Source of the DNA: a virus
Length of the DNA: 34,821 nt
Virus record (IMG/VR): IMGVR_UViG_3300030044_000055
Location: 1 to 34,821 of that record
Reading direction: 5' to 3' (one strand)
Shown: one piece after another, positions 1 to 34,821 of the stretch
Layout of the letters: every line of letters starts with the position of its first letter
How positions within the stretch are numbered: the first letter of the stretch is position 1
Program-made: the position numbers and the translations under genes
Notes under the pieces: generated by a model
Databases searched by the model: none
What the model was told of the DNA's origin: nothing
Seen by the model: only the letters and a program-made list of their open reading frames with translations

Positions 1-55
1 GAACAGATTCGGGTAGGGTGATAAGCATTTCCATCAATTGTTTTAGAGTTACCAT
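1..55 (-). CDS. Hypothetical protein, partial (3' end outside window)
   Basis: Only the first 18 codons are present, reading MVTLKQLMEMLITLPESV, and the gene continues past the left edge. The start is supported by a strong ribosome-binding site (AGGAGAGG about 6 nt before the ATG). It begins one base after the stop codon of the upstream gene, so it is the next member of the same minus-strand operon. No function can be assigned from so short a fragment. Confidence 0.7.
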   Translation of the reverse strand, partial: MVTLKQLMEMLITLPESV

Positions 56-56
56 A

Positions 57-245
57 TTAATCCTCTCCTGGGAAAACATTGCCGTATTCATCCATAAAAA
101 GATTTTTATAGTACTTGCCGTTCCAAAAAGATCTAATGTCCGGAATTCTTTCGATTGGACACTTACATTCCCCTATTATATTTAGTTTTCTATAGCAACT
201 AAAGCAAACACAATGAAATGACCTGTAATTAAATTTTATCGCCAT
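57..245 (-). CDS. Small cysteine-rich hypothetical protein (62 aa)
   Basis: I do not recognise a family. Cysteines at residues 12, 14, 17, 27 and 29 (CVCFSC, then CKC) in the N-terminal half suggest a small metal-binding fold; the C-terminal half is aromatic and ends in acidic residues. The ATG overlaps the stop codon of the upstream gene by one base (TAATG), which points to translational coupling. No strong Shine-Dalgarno sequence precedes it, consistent with that coupling. The downstream partial gene follows directly. It is a typical small accessory gene of an early or middle phage operon. Confidence 0.6.
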   Translation of the reverse strand: MAIKFNYRSFHCVCFSCYRKLNIIGECKCPIERIPDIRSFWNGKYYKNLFMDEYGNVFPGED

Positions 246-682
246 TAGTTTACTGTCTCGTTTCCAGGAACCACATTCTTACCCTCAACATTCACTTCTT
301 CAGAATCTTCTAAAATGTCATCCCAATAGCGACACATTCCGTCCAAAATTTCAAGGAATTCTCCAACGTTCTTACTATTGATGGATACCGTATCTACGGC
401 CCTAACTGGTACATCGTCTTTGCGCATCCCAAGAATGTTGGCTAGAAAATCGGTAAGCTCAGTAACGCCATGACATTCAAGGATTTCTTGAGTCTCTTCT
501 TCTCCATCCGGCACCTCGTCATGTGGAATACAGTCTTCGGGAGCTAGACAGTCCAGGACAATGAGGAATTGGTAGCCATCTTCGACTTCTCTGCCAAGAA
601 CATCAAGGCTGTTCCTGAGGGAGATGGAGATTAGAAGTTCAAGCTGTTTGATAGAGAGTTGAGGAAGCTTAGTTTTTGACAT
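245..682 (-). CDS. Acidic hypothetical protein (145 aa)
   Basis: No family is recognised. The protein is strongly acidic, with a stretch rich in E and D around residues 55-66 (PDGEEETQEILE) and an acidic C-terminus. The N-terminal 25 residues look amphipathic and helical (LSIKQLELLISISLRNSL). Such acidic small proteins in phage early operons are sometimes protein-binding inhibitors or DNA mimics, but nothing here proves that. An AAGGA sequence lies just before the start. The gene is packed against its neighbours: the upstream gene ends at the next base and the downstream gene overlaps it by one base. Confidence 0.65.
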   Translation of the reverse strand: MSKTKLPQLSIKQLELLISISLRNSLDVLGREVEDGYQFLIVLDCLAPEDCIPHDEVPDGEEETQEILECHGVTELTDFLANILGMRKDDVPVRAVDTVSINSKNVGEFLEILDGMCRYWDDILEDSEEVNVEGKNVVPGNETVN

Positions 683-919
683 TCATTCCTTTTCCAGTTC
701 TGCCAACTCTTGCTTAAGCTGCAAAATCCTATTTTCTTTCATTCGACGCTTGCTTTCCAGCTCTACTTCTTTGCGTAAAATTTCCTGTTTTTCTACTTTC
801 TCTAGGGCTTCTTTGAGTTCTTCTGCGCTAAAATCAGTTAATTTACGTTCGTACCTGCTAGAATTTTTGTCTTGCGCATCGTCTTCCCAGTCCCAATGAT
901 CCCATCCTCCGCCGCCCAT
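683..919 (-). CDS. Small coiled-coil protein (78 aa)
   Basis: The N-terminus is unusual: MGGGGWDHWDWEDDAQDK, with four glycines and three tryptophans in the first dozen residues. Residues about 28-78 are almost entirely charged with heptad-spaced leucines (EELKEALEKVEKQEILRK, ILQLKQELAELEKE), a clear coiled coil. No enzymatic motif is visible. A GGGAG ribosome-binding site lies about 10 nt upstream of the ATG. It sits one base downstream of the DNA ligase stop and upstream of the acidic 145-aa gene in the same minus-strand operon. An oligomerising accessory protein is the most that can be said. Confidence 0.65.
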   Translation of the reverse strand: MGGGGWDHWDWEDDAQDKNSSRYERKLTDFSAEELKEALEKVEKQEILRKEVELESKRRMKENRILQLKQELAELEKE

Positions 920-920
920 A

Positions 921-2135
921 CTATTCGCTCTCCCTAATTCTCAATCCCACCGGAAACCTAGGAATTCCATACGAAGTCAAATCCTGGAATTGTACGGTTA
1001 ACTTTTTACCTTTCCAGAGAGAGTGGTTTTCAAAGTAAGTCTTAAGCTTTTCCGTGTCACCTTTCAGCTTAGCCTTAAATTCTTGTCCATCGTCGTTCAC
1101 GCACACAAAGGCTCCAACGTGACCTTGAAGTTTTCCGCGCCCCTCTTCGATAGAGACGATCTCGAACTCATCGTCCTGCATTTCCTTCACCTTGATCAGG
1201 TCTGAGGACCTTTTGTTCACGTATGGACTTGCGGCGTTGCGGAGCATTGCACCTTCGTACCCAAGTTCGCTGAACTCCAAAAACCAATCTGGAACCTGAG
1301 TTTCGTCTTCAACCATATGGGTTTCTACGAGCTTAAGGTATTTAAAATTTGGTGTTTTCATAGAAGCGAACTTTTTAGCTAACCAAAGAGTCCTGTTGTC
1401 GAAAGAGCTGTTATTTACCAGGTCGTAGATATGGTACTGGACATTCAAGTACCCTTCTTCTGGCGTTTCTTTACGTACCGCAGATACGATCTTCTCAAAA
1501 TCCTTTTTAAGATCATGGTTATACAACTCACCATCAAGCACGATATCTTCTTTAAAGTTTTTCTCAATTTCAGCAATAATATGGGGACAGCTAGTAATTG
1601 GCTTACGGGTTCTTGACCACAAAGTGCAGATGCCATTTTCCAAGATGGCGATGCAGCGCAGGCCATCAAGTTTAGGCTGGACATAGCAAGGATACTTGAT
1701 TTTCTTCCCCTGTTTTTCGAAGGTGTGGGCAAGCATAGGAACAATTCCTCCTTCAATCAAAGCGTCAAGTTCTCCCTTTTCGGCAGCTTCCAGAGAGTTT
1801 ACATAGCCGTACTTCTTTTTCTTTTCCCAACGGGCTTTAGCCTCTGCTTGAGCTTGTTCATACGGTGTAGTTTGATTTGATTTTCCTGTATTTTTACCTT
1901 CGAAGATAGTGTCAACGGTAGTTTGTGGGCTTTCGGTTCCTACTTGTCCATAAAAAGTTTTTATTCTACCCGCATAACCTATATTGTCTGCATCTGAATG
2001 ACCCGCTATGTCATAATATTTTGGTATTTCCTTATCGTTATTGTCAAACTCGCATTCACAAGCCTGAGCCACAACAATAGTCCAAAATTGGATGGCTCCG
2101 GTAGATCCCTTTTTATACAAAGTAGGCAGTACCAT
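921..2135 (-). CDS. ATP-dependent DNA ligase
   Basis: Seals nicks in duplex DNA using ATP through an enzyme-adenylate intermediate. The nucleotidyltransferase signature is complete (numbering from the ATG at 2135, 404 aa): motif I KLDGLR at 155-160 with the adenylated lysine at 155, motif III DGELY at about 201, motif IV EGAMLR at about 294 and motif V LIKVK at about 313. A C-terminal OB-fold region follows (GHVGAFVCVN, then LTVQFQDLT). The N-terminal 110 residues precede the catalytic domain and begin LYKKGSTGAIQFWTI, resembling a WGR-like module; that assignment is tentative. A GTG at 2153 would add six residues and overlap the upstream gene by 16 bp. I prefer the ATG, although GGAG lies 12 nt upstream. 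It presumably serves phage replication or repair. Confidence 0.93.
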   Translation of the reverse strand: MVLPTLYKKGSTGAIQFWTIVVAQACECEFDNNDKEIPKYYDIAGHSDADNIGYAGRIKTFYGQVGTESPQTTVDTIFEGKNTGKSNQTTPYEQAQAEAKARWEKKKKYGYVNSLEAAEKGELDALIEGGIVPMLAHTFEKQGKKIKYPCYVQPKLDGLRCIAILENGICTLWSRTRKPITSCPHIIAEIEKNFKEDIVLDGELYNHDLKKDFEKIVSAVRKETPEEGYLNVQYHIYDLVNNSSFDNRTLWLAKKFASMKTPNFKYLKLVETHMVEDETQVPDWFLEFSELGYEGAMLRNAASPYVNKRSSDLIKVKEMQDDEFEIVSIEEGRGKLQGHVGAFVCVNDDGQEFKAKLKGDTEKLKTYFENHSLWKGKKLTVQFQDLTSYGIPRFPVGLRIRESE

Positions 2136-2137
2136 AT

Positions 2138-2455
2138 TCAATTCTTTCTCCACATTTTACAATAAAACATATGCGTTGGACCATTTCGATCATATTTAGA
2201 TCCGCATTCACAGCCGCCAACATGCTCAGGGAATAGATCGGTCCATCGAACGCAGTCCGTATGGTACTCCGAATGATAGCTTGGAAGGTCCGAAAATGTT
2301 AAGATATAGTCAACAACATTGCTATCGTCTGATCCATAAAATACCCATTCGAAGTTCTTGCCGCAAAACTTAATAAGCTTAGGAAAATCAAGGACTTCCT
2401 GCCACCAAAAAACTTCTTTTGAGTCTAGAAGACCAAATTGAATCCTCAACTTCAT
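2138..2455 (-). CDS. Hypothetical protein with C-terminal Cys/His cluster (105 aa)
   Basis: No enzyme family is recognised. The N-terminal two thirds is rich in aromatic residues (FWWQEVLDFP, EWVFYG). The C-terminus carries GCECG, then a histidine and a cysteine (PTHMFYCKMW), a pattern seen in small phage zinc-binding proteins. It ends two bases upstream of the ligase ATG. GGAG lies immediately before its ATG, and the same bases form part of the divergent CCAATCTTA promoter element that serves the endolysin gene on the other strand. Confidence 0.6.
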   Translation of the reverse strand: MKLRIQFGLLDSKEVFWWQEVLDFPKLIKFCGKNFEWVFYGSDDSNVVDYILTFSDLPSYHSEYHTDCVRWTDLFPEHVGGCECGSKYDRNGPTHMFYCKMWRKN

Positions 2456-2458
2456 TCT

Positions 2459-2467
2459 CCAATCTTA
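2459..2467 (+). promoter_or_regulatory. CCAATCTTA element upstream of endolysin (putative late promoter)
   Basis: The sequence CCAATCTTA lies 32 nt before the endolysin ATG. It matches an element found upstream of several structural genes in this window (15024, 20876, 26179, 26468, 32765 and others). It also overlaps the start region of the divergent gene ending at 2455. Its role as a promoter is inferred from recurrence and position. Confidence 0.55.
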
Positions 2468-2499
2468 TGATAGAATCTATTAGAAGTAAAGAGGTATTT

Positions 2500-3078
2500 A
2501 TGGACTTGTGGAAGAGCTTGCTTGAGTTGGTATTGGGGCTTTTGACCAAAAAAGAGGCAGTGGTCAGTATTCCTATTGGAGAGCCAAAAGAGCAGCCTAA
2601 GCCTGAGGAAGCGAAACCCGAAGAAGCCAAACCAGCGACCATTGACTGGACAGATGGTACTCAAAAAGTTTCAAAGTATTTTACGGTCCACGATATGATT
2701 TATCTTCCAACCTGGAAACGTATGGCCAATGAAGCTGACGGACTAAATGAGGAAGTTAAAGCTAATCTCATCGAGCTTGGTAAAAAGATGGATACGGTTA
2801 GGGAATATTTTGACAAGCCGATAAATACACATGTTACCTATCGACCACTTGAGTACAATAAGGCTATTGGGGGAGCACTTCACTCAGCTCATTCTGAGGG
2901 GAAGGCAATGGACTGGGACCTTATGGGGATGACCTGTGATGAAGTAAGGGATATCTTGGTCAAAGAAAAACTATTGGATACTTGGGCTATGCGATGTGAG
3001 GATAAGCCTGCTAGTAACTGGGTTCATTTAGATTATCGAGAGCTTAAGCCGGATGGGCACAGATTTTTTATTCCTTAA
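2500..3078 (+). CDS. Endolysin, M15-family peptidoglycan peptidase
   Basis: Predicted zinc D,D-type peptidase that cuts peptidoglycan cross-links or stem peptides for lysis. The M15_3-like zinc site is visible: SAHSEGKAMD (H131, D138) and WVHLD (H176), in a 192-aa protein of the usual size. The N-terminus has a short hydrophobic stretch (LWKSLLELVLGLL, residues 3-15) followed by a repetitive P/E/K linker (PKPEEAKPEEAKP), so it may be membrane-anchored or exported through a signal-anchor. The ATG at 2500 is chosen because AAGAGG lies 6-7 nt upstream. Upstream in-frame starts at 2419 (TTG) and 2467 (ATG) overlap the promoter element. It is the only plus-strand gene in the left arm and has its own late-type element. 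No holin is evident next to it. Confidence 0.85.
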   Translation: MDLWKSLLELVLGLLTKKEAVVSIPIGEPKEQPKPEEAKPEEAKPATIDWTDGTQKVSKYFTVHDMIYLPTWKRMANEADGLNEEVKANLIELGKKMDTVREYFDKPINTHVTYRPLEYNKAIGGALHSAHSEGKAMDWDLMGMTCDEVRDILVKEKLLDTWAMRCEDKPASNWVHLDYRELKPDGHRFFIP

Positions 3079-3079
3079 C

Positions 3080-3403
3080 TCATTCTTCCTTAATTTTCTC
3101 AAGGGCTTTATCTACTTCCAGACGAGCATCAATTCCGCTACCATCAAGAAGGCCGTAGCTTGGCAGTCCACTATATATTTTCTCTAATACTTCAAGTGCC
3201 AAATAAAGCCTATACTTATGCATATCCCACAGTTTAAAGACTTCGTTACGGTCTGAGTGTAGGATACGGTTAATTCTCTTCTCTTCCTCAAGTTCCGTTT
3301 TTAGGTCCTCTATGTTCTTAGATAATTCGTTCCATTCGCATTGTTGGCAATTAGAGCCAAACTCAACAGAATGACCACAATCTCCCATACTATAAAGGCT
3401 CAT
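3080..3403 (-). CDS. Hypothetical protein, N-terminal Cys/His motif plus coiled coil (107 aa)
   Basis: No named family. Residues about 9-22 contain CGHSVEFGSNCQQC, a probable zinc site (C, H, C, C). Residues about 30-52 form a coiled coil (NIEDLKTELEEEKRINRIL), followed by a helical C-terminal region. The ATG overlaps the upstream stop codon as ATGA, so translation is coupled to the zinc-ribbon gene at 3400-3585. Its stop codon is two bases from the end of the convergent endolysin gene, with no terminator between them. Confidence 0.6.
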   Translation of the reverse strand: MSLYSMGDCGHSVEFGSNCQQCEWNELSKNIEDLKTELEEEKRINRILHSDRNEVFKLWDMHKYRLYLALEVLEKIYSGLPSYGLLDGSGIDARLEVDKALEKIKEE

Positions 3404-3585
3404 TCGTCTTCCCTCGCATCTCGACCAAAATCTTCAACTTTAGCTCTAGGGGCACCACAGTTTACGCAGGTGTCCGTCTTGTCTGAAAACTCATTTCCCT
3501 TACAGTAAGGGCAGCAACTGTAGGCGTTTAGCCAGGCAGTCATTTGCGACATGTTTAGGATTGTTCTTTCAGGCTTTTTATTCAA
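3400..3585 (-). CDS. Small zinc-ribbon protein (61 aa), TTG start
   Basis: Two CxxC pairs, CPYC and CVNC, separated by about 13 residues (CPYCKGNEFSDKTDTCVNC) form a classical zinc ribbon, so nucleic-acid or protein binding is likely; the partner is unknown. The TTG start at 3585 is preferred because GGGAG lies 6 nt upstream, whereas the internal ATG at 3552 has only a poor site. The start lies directly after the macrodomain gene stop codon, and the 3' end overlaps the next gene by four bases. Confidence 0.6.
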   Translation of the reverse strand: MNKKPERTILNMSQMTAWLNAYSCCPYCKGNEFSDKTDTCVNCGAPRAKVEDFGRDAREDE

Positions 3586-4029
3586 CTAGAACTCCCACAC
3601 GGTAAATTCTTGTTCTGGATATGACTCCAGAACCTCAAGTGTCAAATTCCAGTCCACGCCAAATAAGCCACTGTTGATTTTGCACATATGGATTGGCTTA
3701 TTATCCGTATTTTGCCAGATCAAATCTCCAATAGCGTCGGCTGTGGCATCCAAGATTTCTGGGACTGAATCTACCTTACTACCAAAGTTAGTCGAGGTAA
3801 AAAGACATCCAATAGTATGATCTCCGGTATCCAAAAGAAGGCATGACCCAAGAATGTCCCCACCTTCGTTACAAATTCTATTGTAGAACTTGTATGCGTA
3901 TGGGTATTTTTGGGCAAATTGTTTGGCAATACCTGAACCCCAGACTCCTTGGCAGTTACAGGCATGACAGATAATGGAACCCTTAGGGGCATCAAAAAGG
4001 GAACCCTTGACGATAGTTACGTTGCTCAT
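3586..4029 (-). CDS. Macrodomain protein, ADP-ribose binding or hydrolysing
   Basis: A single compact macrodomain of 147 aa. The ADP-ribose-binding signature HACNCQGVWGSGIAKQF (22-38) resembles Poa1p/TARG1-type macrodomains, and a second loop INSGLFGVDW (118-127) matches the phosphate-binding region. Family members hydrolyse ADP-ribose 1''-phosphate, O-acetyl-ADP-ribose, or ADP-ribose attached to protein or nucleic acid; which one applies here is not decided by sequence. Start and stop codons overlap those of neighbours (TAATG with the upstream gene). It is the last gene of the five-gene NAD/ADP-ribose set, which supports a role in removing or recycling ADP-ribose. Confidence 0.88.
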   Translation of the reverse strand: MSNVTIVKGSLFDAPKGSIICHACNCQGVWGSGIAKQFAQKYPYAYKFYNRICNEGGDILGSCLLLDTGDHTIGCLFTSTNFGSKVDSVPEILDATADAIGDLIWQNTDNKPIHMCKINSGLFGVDWNLTLEVLESYPEQEFTVWEF

Positions 4030-4502
4030 TACTCTAGTTCTCCTATAAGATTTTCAATTAGCTCTTCAATACTGTCAACTTGAGGCACTCCATATTTTTC
4101 GCAAACTATGTCAACGTTACCTTTACGCCAAAAGCCTTCTGGACAGCATACAATTAATTTTCCAGTTTCAGCAAATAGGCCGAGTTCCAGCAGCGAAATA
4201 GGGGACTTAGTACTAGGATCAAAATACATCAGGATCCAATCGGCATACTCTAGCGCGTCAAGTTCCCATTCCACCTGTTGCTTGAATTGAGCATTCTCTA
4301 TTTTTTGCTCCCACGAAGAATCCCAATCGTCCCTTCGGGGATTCAAAATGAGGACGTTCTCTTCGGATAGTTCGTTAGTTACACGAGTCTGCCAATCAAC
4401 GGCTTTACCCATTTCAATGCTTCCGGCTAGAAATACAGATGGAGTTCGATAGGCCTTAAAGACTTTTTTAGGGAATGCCTGTGGAGACTTAATGACCTTC
4501 AT
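4029..4502 (-). CDS. Nucleoside 2-deoxyribosyltransferase-like protein
   Basis: A Rossmann-like protein of 157 aa related to the nucleoside 2-deoxyribosyltransferase-like family (Pfam Nuc_deoxyri_tr2 type). Visible motifs are FLAGSIEMG (24-32), NPRRDDWD (54-61), the helix QVEWELDALEYADWILMYF (76-94) and SPISLLELGLFA (100-111), whose glutamate E106 is the candidate nucleophile. Relatives transfer or hydrolyse N-glycosidic bonds of (deoxy)nucleosides. Placed between NADAR and macrodomain genes, an N-ribosyl or ADP-ribosyl hydrolase role is plausible, but this is inference. The start is three bases from the NADAR stop; GGAG lies 12 nt upstream, so coupling probably helps. Confidence 0.8.
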   Translation of the reverse strand: MKVIKSPQAFPKKVFKAYRTPSVFLAGSIEMGKAVDWQTRVTNELSEENVLILNPRRDDWDSSWEQKIENAQFKQQVEWELDALEYADWILMYFDPSTKSPISLLELGLFAETGKLIVCCPEGFWRKGNVDIVCEKYGVPQVDSIEELIENLIGELE

Positions 4503-4503
4503 G

Positions 4504-4986
4504 TTAGCTTTTAGCTCCAGATCTCAAGTCTTCCCTGACTTTCATCAAAACTTCACCAAGCCAATTTTTGCCACGCCACTTTGATTTATCGAATCGGTCA
4601 GGATCTCTTTCAGACAGCCCGATACCCCAAATACGGTCTACAGGGCTGGCTTCAACAATTTCCTCATTATGGGTAGAAAGAATAAATTCCTTCAAATAAG
4701 GAGTTGCGAACTTAGCCATATTGGCCTTATAAACGAACCCTCTAGACACAGCATCCCAAGACTCTGCGTCAAAGTTCTTAACCATCCTACCGGTTGCTTT
4801 TTGGGTAGAAGGGTCATGAGCTTTCATGATCTTGGCTAAGGCGTCCGTATCATTGAAATAAGTGGCCTTCATAGCCATCATATACTGTTCTGCACAGTTA
4901 TACTTTACTCCATCGATCTCAAATACGCTCCTATACCATTGGCTAAAGGGTCCACCGTAGAAAAAATGAAACTTTTCATCACCCAT
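4504..4986 (-). CDS. NADAR-domain protein (YbiA/RibX superfamily)
   Basis: A 160-aa single-domain NADAR protein. The family hallmarks are present: FYGGPFSQWY (9-18), YNCAEQYMMAMKA (29-41), ASPVDRIWGIG (113-123) and GKNWLGEVLM (139-148). Characterised members cleave N-glycosidic bonds, including removal of ADP-ribose from guanine in DarT-type toxin systems, and riboflavin intermediates in YbiA. The ATG at 4986 is preceded by AAGGAG with 7 nt spacing and overlaps the Nampt-like stop codon by 8 bp. A longer in-frame start at 5049 lies deep inside that gene. Next to a NAD+-rebuilding pair it may release ADP-ribose from modified nucleic acid; this is inferred. Confidence 0.9.
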   Translation of the reverse strand: MGDEKFHFFYGGPFSQWYRSVFEIDGVKYNCAEQYMMAMKATYFNDTDALAKIMKAHDPSTQKATGRMVKNFDAESWDAVSRGFVYKANMAKFATPYLKEFILSTHNEEIVEASPVDRIWGIGLSERDPDRFDKSKWRGKNWLGEVLMKVREDLRSGAKS

Positions 4987-6451
4987 TTGCGTTCTCCTTA
5001 AGTTTTGCCCTGACTTGAGCGAAACTTTCTTCTCGGACCAGCTTACCATCTTTGAAGATGGGTTGCAAGAGATCCGTTGAAAGCTCCGAATTTAGGTCGT
5101 GGCCATCGCTAAAGGTAATCTTTCCGCCACTTTTGTAGACATGAACCTTACCTTTTTGAGATTTTTTGATTCCATCATCAGTCTTTGGGTCTTTGAAGAT
5201 CTGCTTTTCAACGCCATTTATGACACATAAAGTGCTCTTGAGAGCAAATCCGAAGGTATCACGAGTATTGTACTGATAGGTATACGACCCAATCCCAAAA
5301 ACCACGTTAATGGAAGCGAATCCTTTTTCAGCCAACTTAGTTACAATATCTTTAGCCCTAAAAAGGGTGATGGCGTCTCCATAGATCAGGCCAATGTGAG
5401 AATCGAGGACTTTATATCCTTTTCCGGTTTCAGTGCCTCCGAAGATATCCCAAAGGGCTTCGACTGCGCCCTTATACTCCAAACTACCCTTAGGTGCATC
5501 TGGATCACCACAAACGATCTTAACTGGGTCACCGGAATCAGGTCGAATGACAACACGGCCATCACGAGCCATGATTTTGTCTTTAAGGGCTGGAATAACC
5601 CTACCGATAACATCCCAGAAATCATACCCATCGGAAACAATGGACACGAAGCCCGAAGGATGTACTACGGACATCATTTGAGTCAGGTATTCCAAGTCAT
5701 TACCGTAGCTACATTGGATAGAGTGCTCGGTGGCTGGAATCGATGTCCCAACCAACTCTTTTTCAACATTGGCTCCATAGTAGTATTCTGCGGCCTGAAT
5801 GGCGGGAATCGTGTCCGTACCAACGAAGGAGAGGAGGTGCCCCATCCCACTCGACATTGCAGACTGAAGGGAAGACATACCGCGAAAGCTAAAATCATGC
5901 CCTTGGAAGGGAACGAAATCAGTATTTCCAACCGTTTTCAGAGAAGCTTCATCCAAGATCTTCCGATATTCTCCAGCAATAGTTGCTGAAGTCGAAGGCT
6001 GCCAAAGCTGGCAGGAAGCCAAGCTCTCAACAAAATTGGTAAGCCAAAAGAAGCGCTTATCGGTGTTTTGAATGGTCATCATTGGAACCCGCAAAGGTAC
6101 CAAAGTCCCTTCTGGGACAGATTTAATCAAAAGAGGAAGGTACCCAAGATCATGCAGCTCTTCGATATGCTTTGTCTCTGGATTAGCAACCCCTAGAGTA
6201 TTCTTGATAATTCTGGAATATTCTTTAACTACGTCGGCCTTAGCTTGGTGGAAAAAATTCAGATTGAAGAAATCGATCAAAAATTCCTTGATGAAAGCTT
6301 GCTGACCAAAGGCTACCACTTCGTCAACGCCTTTCATACGGCTAGCACGAGGGGTCCAAGTTGAAAACACCACTTCGGTACCAACCGGGTACATATTTTT
6401 ATGACTAACCTTATAGAAATCGGCCAACAACATTGCGTTCAGATTTTTCAT
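4979..6451 (-). CDS. Nampt-like NAD+ synthesis enzyme, candidate NARP1 Namat
   Basis: Nicotinamide phosphoribosyltransferase-like enzyme of 490 aa, close to the length of characterised Nampt. Active-site segments are conserved: HDFSFRGMSS (R190), SFVGTDT (D213), TEHS (H243) and VIRPDSGDP (R303, D305). The N-terminus ADFYKVSHKNMYP is also typical. Alone it would be called Nampt. Because it follows a PRPP-synthetase-like gene and no NMN adenylyltransferase is present, the better candidate is Namat of the phage NARP1 pathway, which joins nicotinamide to ADP-ribose pyrophosphate to give NAD+ directly. The start at 6451 has an AGGA-like site and clears the upstream gene by 10 bp; an earlier in-frame start at 6490 overlaps it. 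Confidence 0.9.
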   Translation of the reverse strand: MKNLNAMLLADFYKVSHKNMYPVGTEVVFSTWTPRASRMKGVDEVVAFGQQAFIKEFLIDFFNLNFFHQAKADVVKEYSRIIKNTLGVANPETKHIEELHDLGYLPLLIKSVPEGTLVPLRVPMMTIQNTDKRFFWLTNFVESLASCQLWQPSTSATIAGEYRKILDEASLKTVGNTDFVPFQGHDFSFRGMSSLQSAMSSGMGHLLSFVGTDTIPAIQAAEYYYGANVEKELVGTSIPATEHSIQCSYGNDLEYLTQMMSVVHPSGFVSIVSDGYDFWDVIGRVIPALKDKIMARDGRVVIRPDSGDPVKIVCGDPDAPKGSLEYKGAVEALWDIFGGTETGKGYKVLDSHIGLIYGDAITLFRAKDIVTKLAEKGFASINVVFGIGSYTYQYNTRDTFGFALKSTLCVINGVEKQIFKDPKTDDGIKKSQKGKVHVYKSGGKITFSDGHDLNSELSTDLLQPIFKDGKLVREESFAQVRAKLKENANG

Positions 6452-6461
6452 ATATAATATC

Positions 6462-7229
6462 CTATATTTGAATTGTGCCTTGACGTTCACTTACTTCACC
6501 AGCGTGAGTGAAAATCCGTTGGATACCCGATTCGAAGAGAGTTCTAGTTCCCTTCGAAAAGATCCCATGAGTCACGAAGAGCACCACGCTCTTTGCACCC
6601 GCAGCCAGTAGGTCTTTGGCCAAAAGTTTAAATGTCATACCGCCATCACAAATATCGTCCACTATGAGAACAGTTCCGATAGGCGTTCCAATCAGTTTAT
6701 AGCTTGTAATGTTGCCGGTGAGCTGATCTCGAACCTTCTCACCATAGATATGGCCACCCTTAAGCAGATTGATATATTTCTCGAAAGCGCCAGCATCTGG
6801 ATAACAGAAAAGGTTTGCTTCTACAAGCTTTGCGACCTCATAGATCTTATCTACAGGGTAAATAGCTTTAAAATTATAGATAAGCTCCTCGGCCACAGAA
6901 CTATGTGGGTCCATGCAGATAACTTCCTCGAACCCAAGATGGTTGAGAAGTTCAGCGAAGGCATAAAGAGCAAATGTAGCGGTATTGCTAGGCTCCTTAT
7001 CTTGGCGACCATAAGGAAGATAGGGAAGTCTGAGTACTGTCCTAAAATCGTAATGATCTAGGAGCAACTTAAGTTGAGCAAGTTGAAGGAATTCACCTTC
7101 ATTGCTAAACTCCCAAGTTACATGAGCAAAATTGGTTGTAGTGAGGATTTCTTCGGGGAGCTTCCAGACCTGAGAGGTATTGTCTGAAAACATAGTGGTG
7201 GGAACGGGAAGACCGTTTAAGTATAGCAT
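6462..7229 (-). CDS. PRPP-synthetase-like kinase, candidate NARP1 Adps
   Basis: A short (255 aa, versus about 315 for bacterial Prs) ribose-phosphate pyrophosphokinase homologue. Motifs: YLPYGRQDKE (70-79), MDPHS (106-110), PDAGAFEKY (144-152), flexible-loop region EKVRDQLTGN (164-173) and the PRPP-binding loop VLIVDDICDGGMTF (187-200). In phages with NARP1, this type of protein (Adps) pyrophosphorylates ADP-ribose instead of ribose 5-phosphate, supplying the substrate for Namat. The adjacency to the Nampt-like gene supports that reading, but a genuine PRPP synthetase feeding Nampt is the alternative. Ribosome-binding site AAGGAG lies 6-8 nt before the ATG. An extended -10 promoter lies 75 nt upstream. 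Confidence 0.9.
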   Translation of the reverse strand: MLYLNGLPVPTTMFSDNTSQVWKLPEEILTTTNFAHVTWEFSNEGEFLQLAQLKLLLDHYDFRTVLRLPYLPYGRQDKEPSNTATFALYAFAELLNHLGFEEVICMDPHSSVAEELIYNFKAIYPVDKIYEVAKLVEANLFCYPDAGAFEKYINLLKGGHIYGEKVRDQLTGNITSYKLIGTPIGTVLIVDDICDGGMTFKLLAKDLLAAGAKSVVLFVTHGIFSKGTRTLFESGIQRIFTHAGEVSERQGTIQI

Positions 7230-7304
7230 GGGGGCTCCTTATCTAGGTCTAAGCCGTATCCACGTCAATCAAGGATACTAACTCAAACCTGCCTTACAAC
7301 TAAG

Positions 7305-7331
7305 ATTATATCATGTCGAATAGAATAGCAA
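7305..7331 (-). promoter_or_regulatory. Extended -10 promoter upstream of the NAD+ gene set
   Basis: On the minus strand TGATATAAT (extended -10, TGnTATAAT) occupies about 7313-7305, with a weak TTGCTA 15 nt further upstream. It lies 75 nt before the PRPP-synthetase-like start and could drive the NAD/ADP-ribose genes separately from the 72-aa gene upstream. The same bases also read TAATCTTA, a partial match to the late element. Confidence 0.45.
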
Positions 7332-7338
7332 GAACAAA

Positions 7339-7557
7339 TTAAATCTCTACACCATTATCAAGCAAAATAGCGTGAAGCTCATCCCTAGTGGATTGCAAAG
7401 CTTCCCTAACTTGATCTGGCAATTCTTCATACTTGAGCTTAGAACGCAAGTAGTTATCGAGATCATGGAGGGCGGATAGGTAGTTTTGGCCATTTGAGGC
7501 TGTTTCGAATTCATGGCGTTCTTCGGGGAGATTGAATTCCAAGATAGCTTTAGGCAT
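7339..7557 (-). CDS. Conserved phage hypothetical protein (72 aa)
   Basis: A small protein beginning MPKAILEFNLPEERHEFE, continuing as two helices (SALHDLDNYLRSKLKYEE and VREALQSTRDELHAIL). This pattern, an I/LEFxLPE strand followed by a helix with an L-x-D-x-L-R core, is familiar from small conserved phage proteins of unknown function. The ATG at 7557 is preceded by AAGGA with about 6 nt spacing. An upstream in-frame start at 7605 would place 16 extra codons inside a structured RNA leader and has no ribosome-binding site. It is the first gene downstream of the structured leader and its promoter. Confidence 0.75.
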   Translation of the reverse strand: MPKAILEFNLPEERHEFETASNGQNYLSALHDLDNYLRSKLKYEELPDQVREALQSTRDELHAILLDNGVEI

Positions 7558-7572
7558 AAGATTCCTTTTAAA

Positions 7573-7690
7573 ATGTAGCGGGCCGCTAAAACACTTACCC
7601 GCCAAGAATCCTTGGCAGTAATAGCGCTCTGGAATCGGTTTCGAACCCTATCCTTGGATGGGGTGTTACCCTGTAGTACACCCGCTACAT
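7573..7690 (-). ncRNA. Structured 5' leader RNA, possible riboswitch or cis-regulatory RNA
   Basis: A perfect 10-bp inverted repeat (ATGTAGCGGG at 7573-7582, CCCGCTACAT at 7681-7690) encloses 98 nt on the minus strand. Inside are GCCAAG-GATT-CTTGGC (extendable to 8 bp), GGGTGT...ACACCC, and GGTT-CGA-AACC. The 3' arm of the closing stem can instead pair with the adjacent TAGCG as a short hairpin just before the ribosome-binding site, so two mutually exclusive folds are possible. The predicted transcription start of the promoter at 7696-7724 coincides with the first base of the closing stem. I do not recognise an Rfam class. A normal tRNA cloverleaf cannot be built. Confidence 0.55.
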
Positions 7691-7695
7691 CTAAG

Positions 7696-7724
7696 ACTAT
7701 ATGGTAAGACGGCTAGGAAGTAAA
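7696..7724 (-). promoter_or_regulatory. Sigma70-like promoter for the structured leader and left-arm operon
   Basis: On the minus strand TTTACT (7724-7719), a 17-bp spacer and TATAGT (7701-7696) form a good host-type promoter. The expected start is about 7690, exactly at the closing stem of the structured leader. It lies directly after the stop codon of the GIY-YIG gene. Confidence 0.6.
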
Positions 7725-7727
7725 GAA

Positions 7728-8420
7728 CTAAATATACTTAAAAATTAGTCCGTGCGTGTGAGGTCTTTCGCCGCTACAAACTCTAGCAATTGCCTGAAAA
7801 TTTATTCCCAATACTTTAGCGGCTTCCATAAGAAATGGATAAACTGTTCCAGTTGTAACGCAAAGTACTTTCTTACGTCTAGGAGAGGGTCTTCCCGTAC
7901 TATACTCTCTTAATGCCTGCCTTTGTTTTTCCGTAACGGATTTGCCGCCAAAATTAGGATTGTTCGACCCAGATCTAGACTCAGACATTTTATTTCGAGT
8001 TTTCTTCGAGCACTTTTTACCAAAATTAGCCTTGGCTATTTTATCTCTGGTTTCTTGAGAGGGTGCTTTCCCCGGCCTTCCCTTGTGTATCTTAGACAGC
8101 TTGTCTTTGGTTGATTGATGGGTCCTTCTATTTTTACCACCGCTGTCCAAATTATACCCATTGGGAGATAACGTGTTGAATATCTTGATGTAGTATTCTT
8201 CTCTGTGATTCATTTCTTCAATAGAGGCGCATCTAGCCAATACTTTGATTTCAAAGTTCTCCCTGCCATACTTTTGGATGGCTCTCACAATAGGCATATT
8301 TCTGTGTTTAGAGTTGGGAGTCAGATTGCAATGTTGGCACCATCGCTTCTCCAACCTTTGGACTGTTTGTCCGATATATCGATTTCCGCTTATTTTATTG
8401 GTTATCATGTAAATCAACAT
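7728..8420 (-). CDS. GIY-YIG homing endonuclease with NUMOD3 repeats
   Basis: Free-standing homing endonuclease of 230 aa. The N-terminal GIY-YIG nuclease domain (IYMITN, then GNRYIGQT, with the following QRLEKRW arginine and the glutamate in MNHREEYYI) spans about 1-95. Basic NUMOD3-type DNA-binding repeats follow (KDKLSKIHKGR, RDKIAKANFGK, NNPNFGGKS), and the C-terminus (VLCVTTGTVYPFLMEAAKVL) resembles a NUMOD1/HTH module. It makes site-specific double-strand breaks to spread its own gene. It separates the protease gene from the left-arm operon and has its own TTGACA-17-TATGAT promoter. No Shine-Dalgarno sequence precedes the ATG; the predicted message is almost leaderless. Confidence 0.9.
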   Translation of the reverse strand: MLIYMITNKISGNRYIGQTVQRLEKRWCQHCNLTPNSKHRNMPIVRAIQKYGRENFEIKVLARCASIEEMNHREEYYIKIFNTLSPNGYNLDSGGKNRRTHQSTKDKLSKIHKGRPGKAPSQETRDKIAKANFGKKCSKKTRNKMSESRSGSNNPNFGGKSVTEKQRQALREYSTGRPSPRRKKVLCVTTGTVYPFLMEAAKVLGINFQAIARVCSGERPHTHGLIFKYI

Positions 8421-8431
8421 AATATGGTTAT

Positions 8432-8460
8432 ATCATAGAACTATTTACGTTTTTTGTCAA
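8432..8460 (-). promoter_or_regulatory. Sigma70 promoter for the GIY-YIG gene
   Basis: On the minus strand TTGACA (8460-8455), exactly 17 bp, then TATGAT (8437-8432). The -10 box is 11 nt from the ATG at 8420, so the 5' untranslated region would be only about 2-5 nt. The -35 lies within the 3' end of the protease gene. Confidence 0.65.
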
Positions 8461-9865
8461 CAAGTAGAATTAAGGATCTCTCTAGATCTAAAGACTTACT
8501 TAGGGCCAGAGCGCGGCCAACAGCCTTGATCTCTCCAAGAGCAAGATGAGGCATCCTAGCAGACATAAACTTCTCAAAAGCTTCTCTTTGAGGCCAACGC
8601 TCGTACTCGTCCTTAGAGCGCTTATTCCAATCAGTCTTTTTCTTGGTGCCCTGAAAATTGTGATCTTCAGCTCCAGTCTTTGCTTGCTTTGAAGAAAGCC
8701 CTTCAACCTGATAAGCTGCGCCATTAACTAATGAGGAAGGAGCTGCATTATAACTTCCAGCCTCTACGGCCTTCTGAAGAGGTTTTTGTTTCGATTTATC
8801 TTTTTTGCTAAGCCCGAGTCCGCTTGAGAGATTGGACATAGCTTGACTAAAAGATGTCCCGCCAGATGTACCTCCATTTTGCATAGATTGAGCATTAGCA
8901 GCATTTGGTTCAGCTGGAGGAGCGGCCATGTTAGCGTCTTTTTTAAGATCTTCTCCCTTAGCCATGGGTTCACTTTTGTTAGCAAAAGCTAAGTGCCTTT
9001 TAGCGCTATCAAAATGGGTAGCACCTGGAACCCCCTTACCAGCTTCAGCGTTAGAATAGTGAATATTCCCAGCGTCTCTGTGGTCTTGAGTAGACCAACC
9101 CTTATAGTCGTTAGGCTTGAGATGGCTCATTACATCTTTGCCGCTTTTAGTCTGCCCAATAGGAATGCCCGGCATCTTAGCTACTGAACTAATGGGGCCG
9201 AATTTTGGAGTATGTTTGAAATCGATTTCTTTTTTAAGCAAGAACTGATCGTAAAGTCTAGAGCCTTCGTCCGATTTAAATAATGTAACCGCTTCTTGTT
9301 CGGATCGAAATAGGGATTCAAACTCATCTTTTACCGCAGAATCCATGGCCTCATCGTATATTTCGGCTATACACATATGGTTTGCTGGGGTAGAAGTCAA
9401 CGTGACCTTACGAGCAATAGACCTGCCAATCAAAATCTTATTGACCCTGGATCCTGGTAGCTCTGAGCCCTCAACTGAGAAACCTAAAATGGCCTGTAGG
9501 TCTGGACGGTCTTTGCTGTATTTAAACTTACCGGCACATTCCCTGGCGCTATCGCAATAATCATCTAGGAGTTCGGCCAAAATATAAACAAATGGGATTT
9601 TAGTTTTGTTCCAGAAGTATGTTTCGCTGGGGGTGGTGCAGTCGCTGGAACTAAAGAGCTTCTTAGCCTTAAGGATTTTTCCGACAATTTGGGCCGGAAG
9701 CTTAATGGTAATAAGCTTACCCTCAGCGTCTTTGCCTTGATCGTGCTCAAAGTTCAAAATTCCACTGCGAGCAAGAGAGGTTATGTCTAGCCCACGAATA
9801 TCTACGATTTCACTAGCAGTATCAATAGATTGGACTGAAGCGCAACCATGAATAAACGTCGACAT
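8441..9865 (-). CDS. Prohead protease with C-terminal extension (474 aa)
   Basis: Predicted capsid maturation serine protease. The N-terminal 170 residues show the HK97/S78-like pattern: GILNFEHDQG (candidate H41), a strand-rich middle, and AILGFSVEGSE (candidate S130) followed by RKVTLTSTPAN. Beyond this is a long extension: a module IGQTKSGKDV...DHRDAGNIHY...HFDSAKRHLA (236-292), a low-complexity A/S/G/Q linker, then KAVEAGSYNAAPSSLVNG (365-382), which is nearly identical to the N-terminus of the major capsid protein, and a basic C-terminal domain. The ATG at 9865 follows an AGAGG site and a CCAATCTTA element; a longer in-frame TTG at 9925 lies inside the HNH gene. It is encoded opposite to scaffold and capsid genes, unlike the usual order. 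Confidence 0.8.
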   Translation of the reverse strand: MSTFIHGCASVQSIDTASEIVDIRGLDITSLARSGILNFEHDQGKDAEGKLITIKLPAQIVGKILKAKKLFSSSDCTTPSETYFWNKTKIPFVYILAELLDDYCDSARECAGKFKYSKDRPDLQAILGFSVEGSELPGSRVNKILIGRSIARKVTLTSTPANHMCIAEIYDEAMDSAVKDEFESLFRSEQEAVTLFKSDEGSRLYDQFLLKKEIDFKHTPKFGPISSVAKMPGIPIGQTKSGKDVMSHLKPNDYKGWSTQDHRDAGNIHYSNAEAGKGVPGATHFDSAKRHLAFANKSEPMAKGEDLKKDANMAAPPAEPNAANAQSMQNGGTSGGTSFSQAMSNLSSGLGLSKKDKSKQKPLQKAVEAGSYNAAPSSLVNGAAYQVEGLSSKQAKTGAEDHNFQGTKKKTDWNKRSKDEYERWPQREAFEKFMSARMPHLALGEIKAVGRALALSKSLDLERSLILLVDKKRK

Positions 9866-9875
9866 AAAAATACCT

Positions 9876-10634
9876 CTAATAGATAAGATTGGAGAGGAGT
9901 TTGTCGCTTTTAATGATGTTCTCAATATGCCACATAGGCTGCAGGTTAGTATAGTGATTTGCCCTTAAGAATTGTTCTCTATCTGTCAGATCGATCCTGG
10001 AAAGTGGGAATATGTGATCTAGACTCCATTGCCCCTCCTTATTTCCGTAGTTATCCCAGGACATACCTGATTGCCATAGGGATTCGATATATTTACAAAA
10101 ATCTTCTATACTGCAGCCTAAATCTCTCACAGCGGAACCGGATTTAGGCTCTTTTATTCCCGTTTTTACGTACTGGGCCATCATATTAGTTATGCGAGTT
10201 CTCAGGCTGCATTTAAGTTTAAATGCGGGATCTACCCTCTTTCTTTCCTTCGCATAACGGACTTGCTCTTTACTATAGCATTTTTTACAAATTGCGGCAA
10301 ATCCAGGCTTAGGGCCTTCTACCAGGCGTAACTTTCTTTTCTTAAAACTTTTTAGGTCCTTGATTTCCTTACATTTCGTACAAATTCTTATTCCCAGTTC
10401 GGCATGTTTTCTTTTTTCTTCAATTTTCTTTTTGGTATCGCTTTTACGTTTTTCCTCACGAATTAAACGGGCTTCATCCGCGATAAGCATGAGTTTCCAT
10501 TTTTCGTCTCTTTTTTCTTGCTTAATTTTCTTTTCGCACTCCTTGCAATGTTCTCTACGGCCATCCATAGCCTTTTTGCGTTTAGAGAACTTGATTAAGT
10601 CTTTGTTTTCTTTACATTTAGTACAGGTCTTCAT
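9876..10634 (-). CDS. HNH homing endonuclease with N-terminal zinc finger
   Basis: A 252-aa HNH nuclease. It begins MKTCTKCKENKDLIKFSK, a CxxC...CxxC treble-clef zinc finger shared with two other HNH genes here, and a second CTKCKEIKD finger follows at about 85. A long basic, coiled region lies between. The C-terminal domain contains WSLDHIFPLS with the catalytic DH, then NHYTNLQPMW and ENIIKSDK, the HNH core. The ATG at 10634 is chosen over an upstream TTG at 10658 because it aligns with the start of the gene at 13748; there is no Shine-Dalgarno sequence. The 3' end comes 10 bp before the protease start and contains the protease promoter element. Confidence 0.88.
   Translation of the reverse strand: MKTCTKCKENKDLIKFSKRKKAMDGRREHCKECEKKIKQEKRDEKWKLMLIADEARLIREEKRKSDTKKKIEEKRKHAELGIRICTKCKEIKDLKSFKKRKLRLVEGPKPGFAAICKKCYSKEQVRYAKERKRVDPAFKLKCSLRTRITNMMAQYVKTGIKEPKSGSAVRDLGCSIEDFCKYIESLWQSGMSWDNYGNKEGQWSLDHIFPLSRIDLTDREQFLRANHYTNLQPMWHIENIIKSDKLLSNLIY
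9884..9892 (-). promoter_or_regulatory. CCAATCTTA element upstream of prohead protease
   Basis: On the minus strand CCAATCTTA ends 18 nt before the protease ATG, with an AGAGG ribosome-binding site between them. It overlaps the last codons of the HNH gene, so that gene's 3' end carries the promoter of the capsid gene it borders. Confidence 0.55.
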
Positions 10635-10639
10635 ATAGA

Positions 10640-10648
10640 TAAGATTGT
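10640..10648 (-). promoter_or_regulatory. ACAATCTTA element directly before HNH gene
   Basis: On the minus strand ACAATCTTA followed by TCTAT and then ATG. The 5-nt gap, and the absence of a Shine-Dalgarno sequence, predict a leaderless message. The block AATCTTATCTATATGAAG is identical in front of the HNH gene at 13748. Confidence 0.5.
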
Positions 10649-10742
10649 CTCGATTCAAATGTTCTATATCATGGGATTGTTTTTTGATTACTAAAACTGT
10701 TTCTAATAACTATATGTTTTCATACACTATTTTTTCGTAATA

Positions 10743-10796
10743 CGAATCTTACCTTTGAAACCAATTGGTTAAGCCGCATTTATCGATAGAAGCGGC
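10743..10796 (+). promoter_or_regulatory. Leader of the capsid operon: CGAATCTTA element and hairpin
   Basis: CGAATCTTA (10743-10751), a variant of the recurrent element, lies 85 nt before the first capsid-operon gene. A hairpin follows: GCCGC (10773-10777) pairs with GCGGC (10792-10796) around a loop containing the palindrome TATCGATA. This may stabilise the 5' end of an abundant message. The rest of the 10649-10836 gap is AT-rich with no gene visible. Confidence 0.4.
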
Positions 10797-10836
10797 AACT
10801 TAGTACTAAATATAAGATTTTTAAGGAGAATTTATC

Positions 10837-11304
10837 ATGGCCCTTTACTCACTTGATCATGCCATTGGCGTCGCTCGCGACCTTCAAGACCGTCTCTCTC
10901 TTCGTATGGCGAATAGCGCCGGAATCAACACCTGGCGTGCTGCGCAAGACGCGATGGGCTGGCCCGAGTTGTTCGGTAGCCATGGCGGTAACGAAGCTGA
11001 AGGTCAGCCCGTTCTCTTCATCCGTTTGATGAATATCAATCCTACGACTGATATTTTTGGCAATACGACTTACCCTTTCACGCCTACTCAGACGCAACTC
11101 GCTTATGAGCTGAACAGCGCTGGCGCTCCATTCCCTACGACTGCTGATTATACGACCGCTGCCTTTGAAATTACTCGCACTGGCACTGTTTTTCAGGAAA
11201 TTGCTATTGCAAATGGTACGGCTGTTACTGAAGCTTCAGTGAATGCTGCTACTCCTGTTCAGACGCTCAAAAGTATTGATTGGGGCTTCCAAGGTAACAC
11301 GTAA
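10837..11304 (+). CDS. Putative virion protein upstream of scaffold (155 aa)
   Basis: No family is recognised. Sequence is soluble, with an N-terminal helical segment (SLDHAIGVARDLQDRLSLRM) and a strand-rich T/A/N-rich C-terminal half typical of small virion proteins. A strong ribosome-binding site (AAGGAG, 8 nt) precedes the ATG, and codon choice resembles the major capsid gene (many C-ending codons), suggesting high expression. It is first in the order 155-aa protein, scaffold-like, major capsid, so a capsid decoration or head-vertex protein is plausible. Confidence 0.7.
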   Translation: MALYSLDHAIGVARDLQDRLSLRMANSAGINTWRAAQDAMGWPELFGSHGGNEAEGQPVLFIRLMNINPTTDIFGNTTYPFTPTQTQLAYELNSAGAPFPTTADYTTAAFEITRTGTVFQEIAIANGTAVTEASVNAATPVQTLKSIDWGFQGNT

Positions 11305-11333
11305 TAATTGGAATCATAAGAGGAGACCAAATT

Positions 11334-12212
11334 ATGTATACCGAAACAGACCTCAACAAATTGATAGCCGACGTGACGAACGAGTTCACGGCTCATCTTG
11401 CCAAGGCTGAAAAATCTTTCAGTCTTGCCAAATCTGAAGAATTCCCTCCTAAGAAGGAAGAATCTAAAGAAGAAAAGAAGCCGATGGAACACGAAAAGCC
11501 TGAAGATAAAGGTGTTAAAGACCAGCATCAACAGGACACTTCTAAGGAACCCGCTAAAGAAGAAAGCAAGGAAGAATCCAAAGAAGAGCGTTCTGCTGCC
11601 GATGGCAAAGAAAACGCAAAGCCTTCTGATGACCCTCATGGCGAAGCCCAGGATCATGGCTATGATGACGAAGATATGCAACATATGCACAGTATGTACT
11701 CTTCAATGTCTGGACCTGAACTGAAAGCTCATCACGATGCAGTCCGTAAGTGCATGGATGGTGCTATGGCTAAATCTGAAATGGAAGATGGCGCTAAAGA
11801 TGCTCAGGGCTATCGTCCAAACGGTGGTGCTAAAGATGGCGAAGCTGCGAGTAGCAAAACTCCAGCATCTAGCGATATGCAAGCTATGGCTAAGTCTGAA
11901 AAGGACTCTAGTTCTGAAGTTAGTTTGCTCAAATCGGAACGCGATGAGTACAAGAAAAACTTGGATGCAGTCTCTGCTTTCTTGACGAAATTCGTCGAAA
12001 AAACGGCTCCTGCAGGTAAGGCAATCACGTCACTGGACATTATCGCTAAAAGCGGTAACGAAGGTAGCGAAAAGCCTCTCCAAAAGAGTGAGATCGACGC
12101 TAAGCTTCTGGCTAAAGCGAAAGATATCTCTCTTTCTAAGTCGGACAGAGATGCCATTAACAGTTACTACTTCAGTAAAAACGTCGAAACAGTTCGTCAT
12201 CTGCTTAAGTAA
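11334..12212 (+). CDS. Scaffold-like prohead core protein
   Basis: A 292-aa highly charged protein immediately upstream of the major capsid gene, where scaffolding or prohead core proteins usually lie. The N-terminal third has a long K/E-rich low-complexity stretch (PPKKEESKEEKKPMEHEK and similar). A coiled-coil segment (VSLLKSERDEYKKNLDAV) lies near residue 200, and the C-terminus is helical and basic. The peptide pattern AKSE/LKSE/QKSE occurs six or more times (LAKSEE, MAKSEM, MAKSEK, LLKSER, LQKSEI, LSKSDR), which could be protease processing sites. A GAGGAG site precedes the ATG. No sequence-level homology is claimed; role comes from position and composition. Confidence 0.7.
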   Translation: MYTETDLNKLIADVTNEFTAHLAKAEKSFSLAKSEEFPPKKEESKEEKKPMEHEKPEDKGVKDQHQQDTSKEPAKEESKEESKEERSAADGKENAKPSDDPHGEAQDHGYDDEDMQHMHSMYSSMSGPELKAHHDAVRKCMDGAMAKSEMEDGAKDAQGYRPNGGAKDGEAASSKTPASSDMQAMAKSEKDSSSEVSLLKSERDEYKKNLDAVSAFLTKFVEKTAPAGKAITSLDIIAKSGNEGSEKPLQKSEIDAKLLAKAKDISLSKSDRDAINSYYFSKNVETVRHLLK

Positions 12213-12245
12213 GCGTGACAAAATTTAAGAAACAGGAGAATTAAA

Positions 12246-13643
12246 ATGCTTGAACAACTTCAGTCCCTTATGAAAGCGCTTGAGGCGGGCAGTTACAATG
12301 CCGCACCAAGCACGTTGGTGCAAGGTGCCGCTTACCAGATCGAGGATCTCGCTCCTGTGATGGTGAACGTGACCGCTGCCGAAGAAACTATCAAACTGCA
12401 GAAAATGCTCGACGTTCGTAATACGAAGAGCAACCTCTACCAGTATAACCGTAAATTGTCGGTTGGCCGTTTCGGCGGTTCAGCTGCTTACGAAGGTATG
12501 CTGGGAGCCAAGAAAACCGGTCAAGCTGCTCGCTTGGTCGTGCCTATGGCTTACTACGTTGATACGCGCGAACATTCGCTGGTTGCGAATGCCGTTGAGA
12601 CGTTTGACAAGGTTACCGCTGAAGAGCGCCAGGCCCAGGATGCGGCCCTCAACCTCGCTCAAGATATCGAGTTCGACCTGTTCGCAGGTAACTCTGACTT
12701 CTCAAACAACGGAGTCTTCGATGGCAATCCTGCCCTAGTTCCTGCTCTTGCCAACATGCGCGGGTTTGACCTTCAGGTTCGCGCTTCGGATTATGAACGT
12801 AACGGACAAGATCTCATGTTCGCTTCGTACGGTTCGAGCGCAACGGTTGTGTTCTCTGCTGGTGGCGGCACTCTGACGCAATCCCTCATTGAAGACATCT
12901 CGGTTCGTTCTGCCCTTAACATGGGTCGTGCGGACAAGCTGATGCTGGACCCTTCGTCCCTCTCGTCCTACAACAAGATCAGCCAGGCTAAAGAACGTAT
13001 CGTTCTCGCTGGTTCTCCTCAGGAAGCTACCGGTTCGCATCTGCGTACCCAATGGACTTCGAGCGGTGCGATTACGTTGGAGATGAGTCAATATCTTCGT
13101 AAGCAGATCAGCCCTGTCAATCAGCAGATCTTTGGCGCTCCTGTAGCTCCAACGCTCTCCGGTGCTGACACTGGCGCGGCTGGTTCCTTGATCTCCGCTG
13201 GCACGTATAGCTACGTTGTCGCTGCTGTGAACCAGGTCGGTGAAGGCCCTACGTCGAATCCTCCTACGGCTGTCGTTGTGGCAGCTACGGGCGACAAGGT
13301 GACTTTGACGATCGGTGCAGTTGCCGGTGCTCTCTACTACCGCGTTTACCGTACTGGTAATGCTGGTAGCCCTGGTTCGGAACTGTTCATTGGTAACATC
13401 GCGGCCACCCCATCGGGCGCTTCGTTCACCGATCTCGGTAACCTTAGCCCAGGCGGTCTCACTGGATTCTTGATTCAGCGTGACTCAGCCCATATGGGCG
13501 AGCTTTCGGGATTCAAGAAACTCCAGCTCGGCATCTCGCAGCTCTCTATCAACAACGCGTTCTATCGTTGGACTACGCTTGCTGTTGAAAGTCCTCGTAA
13601 AAACGCAATCGTCGGTAATCTGCAAGGACAGGTCTATACCTAA
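12246..13643 (+). CDS. Major capsid protein with Ig/FN3-like insertion
   Basis: The 465-aa protein has major-capsid features: N-terminal arm KALEAGSYNAAPSTLVQG (10-27), then a core (VGRFGGSAAYEGMLGAKK, REHSLVANAVETFDKV, AQDIEFDLFAGN) and a C-terminal strand segment (NAFYRWTTLAVESPRKNAI). Residues about 295-400 form an inserted beta-sandwich (AGTYSYVVAAVNQVGEGP ... ALYYRVYRTG), with FN3/Ig-like character, probably displayed on the capsid surface. Codon use is rich in C-ending codons compared with neighbours, as expected for the most abundant protein. An AGGAG site precedes the ATG and a strong terminator follows the stop. The N-terminal arm is nearly repeated in the protease C-terminal region. 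Confidence 0.88.
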   Translation: MLEQLQSLMKALEAGSYNAAPSTLVQGAAYQIEDLAPVMVNVTAAEETIKLQKMLDVRNTKSNLYQYNRKLSVGRFGGSAAYEGMLGAKKTGQAARLVVPMAYYVDTREHSLVANAVETFDKVTAEERQAQDAALNLAQDIEFDLFAGNSDFSNNGVFDGNPALVPALANMRGFDLQVRASDYERNGQDLMFASYGSSATVVFSAGGGTLTQSLIEDISVRSALNMGRADKLMLDPSSLSSYNKISQAKERIVLAGSPQEATGSHLRTQWTSSGAITLEMSQYLRKQISPVNQQIFGAPVAPTLSGADTGAAGSLISAGTYSYVVAAVNQVGEGPTSNPPTAVVVAATGDKVTLTIGAVAGALYYRVYRTGNAGSPGSELFIGNIAATPSGASFTDLGNLSPGGLTGFLIQRDSAHMGELSGFKKLQLGISQLSINNAFYRWTTLAVESPRKNAIVGNLQGQVYT

Positions 13644-13670
13644 TCTTTCCGAATAGTTAGATATCTTAAG

Positions 13671-13710
13671 TCCCTCGGTAGGCAATGCTTACCGGGGGAT
13701 TTTTATTTTT
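13671..13710 (+). terminator. Rho-independent terminator after major capsid gene
   Basis: CCCTCGGTA (13672-13680) pairs with TACCGGGGG (13690-13698) as a 9-bp stem with one G-T pair and a 9-nt loop, followed by ATTTTTATTTTT. It ends the capsid transcript 28 bp after the stop codon. Confidence 0.9.
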
Positions 13711-13711
13711 G

Positions 13712-13742
13712 TTGACCGATGCACATAGGTGAGATAATCTTA
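13712..13742 (+). promoter_or_regulatory. Promoter region of HNH gene: TTGACC...GATAAT plus ATAATCTTA
   Basis: TTGACC (13712-13717), a short 15-bp spacer and GATAAT (13733-13738) resemble a host promoter. The overlapping ATAATCTTA (13734-13742) matches the phage element and is 5 nt from the ATG. No Shine-Dalgarno sequence is present, so a leaderless message is likely. Confidence 0.45.
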
Positions 13743-13747
13743 TCTAT

Positions 13748-14284
13748 ATGAAGACCTGTACTAAATGCAAAGAAAGCAAAGAAATTAAGTTTTTCGGTAA
13801 GGCTAAATTGGGCAAAGATGGCTTAAGAGCTATTTGTAAAAAATGCCACAACACCGAGACTACTCAGCGCAATAGAGACAATCCTGAAAAAGCAACCGCG
13901 TATGGTCGAAAATATCGTGAAGAAAAACGAGAACAGATTTCAGCAAGTCGGGCCATTCATACGGCTCAAAATAAGGAATCTTTAACCCTATACGCTGAAG
14001 AGTACAGAAAGGCCAATCCTGGGAAGATCAATGCTAAGACGGCTAAACGTAGGGCTGCGAGGCGTAAGGCCGTTCCCAAATGGTTGACCAAAATTCAGCT
14101 TCAAGAAATGCAGAATTTTTATATCTTTGCGTCCTTGTGGTCTCTTTTAACTGGAATTCCGCATGAAGTTGATCACATAGTACCGCTTCAAGGTAAAAAC
14201 GTAAGAGGTCTACACGTACCTTGGAATCTGAGGGTTATTACGCAGGAAGAAAATCGTCATAAAAACAACAAGATGATTTCTTAA
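13748..14284 (+). CDS. HNH homing endonuclease
   Basis: A 178-aa HNH nuclease. N-terminal zinc finger MKTCTKCKESKEIKFFGK ... CKKCH, then a basic helical linker, then the HNH core: IPHEVDHIVPLQGKN, VRGLHVPWNLRVIT and EENRHKNN with catalytic DH. It is paralogous to the gene at 25615 (both have IPHEVDHI(V/L)PL and GKNVRGLHVPWNL) and shares its first codons with the gene at 9876-10634. It lies between the capsid terminator and a convergent minus-strand gene, and has its own promoter signals. Confidence 0.9.
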   Translation: MKTCTKCKESKEIKFFGKAKLGKDGLRAICKKCHNTETTQRNRDNPEKATAYGRKYREEKREQISASRAIHTAQNKESLTLYAEEYRKANPGKINAKTAKRRAARRKAVPKWLTKIQLQEMQNFYIFASLWSLLTGIPHEVDHIVPLQGKNVRGLHVPWNLRVITQEENRHKNNKMIS

Positions 14285-14287
14285 GCT

Positions 14288-14971
14288 CTATTCCAACCCA
14301 GTCTTCATCCGATCGTCCAAATCCTTGTGTTTCCTGAAGTATTCTTGAAGAAACATCGCATTAGCAGCCACATGATCAATATGTGGGCAAAGCGACTCTG
14401 GGTCGATGTCCTCTCCAGCCATAAACTTGAATAAATGCCTCAAAAGGCTAGCCGTAACTTTACTCCAAGCCATCCCCTTCTTCCATTGACTTCCGGGATA
14501 CTTCTTGAGACCATGGGTCATGACCTGAGCTAGGCCAAACATAGCGATGGGCGACAAAAGGTCCATTTGGGGTTTGTTTTGGTCGTATCGAATAGCCTTA
14601 TCCTGTCCTACATGCGATGATTCCAGCTCTTTCTTAAGTTCTTTCCCTACATGGTCTTTCATGGTCTGAGTCCATTCCTCTACCGTCTGAAGTGGCTTGT
14701 CGATCCATGGAAATTCTACATCCTTGTGTTCTTTGAATGAATTAAGGACCTGTTCTGGACCGACATAGGACTTGGCTAGTTCCTTAAGTGCTACGACATA
14801 CTCCACTCTTTCCGTTTGTAGGGGTTCGGTGGTTCCCACGGTCTCAGTTGGCACAGTTTTCAAGGTATTTACACTCCTAATGAAATTAACGTCTTCTGGA
14901 GAAAGATGGCCAAATGTCGTCCTTGCTAGGCGATCCTGTACGGCCAAAATGTCTTTAACTATATCACTCAT
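14288..14971 (-). CDS. dATP/dGTP diphosphohydrolase-like (DUF5664-type) protein
   Basis: A 227-aa protein. The C-terminal 110 residues carry the pattern of the phage dATP/dGTP diphosphohydrolase N-terminal family (formerly DUF5664): RYDQNKPQMDLLSPIAM, then GLKKYPGSQWKKGM, SLLRHLFKFMAGEDIDPES, and HIDHVAANAMFLQEYF; E and D residues in these helices would bind metal. The N-terminal half is helical and unrecognised. Family members cleave purine dNTPs to shape the nucleotide pool. The ATG at 14971 has only a weak site; an in-frame GTG two codons upstream is an alternative, and the AAGGAGG further upstream is 20 nt away. It lies alone on the minus strand, convergent with the HNH gene. Confidence 0.72.
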   Translation of the reverse strand: MSDIVKDILAVQDRLARTTFGHLSPEDVNFIRSVNTLKTVPTETVGTTEPLQTERVEYVVALKELAKSYVGPEQVLNSFKEHKDVEFPWIDKPLQTVEEWTQTMKDHVGKELKKELESSHVGQDKAIRYDQNKPQMDLLSPIAMFGLAQVMTHGLKKYPGSQWKKGMAWSKVTASLLRHLFKFMAGEDIDPESLCPHIDHVAANAMFLQEYFRKHKDLDDRMKTGLE

Positions 14972-15023
14972 ACCCACGATCCTACCCTCAAATACCTCCT
15001 TTTGCAACCAAAATCCTCAATTG

Positions 15024-15032
15024 CCAATCTTA
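15024..15032 (+). promoter_or_regulatory. CCAATCTTA element upstream of 15063 gene
   Basis: CCAATCTTA followed by ACTCTATAGAATTC, 30 nt before the ATG, with AGGGG between as a ribosome-binding site. It marks the start of the next plus-strand structural operon after the minus-strand gene. Confidence 0.6.
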
Positions 15033-15062
15033 ACTCTATAGAATTCTCTTTAGGGGTATAAA

Positions 15063-15539
15063 ATGCGTCTAACCTCAGTACCAATCATCAATTTCGCCGA
15101 TATTAACGATTTCCAGACATCAAGTCAATGGACAATCAGGGCTACAGACCCAAATATCTTGTATTTTCAACTATTTGACTTAGACAATCAAAATACGGCG
15201 TCTCCAGCATCATTTTTCCCTCTTAATGGGGGCTTCTTCAATGCTGCCATACAAACTGCACCACAAAGATTCATTGCTGGTGTTGGCTCTAGTAATCAGC
15301 CCGTAGTTATGACCGTAACCTTTCCTAGCCTTGATCCTAGCCTCACCTTCACCTATACGGCCACCCAGGATCCAAACGATGGCTCCGTGTTCTCTATCAC
15401 CTTGCCCGGCTATAATTCAGCTGGTAGGGCTCCTGCCAGTGGGAATGTGATGTTTAGCTTGACTATGGGCATCTTGACTTGGAATTGGACTGTTCAAAAT
15501 ATGATCGCAGTCGAATCCTTCAACAGTGGGTGCTGCTAA
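15063..15539 (+). CDS. Putative virion protein (158 aa)
   Basis: Unrecognised. Composition is rich in S, T, N, F and P with alternating hydrophobic strands (VVMTVTFPSLDPSLTFTYTA, NVMFSLTMGILTWNWTV), consistent with a beta-sandwich virion protein. The last two residues are cysteines. The stop overlaps the start of the next gene (TAATG), indicating coupled translation. It is first in the operon behind the CCAATCTTA element. A head or neck accessory role is inferred only from location. Confidence 0.65.
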   Translation: MRLTSVPIINFADINDFQTSSQWTIRATDPNILYFQLFDLDNQNTASPASFFPLNGGFFNAAIQTAPQRFIAGVGSSNQPVVMTVTFPSLDPSLTFTYTATQDPNDGSVFSITLPGYNSAGRAPASGNVMFSLTMGILTWNWTVQNMIAVESFNSGCC

Positions 15540-16474
15540 TGGCTAATCCTCCAATTCCACCAGTAGGTCCTCCTTTTGACCAACCACAGGCCCCATATGA
15601 GCCCTTTCCTCCAGTTTTGGATGCTTTGAGTGGTACTCCAGTAGCACCTGATTTTGCTACTAATAAGCAATTTTACGCAGCAGGATACCCAGTCCATTGT
15701 ACTCGTACCTCTGGATTGATGAGTAGGTCGGAACCCGTTCTTACTCCACAACTTTTGGTTTCTAGGTATTTGAAGGGTATCCCACTGGCATTCCCTAATG
15801 GAGATTCCTATAGTGCTGAGGACATCAAGGATCAAATCCGTTTAGCGATGAACGAGGTTGAACTGCTTTGCAAGATCACCTTGACCAGAGAACAGTTTAC
15901 CGATAAGGTTCCATTCGATATCAACCTTTATAAATCGTTCATTTATCTTAAGACTGAGCAGGGCCCTGTACTGAGTGTGCAGGATGTTTCGATCGTAAGT
16001 TCGGATGGCTACAAGGTCTTTCAGATCCCCAGTTCTTGGCTTGAGAGTAGTAACTTCTCAAAGGGTATAGTGAATGTGGTACCAATTCTTGGAGCCTATT
16101 CGGTCGCGACTGGCGGTGGGGTGGGAGCTTATGGCGGTATACCATATATTAATGTTTTTTCACAATTAACATTTGTGCCCGGATTTTGGCAAATTGTTTA
16201 TACTTGTTCAGTTTCTAAGGTGGAGGGTCAGTTTCCTACTGTTGTCAATGATGCAATAGGTACGATTGCTGCCATCAATATGTTGGGCAATATTGCTACT
16301 ATGTTTATTAATACATCTCAATCCCTTTCCCGCGATGGAATTTCTCAGTCATCTTCAGGGCCTGGTCCAAGAATCTACCAGCTTCGAATTGAAGAGCTGG
16401 AATTGAAGAAAAAAGAACTACTTGGAAAGATCAAAGCCACTTTCTCGCAGAAGTTCTTGATTTCTAACATTTAA
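15539..16474 (+). CDS. Putative neck/connector-region structural protein (311 aa)
   Basis: No firm family match. The N-terminus is proline-rich (NPPIPPVGPPFDQPQAPYEP). Residues about 90-190 include a helix EDIKDQIRLAMNEVELLCKI followed by strands, an arrangement seen in gp6-like head-tail connector proteins, and the C-terminus has a helix-turn-coiled coil (RIYQLRIEELELKKKELLGK). The start at 15539 overlaps the preceding stop by one base. Location between capsid genes and tail genes agrees with a neck role, but this is inference. The -35 box of the next gene's promoter lies inside its 3' end. Confidence 0.6.
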   Translation: MANPPIPPVGPPFDQPQAPYEPFPPVLDALSGTPVAPDFATNKQFYAAGYPVHCTRTSGLMSRSEPVLTPQLLVSRYLKGIPLAFPNGDSYSAEDIKDQIRLAMNEVELLCKITLTREQFTDKVPFDINLYKSFIYLKTEQGPVLSVQDVSIVSSDGYKVFQIPSSWLESSNFSKGIVNVVPILGAYSVATGGGVGAYGGIPYINVFSQLTFVPGFWQIVYTCSVSKVEGQFPTVVNDAIGTIAAINMLGNIATMFINTSQSLSRDGISQSSSGPGPRIYQLRIEELELKKKELLGKIKATFSQKFLISNI

Positions 16475-16485
16475 AGTGATATAAT
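16457..16485 (+). promoter_or_regulatory. Sigma70 promoter giving a leaderless start at 16491
   Basis: TTGATT (16457-16462), exactly 17 bp, then TATAAT (16480-16485), a near-consensus host promoter. The -10 box is 5 nt from the ATG, so transcription would start at or within a base or two of the start codon; there is no Shine-Dalgarno sequence. Confidence 0.65.
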
Positions 16486-16490
16486 AAGAT

Positions 16491-18245
16491 ATGACTTGCT
16501 ATCTATCAAATCTATACAAGAACGAGGATTCCGAGGGTTATGCTTCTAGAGCTAATTCCGGTATGATGCTCGCATTCCCTGTAAAAATTGATGGGCAGTC
16601 TCATAATCCAGTAAATAATGTTGGCTATCATGCAACTATCAAAGTATTCAACAAGGAGAAGGACCATGGGCACGCTATCCACCAATTAGCCCAACATCTT
16701 CCCCTTAATCCTCCGGATGCTAAAAATACCCAGATTGAACCTGGAAAGTTCCAAGGTAAAAACGGCGACGATATTTATGTAATCAAGCTCCACGGGAATT
16801 CTGCTGAGAAAATGAAAGAGCTAAATGGAAAGTTCGCTGGTATGGGCGATCCAGTTCCTTATGCATTCCAGGCTCACATTACTGTCAGTAAAGACTTGCA
16901 TGACGAAATCAAGGCTTCTGGCGCAAAAACCGCATTTGAGGCCGGTATTGAATTTGGTAATGCTGAGCTTAAGCGTGGGCCGCAAACTATCAAGACTTAC
17001 CATCACGAGCCAGATTCCGCTGAACCTAGGGTTCCTGATGAAGGAGACCTTACAGCAAAACTTAATTACGAACCTCAAATGGGTAAGCTTGCCGCATCTG
17101 AAAAAGATAGTCTTTGCCCAATGCACAAAGCTGAGAAGCTTAACCCTCTCATGAAACCATTCGTATCGGACGCCCAGAGACGTTGGGGCCACACGGCAGA
17201 GGGCGAAAAAGCTCTTGGCGGTAAAGCTGGTGTTCATGAATGGGATGAAGCGACTAAGGGGAAGAAGCTGCCTGAAAAAGTCAGCAAAAAAGAAGTACCT
17301 CTTGAGAAGGGTGCTTTAAGGACGGCCGCTATTGGTGCGGCGGCGCTATTAAGCTCTCATGCCAATGCTGCGTCTGGTCATCTTCACCAATTTATTTCCG
17401 GTCTAAATGGAATGCATGGCATTAAGTCTCAGTCTTCGTTTAATCCAGCCGGTAAAAATCCTAAAAATATGCACGGTGAAGGCCGATATAAGATCAATGT
17501 TGGTAACTATACTATCCATGGCACCCACAATTCTAATGGTGCCGGATACAACCATAAGATAGGGATGGATGGCCCTAAAAAACCAACCTCGCAAGACTTG
17601 CAAGATGAAAAGAAAGCGCTATTTTTAAGAGATAAGCTCAATACTACAGGAAATGAACTTTTAGAGAAAGGCGAATCTATCCTTATTTCTTTGGAAAAAG
17701 GCGCTCTCAAAAACGCAGGTATTGCTCTTGGTATGGCCGGTGCATTAGCTGGCGGAACTAATACTTCAGATGCGGGAAATAGGGCTCCAGCTAGTATTCA
17801 GCAACCAAAGCCGCAAGCCCAAGCTTATGACCATGGAAGAATGCTGCGAGCAATGGCTCAAGTTGAGAGTAGAAATGGTGCAGATACAAACCATAAGCCT
17901 GCTGCTAATGGCGAGGTAGCGTATGGAAAATATGCCTTAATGCCTAATACTATCCACGATACTATCAAGGGACACAAAGACCTCAAGACCAAACATGGCA
18001 AAGCTTTAGCTCTCACTGGTCAAAATCTTAGCAACTATATGAGAGACAATAAGGGACTTGAAGATACTATCGCCGATAGGCATCTTACCCATATTGAACA
18101 TCGCCTAGGCAACGATCCAGAACAGGCTGGATATGCTTGGTTTAATGGAATTTCTGGCGCTTTAAAAGCTAAAAAGAATAAGCAAGATATTAAAAATCAC
18201 TTCCATGTGAAAAAGATTCGCGAAGCCTACGATAAGGAAAAATAA
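16491..18245 (+). CDS. 2H phosphoesterase / lytic transglycosylase fusion protein
   Basis: A 584-aa multidomain protein. Residues 1-170 carry the two motifs of 2H phosphoesterases: YHATIKV (H47, T49) and FQAHITVS (H129, T131). A short module follows (SDAQRRWGHTAEGEKALGG, VHEWDEATKGKKLPEK, about 224-265) of a kind seen in phage structural polyproteins. Two parallel segments starting LEKGALRTAAIGAAALL and LEKGALKNAGIALGMAGAL precede, respectively, an unknown H/N/G-rich domain and a C-terminal transglycosylase-like domain with AQVESRNG (candidate E459) and YGKYALMPNTI. 2H enzymes open cyclic phosphodiesters such as ADP-ribose 1'',2''-cyclic phosphate or, in phage Acb1, CBASS signals. The C-terminal part suggests a virion-associated cell-wall enzyme. 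Confidence 0.75.
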   Translation: MTCYLSNLYKNEDSEGYASRANSGMMLAFPVKIDGQSHNPVNNVGYHATIKVFNKEKDHGHAIHQLAQHLPLNPPDAKNTQIEPGKFQGKNGDDIYVIKLHGNSAEKMKELNGKFAGMGDPVPYAFQAHITVSKDLHDEIKASGAKTAFEAGIEFGNAELKRGPQTIKTYHHEPDSAEPRVPDEGDLTAKLNYEPQMGKLAASEKDSLCPMHKAEKLNPLMKPFVSDAQRRWGHTAEGEKALGGKAGVHEWDEATKGKKLPEKVSKKEVPLEKGALRTAAIGAAALLSSHANAASGHLHQFISGLNGMHGIKSQSSFNPAGKNPKNMHGEGRYKINVGNYTIHGTHNSNGAGYNHKIGMDGPKKPTSQDLQDEKKALFLRDKLNTTGNELLEKGESILISLEKGALKNAGIALGMAGALAGGTNTSDAGNRAPASIQQPKPQAQAYDHGRMLRAMAQVESRNGADTNHKPAANGEVAYGKYALMPNTIHDTIKGHKDLKTKHGKALALTGQNLSNYMRDNKGLEDTIADRHLTHIEHRLGNDPEQAGYAWFNGISGALKAKKNKQDIKNHFHVKKIREAYDKEK

Positions 18246-18247
18246 AT

Positions 18248-18742
18248 ATGAAAATCTCAGAAAATGAAGTAGCATCGGTTGAACCTTTCGGAATGCTTAA
18301 TGGTAAGCAAGTAAATCTAGTGAAACTTCGTGGTGGACTAAATCTTGCAACTACCGTTGGTAAAAATGGCGGAGAAGATGTTTTAGGTGCTGCTAGTCAT
18401 CAGGCTATCCTTTGTTACACTATCGAACAGCGCCATCCTGAATTTCAGCCAATGCTGATGAAATCGGAGCATGAAAGCGTGCATGCTGAAAGCCATTCCC
18501 ATTTCCTTACAGACGATCTTCGTAAATCCGGTCATGACATTTATTCTGTACAAAATGGTGCCTCTGTGGACTTCTTTGTGACCAAACAGAACATCAAGGT
18601 CGGTCTTGTGAAGGCTACTTTTGAGAATAGCGCCCTTTTGATTAAATCCATGGACGCCTCTAAAGAGTTCGTAGCTTGTTTATCTGGCGCTGTTTCAGAA
18701 AAAGCTTTGTCCTCTGGTATGAAAATCGTGAGGATGAAATAA
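18248..18742 (+). CDS. Hypothetical protein, virion region (164 aa)
   Basis: Not recognised. The N-terminal part is strand-rich (MLNGKQVNLVKLRGGLNLATTV), and the middle contains the recurrent LMKSEHES peptide and a histidine-rich stretch (HESVHAESHSHF). It contains two serine-rich strands near the C-terminus. An AAGGA site precedes the ATG, three bases after the preceding stop, so it belongs to the same operon as the fusion protein. Confidence 0.6.
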   Translation: MKISENEVASVEPFGMLNGKQVNLVKLRGGLNLATTVGKNGGEDVLGAASHQAILCYTIEQRHPEFQPMLMKSEHESVHAESHSHFLTDDLRKSGHDIYSVQNGASVDFFVTKQNIKVGLVKATFENSALLIKSMDASKEFVACLSGAVSEKALSSGMKIVRMK

Positions 18743-18743
18743 T

Positions 18744-19100
18744 ATGTGTATCAAGATCGTAACTAGCCACGACCAGTTTGAATTCGATCCATCGGAACCT
18801 CTGGAGTACCAAGTTAAGGGTGCCAGGGAAGTAGTCATCGACTATAGCCCTGATGATTCCAGAATCCAATCCTTCATCGATCAAATGGACAGGATCGTAA
18901 AAAATGGCGTTGGATGTCAAATGAACATTAAGGTTAACTCCAACAATTCTCTAAAGAGTTACCAGTTCGAAAGACAAGTTGCGGAAGCCTCCAGAAACCT
19001 TGAAGTGAATGAAGCGATCTCTATGTTGGTTCGAAACCATAAAGATGTTGACAAACGCCTTGAAAACATGACACAATTATGTTTGAAGAGTATTGAATGA
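18744..19100 (+). CDS. Hypothetical protein (118 aa)
   Basis: Not recognised. The first 80 residues alternate strands and short helices (YQVKGAREVVIDYSPDDS), and the last 40 are helical and charged. An AGGATG-type site lies before the ATG, one base after the previous stop. Its last four bases overlap the start of the endonuclease gene (ATGA), which may have truncated or altered the original C-terminus when that gene inserted. Confidence 0.6.
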   Translation: MCIKIVTSHDQFEFDPSEPLEYQVKGAREVVIDYSPDDSRIQSFIDQMDRIVKNGVGCQMNIKVNSNNSLKSYQFERQVAEASRNLEVNEAISMLVRNHKDVDKRLENMTQLCLKSIE

Positions 19101-19933
19101 AAAATGTGTGGACTGATACGGAACTTGCTCTAGAAGCTCTTAAATATAAGAGTAGGCGAGATTTTGCCAAAAACAGTAAGTCCGCCTATAAGGTTGCCAG
19201 CAAAAGAGGTCTTTTAGATAAAATTTGCTCTCACATGGACTGTGTTTATGTATGGTGGACCGACGATATGCTCCGTGTAGAGGCGTTGAAGTATAAAACA
19301 CGAGCGGAATTTAGAGAAGGAAACCATCCTGCATACAGGACGGCCATTAGAAGGAGTGTCTTAGAGCAAATTTGTGCTCATATGGAAGATGCGTATACTT
19401 ATTGGACAGACGATATGATTTTTAAAGAGGCTCTCAAGTATAAAACACGAGCGGAATTCAAGTACGGCAGTAACTCAGCATATATCTTAGCTAGAAGGAG
19501 AAAGATCTTAGATAGAGTATGCTCGCATATGGTTATATTGGGTACAGTATCGGTGGCAGAATTGGGGTTGATGTGCGAGATCTCTAAGAGATACCCTACC
19601 GCTAAGAAAATTAGGGGTTCTAAGGTTACTATTCCCGATAAGGATTATATAAAAAGGTTCGATCTGGACATTTATGTCCCAGAACTTAATCGAGGAATTG
19701 AATTTGATGGGACCTACTATCACTCTTTTGAATACATGAGAAGAAATAAAAATAAGGGATTGTGGACCGACGACGATGTCCGTCGGTACCATGAGATCAA
19801 AGACACTCATTTTTTATCTATAGGTATTAATATTATTCACATTACGGAAGAGGAGTGGAATGCAGACAAAGAAGGCTGCATTAAACGCTGTCTAGATTTT
19901 TTAGGGGGTTCCAGTGAGTATAAGGCCGCCTAA
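19097..19933 (+). CDS. Vsr/EDxHD-like homing endonuclease with three DNA-binding repeats
   Basis: A 278-aa endonuclease. Three 49-residue tandem repeats (starting about residues 5, 54 and 103) each read WTD..(L/M)..EALKYK(S/T)R.(D/E)F, then AY..A.(K/R)R, then (D/E)(K/Q/R)(I/V)C(S/A)HM, probably DNA-recognition helices. The catalytic part (about 150-270) has FDLDIYVPELNRGIEFDG (188-205), then YYHS and a C-terminal HITEEEW, resembling Vsr-like PD-(D/E)xK enzymes of the I-Bth0305I (EDxHD) group. Repeats two and three share a 23-bp exact DNA identity. It is translationally coupled (ATGA) to the gene upstream and overlaps the next gene by 20 bp. Confidence 0.85.
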   Translation: MKNVWTDTELALEALKYKSRRDFAKNSKSAYKVASKRGLLDKICSHMDCVYVWWTDDMLRVEALKYKTRAEFREGNHPAYRTAIRRSVLEQICAHMEDAYTYWTDDMIFKEALKYKTRAEFKYGSNSAYILARRRKILDRVCSHMVILGTVSVAELGLMCEISKRYPTAKKIRGSKVTIPDKDYIKRFDLDIYVPELNRGIEFDGTYYHSFEYMRRNKNKGLWTDDDVRRYHEIKDTHFLSIGINIIHITEEEWNADKEGCIKRCLDFLGGSSEYKAA

Positions 19934-20870
19934 AGGAGAACAGTTGCAGTCCATCAACGGATATTGCCCCATTGTGCAGACCTCTTTTAATTTAAATCAA
20001 GACGATAGTTTCGTTCTGAGCCAGGGAATTTCGTATGCTCACTATGCCTGCATGCCTTCTCCTATTGGATTGAACGATAGGGGTGATTACCGCAGAGAAG
20101 GAGGAGTTGACACTATAACTTCAAACGGTTCCATATACATCTTTAAGGGGCATTTCACTGCCGCAGAAGTTTCCAATACTAGAGATAAACGCAGGACCGA
20201 TGGCGGTACGGACGATCCTAGCGTATCAAATCTAATTCTTCCCAGGTTCTACGATATGGGTAGGGACACTCCTGGCCAAATTAACACTAACCCTCAGGAC
20301 AACCAATGCAGAATCCTTCTTGCGCCGGGAGATAGAGTTTATGTTTCTGACCCCAATTGTGATGTTAGGGTGATCAATTATCAGAAGATGGTCTACGAAT
20401 CTGGAATTAATACTCCGATGTTCCCAATAATTTGCATGGACCTTCCTATCTATGACTCTAACAATGTCCAGTATGTTGAGGGCCTAGACTACGTGATCAC
20501 CCCTCAAGGGAATATTTCTTGGCTCGCTACAGGTAAAAATCCGGGCCATAACCCTTCTACGGGATTAGGTCGCGTATACAGCATTAGATATACCTACAAG
20601 GCTTTCTTCTATGTTGTGGCCCTTCCTAAGGAAGTTCGTATGGCTGTAGTTACCGAAGGTGGAGTACGTCAGGCTGAACGTATGGCATATAATGCTACCA
20701 TACAAAGAGAGTACCTATACCATAACCAGAACAAGGGCGATCCTAAGAACACCACTCTATCCAAAACCCCAGATCGGGCGGTCCAGGAGCCTTTGGGGAC
20801 TGTCACTCCTAATCCCAGTTCAATTATAGTAGATATGACGCTTTTTAAAGAAGATGGGTCGGAGAGCTAA
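19914..20870 (+). CDS. Putative virion structural protein (318 aa)
   Basis: No family recognised. Rich in strands, with little low complexity: FILP-type regions such as ICMDLPIYDSNNVQYVEGLD and TYKAFFYVVALPKEVRMAVV, and an N-terminal segment with conserved-looking aromatic residues (SYAHYACMPSPIGL). It starts with GTG, and GGGGG lies 6 nt upstream. Its start overlaps the end of the endonuclease gene by 20 bp. A neck, baseplate or head-completion role would fit, but there is no motif to choose between them. Confidence 0.65.
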   Translation: MSIRPPKGEQLQSINGYCPIVQTSFNLNQDDSFVLSQGISYAHYACMPSPIGLNDRGDYRREGGVDTITSNGSIYIFKGHFTAAEVSNTRDKRRTDGGTDDPSVSNLILPRFYDMGRDTPGQINTNPQDNQCRILLAPGDRVYVSDPNCDVRVINYQKMVYESGINTPMFPIICMDLPIYDSNNVQYVEGLDYVITPQGNISWLATGKNPGHNPSTGLGRVYSIRYTYKAFFYVVALPKEVRMAVVTEGGVRQAERMAYNATIQREYLYHNQNKGDPKNTTLSKTPDRAVQEPLGTVTPNPSSIIVDMTLFKEDGSES

Positions 20871-20875
20871 CCTCT

Positions 20876-20884
20876 CCAATCTTA
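20876..20884 (+). promoter_or_regulatory. CCAATCTTA element upstream of 20916 gene
   Basis: CCAATCTTA followed by ACTGATATAGTC, 31 nt before the ATG, with AAGGAG as ribosome-binding site in between. Arrangement is the same as at 15024. Confidence 0.6.
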
Positions 20885-20915
20885 ACTGATATAGTCTCTA
20901 AGGAGAATTAATTTT

Positions 20916-21353
20916 ATGGGTATTAAATACAGGCGCGTTACGAGTATTGCTGGGGATGGTTCTCCATATGATGCTGATGTTATTGAGAATAACTACCATT
21001 CTGGGGCCAAAAAGACCCTTAACGTCGGTCCACACCTGATCCCAATTCCTACGAGTACTAGCTGGACCACTCAAGCAACGGCTGCAACTGGCCTTCCTAA
21101 GGCTGGCATGAATGTTGCAATTTATAACAATGCCGGAGCTGTTGGGACTGTCACTATTGGTAACACCCCATCTGTTACTTCTCAGGCACTCGGCGCTGTG
21201 GACGCTAACGGTAACGCTGGCGTTCCTTGCCCTCCTAATTCTTGGACCTATCTCTCCATGGGTAACAATACTTGGATTATCACTTCGGCAGCCACTATGT
21301 TTGTTTACCTTGTCGAAGATTCTACCTGGATTGCTGCTCAAAGCTCTTCATAA
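20916..21353 (+). CDS. Small virion protein, possible decoration protein (145 aa)
   Basis: Not recognised by family. Rich in A, T, N and G with short alternating strands (MNVAIYNNAGAVGTVTIGN, SWTYLSMGNNTWIITSAATMF), typical of head-decoration or fibre-like proteins. Strong expression signals: late element plus AAGGAG. The stop codon runs into an A8 tract at 21352-21359 that also contains the A of the next ATG. Confidence 0.65.
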   Translation: MGIKYRRVTSIAGDGSPYDADVIENNYHSGAKKTLNVGPHLIPIPTSTSWTTQATAATGLPKAGMNVAIYNNAGAVGTVTIGNTPSVTSQALGAVDANGNAGVPCPPNSWTYLSMGNNTWIITSAATMFVYLVEDSTWIAAQSSS

Positions 21354-21358
21354 AAAAA

Positions 21359-22279
21359 ATGGCTAAGAATGACGACCTCCTTAATCGGATCCTAGACAAA
21401 GAGTTTTTGGGAACTCTAGCTAAGAGTACAGGCGTGACTTCCGATAGGGTCATGGCTGATTTGAAGGTCGTTCCTAGGGCTGTTATGTCCCTATTGATTA
21501 GCGAACTTCAACCTATGGCTAAGGGTGAAACTAAGCAGATAGACTTACCCTTTGGAGAAAAAGAATTTTTAGGTATTAAGAAAACTGGCGACGATCAATT
21601 TTCTTTCAGCCTTTCTAGGGGTAACGGTAGAGACTTCTTCCACGGTAGGTCTATTCCTAGTATCGGTGCTGCCCTTTTATCTAAATTTGAGCTGTTCGAT
21701 CTCGACAGTCTTAGCAAGAACGAATCGGGTCTTTCTGAAGATACGAAGCGTGAAGTCCAAAAACTGATCGATGACCGAATGGAACTTCATTGTTTGGTGT
21801 CTAGGGTTGTAGAGAATAAGATGGCCGAACGTGAAGCCATCCACAAGCTTATGATGGGCAAATTGGCCGAAGCTATAGTTCATCCCGACACTAATCACGA
21901 CAAAATGTCGCGACCTCTTCCGGTACCGCATATTTCGGCTCCAGTAGGACCTATTAATCTTGAGGCTAAAGACGTAATGAAAAAAGAAGCCCCTGCAAAG
22001 AAGGGCTCGCCTCTCAAAGAATTTTTAGATCGTAAGAAGAAGCCTAAGACGCAAGAATACCATGTTGAGATTGCGAAAAGCGAGACCAGAGATTGCTTGG
22101 ATTGTGGGCAGGAAATTTTTGGCAACCTAACCTATGCAGGCTGCATTTGTATGGGTCAGGATCAAAACCGTAAAATTTGGATTAAAAAATCTGAAGACGG
22201 TATCCAAATTAAGTTTTCCAGAGGCTGGGATCCAGAAAACGCAGAAATGTTGCTTGAGACCCTGAGGGCCAAAAAATGA
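21359..22279 (+). CDS. Hypothetical virion-region protein with C-terminal zinc ribbon (306 aa)
   Basis: Not recognised. Residues 1-60 are helical (LLNRILDKEFLGTLAKSTGV), followed by a strand-rich domain, a helical hinge and a basic linker (AKKGSPLKEFLDRKKKPK). The C-terminal part has CLDCGQEIFGNLTYAGCIC, a four-cysteine zinc ribbon. Lysine/acidic peptides of the MAKGE and IAKSE type recur here. The ATG at 21359 has no Shine-Dalgarno sequence, only an A-tract, so reinitiation after the previous stop is likely; a start at 21272 would lie within the preceding gene. The stop overlaps the next ATG. Confidence 0.6.
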   Translation: MAKNDDLLNRILDKEFLGTLAKSTGVTSDRVMADLKVVPRAVMSLLISELQPMAKGETKQIDLPFGEKEFLGIKKTGDDQFSFSLSRGNGRDFFHGRSIPSIGAALLSKFELFDLDSLSKNESGLSEDTKREVQKLIDDRMELHCLVSRVVENKMAEREAIHKLMMGKLAEAIVHPDTNHDKMSRPLPVPHISAPVGPINLEAKDVMKKEAPAKKGSPLKEFLDRKKKPKTQEYHVEIAKSETRDCLDCGQEIFGNLTYAGCICMGQDQNRKIWIKKSEDGIQIKFSRGWDPENAEMLLETLRAKK

Positions 22280-23643
22280 AAAAGATTTGTAAGCTTCATA
22301 AGCACGAACGAGACCATAAGACCTGCGATTTGCATAAGGCTAGGGTTGATGAAGGAAAAAGCCCCGAAGATAAACGTGCGGCTAGAGGTTCTAGATCTAC
22401 AGAGCGCACGAAATTTATGGATGAAAAATTAGGCCACAAAGAAGAGGGCCAAAAAGGCATTAACCGCACCGCCCATCCAGGAATGAGTTGGAGTGAAGCC
22501 GGATCTGCAGCTAGAATGTCAAATAAAATGCCTGGCAGTAAAACCTTTAAGGAAATGGCGCATGGGAGAGCTAGCAAAGTCTTAGGCGAAATGAAAGCTA
22601 TGCCTAAACCCAATCTCGGCAAGTCCTGCGATTTTCATAAGGCCGAATTCGCAAAACACGCTTGCTATCTCCATAAGTCTGAAGAGGAGTCGGTTCCTGA
22701 AACTAACGAACGCGAAGGAATGCATGATCCTGAAGATCATGATGATTGTCCCTATTGTGCTGAAAACGAAGATAATCGTACGGATAACTGTCAATATTGT
22801 CAGGACCTTGATGCTGTAGAGAATGCCAATGGTACTGCTGGTATGGAAGATACCTGTCCATATTGTCAGGACGTGAATGCAGAGCAGGCCGGTGGAGAAG
22901 AAGAAGACTGTCCTTATTGCGAAGATGAAACCGTAGAACAGGCCAATCCAGGATTGTCTTCGGATGATGTTCTCCCCGATAGCGATGGTCCAGATAACTG
23001 CCCTGAATGCCAAAAAATGTATGGGGAAGCTTCGGAAAATACTCCGGCACAAAGTGGACAAGAGCCCCCTAAGACTCAAGGCCATGAGACTGCTGAAGAA
23101 GTTTTGGATATGCTTGATCAACAGCCAGGACAGGGAACTCCTCCTGCTGAAGAAGCTCAGAAAATTGACAATACGGAACTACCGCAAGGCGATGCTATGG
23201 AAGAAGGAACTTCGGTTCCAGAAAACTTTGGCGATGCACAAAAGGGCGATATTTCGGATGAAGAAGCTGCTTTTGGTGGACAGCAAGATCAACCAGATAT
23301 GGCGTCCGTTATGCAAGGTGGACTCGACGACCATGCCAATGAACAGAAGCGTCAGCAAGTTCTAGATATGGTCGGCCAGACTCTGGCTGGATTCAAAGCC
23401 AACAAGGCGTCCTTGGAAGCTACTAAAGAGCAAAATATGCCACTTTATCAGTCTTGCATTCAGATGCTTAAGAGTATGATCTCTCTTTGCGAATTACTTG
23501 GCTTGAAACCTCAGATGCAAGCTGGACAGCCAGGACAAGAAATGCCACCGGAACAGGCCGCGCCTGCAGCACCACCGCCAGCCCCTCCTGGTGGCGGAGC
23601 TAGCCCAGCGGAGGGTCAGCCCGACCCAAAAGCGGCGGGGTAA
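22276..23643 (+). CDS. Acidic protein with repeated CxxC and CxxH metal motifs (455 aa)
   Basis: No known family. The N-terminal region has two copies of a Cys-His pattern: CKLHKHERDHKTCDLHK (5-21) and CDFHKAEFAKHACYLHK (118-134). Residues 156-246 carry five CxxC pairs, each after an acidic residue: CPYC (158), CQYC (172), CPYC (194), CPYC (212), CPEC (242). The rest is acidic and Q/P/G-rich, with one helical segment (NEQKRQQVLDMVGQTLAGFK, then YQSCIQMLKSMISLCELLGL) and a proline-rich tail. It may bind several metal ions or form redox pairs; the function is unknown. It overlaps both neighbours by one to four bases. Confidence 0.65.
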   Translation: MKKICKLHKHERDHKTCDLHKARVDEGKSPEDKRAARGSRSTERTKFMDEKLGHKEEGQKGINRTAHPGMSWSEAGSAARMSNKMPGSKTFKEMAHGRASKVLGEMKAMPKPNLGKSCDFHKAEFAKHACYLHKSEEESVPETNEREGMHDPEDHDDCPYCAENEDNRTDNCQYCQDLDAVENANGTAGMEDTCPYCQDVNAEQAGGEEEDCPYCEDETVEQANPGLSSDDVLPDSDGPDNCPECQKMYGEASENTPAQSGQEPPKTQGHETAEEVLDMLDQQPGQGTPPAEEAQKIDNTELPQGDAMEEGTSVPENFGDAQKGDISDEEAAFGGQQDQPDMASVMQGGLDDHANEQKRQQVLDMVGQTLAGFKANKASLEATKEQNMPLYQSCIQMLKSMISLCELLGLKPQMQAGQPGQEMPPEQAAPAAPPPAPPGGGASPAEGQPDPKAAG

Positions 23644-23843
23644 TGGGAATTACCCCGGCCTCAAAGCTCTCGGCAAAACACTCTACTCCCCATCTCGCTA
23701 AAGACCCTATTCCCGAAAAAGGAATTAATGGTAAGGGACAAATGAAAGTCACGGACAACAATGGAGTGGTACGCTTCATTGATATGAAACAAGGTCGAGT
23801 GCAAGGCCCTTCTGGCGTTCCAATTAAGCCTCCGAAGGTTTAA
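23643..23843 (+). CDS. Small hypothetical protein (66 aa)
   Basis: Basic, glycine- and proline-rich: it includes KGQMKVTDNNGVVRFIDMKQGRV, a possible two-strand hairpin (residues about 34-54). No family recognised. The ATG overlaps the stop of the previous gene (TAATG), and the next gene starts one base after its stop, so it is tightly embedded in the operon. That arrangement is the main evidence that it is real. Confidence 0.6.
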   Translation: MGITPASKLSAKHSTPHLAKDPIPEKGINGKGQMKVTDNNGVVRFIDMKQGRVQGPSGVPIKPPKV

Positions 23844-23844
23844 T

Positions 23845-24624
23845 ATGGGCGATATCAAAGTTAATCTCAATATTGATAGCCTGACTGAATACATGGAAGA
23901 ATTCAGTAAAGACATAACCAGGGACCTAAAAAAGGGTATCCAAGGGTTGGCTATAGCTACTCATGCCCATATTAAGGAAGATGCCCAAACGCTCCATTCA
24001 TTTCGTAAAGACTACTTAGAGGCTCTCGGCGAACCCGAACAAATAGACGAGAATCTTTGGGTTATTACTTTGAAGGAGTCTGCAGTTTGGATTGAAGATG
24101 GAATCTCCGCCCCCTACGACATGAAACCTGGACTGCTCAATACACAAAGAGACGGTAAGGGTGAAATCGAGACTTCTAAGGATGGCAAGAAATATCGTAT
24201 CGTTCCTATGAATCAAGGTAAGACTCCTAGCGAAATGTCTCCGAATACTGCTGGATACGAGCAAGGTATGGTGAATAAAGTCAAAGCAGAGCTAGCAAAA
24301 AAAGGAATTCCATATAAGAAGTTGGAACTCGATAAAAATGGAAGTCCTAGGCTTGGTAAACTTCATAGCATGAATATCGACAGTTTTACTCCTGGAAAGG
24401 GTAATACCCCCCAACTTCATGGGCTAAACATCTACCAGACCAAACAAAAAGATGGGTCTACCAAAAGGACTATTACTACTTTTAGAACCGTTACAGAAGA
24501 CCAAAATGGAAAGTGGATACATCCTCCAGTAGAGCCTTTGGATGCATTCAATAAGGCCGAACAGTTCGCAATTCAAGAATGGGAAAATACTTGGCTTCCC
24601 AAAATTCTAGAAAAGTATAGGTAA
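23845..24624 (+). CDS. Putative head-tail joining (HK97 gp10-like) protein (259 aa)
   Basis: Features reminiscent of gp10-like neck proteins: an N-terminal helix with FSKDITRDLKKGIQGLAIAT, then HIKEDAQTLHSFRKDYLEAL, then the strand and loop segment WVITLKESAVWIEDGISAPYDM, followed by a KPGLL-type motif and a C-terminal segment GKWIHPPVEPLDAFNKAEQF. The placement just before another neck-type gene fits. The assignment is tentative. An AAGG site precedes the ATG. Confidence 0.6.
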   Translation: MGDIKVNLNIDSLTEYMEEFSKDITRDLKKGIQGLAIATHAHIKEDAQTLHSFRKDYLEALGEPEQIDENLWVITLKESAVWIEDGISAPYDMKPGLLNTQRDGKGEIETSKDGKKYRIVPMNQGKTPSEMSPNTAGYEQGMVNKVKAELAKKGIPYKKLELDKNGSPRLGKLHSMNIDSFTPGKGNTPQLHGLNIYQTKQKDGSTKRTITTFRTVTEDQNGKWIHPPVEPLDAFNKAEQFAIQEWENTWLPKILEKYR

Positions 24625-24627
24625 TCT

Positions 24628-25596
24628 ATGAGCTTATTTTTTGGAGATCTTAGAATAAAAGCGGCCTTAACTCTTGGCCTAGAAGACATCACAAAGAATC
24701 CCTGGCTTCTTAACGATATTCTTGGGGATACGGTAGCTAATCCCTATCTCAGAAAACTCTATGGTTCACAAATCGAATCATGCTCTCAGTGGTTAGCCAA
24801 TAATCGCATTAATATCGTTATGTCCGAACGAGATGATAAACTTGAATTTCCTGCAATCGTAATTGACATTGGTACGAGTAACGAAAAGCCGGACATGAAG
24901 AGATTAGCCGATTTAACTACCGAAAAGATCCACCTATCTCCTTCGGAAGTAAATAAACCTATCCCGTATGTCATCAAACCAACTTCTGGTTCGTATGATC
25001 CAACTCTTGGTGTATTTACCTTCACTTCCGCTCAAACCCTTAACCTCGTTTCTCCTGGGATGGCTTTGGTGGATCCAACTACCGGCAGTGCGTATGTGGT
25101 CCAATCCGTCGTTAGCTCTACTCAAGTCCAACTTTTAACGGGACTATCTCTAAATGCGACACTTTATGGTGTTATTCCAGAGTATAGATATTTTGAGGCT
25201 AGGATTGGTGGTACATTCTTTCAGGAGAGCTATAAAGTCAGCTGCAAGGCCATGGACCAGAACACCCTTCTATGGTTGCATGCTATAGCTACGTATTCTC
25301 TATTGAGATATCGTCAAAGCCTGTTAGAGGCAGATGGGTTTGCTGAAAGCGTCGTTAAGTCTGGTAAAATGTATCCAGACCCAGATTATTCAGATGCAGG
25401 TCAAGTAATTTGGGCTCGCGATATCACTCTTGAAGGTCAAGTTGAAAATAGATGGATTGAACAGCCCCATCGCTATGTGGAAGACATTGTCTTTCCTGGT
25501 GGTTTGAAGATCCTTAGTAACTTAACAGACACGTTTGAGAATCCCGACACCGTTAATTGGCAAACTCTTCAAGATATTGCCTATGAAAATGAGTAG
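24628..25596 (+). CDS. Putative neck or tail-terminator protein (322 aa)
   Basis: Unrecognised by family, but a typical neck-region protein: an alpha-beta N-terminal part (RINIVMSERDDKLEFPAIVI), a strand-rich inserted region with GSYDPTLGVFTFTSAQTLNL and VVQSVVSSTQVQLLTG (about 115-180), and a second alpha-beta part (NTLLWLHAIATYSLLRYRQS). The split core with an inserted beta domain would fit a tail terminator or neck protein; this is inference. An AGG site precedes the ATG. The end of the gene carries the -35 box of the HNH promoter. Confidence 0.55.
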   Translation: MSLFFGDLRIKAALTLGLEDITKNPWLLNDILGDTVANPYLRKLYGSQIESCSQWLANNRINIVMSERDDKLEFPAIVIDIGTSNEKPDMKRLADLTTEKIHLSPSEVNKPIPYVIKPTSGSYDPTLGVFTFTSAQTLNLVSPGMALVDPTTGSAYVVQSVVSSTQVQLLTGLSLNATLYGVIPEYRYFEARIGGTFFQESYKVSCKAMDQNTLLWLHAIATYSLLRYRQSLLEADGFAESVVKSGKMYPDPDYSDAGQVIWARDITLEGQVENRWIEQPHRYVEDIVFPGGLKILSNLTDTFENPDTVNWQTLQDIAYENE

Positions 25597-25605
25597 TTGT
25601 GATAT
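25577..25605 (+). promoter_or_regulatory. Weak sigma70-like promoter before HNH gene
   Basis: TTGCCT (25577-25582), 17 bp, TGATAT (25600-25605), placing a start 2-3 nt before the ATG at 25615. There is no Shine-Dalgarno sequence. The -10 is weak, so confidence is low. Confidence 0.35.
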
Positions 25606-25614
25606 ATCCTATAT

Positions 25615-26115
25615 ATGAAGGTATGTTCTAAGTGTAAGGAAAATAAAGAGATTAGCTATTTTAGTAAGGATAAGGGGGCCAAAGACGGTTTTCAGCATAA
25701 ATGTAAGCTGTGTGCTAAGGCATACGATGAAATATCTAGAGCTAAGAACAAAGAAACTAGAAGCGCGTATAATGCTCAGTATTATGTAGAAAATAAGAAA
25801 AAAGAAAATACGAGGTCTTCTCTCTATAAAAAGGAAAATGCTGCGCTGGTGAACTCTGCTACAGCCAGAAGAAACGCAGCCAAAATCCAAGCTACCCCTT
25901 CCTGGCTTACCGAATCAGACTACAATAAAATAGACGAATTCTATATAGAAGCTGCTAGAAAGACTAAGGAAACTGGCATTCCCCATGAAGTTGATCATAT
26001 CTTGCCCTTATTGGGCAAAAATGTAAGAGGTTTACACGTACCCTGGAACTTGCAGATATTAACTAAATCTGCGAATAGCGCTAAGGGGAATAGAATAGAT
26101 GCCTCCTATCTTTAG
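25615..26115 (+). CDS. HNH homing endonuclease
   Basis: A 166-aa HNH nuclease and close paralogue of the gene at 13748: N-terminal zinc finger MKVCSKCKENKEISYFSK with KCKLC, basic linker, then IPHEVDHILPLLGKN, VRGLHVPWNLQILT and KSANSAKGNRID, with catalytic DH. It lies between the neck-region genes and the KSE-peptide genes. The start codon has only 18 bp of spacing from the previous stop and no ribosome-binding site. Confidence 0.9.
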   Translation: MKVCSKCKENKEISYFSKDKGAKDGFQHKCKLCAKAYDEISRAKNKETRSAYNAQYYVENKKKENTRSSLYKKENAALVNSATARRNAAKIQATPSWLTESDYNKIDEFYIEAARKTKETGIPHEVDHILPLLGKNVRGLHVPWNLQILTKSANSAKGNRIDASYL

Positions 26116-26178
26116 CTAAAAGCTGACTAAAAGATTTCGGCCTCTAACTATAAGTACCATATTTTGTTAAAATCATCC

Positions 26179-26187
26179 CCAATCTTA
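26179..26187 (+). promoter_or_regulatory. CCAATCTTA element 6 nt before ATG at 26194
   Basis: CCAATCTTA, then CCCTAG, then ATG. No Shine-Dalgarno sequence exists between element and start, so a leaderless message is predicted. The preceding 26116-26178 shows only AT-rich sequence. Confidence 0.6.
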
Positions 26188-26193
26188 CCCTAG

Positions 26194-26463
26194 ATGAACA
26201 TCAAAAAAGTCAGCATGGGCGGTCTTCAATCAACTCAGATTACTCCAGTTCCGGGTGTTGTTTCTCCTACACAATCAAATACCGCTAGTCCAAATAAGGT
26301 CGGCTCTCAGGCCGTAGTGAAGCAAGCTAAGGCTAAAAAACCTGGACAGGCGATGGATAAGCCTTCTCAATTTTATAAAAGTGAACAAAATCAATCATTT
26401 AAGAAGAAAAGTATTCAAGCACTTCACGAGTTTTTGAGCAACGCTAGATCCAAACGAAAGTGA
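26194..26463 (+). CDS. Small basic protein (89 aa)
   Basis: Unrecognised. The N-terminal two thirds is low complexity, rich in S, P, T, V and K. It contains the recurrent peptide FYKSEQNQ near the C-terminus, then a basic helix (KKKSIQALHEFLSNARSKRK). The predicted message is leaderless (element 6 nt upstream, no ribosome-binding site). It may be an internal-head or DNA-binding accessory protein, judging only from charge and location. Confidence 0.55.
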   Translation: MNIKKVSMGGLQSTQITPVPGVVSPTQSNTASPNKVGSQAVVKQAKAKKPGQAMDKPSQFYKSEQNQSFKKKSIQALHEFLSNARSKRK

Positions 26464-26467
26464 TCGT

Positions 26468-26476
26468 CCAATCTTA
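26468..26476 (+). promoter_or_regulatory. CCAATCTTA element upstream of 26495 gene
   Basis: CCAATCTTA ends 18 nt before the ATG at 26495, with TTAGGAG between as ribosome-binding site. It is the second element within 300 bp, giving the two adjacent small genes separate starts. Confidence 0.6.
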
Positions 26477-26494
26477 TTGTTATTAGGAGTTCCC

Positions 26495-27112
26495 ATGGCA
26501 GACAAAGTTTATACCCCACAACAGGCAGCTATGATGGTTCTGGCGAAAGCCCAGGAACTTTTTAAACTTTCTCCATTGGCTAAAGGGGAATGGGATAAAA
26601 TTGAGCATAAGTTGGAAGGCGAAGGCTATTCCAAGAAAACTGCCGACAAGATCAATGGTTCGATTAAAGCCAAAATGGGCAAGTCCGAAGATATGGAAAT
26701 GTCCGAAAAGAACCCTGATGAGAAGCAGGATGCTGAACTTGGCGAAAAAGTTGAACATGAAGTTGAAGCCCATGAATCTGAGAATCCTGAAGCTGAAAAG
26801 CAAGAACATCGTGAAAAGGGTTCCTATAAGCTCGCTAAGTTTATGGGTAAAATGGAAATGAAGAAGAGCCAAAAAGCTGCTCCCGAAATGGATAAGGCTG
26901 AGACTGGATATGAAAAAGGCGTTAATACCGCAGTACAACACGGTAGAGCCGATGCCCCCACGTCTACTAGCGCTGCCGGTGTTGGTGCAACTGCCAGTGC
27001 TCGCGGGGCTACTCCTCACGGAGTTCAAGTTGGAACGGCGCAAGCTAAGTCTTCCCACCAGCAAACCCTCGATCAAATCCACCAAATGTCCAAACCAAAG
27101 CTACCAGGATAA
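26495..27112 (+). CDS. Charged low-complexity protein with short WDKIEHKLEGEG module (205 aa)
   Basis: Not a named family. Residues about 30-62 contain a helical module (WDKIEHKLEGEGYSKKTADK ... SIKAKMGK) that I recognise as a short lysine/glutamate module frequent in phage virion proteins. It is followed by an acidic stretch (about 62-110) and a G/A/T/S-rich tail. Recurrent peptides of the LAKGE and GKSED type occur. The ATG at 26495 has AGGAG 5-6 nt upstream; an earlier in-frame ATG at 26477 directly follows the promoter element and precedes the ribosome-binding site, so it is less likely. Confidence 0.6.
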   Translation: MADKVYTPQQAAMMVLAKAQELFKLSPLAKGEWDKIEHKLEGEGYSKKTADKINGSIKAKMGKSEDMEMSEKNPDEKQDAELGEKVEHEVEAHESENPEAEKQEHREKGSYKLAKFMGKMEMKKSQKAAPEMDKAETGYEKGVNTAVQHGRADAPTSTSAAGVGATASARGATPHGVQVGTAQAKSSHQQTLDQIHQMSKPKLPG

Positions 27113-27115
27113 CCA

Positions 27116-27415
27116 ATGGCAAAGCCGACGAAACTCAGACAACTTGAACAGCCCATGGTGGAGTCTAAGCCCAAGGAGATGACCTTGGCTGAATCTCGTG
27201 CCTATAGGGCTTCTCTTCATAGGCCTCAAGCCCCGTCGCTTACTGAAGAACAGAAACGTGAAGAGTTTCGCAAGTTTTGGGCCAGCAATAAAAAGAAATA
27301 TGGCGAAGCTAAGAATCTTGAAAAAGCTCTTTGGTTGCATCTCAAGACTATCAAAATGGATTCGCCAGAAGACTTTAAGAGGGGTTGCGACCATTTCGGA
27401 TTGAAGGTTAAATGA
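27116..27415 (+). CDS. Basic hypothetical protein (99 aa)
   Basis: A lysine/arginine-rich protein with a helical middle (EEQKREEFRKFWASNKKKYG) and a C-terminal helix (PEDFKRGCDHFGLKVK). It may be a small chaperone or DNA-associated phage protein, but no family is recognised. An AGGA site precedes the ATG, three bases after the previous stop. The stop overlaps the start of the GIY-YIG gene (ATGA). Confidence 0.6.
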   Translation: MAKPTKLRQLEQPMVESKPKEMTLAESRAYRASLHRPQAPSLTEEQKREEFRKFWASNKKKYGEAKNLEKALWLHLKTIKMDSPEDFKRGCDHFGLKVK

Positions 27416-28323
27416 AAGCTTCTCTAGGCTCCATCTACCTCATTACTAACCTCATCAACGGCAAATTGTACGTTGGTCAGACTGTTTATACGGTGGAGTT
27501 GAGGTTTTCTAAGCATGTTAGGACTGCGAATCTTGGAAGTGAATTAGCGCTCTGTAGGGCTATTCGTAAATATGGCGCAGAAAACTTTAAGATCGAGACC
27601 ATTGAAGTAACTTTTGAAACCGAACTAGACAATAGGGAAATCTTTTGGATTAAAGAGCTTAACAGTCTGTGTTTTGGCGGCGGCCTTGGATATAACATGA
27701 CTACGGGTGGTCACGGTGTAAGGGGGCGTATTCAATCTGAAGAAGAGAAGAAAAAACGAGTCCTATCATGCACCGGAAAAACCCACACCGCAGAAACTAA
27801 AGCCCTAATGAGCCAAAAAATGACTGGCCGAGAAATTACTTGGGCCGACAAGGTTTCTGAGGGTATGAAGAAGAGGCTCGCTGACAATCCAGACCATATG
27901 GCGAAGGTCGTCGAACAGGCTTTGGCGGCTGCCATCAAGAATAAAAAGCCTGTAGAGGCGTTGATGAACGGCGTATGGGTTGAATTTGCGGGAACTGAAG
28001 ATCTAGCTCAAGCCATTGGAGCAAAGGCTCCAAATATTACTAACGTTATTCGTGGTAAGGCCGACACTATCAAGGGATTTTCAATCCGCTCTAAGGATCC
28101 TGCAATTCAAGCTCTGTGTGAAAAGAATAGACTTGAGAGAAAATCTAAGCCTGGATCTCATAAGAGAGTTATCTGCTTAGAAACTAAAGAGATTTTTGAT
28201 TCGCGTAGGGCCGTCGCTGCAATCTTTAATGTAAGTATGAGAGCTGTAGACGATTCTGTAAACAAGAACTACGCGTGCCGTACAAAAGAACACGGCAAAT
28301 TACATTTTGCTGAAATGATTTAA
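27412..28323 (+). CDS. GIY-YIG homing endonuclease
   Basis: A 303-aa GIY-YIG nuclease: GSIYLITNLINGKLYVGQT at the N-terminus, with the arginine in ELRFSKH and the catalytic glutamate in DNREIFWIKEL. NUMOD3-like repeats follow (THTAETKALMSQKMTGRE), and two C-terminal HTH-type repeats (EFAGTEDLAQAIGAKAPNIT, DSRRAVAAIFNVSMRAVDDS) that resemble IENR1/NUMOD1 modules. It is inserted just before the tail sheath gene, in a coupled overlap (ATGA) with the upstream gene, so it relies on read-through and not on its own promoter. Confidence 0.9.
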   Translation: MKASLGSIYLITNLINGKLYVGQTVYTVELRFSKHVRTANLGSELALCRAIRKYGAENFKIETIEVTFETELDNREIFWIKELNSLCFGGGLGYNMTTGGHGVRGRIQSEEEKKKRVLSCTGKTHTAETKALMSQKMTGREITWADKVSEGMKKRLADNPDHMAKVVEQALAAAIKNKKPVEALMNGVWVEFAGTEDLAQAIGAKAPNITNVIRGKADTIKGFSIRSKDPAIQALCEKNRLERKSKPGSHKRVICLETKEIFDSRRAVAAIFNVSMRAVDDSVNKNYACRTKEHGKLHFAEMI

Positions 28324-28333
28324 GGGGAAATTT

Positions 28334-31267
28334 ATGTCACAACAACTTATTACACCTTTCGTTCGGACCAACGTCCCAGGTGCCTACGTAAATACCACTG
28401 TAATTTCAACGGCTTCCGGCCTTGCCACTTCTGGCGTCATCGTCCTGATGGGTGAAGCTGCTGCTGGTCCAGACTATAGCGTTACGAATTTGAAGACGAA
28501 CTTCTTCGGCCCTCAACAGGGTAATTTGGTTCGTAGTATTTATGGCTCAGGTCCTATCGTGGATGCCTTTAATGCCCTCGCTGCTCCTTCGAACGATCCT
28601 GACATTTCCGGTACGGCTTCTAGCGTTTACATCCTTAAAACCAATAAAGGTACTGAGGCTCACTCTCCTGTTGGGGCCTATACCTTTACTGTTACCGCTG
28701 CAAATGCTACGGTTGGCGCTACGTATAGTAATAATGACCAAACTTTTGTGGTCGAAAGCACGATTGCGGCTGGGACTACTCTGGTCGCTTCCGGAACCGG
28801 CGCTCCTACAGCTTCTGGGACTTTAACTAAAACTTCCGGAACTGGTGATTCGACGATTGCCTACTCGGCCTTCTCTGGCAGTACTTACGGCGTGTTCTTT
28901 TCACAGAATTATGGTGTTGGAGGAAACGGCTTTAGCTACACCATCACTTCCTTGGATACTGAAACTCCTCCTCAGGTTACTGGGACTACCGTTCCTGCTT
29001 TTGGAGCTGCTCTGAATGGCGATACCTTTACTATTCGTCAGAATGGTGGCGCTACGGATGTTATCACGTTGAGTTCTAGTGGTGGTGGTGCGTCTGCTAT
29101 GACCGGGCAATCCGATGCTCTAGCAGAATACAATACCTTGGAAGCCTTGACGCCGACCCCAATATCGAGCACTCTTGGTGGCCAAACCTTAGTTCCTGGA
29201 ACCTATTCAGAATCTAGTGGAACCTTTGCTATCGCCGCTTCGGGGACACTTACCCTGAATGGTGCTGGAACCTATGTGTTTCAGTGTTCTAGCACTCTCG
29301 TCACTGGCGCTGGAGCGACAATCGCTTTGACTGGCGGAGCTACTGCAGCTAATGTGTTTTTCCAAGTTGGTAGTTCGGCAACCCTCGGCGCAACCAATAC
29401 CTTCAACGGAAACATTATCGCCAATACGAGTGTTACCTTGGGTGGTGGCACAGTCAATGGTAGCGTGATCGCACTTAATGGTGCGGTTACGGTCAGCGTA
29501 GCAACTAACATTAATGCTCAGGCATCTGCACCGCTCGGTGTTGCTGGAGAATTTGGCCTTTTGGGCGCTACCGGCGTAACGAACACTGGCGCTACGGTTG
29601 TCCATGGAGACGTTGGGTCCTATCCTACGAATTCCATTACGGGTTTCCCACCTGGTATGGTCATCACCAATTCTCATGCTAATATTGCAGAATTGATTGT
29701 GGAACTGAATAGTCTACTTCCAGCCGGTATTACTGCTTCCGCTGGCGTTGCTTTGAATACCGTGGTTTTGACCATGGCGGCAAACCCTGCATCGTACGCT
29801 GCAGGTTATAGCCAAAGCTTCGAATTGATCGATTCTACTCCTGGTGATTTGGCTGCATTGGGCTTGCCTGCTGGAAACTTTGCTGCTGCACAAGAACCAG
29901 CTATCGAAGTTCAAACCACGAATACTGCTACGGGCTTTAATAGCACGATCGATATTACCCCTGCGGTGGCCTTGACTATCGGATACTTGGGTACGACTGG
30001 TACTGTTAGTGTTAATGCGACTACCCTGACTACTTCGGTTACGGGCGGAACTGGCGGTAATCTGTCGGCTACTCTTTCGCAGTATTCTACGGTTGGACAA
30101 CTTGCGGCATTCATTAATGCTCAGCCTGGTTACTCAGCAACTGCTACCCCTTCGGCTATCTCGCTTCCACCTTCTAGCTTGGATCAAGTGAGTGCTATTG
30201 GGATCGCAACCAGTACTCCTGGTGCTCAGCCAGGTCGTATTAAGGATTCAGCCTATGAATTCCAAACACAGATGGCTGCAAATACAGCTCTCTCGTTTAC
30301 TCCTATCATGTTCGCTGGTATTCCATTCCCTTCAAGTGGTGTGTTCCTATCTGGCGGAACTCTCGGCCCAACGTTGGCAATCGACATTGTAAATGCAATT
30401 TCTCAGCTTGCTGGGATTCAATGTAACATCATTGTTCCTTTGTTCTCTCAGGATGCCACTGCGGACATTCTTGCAGGGAATACCGATCCTGCATCCACGT
30501 ATACGATCGATGCCATCAATGAACTCCTCAAAACCCATTGTTTGCAGTTCTCTACTCCTGTTCTTAAAAAGAATCGTATGGCTGGACTCTCGTTCAATGG
30601 TACCTATGCTCAGGCCAAAGCTCAGGCACAGGGAATTGGAACGTATCGTTGCTACATGACCGATCAGCAAGTGACTCAGGTCAACAGCTTCGGCGTTAAC
30701 ACTTTGTTTCAGCCTTGGTATGCTGCAGTTATAGCTGCTGGTATGCAAGCTGGTGGATTCTATAAGTCTATTTGCAATCACTACGCAAACATTGTTTCTA
30801 TCACTGATCCTTCCGGATACGACAATGGAGATCCATTCGATGTGTCGGATGCGTTGACTGCGGGGCTTTTGGTTCTTTCGCAAGATGTGAATGGAATCAA
30901 GTGGGTCAGTGACCAAACAACTTATGGTTTAGATGCTAACTTCGTATATAACAGTATTCAAAGTGTATACTTATCGGATTTGCTCTCATTAGATCTTGCA
31001 CAGAGTTTTCAGCAATCAATGGTTGGAAAATCTCTTGCGGATCTTTCAGCAGCAAGCGCTTTGAGTTTTTTGCAACAGAGATTTGACTACTACCGCAAGC
31101 TCAAAATGACCACGGCAAGCAACGACGCGCCGCTCGGGTATCGCAATGCATCCATCCAAATCGCAGCACCTTCTATGTTCGTTGCTGTTGAGGCGAAACT
31201 TACCACAAGCTTATATTTTGTGGCCATTGATCTCGCCTTATCGGCAGTTCAACAGTCGGCATCATAA
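28334..31267 (+). CDS. Tail sheath protein with inserted permuted ice-binding-like domain
   Basis: Contractile tail sheath subunit, 977 aa, much longer than the approximately 500-660 aa usual for sheaths. N-terminal sheath signature (TPFVRTNVPGAYVNTTVIST, then SGVIVLMGEAAAG) and a C-terminal domain (VFLSGGTLGPTLAIDIVNAI ... KLKMTTASNDAPLGYRNASI ... AIDLALSAVQQ) flank a long T/G/A-rich insertion (about 100-635). Within it residues 257-395 match the C-terminal half of DUF3494 (ice-binding-like) domains (LGGQTLVPGTY, GAGTYVFQ, NVFFQVGSSATLG, FNGNIIANTSVTLG, GSVIALNGAVT), and residues 399-445 match the N-terminal half (APLGVAGEFGLLG, NTGATVVHGDVG, ITGFPPGMV), so their order is reversed. Ribosome-binding site AAGGGG. 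Confidence 0.88.
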   Translation: MSQQLITPFVRTNVPGAYVNTTVISTASGLATSGVIVLMGEAAAGPDYSVTNLKTNFFGPQQGNLVRSIYGSGPIVDAFNALAAPSNDPDISGTASSVYILKTNKGTEAHSPVGAYTFTVTAANATVGATYSNNDQTFVVESTIAAGTTLVASGTGAPTASGTLTKTSGTGDSTIAYSAFSGSTYGVFFSQNYGVGGNGFSYTITSLDTETPPQVTGTTVPAFGAALNGDTFTIRQNGGATDVITLSSSGGGASAMTGQSDALAEYNTLEALTPTPISSTLGGQTLVPGTYSESSGTFAIAASGTLTLNGAGTYVFQCSSTLVTGAGATIALTGGATAANVFFQVGSSATLGATNTFNGNIIANTSVTLGGGTVNGSVIALNGAVTVSVATNINAQASAPLGVAGEFGLLGATGVTNTGATVVHGDVGSYPTNSITGFPPGMVITNSHANIAELIVELNSLLPAGITASAGVALNTVVLTMAANPASYAAGYSQSFELIDSTPGDLAALGLPAGNFAAAQEPAIEVQTTNTATGFNSTIDITPAVALTIGYLGTTGTVSVNATTLTTSVTGGTGGNLSATLSQYSTVGQLAAFINAQPGYSATATPSAISLPPSSLDQVSAIGIATSTPGAQPGRIKDSAYEFQTQMAANTALSFTPIMFAGIPFPSSGVFLSGGTLGPTLAIDIVNAISQLAGIQCNIIVPLFSQDATADILAGNTDPASTYTIDAINELLKTHCLQFSTPVLKKNRMAGLSFNGTYAQAKAQAQGIGTYRCYMTDQQVTQVNSFGVNTLFQPWYAAVIAAGMQAGGFYKSICNHYANIVSITDPSGYDNGDPFDVSDALTAGLLVLSQDVNGIKWVSDQTTYGLDANFVYNSIQSVYLSDLLSLDLAQSFQQSMVGKSLADLSAASALSFLQQRFDYYRKLKMTTASNDAPLGYRNASIQIAAPSMFVAVEAKLTTSLYFVAIDLALSAVQQSAS
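29102..29668 (+). other. Region encoding the permuted DUF3494-like domain within the sheath
   Basis: Codons 257-445 of the tail sheath. The DUF3494 second half (through NGAVTV at 382) comes before the first half (from APLGVAGEF at 399). The flanking sheath segments FTIRQNGGATDVITLSS and ELIVELNSLLPAGITAS look like two halves of one small domain interrupted by this insertion. Confidence 0.7.
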
Positions 31268-31290
31268 TAAAGAAATACTAGGAGAATTTT

Positions 31291-31815
31291 ATGGCAGCAG
31301 GTAGTCCGGGTAATGTTGGGCCTAACACTCCAACTCAAATTGCAGCATCGTCTAAAGTTATCACTGGTGGTCGTTCAGTGGTGTCTATCAACTCTGGGAA
31401 CGGGCCTGTAGTTATTGGCATCTTCGATTCTTGTACTATTAGCGAAAGTATCTCTTCGGAAGATATTCATATTCTCGGAGCCTACGCGGCTCAAGAAATT
31501 ACGCTTGTGAGCTACAACAGTGTTTCAGTTTCTTGTAGTGGATTTCGCGTATATGGTCACGGCGTAAAACTACTCGGAGCTTTTCCGACGCTGAACAATT
31601 TGTTGTCGCTCGGACCGGTAGTCATTACTGTAGGAGATAGGGAGTCACCGACTGGCCCTCCTATGGCAACCATAGTAAACTGTTTGCCGGATACCAACAG
31701 CAACAGCTTTACGAGTCGTGCAACGAGTAAGATAAATTTGACCTATAAGGGCACTTCCGTGAGTGATGAGAGTTCTGTAGGGGACGGAGAGAGCGGAGCA
31801 ACCACTCTCCCTTGA
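31291..31815 (+). CDS. Tail tube protein
   Basis: A 174-aa protein immediately downstream of the sheath gene, the usual position of the tail tube. It is mostly beta-strand (VVSINSGNGPVVIGIFDSCT, AQEITLVSYNSVSVSCSGFR, GPVVITVGDRES), and its size fits tube proteins (about 140-190 aa). It assembles as hexamer rings inside the sheath. The AGGAG site precedes the ATG and a strong terminator follows, indicating a high-level transcript. No family match is claimed, so position carries much of the assignment. Confidence 0.75.
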   Translation: MAAGSPGNVGPNTPTQIAASSKVITGGRSVVSINSGNGPVVIGIFDSCTISESISSEDIHILGAYAAQEITLVSYNSVSVSCSGFRVYGHGVKLLGAFPTLNNLLSLGPVVITVGDRESPTGPPMATIVNCLPDTNSNSFTSRATSKINLTYKGTSVSDESSVGDGESGATTLP

Positions 31816-31839
31816 TTCGTAAAAGTCAACTAATTATTA

Positions 31840-31873
31840 AAACCCACATATTTAACTATATGTGGGTTTTTTT
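31840..31873 (+). terminator. Rho-independent terminator after tail tube gene
   Basis: AAACCCACATA (31840-31850) pairs with TATGTGGGTTT (31859-31869), an 11-bp stem with an 8-nt loop, followed by a T-rich tract to 31873. Confidence 0.9.
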
Positions 31874-31874
31874 A

Positions 31875-31904
31875 TTGACACGGCAATATGTTCTTTGCTA
31901 TGGT
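31875..31904 (+). promoter_or_regulatory. Sigma70 promoter for GIY-YIG gene
   Basis: TTGACA (31875-31880), 18 bp, TATGGT (31899-31904), directly after the tail-tube terminator. It would give a leader of roughly 15-20 nt with GGGAG before the ATG at 31930. Confidence 0.55.
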
Positions 31905-31929
31905 TAAATATGGGAGCTGATTATCTGTT

Positions 31930-32757
31930 ATGATCGTTTATAGAATTATTAATAAAATTAACGGTAAGGAATATATAGGTCAGACCATAAAAACCTTAAA
32001 AAGAAGGTGGACCGAACATTGCTGCGCCGGGTCTATCCTTTATAAGGCTATAAAGAAATACGGAAAAGAAAATTTCACTCAAAGTATTATCCATACATGT
32101 GATAACATAGAAGATTTGAATTTGGCCGAAGAATACTTTATAGAATATTATAATACGATGAGTCCAAATGGATACAACCTCCATACGGGTGGAAACAATC
32201 ATATGGTTTCGGATGAAACTCGTAAAAAAATGTCTGAGGCGGGTAAAGGAAAAACTTGGACAGAAGAACGGAAGAAAAAACACTCCGAATCTATAAGCGG
32301 AGAAAAGCACCCAAATTTTGGAAAAACCGCTACGAATGAAACGAGAGATAAGATATCCAAGGCTGGGACGGGTAGAAAGCACGCAGAGACATCTAAAATA
32401 AAAATAGGTGAATCAAAGAAAGGAGTTCCGCGCTCAGAAGAGGTAAGGCGTAACATATCTGTTTCTAGCACAGGAAAGACGGTTTCAGAAGAAGTAAAAC
32501 AAAAAATCTCTAAAGCTACAAAGGGTGAAAACAATCCCAATTTTGGGAATAGGATGTCAAAGCAGAGTCGCGAAAAAATATCGGAAGCGAATAGAGGAGA
32601 ACCCTTTATTTGTTTAAACAATGGTAAAACCTACTATACCCTGCAAAGCGCTGGAGACGAATTGGATATAAACATAACTGGAATAAGTAGGACCTTACGG
32701 GGAAAACAACGCGGTACAAATGGGTACAGGTTTAAGTATCTGCGAGAAGCCCCCTAA
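31930..32757 (+). CDS. GIY-YIG homing endonuclease with many NUMOD3 repeats
   Basis: A 275-aa nuclease. GIY-YIG domain at 1-90 (IVYRIINKINGKEYIGQT, then TLKRRWTEH with the arginine, and LNLAEEYFIEYYNT with the glutamate). Then at least five NUMOD3-type repeats (ETRKKMSEAGKGKTW, HPNFGKTATNETRDKISKAG, EEVRRNISVSSTGK, NPNFGNRMSKQSREKISEA). The C-terminal segment (FICLNNGKTYYTLQSAGDEL) resembles a NUMOD1/HTH module. It sits between tail tube and tail-fibre genes with its own terminator and promoter. Confidence 0.92.
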   Translation: MIVYRIINKINGKEYIGQTIKTLKRRWTEHCCAGSILYKAIKKYGKENFTQSIIHTCDNIEDLNLAEEYFIEYYNTMSPNGYNLHTGGNNHMVSDETRKKMSEAGKGKTWTEERKKKHSESISGEKHPNFGKTATNETRDKISKAGTGRKHAETSKIKIGESKKGVPRSEEVRRNISVSSTGKTVSEEVKQKISKATKGENNPNFGNRMSKQSREKISEANRGEPFICLNNGKTYYTLQSAGDELDINITGISRTLRGKQRGTNGYRFKYLREAP

Positions 32758-32764
32758 TCCCTTT

Positions 32765-32773
32765 CCAATCTTA
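32765..32773 (+). promoter_or_regulatory. CCAATCTTA element 5 nt before ATG at 32779
   Basis: CCAATCTTA, then ACCTC, then ATG. No Shine-Dalgarno sequence can be seen; a leaderless message is predicted. Confidence 0.6.
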
Positions 32774-32778
32774 ACCTC

Positions 32779-33300
32779 ATGTCCACCCCCTTACTCCCCC
32801 CAAGCCAGGCCGAAGCCAATGAATCGTCTCAAGCAGCCTCAGACTTAGCGGTCTCGACGGCTAATACTGCGTTTATACAGGCTATTATTGCTCTAATCGA
32901 TACTGCTACCCCTCTTGGCCTCTATCAGGTGCAGCCACCGATCCCCACTAATGCGGACTATAACGCTATCTCTGCTTACTTTACGGCCTTGGGCTATACC
33001 GTTTCTATCTCCTTTCCTCCATCTCCATTCTTCGGCTTTGACAATGGCTGCATTCCAGCAGGCTTCTCCCAGGCCCTAGGCAACAATTTCCAATTCTGGG
33101 GTCCATCATCTCCACCTCCAGCTTACCCATCCCCTCAATGGGCCTCTTGGCAGGTCTATGTTCAACGTCATCACCCTAGGATGACCCTTTCTTGGGCCTT
33201 TGGCACCGCTGTTGTGGAAAGCTTCCTTCTGCTCGAAACTGGCGACCTATTCTTGTTGGAGAATGGTATTGATGGCATTTTGCTCGAATCCAGCCCTTAA
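32779..33300 (+). CDS. Putative tail or baseplate-associated protein (173 aa)
   Basis: No family recognised. The N-terminal part is helical (ASDLAVSTANTAFIQAIIAL), the middle is rich in P, S, F and Y, and the C-terminus (ESFLLLETGDLFLLENGIDG, ending LESSP) contains LLLE-G repeats that I have seen at the ends of phage tail proteins. It precedes the tail-fibre gene and lies behind a leaderless CCAATCTTA promoter. Confidence 0.6.
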   Translation: MSTPLLPPSQAEANESSQAASDLAVSTANTAFIQAIIALIDTATPLGLYQVQPPIPTNADYNAISAYFTALGYTVSISFPPSPFFGFDNGCIPAGFSQALGNNFQFWGPSSPPPAYPSPQWASWQVYVQRHHPRMTLSWAFGTAVVESFLLLETGDLFLLENGIDGILLESSP

Positions 33301-33307
33301 GTTTACT

Positions 33308-33316
33308 GCAATCTTA
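33308..33316 (+). promoter_or_regulatory. GCAATCTTA element upstream of tail fibre gene
   Basis: GCAATCTTACCC, 42 nt before the tail-fibre ATG, with AGAGGA as ribosome-binding site nearer the start. It is a one-base variant of the element. Confidence 0.5.
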
Positions 33317-33358
33317 CCCTTATCCTGCCTTATAGGCACCCTAGAGGAATAAATCCAT

Positions 33359-34821
33359 ATGGCGAGCGAAAAAATTAGTCAACTGCCCGTAACTACTACA
33401 AGTACTAATGGTGACCTCTATACTTTGGTTCAGGGCGGCGTCAATAAAAGCATCACGTTTACTGCCCTTCAAGCAGCTATTGCCTTAGTTCCTTCTGCTG
33501 GGATCACCATCCTGACCGGTGACGTTTTGGCTACTGGTCCAGGGTCTGCCTCTGCTGTAGTGGCTTTTGTTGGTGGTCAGTCTGCAAGTGCCATCGCTGC
33601 TGCTGCTATCGGTTTTGGTAGTGCTACTTCTTCAAATACTCCCTCGACTATAGTTGAGAGGGATAGCGGTGGAAACTTCTCTGCTGGCACGATTACTGCA
33701 AATATCATTGGGTCAGCTTCTCTTAATCTATTGAAATCCGGCGACGCTATGACCGGCATTCTCAATATGAACGGTAATGAGATTGTTAACGTCCCTACCC
33801 CTGTTAATCCTGGAGATGTTAGTAATAAGGGCTATGTTGATAATTTCGCTGTCGGTATTATTCCTCAAGCGAACATTCTCGCTGCTAATTTAATGGATGA
33901 CAGTCTCTCCGCACCTCCCGCATTTCCCATCATCGGAGAATCCTATATTATTGGGCCGTCTCCAACTGGCTTGTGGGCTCCCTTTGGAGCAGGACGACTT
34001 GTCTATTGGAGCGGCTCACAGTGGTTAGACGAACTTCACAGGATGGTTGAGATCGGTGATAGGTTTGGTGTCAATTTCGATCATCTTGGCGCACCTATAG
34101 GTGGAAGTTTTGTCGGTAAACAAAATAATATAGTTACAGTAACGAACGCCACACCTGGATTCTACTCCTATTCCTATCAAGTTCCTCAATTTAGATGGAC
34201 CGTTTTGGACGCTAATCCGTCTTCTCATAGTATCGGAACAACTTGGTACTACGATGGAACTGGTTGGGTTATTTTTAATATTAGCTATGTTGTTCAACCT
34301 GGTAACGGTATCGGTATTAATGAAGAGGTTGTCAGTACTCTCTATGACGGCACAACTATTGGCATTAATGGAAGCAACGAACTTACGGTTATCTCTTCGC
34401 CGAGCTTTAGCGGCTCCCTATCCGGCGACGTAACTGGCACTCAAAGTTCTACGGTCGTTGGACATGTTGGTGGTCAAACTGCTGCGGCTGTTGCAGCTGC
34501 TGCCGTTGCTGTTGCGGCCAGTACCTCAATTGACACCCCCTCTACTTTAGTTGAAAGAGATTCTTCTGGTAATTTCTCAGCTGGGACCATTACTGCAAAC
34601 TTGACCGGTAATGCGTCTACTGCCACCTCTACAACGAATTTCAGCGGCTCCCTATCTGGTGACGTAACGGGCACTCAAAGTGCAACTGCAATTTCGTCTA
34701 ACGTCGTTACAAGCAAGCTTTTGACCAGTTATGCCGTTGGCGCAAATTCTCCAATCCTCTCTACAGATTCTATTTTACAAGCTTTCGGAAAAGTCCAAGG
34801 CCAAATTAATGATAGCAATTT
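33359..34821 (+). CDS. Tail fibre protein, 3' end outside window
   Basis: An open frame from the ATG at 33359 runs 487 codons to the right edge without a stop. The N-terminus begins MASEKISQLPVTTTSTNGDL, the virion-attachment-type sequence of many phage fibres. The rest contains repeats LTGDVLATGPGSASAVVAFV / LSGDVTGTQSSTVVGHVGG / LSGDVTGTQSATAISS together with NTPSTIVERDSGGNFSAGTI-type modules, characteristic of beta-helical fibre shafts, and a K/NKGYVDNFAV linker. It would bind the host surface and determine specificity. Its AGAGGA site and GCAATCTTA element precede it. The receptor-binding C-terminus is not in the window. Confidence 0.88.
   Translation, partial: MASEKISQLPVTTTSTNGDLYTLVQGGVNKSITFTALQAAIALVPSAGITILTGDVLATGPGSASAVVAFVGGQSASAIAAAAIGFGSATSSNTPSTIVERDSGGNFSAGTITANIIGSASLNLLKSGDAMTGILNMNGNEIVNVPTPVNPGDVSNKGYVDNFAVGIIPQANILAANLMDDSLSAPPAFPIIGESYIIGPSPTGLWAPFGAGRLVYWSGSQWLDELHRMVEIGDRFGVNFDHLGAPIGGSFVGKQNNIVTVTNATPGFYSYSYQVPQFRWTVLDANPSSHSIGTTWYYDGTGWVIFNISYVVQPGNGIGINEEVVSTLYDGTTIGINGSNELTVISSPSFSGSLSGDVTGTQSSTVVGHVGGQTAAAVAAAAVAVAASTSIDTPSTLVERDSSGNFSAGTITANLTGNASTATSTTNFSGSLSGDVTGTQSATAISSNVVTSKLLTSYAVGANSPILSTDSILQAFGKVQGQINDSN
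33511..34700 (+). repeat. GDVxGTQ / NTPSTLVERD fibre-shaft module repeats
   Basis: The LTGDV...TGP module (about 33511) is followed by a NTPSTIVERD...NFSAGTITAN segment (about 33637-33705). The pair recurs at about 34402 and 34534, and a third LSGDVTGTQ copy starts about 34643. AGCGGCTCCCTATC is identical in copies two and three. These are protein-level repeats with mostly synonymous divergence. Confidence 0.75.

Follow-up and report, generated by a model that had tools for sequence, protein, structure and literature searches.

CAATCTT, very probably a late promoter element in relatives of Myxococcus phage Mx1, and a truncated sigma-70-family protein as its probable reader

A short word recurs in front of genes along the window, which is the whole 34,821-nucleotide stretch of viral DNA analysed here (IMG/VR record IMGVR_UViG_3300030044_000055), and the locus raises the question of what this word does and what reads it. 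A 166-kb phage contig (G001) contains the window in identical form, and a megablast of its positions 10000–34821 against phages gave no match. A sequence-only reading had placed a nine-base element at twelve coordinates and proposed a phage-specific promoter, and all twelve do carry the sequence assigned to them. CCAATCTTA is found exactly at 2459, 9884 (minus strand), 15024, 20876, 26179, 26468 and 32765, with the variants ACAATCTTA at 10640 (minus), GCAATCTTA at 33308, CGAATCTTA at 10743, and ATAATCTTA at 13734 and 7301 (minus). The 9-mer was rejected as the unit because its first base is variable; the core is CAATCTT, and the informative part of the repeated word is CAATCTT(A). As had been claimed, this is not the T4 late box.

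The word CAATCTTA occurs nine times in the window against an expected 1.75, a number reached in none of 100 shuffles, and each of the nine copies is followed by an ORF in the same orientation; the excess over shuffled sequence and the orientation toward genes anticipated from the letters were both borne out. Among all 8-mers, CAATCTTA ranks first in upstream enrichment in G001 and in two relatives, G002 and G006, lying upstream of genes in 15 of 21 (1.06 expected), 15 of 21 and 13 of 15 copies, respectively. Intergenic copies number 15 of 21 in G001, where intergenic DNA makes up 8.3% of the sequence, 16 of 21 in G002 (7.7%) and 14 of 15 in G006 (4.8%), figures that speak against the refuting outcome of a motif no commoner upstream of genes than inside them. 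Across 31 records bearing the sigma gene described below, CAATCTT-N6-ATG has 70 matches versus 2 for the reversed control, whereas nine comparison phages outside the lineage show no excess (2 versus 2). The G001 sites are found chiefly at virion genes and not at replication genes. Judged from its sequence context, CAATCTT very probably switches on late genes in the Mx1-related phages, a large group that has hardly been studied; no prior description of the motif or of the sigma was found in the open-licence literature. The copies along the window are compiled in Table 1.

Table 1. Predicted promoter copies in the window (spacing of AATCTT-containing copies is counted from the first A of AATCTT; SD, Shine-Dalgarno site).
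Element	Positions	Strand	Gene downstream	ATG	Spacing (nt)	Remarks
Late-type, CAATCTTA	2460..2467	+	Endolysin (phrog_894, E 1.2e-22)	2500	39	SD present
Second-class element, TGATATAAT	7305..7313	-	Phosphoribosyltransferase-like and NAMPT genes			
TGATATA	8429..8435	-	GIY-YIG endonuclease	8420	15	Predicted leaderless
Late-type, CAATCTTA	9884..9891	-	Prohead protease	9865	25	SD AGAGG
Late-type, CAATCTTA	10640..10647	-	HNH-like endonuclease	10634	12	Predicted leaderless
Degenerate copy, GAATCTTA	10744..10751	+	First gene of major capsid operon	10837	92	Doubtful
Late-type, TAATCTTA	13735..13742	+	HNH-like endonuclease	13748	12	Predicted leaderless
Late-type, CAATCTTA	15025..15032	+	Virion-region gene, orthologue of Mx1 structural-region gene	15063	37	SD AGGGG
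TGATATA	16477..16483	+	Gene	16491	14	Predicted leaderless
Late-type, CAATCTTA	20877..20884	+	Virion-region gene	20916	38	SD AAGGAG; TGATATA element next at 20887
TGATATA	25600..25606	+	HNH-like endonuclease	25615	15	Predicted leaderless
Late-type, CAATCTTA	26180..26187	+	Gene	26194	13	Predicted leaderless
Late-type, CAATCTTA	26469..26476	+	Gene	26495	25	SD AGGAG
Late-type, CAATCTTA	32766..32773	+	Gene	32779	12	Predicted leaderless; G002 equivalent with same geometry
Late-type, CAATCTTA	33309..33316	+	Tail-fibre-like gene	33359	49	SD GAGG

The distance from the word to ATG is bimodal, with a peak at 12 nt from the first A of AATCTT, a nearly empty zone at 16–22 nt, and sites resuming at 23 nt or more, where the leaders hold Shine-Dalgarno sites. 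Control words gave a flat distance distribution, and GTG and TTG starts showed no comparable peak. The close-spaced ATG starts lack a Shine-Dalgarno site, the promoter word taking up the position of the ribosome-binding site (RBS). At sites with a leader, position 12 is still mostly a purine (A 52%, G 24%, C 4%). No -35 element was found, no column from -45 to -7 exceeding 0.2 bit, in agreement with the earlier remark that no good -35 accompanies most copies. From the spacing peak and the register we infer that AATCTT spans -12 to -7 relative to a start site which in many cases would be the A of ATG, so that many mRNAs of these phages are probably leaderless. In the window this applies to the copies at 10640 (minus), 13734, 26179 and 32765, whose transcripts are probably leaderless given an ATG only 12–13 nt away. 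Closeness to start codons would also be expected of a signal for translation or RNA processing within the 5' untranslated region, but we regard this as very improbable: leadered genes have, besides the word, a Shine-Dalgarno site of their own whose distance from it varies, the word is not complementary to the anti-Shine-Dalgarno sequence, and a peak followed by an empty zone is better suited to a transcription start.

A candidate reader is a sigma-like protein with orthologues in G001, G002, G003, G006 and Mx1, the Mx1 protein being WNM70309.1. At least 110 IMG/VR contigs besides Mx1 encode relatives, and most members are 335–400 residues long. Its profile matches RpoD/SigA across regions 2 to 4.1 (best E 5.6e-9) and PHROG 351 (E 4e-7), and Pfam Sigma70_r2 matches the Mx1 protein with an E of 9e-4, under the curated cut-off. 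The top 50 PDB entries for the structure model are all sigma or RNA polymerase holoenzyme structures; the modelled fold matches sigma chains with a Z of about 12, and its last residue aligns near residue 566 of the 613 in E. coli sigma-70. All 61 aligned phage sigmas stop 0–17 residues past a conserved region-4.1-like block, and the region 4.2 helix-turn-helix for the -35 is absent from every one of them. Some sigma-like factors, such as gp55, also lack region 4.2, and its absence therefore marks a truncated member of the family rather than a non-member. By these comparisons the phage protein is a divergent, truncated member of the sigma-70 family, predicted to bind core polymerase and to act in initiation. 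No gp55-type match was obtained in Pfam, PHROGs or tblastn of phages, although gp55 is too divergent for kinship to be excluded thereby. No evident counterparts of the aromatic residues with which sigma-70 captures A-11 are seen in the phage alignment.

CAATCTT is probably read by this shortened phage-encoded factor. The model as a whole, which we consider likely, assigns CAATCTT(A) the role of -10-type element in a class of late promoters, found in a lineage of approximately 150–177-kb phages to which the contractile-tailed Mx1 belongs. The truncated sigma would bind host core RNA polymerase, recognise AATCTT at -12 to -7, in which A-11, T-10 and T-7 of the canonical -10 are kept, and open the DNA with no -35 contact, since it ends before region 4.2. 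The start point would be a purine some 12 nt past the first A of AATCTT. At about one site in three this purine would coincide with the A of AUG and the mRNA would be leaderless; the remaining sites would give a leader with a Shine-Dalgarno site. The original proposal of a phage-specific promoter is thus strengthened by an element that is oriented, mostly intergenic, conserved in the lineage, fixed in its spacing to start codons and free of a -35, and by a phage sigma lacking region 4.2.

The second element, TGATATA, bears on which word the sigma reads. The sequence near 7302, previously described as a weaker variant, is a separate element, TGATATAATC, of this second promoter-like class, and grouping TGATATAAT with the other copies was rejected. 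At 10743 the sequence GAATCTTA is present as had been noted, but the promoter is doubtful because the conserved pyrimidine before AATCTT is missing and the GAATCTT class has no distance peak relative to ATG. The sequence-only reading had not included the second class, the leaderless geometry, the link to homing endonucleases or the sigma gene, which lies outside the window.

Among upstream words in sigma clade A, TGATATA ranks first. It has no -35, also shows leaderless spacing, and in many phages of this clade lies in front of the sigma gene itself. The sigma and CAATCTT co-occur within a single lineage whose members were chosen by their sigma, and shared ancestry could by itself account for this. 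The sigma or a partner could read TGATATA instead. Host polymerase altered by another phage factor would then read CAATCTT, with the truncated sigma reading TGATATA or serving another step, which we consider unlikely. In clade B the sigma is present and TGATATA is not upstream-enriched (2 of 23 copies), yet CAATCTT is still the top upstream 7-mer; CAATCTT thus persists in both clades, whereas TGATATA is confined to one. In Mx1 alone, CAATCTT is only sixth among upstream 7-mers. TGATATA could moreover be an ordinary, host-read extended -10, since TG at -15/-14 and TATA at -12 to -9 fit that geometry, although T-7 is not conserved.

Short rigid promoter words are also typical of phage RNA polymerases, as in the AR9 late promoters AACA-N6-TA/G, which serve a phage multisubunit enzyme (PMC5312081). 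CAATCTT shares with the AR9 and phiKZ late promoters a short word at a presumably fixed distance from the start site of phage late genes. Unlike in AR9, no phage multisubunit polymerase was found in the CAATCTT lineage: beta-type polymerase (PF00562) was absent from 10 records (positive control 14/14) and T7-type single-subunit polymerase (PF00940) from 9 records (T7 control positive). With AATCTT also in the exact -10 register, a phage-encoded polymerase as reader is hardly credible.

Reading by the truncated sigma has its closest functional counterpart in T4, whose late promoter motif, TATAAATA, is of -10 type and has no -35. T4 late transcription employs gp55, whose domain 2 is related to sigma-70, with gp33, gp45 and the host core RNA polymerase (PMC2988020). 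The CAATCTT system appears to resemble it in working, with a phage sigma-like factor, a -10-type element without a -35, proposed use of the host core and presumed late genes; the motif differs, and the sigma, mostly 335–400 residues, gave no gp55 match and can be aligned with RpoD over regions 2 to 4.1. Mx1 has the same sigma family, motif and spacing as the window phage, but differs in its 55% G+C, in the base after CAATCTT, usually not A, and in having a single TGATATA in its genome. In Mx1, leaderless starts are predicted at the A of the ATG at 121405, 36563, 75289, 13023, 48198 and 18226 (minus strand).

Homing-endonuclease genes follow 22 of 56 leaderless late sites versus 4 of 107 leadered ones, and it is in these selfish genes that the close-to-ATG elements, very probably promoters with a predicted start at the first codon, are most striking. 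That the word is itself the target of a homing endonuclease or of a phage DNA-binding protein, as its frequency beside such genes might suggest, is extremely improbable, since most copies are oriented, stand before non-endonuclease genes and keep a fixed spacing to the start codon. With CAATCTT as a promoter, we tentatively suggest that free-standing homing endonucleases may carry a minimal portable module of about 16 bp (-10 element, five bases and ATG) from which the cognate phage sigma would express them late and leaderless; read-through transcripts, having no RBS for the endonuclease, would leave it untranslated, and insertion anywhere would therefore be tolerated. The T4 intron-encoded homing endonucleases such as I-TevI likewise have their own late promoters, and their read-through transcripts are poorly translated (PMC2988022), but T4 retains an RBS hidden in a hairpin, whereas here the predicted promoter runs right up to the ATG, with no visible RBS. 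A leaderless 'hidden' HNH endonuclease without recognisable RBS has been proposed for ShiLan-type methylase insertions of mycobacteriophages (PMC11855218); that proposal, unlike the CAATCTT sites, has no promoter, and its GTG start lies inside another gene.

The motif, the candidate sigma and starts predicted to the base together provide a testable late-transcription system for a large uncultured lineage with a cultured member, Mx1. If the model is true, it would add another natural case in which a truncated sigma drives late transcription without a -35, here one still alignable with RpoD to region 4.1 and useful for asking how little sigma suffices. It also suggests systematic use of leaderless mRNAs in these phages, which selfish endonuclease genes may exploit.

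The window, an IMG/VR phage fragment, is identical over its full length (100%) to bases 15506-50326 (reversed) of the parent phage contig G001, which comprises 166,169 bases. Myxococcus phage Mx1, the sole close cultured relative found, has a major capsid protein with 47% identity to the one encoded in the window, and the Mx1 genome was fetched for comparison together with the related contigs G002 (162 kb), G006 (114 kb) and G003 (61 kb). Adjoining NAMPT and phosphoribosyltransferase-like genes in the window suggest phage NAD salvage; Mx1 likewise has NAMPT, plus NMN adenylyltransferase. The segment EAGSYNAAPS-LV-GAAYQ occurs in both the major capsid protein and a protease-type protein of the window and may serve as a motif for maturation cleavage or scaffolding.

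The repeated element had been described from the sequence as oriented toward genes and intergenic, and both features hold. All nine window copies of CAATCTTA lie upstream of a same-strand ORF, against 1.75 copies expected, and none of 100 dinucleotide shuffles gave as many. When all 8-mers were scored without preselection, using mechanical gene calls (longest ORFs), CAATCTTA was the top upstream-enriched word in G001 (15 of 21 copies, expected 1.06, P ~10^-12) and ranked first in G002 (15/21), G006 (13/15) and G003 (6/10). It is enriched upstream of genes rather than inside them, with 71-93% of copies in the intergenic DNA that makes up 5-8% of G001, G002 and G006. The base 3' of CAATCTT is clade-dependent, being A in close relatives and mixed elsewhere. 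In G004 and G006, two facing copies ~30 bp apart lie between two genes as a near-perfect inverted repeat, and either predicted leader would thus hold the reverse complement of the other copy; a degenerate AATCTTA...TAAGATT pair precedes the window capsid operon.

Distances from the first A of AATCTT to the ATG of ORFs of >=60 codons, pooled over ~70 non-redundant sources, are bimodal: one peak spans 11-15 (mode 12), 16-22 is nearly empty, and the remaining distances are spread from 23 upward. The peak was absent in the same survey for the one-base changes GAATCTT and CATTCTT and for the reversed word, and no comparable peak was found for GTG and TTG starts. TAATCTT gave a smaller peak at 12, so T is accepted before AATCTT. 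The first group would comprise leaderless transcripts and the second leaders with room for a Shine-Dalgarno sequence, short leaders suited to neither mode being avoided. Leadered sites carry a purine at position 12 in 76% of cases and C in 4%, though no start codon is present there. The simplest reading of these sequence patterns is that transcription would start at position 12, which would place AATCTT at -12 to -7, the site of the sigma-70 -10 hexamer, of which it retains A-11, T-10 and T-7. There is no -35 element, as the sequence-only reading had noted for most copies: all columns from -45 to -7 stay at <=0.2 bit.

Window-like HNH, GIY-YIG and EDxHD-like endonuclease genes account for 22 of 56 predicted leaderless late-type sites vs 4 of 107 leadered ones (Fisher P = 1.2e-8), and the leaderless module precedes 22 of 66 such genes vs 29 of 2040 others; these counts are lower bounds because the seeds came from the window. 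The GIY-YIG genes were confirmed by Pfam, and the HNH and EDxHD labels come from sequence inspection, with no Pfam match at E 0.001. Intron endonucleases of T4 meet the same difficulty by combining a late promoter with an RBS-hiding hairpin (PMC2988022), whereas the endonuclease genes of this lineage show no RBS at all.

Coordinates of the features discussed
Feature	Sequence	Position (strand)	Remark
Putative sigma factor gene	Mx1	2071-3078	annotated
Sigma orthologue	G001	64712-65749	outside the window
HNH-like gene, 142 codons	Mx1 (L015)	48198 (+)	unannotated; start exactly 12 nt from first A of AATCTT
HNH-like gene, 122 codons	Mx1 (L015)	18226 (-)	unannotated; start exactly 12 nt from first A of AATCTT
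Prohead protease	Mx1	13002	annotated start; probably ATG 13023 instead
Facing CAATCTTA copies	G004 (L047)	12312-12342	
Facing CAATCTTA copies	G006 (L041)	18939-18969	
Degenerate facing pair	window	10743 and 10819	
Late-type and TGATATA elements	window	20877-20893	side by side before one gene
NAMPT and phosphoribosyltransferase-like genes	window	4979-7229 (-)	
Protease-type protein	window	8441-9865 (-)	
Major capsid protein	window	12246-13643 (+)	

A candidate reader is the phage-encoded sigma protein, of which G001, G002, G003 and G006 carry one orthologue each (34-39% identity to that of Mx1). A profile search found relatives in at least 110 contigs; among 50,697 phage records Mx1 alone matched. 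Four binned contigs (L142, L143, L145, L146) of bog_1112, a Deltaproteobacteria bog MAG, encode it, which points weakly to a host, in agreement with Mx1. A 61-member profile matches RpoD and SigA from region 2 through region 4.1 (best E 5.6e-9). For the predicted structure (mean pLDDT 86.8), the top 50 PDB entries are all sigma chains or RNA polymerase holoenzymes, at modest Foldseek TM-scores (0.3-0.4) that differing domain placement probably explains. The last residue aligns near residue 566 of 613 in E. coli sigma-70, and all 61 proteins stop 0-17 residues past the aligned block. Region 4.2, the part that reads the -35, is thus lacking throughout the lineage, in keeping with the absent -35 element. 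Neither a beta-type nor a T7-type RNA polymerase was found in the phage genomes searched, with controls that worked, and the host core enzyme is therefore the likely partner.

In 31 sigma-bearing records CAATCTT-N6-ATG matched 70 times vs 2 for the reversed control; nine hand-chosen comparison phages gave 2 vs 2, no excess. The sigma family was divided by identity, not by tree, into two clades: A has TGATATA and B includes Mx1. In clade B, CAATCTT ranks first among upstream 7-mers (31/105, P ~10^-17.6) and TGATATA is upstream in 2 of 23 copies, so the occurrence of sigma follows CAATCTT and not TGATATA. This link is one of co-occurrence in a single lineage and does not amount to proof.

TGATATA is strongly enriched in clade A, with a distance peak 15 nt before ATG. 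Relative to the same predicted start, TG then falls at -15/-14 and TATA at -12 to -9, in independent agreement with the register derived from AATCTT. T-7 is not conserved, so TGATATA is not just the host's canonical element. The element at 7302, first taken for a weaker variant of the main motif, belongs instead to this class. One window gene has both elements before it, a possible dual promoter. CGCTATA(AG), second among upstream-enriched 7-mers in clade B (Mx1, L109-L131), is possibly the counterpart of TGATATA in clade A.

The transcription units that carry late-type sites in G001 include terminase, portal, protease, tail, baseplate and lysis genes; replication genes have hardly any. The sigma gene of many clade-A phages sits 14-16 nt behind TGATATA, from which its mRNA would be leaderless. 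Together these placements suggest a cascade, its timing inferred, in which a TGATATA-type promoter would make sigma and sigma would then turn on the virion genes.

Follow-up and report, generated by a model that had tools for sequence, protein, structure and literature searches.

The locus considered here raises the question of why a phage would place three further enzyme genes directly beside a gene pair that appears to rebuild NAD+. The pathway known as NARP1, with Adps and Namat as its two enzymes in phage SPbetaL1 (Osterman 2024; PMC12774641), restores NAD+ that bacterial defences have broken down and is known from other phages. The stretch of DNA as a whole, referred to as the window, has 34,821 nucleotides and is a genome fragment of a tailed phage.

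Organization of the Operon

All five open reading frames described for the locus are present in the window on the minus strand. The features are, in the order of transcription:

7236..7313, minus strand: candidate leader, with an extended −10-like sequence TGATATAAT (7313-7305) and an AAGGAG ribosome site ahead of the Adps gene, recognized by eye
6462..7229, minus strand: Adps-like gene (ADP-ribose pyrophosphate synthetase), 255 aa
4979..6451, minus strand: Namat gene (nicotinamide ADP-ribose transferase), ATG at 6451, 490 aa
4504..4986, minus strand: NADAR gene of the YbiA subfamily, 160 aa from the ATG at 4986
4029..4502, minus strand: nucleoside-2-deoxyribosyltransferase-like gene of family PF15891, 157 aa, predicted N-glycosidase
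3586..4029, minus strand: Poa1p-like macrodomain gene, 147 aa, predicted ADP-ribose-1''-phosphate phosphatase
3400..3585, minus strand: small zinc-ribbon-like reading frame beginning directly past the macrodomain stop, a possible further gene of the operon

The five genes are packed like a single operon. The gap between Adps and Namat is 10 bp as read from the sequence, and Namat and NADAR overlap by 8 bp (ATGGGTGA). The best NADAR start is the ATG at 4986, and the start of the longer reading frame, at 5049, falls within Namat. One base pair separates NADAR from the PF15891 gene, which in turn overlaps the macrodomain gene by 1 bp (TAATG). The claim of five adjacent genes in this order and place is thus borne out by the reading frames, their spacing and the family matches. 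Homologues with 50-75% identity occur in other loci, and the five reading frames are therefore real genes. Family searches gave no match for the zinc-ribbon-like frame. The leader is absent from the output of the promoter scan and stands as a candidate only; promoter-like sites in that scan were not above those of shuffled sequence, and terminator-like sites numbered 7 against a shuffle mean of 4.6 (sd 2.5).

A 166,169-base IMG/VR contig (L004) and a contig of a second metagenome (L005) carry the same cluster; the two proteins that served as queries are 100% identical there. A megablast comparison of the first 25 kb of the window with cultured phages gave no match, and tRNA and Rfam scans found nothing.

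Identity of the Leading Pair

On the sequence evidence, the first two genes are NARP1, i.e., Adps and Namat. The Adps-like protein matches phrog_619, 'ribose-phosphate pyrophosphokinase' (3.8e-59), and is 36% identical to SPbetaL1 Adps. With the Prs model TIGR01251 it scores 81.4 bits, below the cut-off of 113, as does SPbetaL1 Adps itself (106 bits). In the tree, all Adps rows, including the phage protein, split from Prs at 100/99, and the starred set that includes SPbetaL1 Adps is supported at 99/97.

The second protein matches the NAPRTase family (7.5e-42) and NAMPT_N, has 9w5x/9w5w as its best PDB matches and is 61.8% identical to the characterized SPbetaL1 Namat. The adenine-clamp motif of Namat, GSX-Phi-X-Phi-X-Phi-TRD, is present as GSYTYQYNTRD, and 19 of the 20 NAD+-contact residues of SPbetaL1 Namat are identical, the exception being F392, replaced by Y. 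The GG-x-LLQ sequence carried by Nampt at the clamp site is absent from this protein and present in those of loci L127, L136 and L253. The NCBIfam model PRK09198 cannot tell Namat from Nampt, and SPbetaL1 Namat passes it too. The tree, the clamp motif and the sub-cut-off TIGR01251 score rule out a true Prs and Nampt; with the phylogeny and the contact residues, the original prediction of an Adps/Namat pair is supported. The operon thus shares with SPbetaL1 both enzymes, their order, the clamp motif and the NAD+ contacts, and differs from it in the modest identity of Adps and in the NADAR, PF15891 and macrodomain genes, which were not found alongside the SPbetaL1 pair.

Enzymes Encoded Downstream

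The NADAR protein matches PF08719 (1.1e-48) and is assigned to the YbiA subfamily by TIGR02464 (157 bits, cut-off 73.7). Residues matching E43, K50, E125 and W133 of the P. nicotianae NADAR are kept; the Glu/Lys pair and the subfamily Glu are E54, K61 and E133 in the numbering of the 181-aa reading. The Asp of the BC4488 type is absent, with Glu at that position. A DarTG or DarT1-NADAR toxin-antitoxin system was rejected on the same residue, on the lack of a DarT nearby and on a DarG model score of 35.8 of 250 bits. Among the genes scanned around the operon, none matched an ADP-ribosyltransferase.

The next protein matches PF15891 (Nuc_deoxyri_tr2) at 4.2e-40, with 136.8 bits against a cut-off of 30, and its AlphaFold model has a pLDDT of 92.7. 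The closest folds are 4mcj, YtoQ, MilB and DNPH1. With MilB, DNPH1 and 4mcj it has the nucleoside deoxyribosyltransferase fold and the region of the catalytic Glu in common, and E106, at the expected catalytic site, is invariant among 58 relatives. MilB and DNPH1 are, however, only 14-20% identical and act on nucleotides, and the function of 4mcj is not known. No PF15891 member with a known substrate, no literature naming Nuc_deoxyri_tr2 and, in the searchable literature, no link between PF15891 and phage NAD+ synthesis were found.

The last protein matches the Macro family (1.5e-9), and its best PDB match is yeast Poa1p (3.5e-25). In comparison with Poa1p, the catalytic residues are kept in part: H23, N26 and F152 correspond to H22, N25 and F123, and S30 is replaced by V29, a position where the phage relatives found with this type of macrodomain have V or M. 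A macrodomain gene downstream of NARP1 has been reported in Pseudomonas phage Adele, where its authors proposed ADP-ribose release (PMC12846349). Adele shares Adps, Namat and a Poa1p-like macrodomain with the window, but its macrodomain has Thr at the S30 position, and that paper names no NADAR or nucleoside deoxyribosyltransferase.

Recurrence beside NAD+ Synthesis Genes

One or two of the extra genes adjoin Adps-Namat across many unrelated loci, and two different macrodomain subfamilies have been recruited next to Namat. Of 13 macrodomain-bearing contigs, 5 have the gene no more than 1 kb from Namat, against 0.21 expected. Other phages, and bacteria too, have NADAR next to Adps-Namat; in the phage survey it lies within 1 kb in 2 of 12, weakly above chance (P 0.017) among phages that are not independent samples. 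Of 42 loci retrieved by PF15891 alone, 13 have Namat or Nampt within 1 kb, where at most 2.0 would be expected. One of the two is present anywhere on 31/42 PF15891 contigs and on 19/23 of those of at least 80 kb; for comparison, NadV is carried by 22-33% of medium and jumbo phages (PMC9503650). A NAPRTase gene was likewise present in all five cultured phages with PF15891 that were checked. At several loci PF15891 lies directly between Adps and Namat, and in close relatives of this Namat it is often present yet far off.

The expectation that relatives retain the three genes beside the pair consequently stands in part: they recur singly or in twos, above chance for the macrodomain and PF15891 and weakly for NADAR, and all five together were seen only in this phage and in one distant phage (L113/L251), in another order and within 9 kb. 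That single further occurrence, spread over 9 kb, is what favours an accidental grouping within a compact phage genome, but starts and stops overlap, the pairings repeat in different orders, and the enrichment over random placement already makes chance adjacency unlikely; we consider it very improbable.

Proposed Route and Alternative Explanations

A NARP1-type NAD+-reconstitution operon extended by a module that handles ADP-ribose derivatives has, in our estimate, about an even chance of being the right description. By homology to tested enzymes, Adps would pyrophosphorylate ADP-ribose at its free 1'' hydroxyl, and Namat would then combine the product with nicotinamide to form NAD+. The three extra enzymes probably free ADP-ribose from blocked forms, their substrates being predicted. 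NADAR and the PF15891 protein may cut N-glycosidic bonds at C1'' of ADP-ribose, for example in base-linked ADP-ribose or in histidine- or imidazole-linked signals, and the macrodomain may strip a phosphate, or a group like it, from the 1'' position. Through each of these reactions a defence product would be inactivated and ADP-ribose released with its 1'' hydroxyl free, as Adps is expected to require. NARP1 could thus also counter defences whose use of NAD+ leaves no free ADP-ribose.

This longer route is plausible because it fits the family chemistry and has a precedent. RyDEP, a different third NARP1 gene, converts cyclic ADP-ribose signals in vitro to ADP-ribose for Adps-Namat (2026 preprint; PMC13232231). 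In the NARP1 operon of mycobacteriophage DyoEdafos from the same work, an extra ADP-ribose-freeing enzyme stands alongside the pair, as predicted for the module here, but RyDEP is a ryanodine-receptor-domain glycosidase, whereas the window has three unrelated families with predicted roles. The Val at the Poa1p S30 position, the distance of PF15891 in close relatives, the weak proximity of NADAR in the phage survey and the occurrence of all three families beside true Nampt with NadM were counted against the module.

The same three families may instead clean up defence products with no shared flow of ADP-ribose, removing ADP-ribose from phage nucleic acids or destroying NAD-derived signals; their place beside NARP1 would then reflect only that both respond to immunity that uses NAD. 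NADARs undo the ADP-ribosylation of guanine (PMC11543638, PMC11125620), and Iyer et al. argue that phage Macro and NADAR proteins target small ADP-ribose derivatives (PMC9503650). In phages NADAR adjoins NadV/NadM (PMC9503650), beside NAD+ salvage genes as in the window, although on the PRPP-based Nampt route and not with Adps-Namat. Macrodomain, NADAR and PF15891 genes likewise flank true, PRPP-using Nampt with NadM, and are therefore not specific NARP1 feeders; since ADP-ribose is not a direct substrate there, part of their role may be the dismantling of ADP-ribose derivatives as such. Every proposed reaction would nevertheless free ADP-ribose, the RyDEP coupling works in vitro, and the Poa1p-type macrodomain accompanies only clamp-type Namat (about 10 distinct loci versus 0 with Nampt among sampled loci, a biased sample). 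Clean-up without recycling is rather unlikely.

Recycling of ADP-ribose phosphates left by RNA repair is improbable. When KptA/Tpt1 removes 2'-phosphates from RNA, it spends NAD+ and produces ADP-ribose cyclic phosphate, which the macrodomain and its partners could return to ADP-ribose for Adps-Namat. Poa1p is an ADP-ribose-1''-phosphate phosphatase, and bacterial operons of Endozoicomonas and Pseudoalteromonas denitrificans (L201, L206) have the order NrtR / Adps-Namat-NADAR-KptA, followed in one by Macro. That Macro, in L206, belongs to a different subfamily than the phage gene, however, and just one of the 48 related phage contigs has KptA. Recycling of a KptA by-product within the phage was rejected on the absence of KptA from its 166-kb contig.

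For the PF15891 gene alone, a role in nucleotide rather than ADP-ribose metabolism is unlikely, though compatible with the module for the other genes. The protein would be a nucleoside monophosphate enzyme giving ribose-5-phosphate for PRPP or clearing modified nucleotides. MilB, a CMP N-glycosidase, and DNPH1 are its nearest characterized folds, and a true Prs-like gene lies nearby on some PF15891 contigs; NARP1, in turn, does not need PRPP, and the placement between Adps and Namat at several loci also counts against this role.

Biological Significance

The combination of five genes and the tie of PF15891 to NARP1 are new here; the combination had been put forward as undescribed, and parts of it are already in print (PMC12846349, PMC9503650). 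In a more tentative and rather doubtful extension of the module reading, the extras form an interchangeable set of phage enzymes, each unblocking one kind of C1''-substituted ADP-ribose, N-linked for NADAR and PF15891 and 1''-phosphate for the macrodomain, and feeding Adps-Namat from immune signals or toxic by-products. In that case PF15891 would represent a new family destroying NAD-derived immune signals. By itself NARP1 answers only those defences from which free ADP-ribose results; should the extra enzymes unblock other breakdown products of NAD+, several kinds of immune signal and toxin product could become NAD+ again. PF15891, which is widespread and has a solved structure but no known role, also gains a testable function.

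Operon organization and identity of the lead pair

The five genes lie head-to-tail on the minus strand, spanning 7229-3586 of the window, a 34.8-kb virus record that also encodes head and tail genes. The same cluster is carried by a 166-kb viral contig and a contig of a second metagenome. As originally predicted, the genes touch or lie within 10 bp of each other: in the DNA, a 10-bp gap separates Adps from Namat, Namat overlaps NADAR by 8 bp, 1 bp separates NADAR from the NDT-like gene, and the latter overlaps the macrodomain (Macro) gene by 1 bp. For NADAR, 4986 is the preferred start; that of the longer ORF, at 5049, falls within Namat. Neither small ORF downstream of the operon gave a family match.

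7728-8420, minus strand: GIY-YIG homing-endonuclease-like gene (phrog_314, 1.9e-42), directly upstream of the operon; may have a role in moving genes to this site
3400-3585, minus strand: small ORF with a zinc-ribbon look, following Macro without a gap
3080-3403, minus strand: second small ORF, again following without a gap

Judged from sequence, the lead pair is NARP1 (Adps and Namat), as had been proposed, and not Prs and Nampt. A 61-sequence tree separates every Adps row from the Prs rows (support 100/99) and groups the window Adps with that of phage SPbetaL1 (99/97); both of these proteins score below the Prs model cut-off. The Namat protein is 61.8% identical to SPbetaL1 Namat, whose complex with NAD+ has been solved (PMC12774641), and its top PDB matches are 9w5x/9w5w. 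The motif defining Namat, GSX-Phi-X-Phi-X-Phi-TRD (PMC12774641), is present as GSYTYQYNTRD, whereas the true Nampts of our survey have GG-x-LLQ at this site. The NAD+-contact residues are identical at 19 of 20 positions, the remaining F392 of SPbetaL1 being Y. Tree, Prs-model score, motif and contacts therefore place the pair apart from Prs/Nampt.

The NADAR, NDT-like and Macro proteins

The window encodes a YbiA-type NADAR that retains the distal-ribose- and phosphate-contacting residues of the P. nicotianae structure; the DarT1-linked (Asp) and T4-like phage (His) types were ruled out. The NDT-like protein belongs to PF15891. Its predicted structure (pLDDT 92.7) most closely resembles 4mcj, a structure without known function, followed by YtoQ, MilB and DNPH1, and Glu106, invariant in 58 relatives, occupies the position where the catalytic Glu of the superfamily is expected. 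The nearest match of Macro is yeast Poa1p (3.5e-25), an ADP-ribose-1''-phosphate phosphatase, of which the His, Asn and Phe are kept but Ser30 is not.

PF15891 matches also occur elsewhere: in Tunturiibacter phage Tunturi_5 (L257 3989-7777), within a very long ORF annotated MutT/NUDIX that adjoins the portal gene. A Klosneuvirus Nudix protein also resembles PF15891 in fold.

Association with NAD+ rebuilding

Co-localisation figures serve here as guides and not as exact probabilities, because phages are not independent samples. Across 50 whole contigs that encode a Namat-like protein, Macro lies <1 kb from Namat in 5 of 13 matches outside the window's genome (0.21 expected at random) and NADAR in 2 of 12 (0.21 expected, P 0.017). 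Two distinct macrodomain subfamilies were found beside Namat. On 42 contigs gathered from PF15891 alone, Namat/Nampt lies <1 kb away in 13 (at most 2.0 expected) and anywhere in 31, or 19 of 23 contigs of at least 80 kb; the published comparison figure is 22–33% of medium and jumbo phages (PMC9503650). All five cultured PF15891 phages checked carry an NAPRTase gene.

The expected retention of the extra genes beside the pair holds in part: relatives keep subsets, in varying order, while the loci with all five have them rearranged.

Gene orders at comparison loci
L010: Adps-Namat-NADAR-Macro
L112: Adps-NDT-Macro-Namat
L018: Adps-Macro-Namat
Several loci: Adps-NDT-Namat
L175: Adps-Namat-NDT-NADAR
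L113/L251: all five genes, rearranged, spread across 9 kb
L136/L254: NadM-Macro-NDT-Nampt
L253 (G055:C1:52000-64000): NMNAT/Nudix-SLOG (YspA)-Nampt-NADAR-unknown-Macro, a phage operon with a Sir2 gene further on; the first protein has a Pfam match for its Nudix half only, the NMNAT half being read from sequence

As the last two rows show, the three families also accompany true Nampt together with an enzyme of the NadM type, a setting in which the direct substrate is not ADP-ribose. They are therefore part of NAD+ rebuilding by phages generally, which limits the idea that they specifically feed NARP1. Poa1p-type Macro was found only with clamp-type Namat (about 10 distinct sampled loci), which is suggestive only, because the loci were collected by similarity to the window Namat.

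NARP1, RyDEP-NARP1, Macro beside NARP1 (phage Adele; PMC12846349) and NADAR beside NadV/NadM (PMC9503650) are already known. Neither PF15891 with NAD+ rebuilding nor the five-gene operon was found described in the searchable literature, outside which lie subscription papers, including the original NARP1 paper.

Proposed working of the operon

From its known reaction, Adps would be expected to require the free 1'' hydroxyl of ADP-ribose, and NAD+-using defences that leave this position blocked would evade NARP1 alone. Known relatives of all three extra families are able, or predicted, to unblock 1'' or cut similar bonds. In phage DyoEdafos, the ADP-ribose-freeing step before Adps and Namat is performed by RyDEP, which acts on 2'cADPR and 3'cADPR; ADP-ribose derived from 2'cADPR is converted to NAD+ by the phage's Adps and Namat in vitro (PMC13232231).

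A rival explanation comes from two marine bacteria with chromosomal Adps-Namat-NADAR-KptA beside a divergent NrtR gene, Macro being next after KptA in one of them. Since KptA produces ADP-ribose cyclic phosphate from NAD+, as established for the family (PMC9503650), such loci may recycle this by-product; however, KptA was found neither on the window phage's contig nor on 46 of 47 other contigs searched. In marine gammaproteobacteria (L184-L219, bacterial genomes), chromosomal Adps-Namat mostly lies next to a Nudix regulator resembling NrtR, in many cases divergently oriented. In MAGs mostly labelled Acidimicrobiaceae (L169-L174, L177, L217), the clamp motif of the Namat homologues ends in NRD and not TRD; the flanks that were fetched yielded no Adps.

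For the phage operon, an unblocking module feeding NARP1 is favoured because of the known or predicted chemistry of the extra families and the RyDEP precedent. We give this reading an even chance: NADAR, the NDT-like protein and Macro would each release ADP-ribose in a separate putative step, from which Adps and Namat would rebuild NAD+.

Follow-up and report, generated by a model that had tools for sequence, protein, structure and literature searches.

The window analysed here, a stretch of 34,821 nucleotides, includes the head module of a large phage, whose parent contig is 166,169 bases long. The following features of that module bear on the present analysis; N-arm denotes the N-terminal arm of the major capsid protein (MCP), and mimic the segment of the protease that resembles it:

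8441..9865, minus strand: gene of the prohead (head maturation) protease; 474 aa when read from MSTF; matches phrog_1028 (head maturation protease) at E = 2e-9
8696..8773, minus strand: N-arm mimic KAVEAGSYNAAPSSLVNGAAYQVEGL, protease residues 365-390; agrees with the MCP segment at 21/26 positions; disorder predicted except for one short helix
11334..12212, plus strand: probable scaffolding protein, 292 aa; nine [LIMVF]xK[SAG] sites; directly upstream of the MCP gene, as in SPO1
12246..13643, plus strand: MCP gene, 465 aa, HK97-fold family of SPO1 gp6.1; phrog_752, E = 4e-39
12246..12275, plus strand: leader of the MCP, MLEQLQSLMK; a cut between K10 and A11, the sole [LIMVF]xK[SAG] site in the MCP, is predicted to remove it
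12273..12350, plus strand: MCP N-arm segment KALEAGSYNAAPSTLVQGAAYQIEDL, MCP residues 10-35, counterpart of protease residues 365-390

The MCP (phrog_752) and protease (phrog_1028) of the window are homologous to those of the SPO1 head module, which comprises gp3.2 (protease), gp3.3 (scaffold) and gp6.1 (MCP). The phrog_1028 match to the window protease spans residues 4-47 only, and the protein has no Pfam match at the curated cut-off, Peptidase_S78 included; its homologues in SPO1 and PMS2 do score above the Peptidase_S78 cut-off. Myxococcus phage Mx1 encodes relatives of both proteins, at 35% over residues 3-191 of the protease and 47% for the MCP. PHROG and Pfam searches with the probable scaffolding protein gave no match. 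Whereas the order portal-protease-scaffold-MCP is collinear in SPO1, that of the window is not: the protease gene lies on the minus strand, and two ORFs, one homing-endonuclease-like and one unknown, stand between it and the scaffold and MCP genes. The SPO1/Herelleviridae head module carries the same protease mimic, and the window protease differs from it by a long insert N-terminal of the mimic.

Protease residues K365-L390 and MCP residues K10-L35 agree at 21 of 26 residues (consensus KA[VL]EAGSYNAAPS[ST]LV[NQ]GAAYQ[VI]E[GD]L) but at 51 of 78 bases, and just 5 of the 21 identical residues use the same codon. The initial annotation, which had described a near-identical peptide encoded by divergent DNA, was thus right about the pair, and had placed both segments correctly in base and residue numbers. 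The match is evident when the whole window protease is compared with the whole MCP (BLASTP, E = 8e-11), and the Smith-Waterman (SW) score of the pair was 114, while the highest of 30 shuffles reached 53 (computed on the identical proteins of locus L007). These shuffles, together with the control on other ORFs given below, rule out a chance match. No further copy of the peptide was found elsewhere in the window or in the 166-kb parent contig.

To follow the pair among relatives, we assembled 154 non-redundant loci of the SPO1/Herelleviridae superfamily carrying both genes, drawn from three viral-contig scans and from phage records; loci in which the MCP profile had matched the protease via the mimic were left out of this sample. 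The first 95 residues of each MCP were compared with the protease of the same locus, and a match was scored at SW ≥ 55. By this measure the protease matched its own MCP N-terminus in 149 of 154 loci; of the 2,691 remaining ORFs in these loci that are 100 aa or longer, 1 did so. Homologous proteases, in which the initial annotation had advised looking for the segment, therefore do carry it, and among homologues it is not confined to the capsid protein. Five proteases scored below 55 (L093, L078, L048, L245 and DAC16), although in the first three the segment is still visible by eye. In Bacteroides phage DAC16 the MCP and protease are SPO1-like, yet the protease is without the mimic and no copy was found elsewhere in this phage, so that the mimic is dispensable in some lineages. 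Whole-contig searches usually gave two copies per genome, one in the MCP and one in another protein.

In annotated relatives each phage's pair has its own letters, as in SPO1 (protease KSLEAGYEVDPEKMEGGDVFRKESL, MCP KALEAGHTVNPLDLEGGGAFRVESL), Thermus phage Cumys (protease TAGDPHALDPKSGLTGVPAIRRESLE, MCP TAGDPHALDFKAGLSGVPAIRLESLE) and Pseudomonas phage Touem01 (protease KSLEAGYGSDMANLSGGSAMRMQSL, MCP KSLQAGYGSDMNDLSGGSALRIQSL). Residues 161-217 of the SPO1 protease match residues 15-71 of the solved SPO1 MCP (E = 2e-6); the segment first noticed in the window is thus the core of the match and falls short of its full length, which reaches about 57 residues in SPO1-like relatives. PHROG profiles of the protease and MCP families, built by others, also hit one another via the mimic segment. 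A general trait of HK97-type phages was considered and rejected: the pairs of HK97, T4 and Felix O1 do not rise clearly above shuffles (for HK97, a pair score of 47 compared with 57 for the best shuffle), and T4 gp21 and gp23 show no match of the mimic type. No scaffold ORF in the 154 loci gives a match to the MCP arm that is copied in the protease.

The two copies do not share a recent origin. At identical residues, codon identity was 0.440, compared with 0.449 expected from codon usage (149 pairs, 3,397 residues); the copies are therefore not recently duplicated DNA, as had been supposed from the window alone, and recent duplication or gene conversion is ruled out. In quartets with an N-arm identity of about 0.5 or lower, the own-pair arrangement was found 8,251 times, the orthologous arrangement 43 times and the crossed arrangement five times, counts that come from overlapping and hence non-independent quartets; at this divergence the mimic is closer to its own MCP than orthologues are to one another. 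Across 74 disjoint sister pairs, 112 of the N-arm columns that differ follow the phage's own MCP and 39 that of its sister, and for columns of the same kind 36 track fully while five are swapped. Counted per sister pair, co-variation was seen in 27 against 14, with 33 ties (p = 0.06, n = 74), and tracking of the MCP by the mimic consequently appears only moderate over the short term; over the long term it appears strong. The own-pairing of deep quartets and the joint tracking of lineage-specific residues argue that selection keeps the copies matched, and strongly support the earlier proposal that both are under selection. An ancient duplication of the domain, or gene conversion, that serves no function today would also leave two segments that look homologous; we regard this explanation as barely credible, given codon identity at chance, the dominance of own-pair quartets and residues that track the MCP superfamily-wide.

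The segment begins at a putative maturation site, a hydrophobic-x-K motif followed by A or S. Lysine at P1 is 94-100% conserved in protease and MCP alike, and this holds for all three groups; at P3 the residue is hydrophobic, and upstream of the K-A bond little else is conserved, the similarity lying on the mature-arm side over about 26 residues. Hydrophobic-x-K followed by S, A or G occurs 1,280 times in the 154 scaffolds against 235 in shuffles, a fivefold enrichment that amounts to about eight sites per protein (nine in the window scaffold, one in its MCP). In proteases the motif is threefold above chance, whereas there is about one per MCP N-terminus and the MCP body is not above chance. 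K-A is invariant in seven divergent MCPs, and the MCP chain of a relative, 9row_B (439 aa), judged by deposited chain length only, lacks the first 24 residues of its 463-aa precursor and apparently starts just after the precursor's ...DVVK. Because the K motif is conserved and enriched and 9row_B appears to start right after it, maturation probably cuts the MCP between K10 and A11, and the protease between K365 and A366. Given the predicted cut, the matched part would be the portion of the arm that is retained in the mature capsid.

Conservation of P1 lysine is equal in protease and MCP, so that cleavage must matter too. A simple account of the match would be a shared cleavage site and nothing else, one sequence at which the protease has to cut both itself and the MCP. 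The distribution of the motif among scaffold, protease and MCP N-terminus and the apparent start of 9row_B are in keeping with this, but it accounts for about P3 to P2' alone, while the match runs 20 or more residues further and changes with the MCP. Moreover, the hydrophobic-x-K sites of scaffolds, in the same genome and throughout the 154 loci, are without the downstream extension of about 25 residues, and cleavage by itself therefore fails to explain the match; we consider this account very improbable. A cleavage site was one of three meanings offered in the initial annotation (the others being a docking peptide and a pseudo-substrate), which find partial support overall: it holds for the K-A/S start of the segment and not for the 25 residues downstream.

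An AF2 model of the window protease family (alignment of 25 sequences, mean pLDDT 66) has a confident folded protease domain at about residues 1-176 and a confident helical C-terminal domain at about 409-474, with the mimic (365-390) in a long disordered stretch between the two. The best solved fold by Foldseek was the herpesvirus protease 1o6e (probability 0.94, with a modest E = 5e-3), and the family has invariant His and Ser columns (H43 and S132, model numbering). Among loci the linker from protease domain to mimic differs in length by hundreds of residues, and the domain C-terminal of the mimic varies between groups. These features bear on the proposal that the mimic acts in cis as a pseudo-substrate or exosite, filling the protease's own site for the MCP arm and holding the zymogen inactive until assembly, when autocleavage at the K-A bond would release it. 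Such a role would make both copies co-vary with the protease groove, and it accords with a mimic that begins at the cleavage motif and with the 94-100% conservation of P1 lysine in the protease. However, the model, from a shallow alignment, leaves the mimic off the protease domain, the linker is of widely varying length, and the roughly eight scaffold sites per protein are presumably cut without any extension.

A further difficulty for the pseudo-substrate comes from the L245 contig, in which the protease keeps its catalytic domain and lacks the mimic, while the mimic (NLKKTLTAGIPSGAPSTLTGGEALQKESL) is found on a protein of 893 aa that has no protease domain and is encoded in the same cluster of co-directional genes. 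In the L246 contig the second copy likewise lies in an 893-aa frame, the two contigs representing one lineage and possibly one virus. In related phages the mimic-bearing frame is 1,100-1,500 aa long, and three such frames contain kinase-like or GGDEF regions. Carriage on a non-protease protein in L245 makes the mimic separable from regulation of the protease, and points to packaging of whichever protein bears it. We therefore judge a pseudo-substrate unlikely, and weaker than docking. A docking peptide fits best of the three, because the match lies on the mature-arm side, follows the phage's own MCP and, in one lineage, is carried by a protein other than the protease.

We consider it probable that the N-arm copy borne by the protease, matched to the MCP of its own phage, is a docking, or encapsidation, peptide; the co-change of both copies over evolution suggests a tag that imitates a coat subunit. 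Binding by the mimic, the identity of its partner and self-cleavage at the mimic are what we infer. Before maturation, the mimic would share the procapsid partner of the MCP N-arm, for which the scaffolding protein and an adjacent coat subunit are the likeliest candidates, and the protease would thereby be built into the prohead like a coat subunit. Once active, it would cut the MCP and itself at hydrophobic-x-K before A or S, and itself also at K197 after the catalytic domain; trimming of the coat and release of the protease from the shell would thus go together. In the procapsid of SPP1, the MCP N-terminus is bound by the scaffold, and later the N-arm touches neighbouring subunits (PMC6813328); a copy of the arm on the protease would bind the same partner.

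The protease has been detected in purified particles of three herelleviruses (PMC5618024, PMC12282133, PMC3601020), and two of the three proteomics papers call it a residual or undissociated protein. Its presence, with the retained part unspecified, agrees with docking and falls short of proof. It would also be expected if the C-terminal fragment left by autocleavage of the protease, starting with the residues of a mature MCP arm, were a permanent component of the capsid that stays in the shell, for example at the portal vertex, with its C-terminal domain as a minor structural protein. The conserved K-A in the protease, the folded domain that AF2 places after the mimic and the detection of prohead protease in virions by mass spectrometry would all suit such a component, but the proteomics papers name the protease and no fragment, two of them in the terms just given, and the domain after the mimic differs among groups; we rate this as quite unlikely. 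The docking peptide may extend to the superfamily as an encapsidation tag, and we see about even chances that in each genome a single protein, as a rule the protease and often with fused cargo enzymes, gains entry to the head by passing for a coat subunit and is set free at the bond that matures the coat.

How a maturation protease enters the prohead is poorly understood, and the match offers an answer that is concrete and open to test. It would apply to a large phage group, to which SPO1 belongs, as do phages of staphylococci and Listeria with uses in therapy and food safety. The match also predicts cleavage sites in scaffold, MCP and protease, and suggests that cargo enzymes fused to such proteases are packaged by the same tag, which could perhaps serve to load proteins into these phage heads. 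We found no description of the match between protease and MCP arm in the literature searched.

One of the nearest parallels is the capsid targeting sequence (CTS) of T4, a short peptide common to internal proteins that brings them into the prohead, ends in or near a protease cleavage site, is cut at maturation and can carry cargo; for T4 gp21, a targeting role of propeptides has only been suggested (PMC9026906). Both systems place a short peptide shared between head proteins beside a protease cleavage site. The CTS, however, is N-terminal, comprises about ten residues before the cut and is discarded, whereas the mimic is internal and C-terminal to the K-A bond, unlike a T4-type N-terminal propeptide, comprises about 26 residues after the cut and, within the protease, copies the major capsid protein's own arm. 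In herpesviruses (UL26/UL26.5) and lambda (C/Nu3), the protease enters the procapsid by sharing scaffold sequence through overlapping reading frames. There too a maturation protease shares sequence with another assembly protein, and the best Foldseek match to the window protease model was to the herpesvirus one (modest E = 5e-3); here, by contrast, separate genes share a coat arm that is alike in protein and independent in codons. The cargo-loading peptide of encapsulins, also short and linear, directs an enzyme into a shell of the HK97 fold, but it is not derived from the shell protein's N-arm and undergoes no maturation cleavage. Sharing the coat protein's own arm is thus a new variant beside the T4 CTS and the proteases that share scaffold sequence.

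The mimic, a near-copy of the N-terminal arm (N-arm) of a phage's own major capsid protein (MCP), was found in prohead proteases bearing extra regions in six related loci:

L001:5288-9007
L273:4210-8076
L274:3147-7037
L275:3448-7866
L016:7980-9641
L216:1775-4744

These regions were widely dissimilar, including PI3/4-kinase-like, GGDEF and LRV/HEAT-repeat kinds and a stretch judged lysozyme-like by eye; the pattern resembles that of a protease acting as a carrier for cargo to be packaged. In a further relative, the mimic was carried by a different protein, and that phage's protease lacked it:

L272:1322-4000, minus strand, 893-aa protein with the MCP-arm mimic

Stretches of this carrier resembled ADP-ribosyltransferase and acetyltransferase by eye, and Pfam returned no match for it.

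Within the window, homing-endonuclease-like ORFs flanked the protease on both sides, and other ORFs lay nearby:

4979-7229, possible NAD+ salvage pair made up of adjacent homologues of nicotinamide phosphoribosyltransferase and ribose-phosphate pyrophosphokinase
7728-8420, GIY-YIG ORF with NUMOD3, downstream of the protease
9876-10658, HNH-like ORF (by eye), upstream of the protease
10837-11304, 155-aa ORF between protease and probable scaffolding protein
13748-14284, endonuclease-VII-like ORF after the MCP

The 155-aa ORF had no family match; Myxococcus phage Mx1 and L016 had comparably sized ORFs in the equivalent position.

Further resemblances to the N-arm occurred elsewhere:

L269:1291-1776, 161-aa ORF of a relative, with a stretch resembling the N-arm and residues beyond, LLKSSAECEGSALQIEDLCPIMECVTF
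L147:9700-10392, minus strand, non-protease ORF, Smith-Waterman score 65 against its own MCP N-terminus
L002:7348-8268, protease of Thermus phage Lalka8, degenerate mimic

The first is either a third partial copy or a remnant. The second, the sole non-protease ORF scoring at least 55 (1 of 2691), may resemble the MCP N-terminus by chance. The Lalka8 mimic retained the 27-residue K-to-LE spacing with the majority of its letters altered, in contrast to that of its relative, Thermus phage Cumys.

Follow-up and report, generated by a model that had tools for sequence, protein, structure and literature searches.

The tail sheath protein encoded in the viral DNA analyzed here (34,821 nucleotides, positions 1 to 34,821 of IMG/VR record IMGVR_UViG_3300030044_000055; in the following, this whole stretch is termed the window) almost certainly contains a DUF3494 domain that is circularly permuted and nested within the sheath. 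Overall, the explanation that accounts best for the data, and to which we give somewhat better than even chances, is that the permuted DUF3494 domain is a plug-in cassette that is exchanged between phage proteins and may form an adhesive array on the tail.

The sheath gene and its nested DUF3494 domain

The first-pass annotation of the window had read the open reading frame at 28334-31267 (977 aa; this gene, its features and the gene behind it are all on the plus strand) as a tail sheath, and this identity was borne out in three ways. In tblastn searches, the frame matches the protein annotated as tail sheath in Myxococcus phage Mx1, a related phage with a contractile tail (PMC6070905); relatives of the protein without insert span the PHROG tail sheath family phrog_279 end to end (L055, E 6.9e-24; L152, E 1.7e-39); and the best PDB match of the predicted structure is the sheath of phage 812 (Foldseek E 1.5e-21). 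The sheath core is built from the N- and C-terminal parts of the protein, with Foldseek matches to the sheaths of phage 812, phiCD508 and DSY3957. As judged from sequence and model, the frame is a phi812-type contractile tail sheath. The next gene (31291-31815) probably encodes the tail tube protein, as its position suggests; it shares 29% identity with the gene after the Mx1 sheath gene, and a comparison with tube families gave no family match. On either side of these two genes there is a GIY-YIG homing endonuclease gene (27412-28323 and 31930-32757), and three further homing or endonuclease VII-type genes are found at 7728-8420, 9876-10658 and 25615-26115, i.e. five such genes in 35 kb. The window also contains a nicotinamide phosphoribosyltransferase gene (4979-6490, E 6.7e-195), which suggests NAD salvage by the phage.

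PF11999 (DUF3494) is the sole Pfam family detected in the sheath frame. The match consists of two stretches, with an E-value of 1.7e-31 for the protein as a whole, and the score of 109.9 bits, at a cut-off of 28.7, is that of a full-profile match, with profile positions 50-203 and 2-50 being covered. The best stretch, residues 243-388, corresponds to profile positions 50-203; on the DNA level, 29057-29497 corresponds to positions 49-203 and the downstream region 29561-29890 to positions 2-106. The same arrangement emerged from phmmer alignments with the solved structure 7bwx (AnpIBP), in which residues 272-399 align with 7bwx 83-210 (i-E 1.2e-15) and residues 399-450 with 7bwx 9-59 (i-E 4.8e-7). 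Aligned in swapped order, the two halves thus complement each other, as the first-pass annotation had proposed for the sheath, with one break at about 7bwx 59/60, directly before the long helix. The canonical order, N-terminal half and then C-terminal half, is absent from the window sheath, and since the swapped order was found there as well as in 30 of 30 DUF3494-bearing sheath frames, the domain is a circular permutant of PF11999 and not an ordinary member of the family. An assembly artefact can be ruled out, as the same arrangement occurs in the independent contigs L001-L006 and in 30 distinct sheath frames.

The cassette that carries the complete permuted domain comprises residues ~249-447 (29078-29674) and is absent in relatives of ~715 aa and present in relatives of 915-926 aa. 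It contains in this order the second half of DUF3494 with the long helix and coils b2-b6 (29090-29518, residues ~253-395; supported by PF11999 50-203, 7bwx 83-210 and the secondary structure of the model), a short linker that joins the former C- and N-termini (29519-29527, residues ~396-398; junction at about ‘VNAQxSPLLGxAG’ in an alignment of 22 permuted inserts), and the first half with coil b1 and the cap up to GFPPG (29528-29656, residues 399-441; 7bwx 9-59, profile 2-106). The second half had initially been placed from residue 257 onward, which is right within a few residues, but the insert begins slightly earlier, at ~249-253, because the break adjoins the start of the long helix.

For the structural analysis, an AlphaFold model of the window sheath was generated from an 84-row alignment from which the Mx1 row had been left out (mean pLDDT 85.4). 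The pLDDT values are mostly 86-97 over residues 255-430 and lower, 74-61, over residues 430-450. The model predicts a helix-braced beta-solenoid, with a helix at residues 255-270 and about 18 short strands up to residue 429, and Foldseek aligned it with the ice-binding protein 6eio over 137 columns at 1.7 A and 39% identity, whereby only the larger DUF3494 half is superposed well. The structures 5uyt and 7bwx are also among the matches, below the phage 812 sheath, so that a single model shows both the sheath and the ice-binding-like part. A model of a sheath of clade B (L129, pLDDT 79.9; see below) gave a similar result, a DUF3494 solenoid within a sheath. The beta-solenoid that had been anticipated from the letters alone is hence reproduced by the AlphaFold model and its matches to 6eio and 7bwx, and alignments and model agree with the earlier view that the flanking sheath domain is interrupted by an insertion in a loop.

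Insertion sites, order of the halves and exchange of the cassette

A scan with the sheath C-terminus yielded 481 viral relatives, 80 of which were kept, and a second scan contributed 54 from a diverged clade. Most of the complete sheaths belong to one of the length classes of about 600, 711-747, 781-785, 894-954 and 977-989 aa, and according to the alignments the additions are nested, from the core via an outer domain that contains a beta-beta-alpha unit to the permuted DUF3494 domain and a module of ~63 aa. Relatives without insert (~715 aa) fix the exact insertion point. In clade A, to which the window sheath belongs, the cassette (window residues 249-447) separates the second strand of the beta-beta-alpha unit from its helix: it is preceded by the strands ‘DTFTIR..VITLS’ (29024-29068, residues 231-245; model strands 231-236 and 241-245) and followed by the helix ‘HANIAELIVELN’ (29675-29716, residues 448-461; model helix 451-461), which are kept in insert-free sheaths, the helix for example in L073. 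In case of clade B, the cassette precedes the first strand, and in the model of L129 the strands 371-376 and 385-388 and the helix 396-404 all come after the insert. As the strands are located before the insert in the window and after it in L129, two insertion sites can be distinguished. A DUF3494 insert is lacking in most members of the sheath family, and the cassette is therefore dispensable. The short clade B sheaths of ~600 aa (L152-L158, L164, L170) lack the entire outer domain that hosts the cassette. A second, smaller module is present in another loop of the window sheath (‘YTFTVTAANATVGATYSNNDQTF...’, residues ~113-181, 28670-28876) and absent from L005 and most relatives. Such beta-rich modules of ~63 aa (YTFTVTxANATxGATYxNNxQTF...) occur at differing sheath loops in the window, L067 and L099, similar text is found twice in a baseplate-type protein of L032, and the shuffled module has no match in Pfam.

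The order of the halves was determined by searching every open frame of the collected loci with half-domain profiles, and the resulting counts refer to events that are not independent of each other. The DUF3494-bearing sheath frames of the family are without exception permuted (30 permuted, 0 canonical), and the permutation that the first-pass annotation had described for one sheath is therewith found in all distinct frames of this kind. In other viral proteins, there are 32 single and 6 double canonical cases, 2 permuted cases, and one protein with a canonical and a permuted copy. Cellular loci gave 24 canonical cases, one tandem canonical case, 9 cases in which only the larger half scored, and no permuted case. 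None of the 31 DUF3494-positive genomes among 297 sampled Bacteroidota genomes contains a permuted copy; the overlaps that G158 and G347 seem to show resemble canonical copies in tandem. In L014 (residues 607-1016), two tandem canonical DUF3494 domains are about 12 residues apart, and their two inner halves together correspond in composition to a permuted cassette.

Nested permuted domains could be identified in four separate contexts: besides the sheath sites A and B, these are loops of two other proteins, a tail-type protein of 2288 aa (L018) and a protein of ~510 aa (L250, L253). The L018 protein also has a canonical copy, and its residues 1061-1290 represent a second kind of permutant that is cut after the helix and not before it. 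The homologue of the ~510-aa protein in a 166-kb phage record that is near-identical to the window (G002, L043) has an empty loop and a canonical copy after the domain. The window phage carries furthermore two canonical DUF3494 copies on a protein that resembles the baseplate wedge, as well as a further copy at another place. Among the records of at least 80 kb, another DUF3494 domain accompanies the sheath cassette in 4 of 4 cases versus 3 of 18 otherwise, but this association is weakened by the fact that some of the records had been found via those other copies; restricted to records that were also found through the sheath, the ratio is 3/3 versus 3/18. A sheath-like protein of another family, phrog_16991, has a canonical DUF3494 domain at residues 218-403 that is apparently nested (L031, 5434-8841). 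A strict rule that nested domains must be permuted is ruled out by this protein. The first-pass annotation had reasoned that a permutation would permit insertion in a loop with both ends side by side; adjacent ends do allow nesting, but the ends of canonical domains are adjacent as well, and the L031 domain is canonical. Permutation is thus favored, not required, for nesting, which is a tendency and no law.

The inserts have evidently not simply followed their sheaths. The identities of inserts versus scaffolds are 0.67 versus 0.70 within clade A, 0.63 versus 0.70 within clade B, and 0.61 versus 0.35 between the clades, and the correlations of insert and scaffold identities are 0.16 (clade A), 0.24 (clade B) and -0.22 (between clades). 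Moreover, the DNA of the window and of L003 is identical from ~28934 to 30580, a region that contains the complete cassette (99.3% identity in one 150-base bin, 100% in all others), whereas the gene ends outside of this tract have 64-79% identity. By its sequence, the shared tract is a recent recombination tract. A homing endonuclease as driver of this event is unsupported, as L003 has the tract and no upstream endonuclease gene. Since the similarity of the inserts does not follow that of the sheaths, and because of the identical tract, the domain behaves as an exchanged cassette, which related phages have also gained and lost. For the cassettes of L250 and L253, the best identities to sheath cassettes (0.81 and 0.78) exceed the best one to rotated canonical copies (0.72), an indication that it was the permuted unit as such that moved between genes. 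Taken together, sequence comparisons make it very likely that sheaths and other tail-type proteins exchange the permuted DUF3494 domain as a cassette. In a tree of the DUF3494 domains, sheath A, sheath B and canonical copies are mixed with modest support (the row xL014_perm0 is an artefact of tandem pairing); a single clean origin of the permuted inserts was considered, and this mixing settles neither one nor several origins.

Fold topology and possible role on the tail

Published DUF3494 structures have the spatial coil order b1-b6-b5-b4-b3-b2, with the long helix between b1 and b2 (PMC7277481, PMC7966756). As b1 adjoins b6 in space, a cut before the helix and a joining of the old ends give a continuous solenoid b2-b3-b4-b5-b6-b1. 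Both new ends would leave at the helix/cap end, and the domain would stand end-on on its host loop and leave the sheath core undisturbed. A simple route to the permutation could be a tandem duplication of a canonical domain with a short linker, followed by the loss of the outer halves.

Additional sheath domains are situated at a distance from the tube, and a function in adhesion or stability was proposed for them (PMC9230969); the cassette loop probably faces outward. With one cassette per sheath subunit, a dense array would arise on the outside of the extended tail, and together with the canonical DUF3494 copies of the baseplate wedge this array could act as a weak, high-avidity adhesive patch. 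Candidate surfaces would be repetitive ones, such as ice, polysaccharide or the host envelope, and the patch would hold the particle near cells or on particles until the specific receptor is engaged. The positions that are equivalent to the ice-binding face of AnpIBP are occupied nearly exclusively by S, T, A and G in 22 inserts, with T350 in 22 and T386 in 21 of them, and the window insert has neither Lys nor Arg. Such small-residue faces are common on solenoids and no proof of ice or glycan binding. We therefore regard the adhesive role of the sheath cassette as putative, with the chances about evenly balanced.

Which other explanations could be considered? It is unlikely that the cassette literally binds ice and protects or anchors the virion during freeze-thaw, although its nearest solved relatives are ice-binding proteins, its B-face positions resemble AnpIBP with an identical SSATLG strand, and one sheath relative was found in a bog Deltaproteobacteria MAG (a search in the phylum of this MAG covered 58 genomes only and has little weight). 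DUF3494 domains are also part of substrate-binding and adhesive proteins, the ice-binding proteins of the family share no common conserved ice-binding motif (PMC12337378, PMC7966756), and ice binding gives little reason for having DUF3494 on baseplate and sheath at once. The single copy per sheath subunit would also be compatible with a structural function, in which the cassette contacts neighboring subunits and thereby stiffens or cements the extended sheath, as it has been proposed for the additional domains of phage 812; stabilization has indeed been raised as one role of additional sheath domains (PMC9230969). But close relatives of the sheath manage without the cassette, its sequence does not co-vary with that of its sheath as an interface would, and the same cassette occurs in unrelated proteins, which renders this function rather improbable.

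The variable presence and the exchange of the cassette, as well as the insertion of the second, unrelated small module at several sheath sites, could finally reflect a neutral or selfish insertion, i.e. a well-folded, freely recombining domain that is tolerated due to its adjacent ends and has no role of its own. We consider this very unlikely, as surface S/T positions are kept across inserts that are 51-72% identical to that of the window, and as phages with a sheath cassette carry DUF3494 on other tail-type proteins, too.

The favored explanation, an exchanged plug-in cassette with an adhesive role, can be extended to a more general proposal, for which we see even odds: the permuted DUF3494 domain may be a distinct mobile plug-in of phage virion proteins that has the order for loop insertion, with the canonical order being used between domains, that moves among sheaths and tail-type proteins, and that covers tails with an array which binds to surfaces. 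To go by the literature searched, no natural circular permutant of this fold would have been described before. DUF3494 is a fold in which the order of coils in space differs from the order in sequence, and both orders are natural and occur in the same phages. The choice between them tends to track the mode of attachment, and the influence of topology on the insertion of domains can thus readily be tested with this fold. That tail sheaths can carry ice-binding-like solenoids bears on the question how phages stay near hosts, particles or ice. As its ends are adjacent and several sites are known for it, the cassette could also be used as a module for display.

Comparison with known systems

Additional sheath domains are already known, as is the presence of DUF3494 in viruses. 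A literature search, with most subscription journals and preprints being outside its coverage, gave no permuted DUF3494 domain and no DUF3494 domain in a sheath. The window domain resembles the PF11999 domains of 6eio, 7bwx (AnpIBP) and TisAFP in the sequence of both halves, the helix-braced beta-solenoid and the S/T/A/G-rich B-face, but unlike these, its halves are swapped, it is nested in another domain, and it is part of a virion protein. With the sheaths of phage 812 and phrog_279, the window sheath shares the scaffold, the core of N- and C-terminal parts and the position of additional domains in the middle of the protein. The difference to phage 812-type sheaths is that its additional domain includes a permuted DUF3494 domain, whereas the reported ones are mostly Ig-like (PMC9230969, in which ice-binding, solenoids and permutation are not mentioned). 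The Mx1 sheath (WNM70095.1) is of the same family, with 41% identity over the aligned 52%, and has a large insert at a similar place, but in contrast to the window insert this has no DUF3494 match.

As in case of the PF11999 ‘auxiliary metabolic genes’ that were described for Arctic viruses (PMC11515562), a DUF3494 domain is encoded by a virus, but there it is reported as a possible gene for host cryoprotection and not as a virion domain, and no permutation is reported. A functional parallel may be the Ig-like domains of phage structural proteins, which are likewise optional, exchanged and surface-displayed, and which are thought to stick weakly to surfaces (cited in PMC9230969). The DUF3494 cassette differs from them in its fold, and in that an order-swapped variant is dominant at the nested sites.
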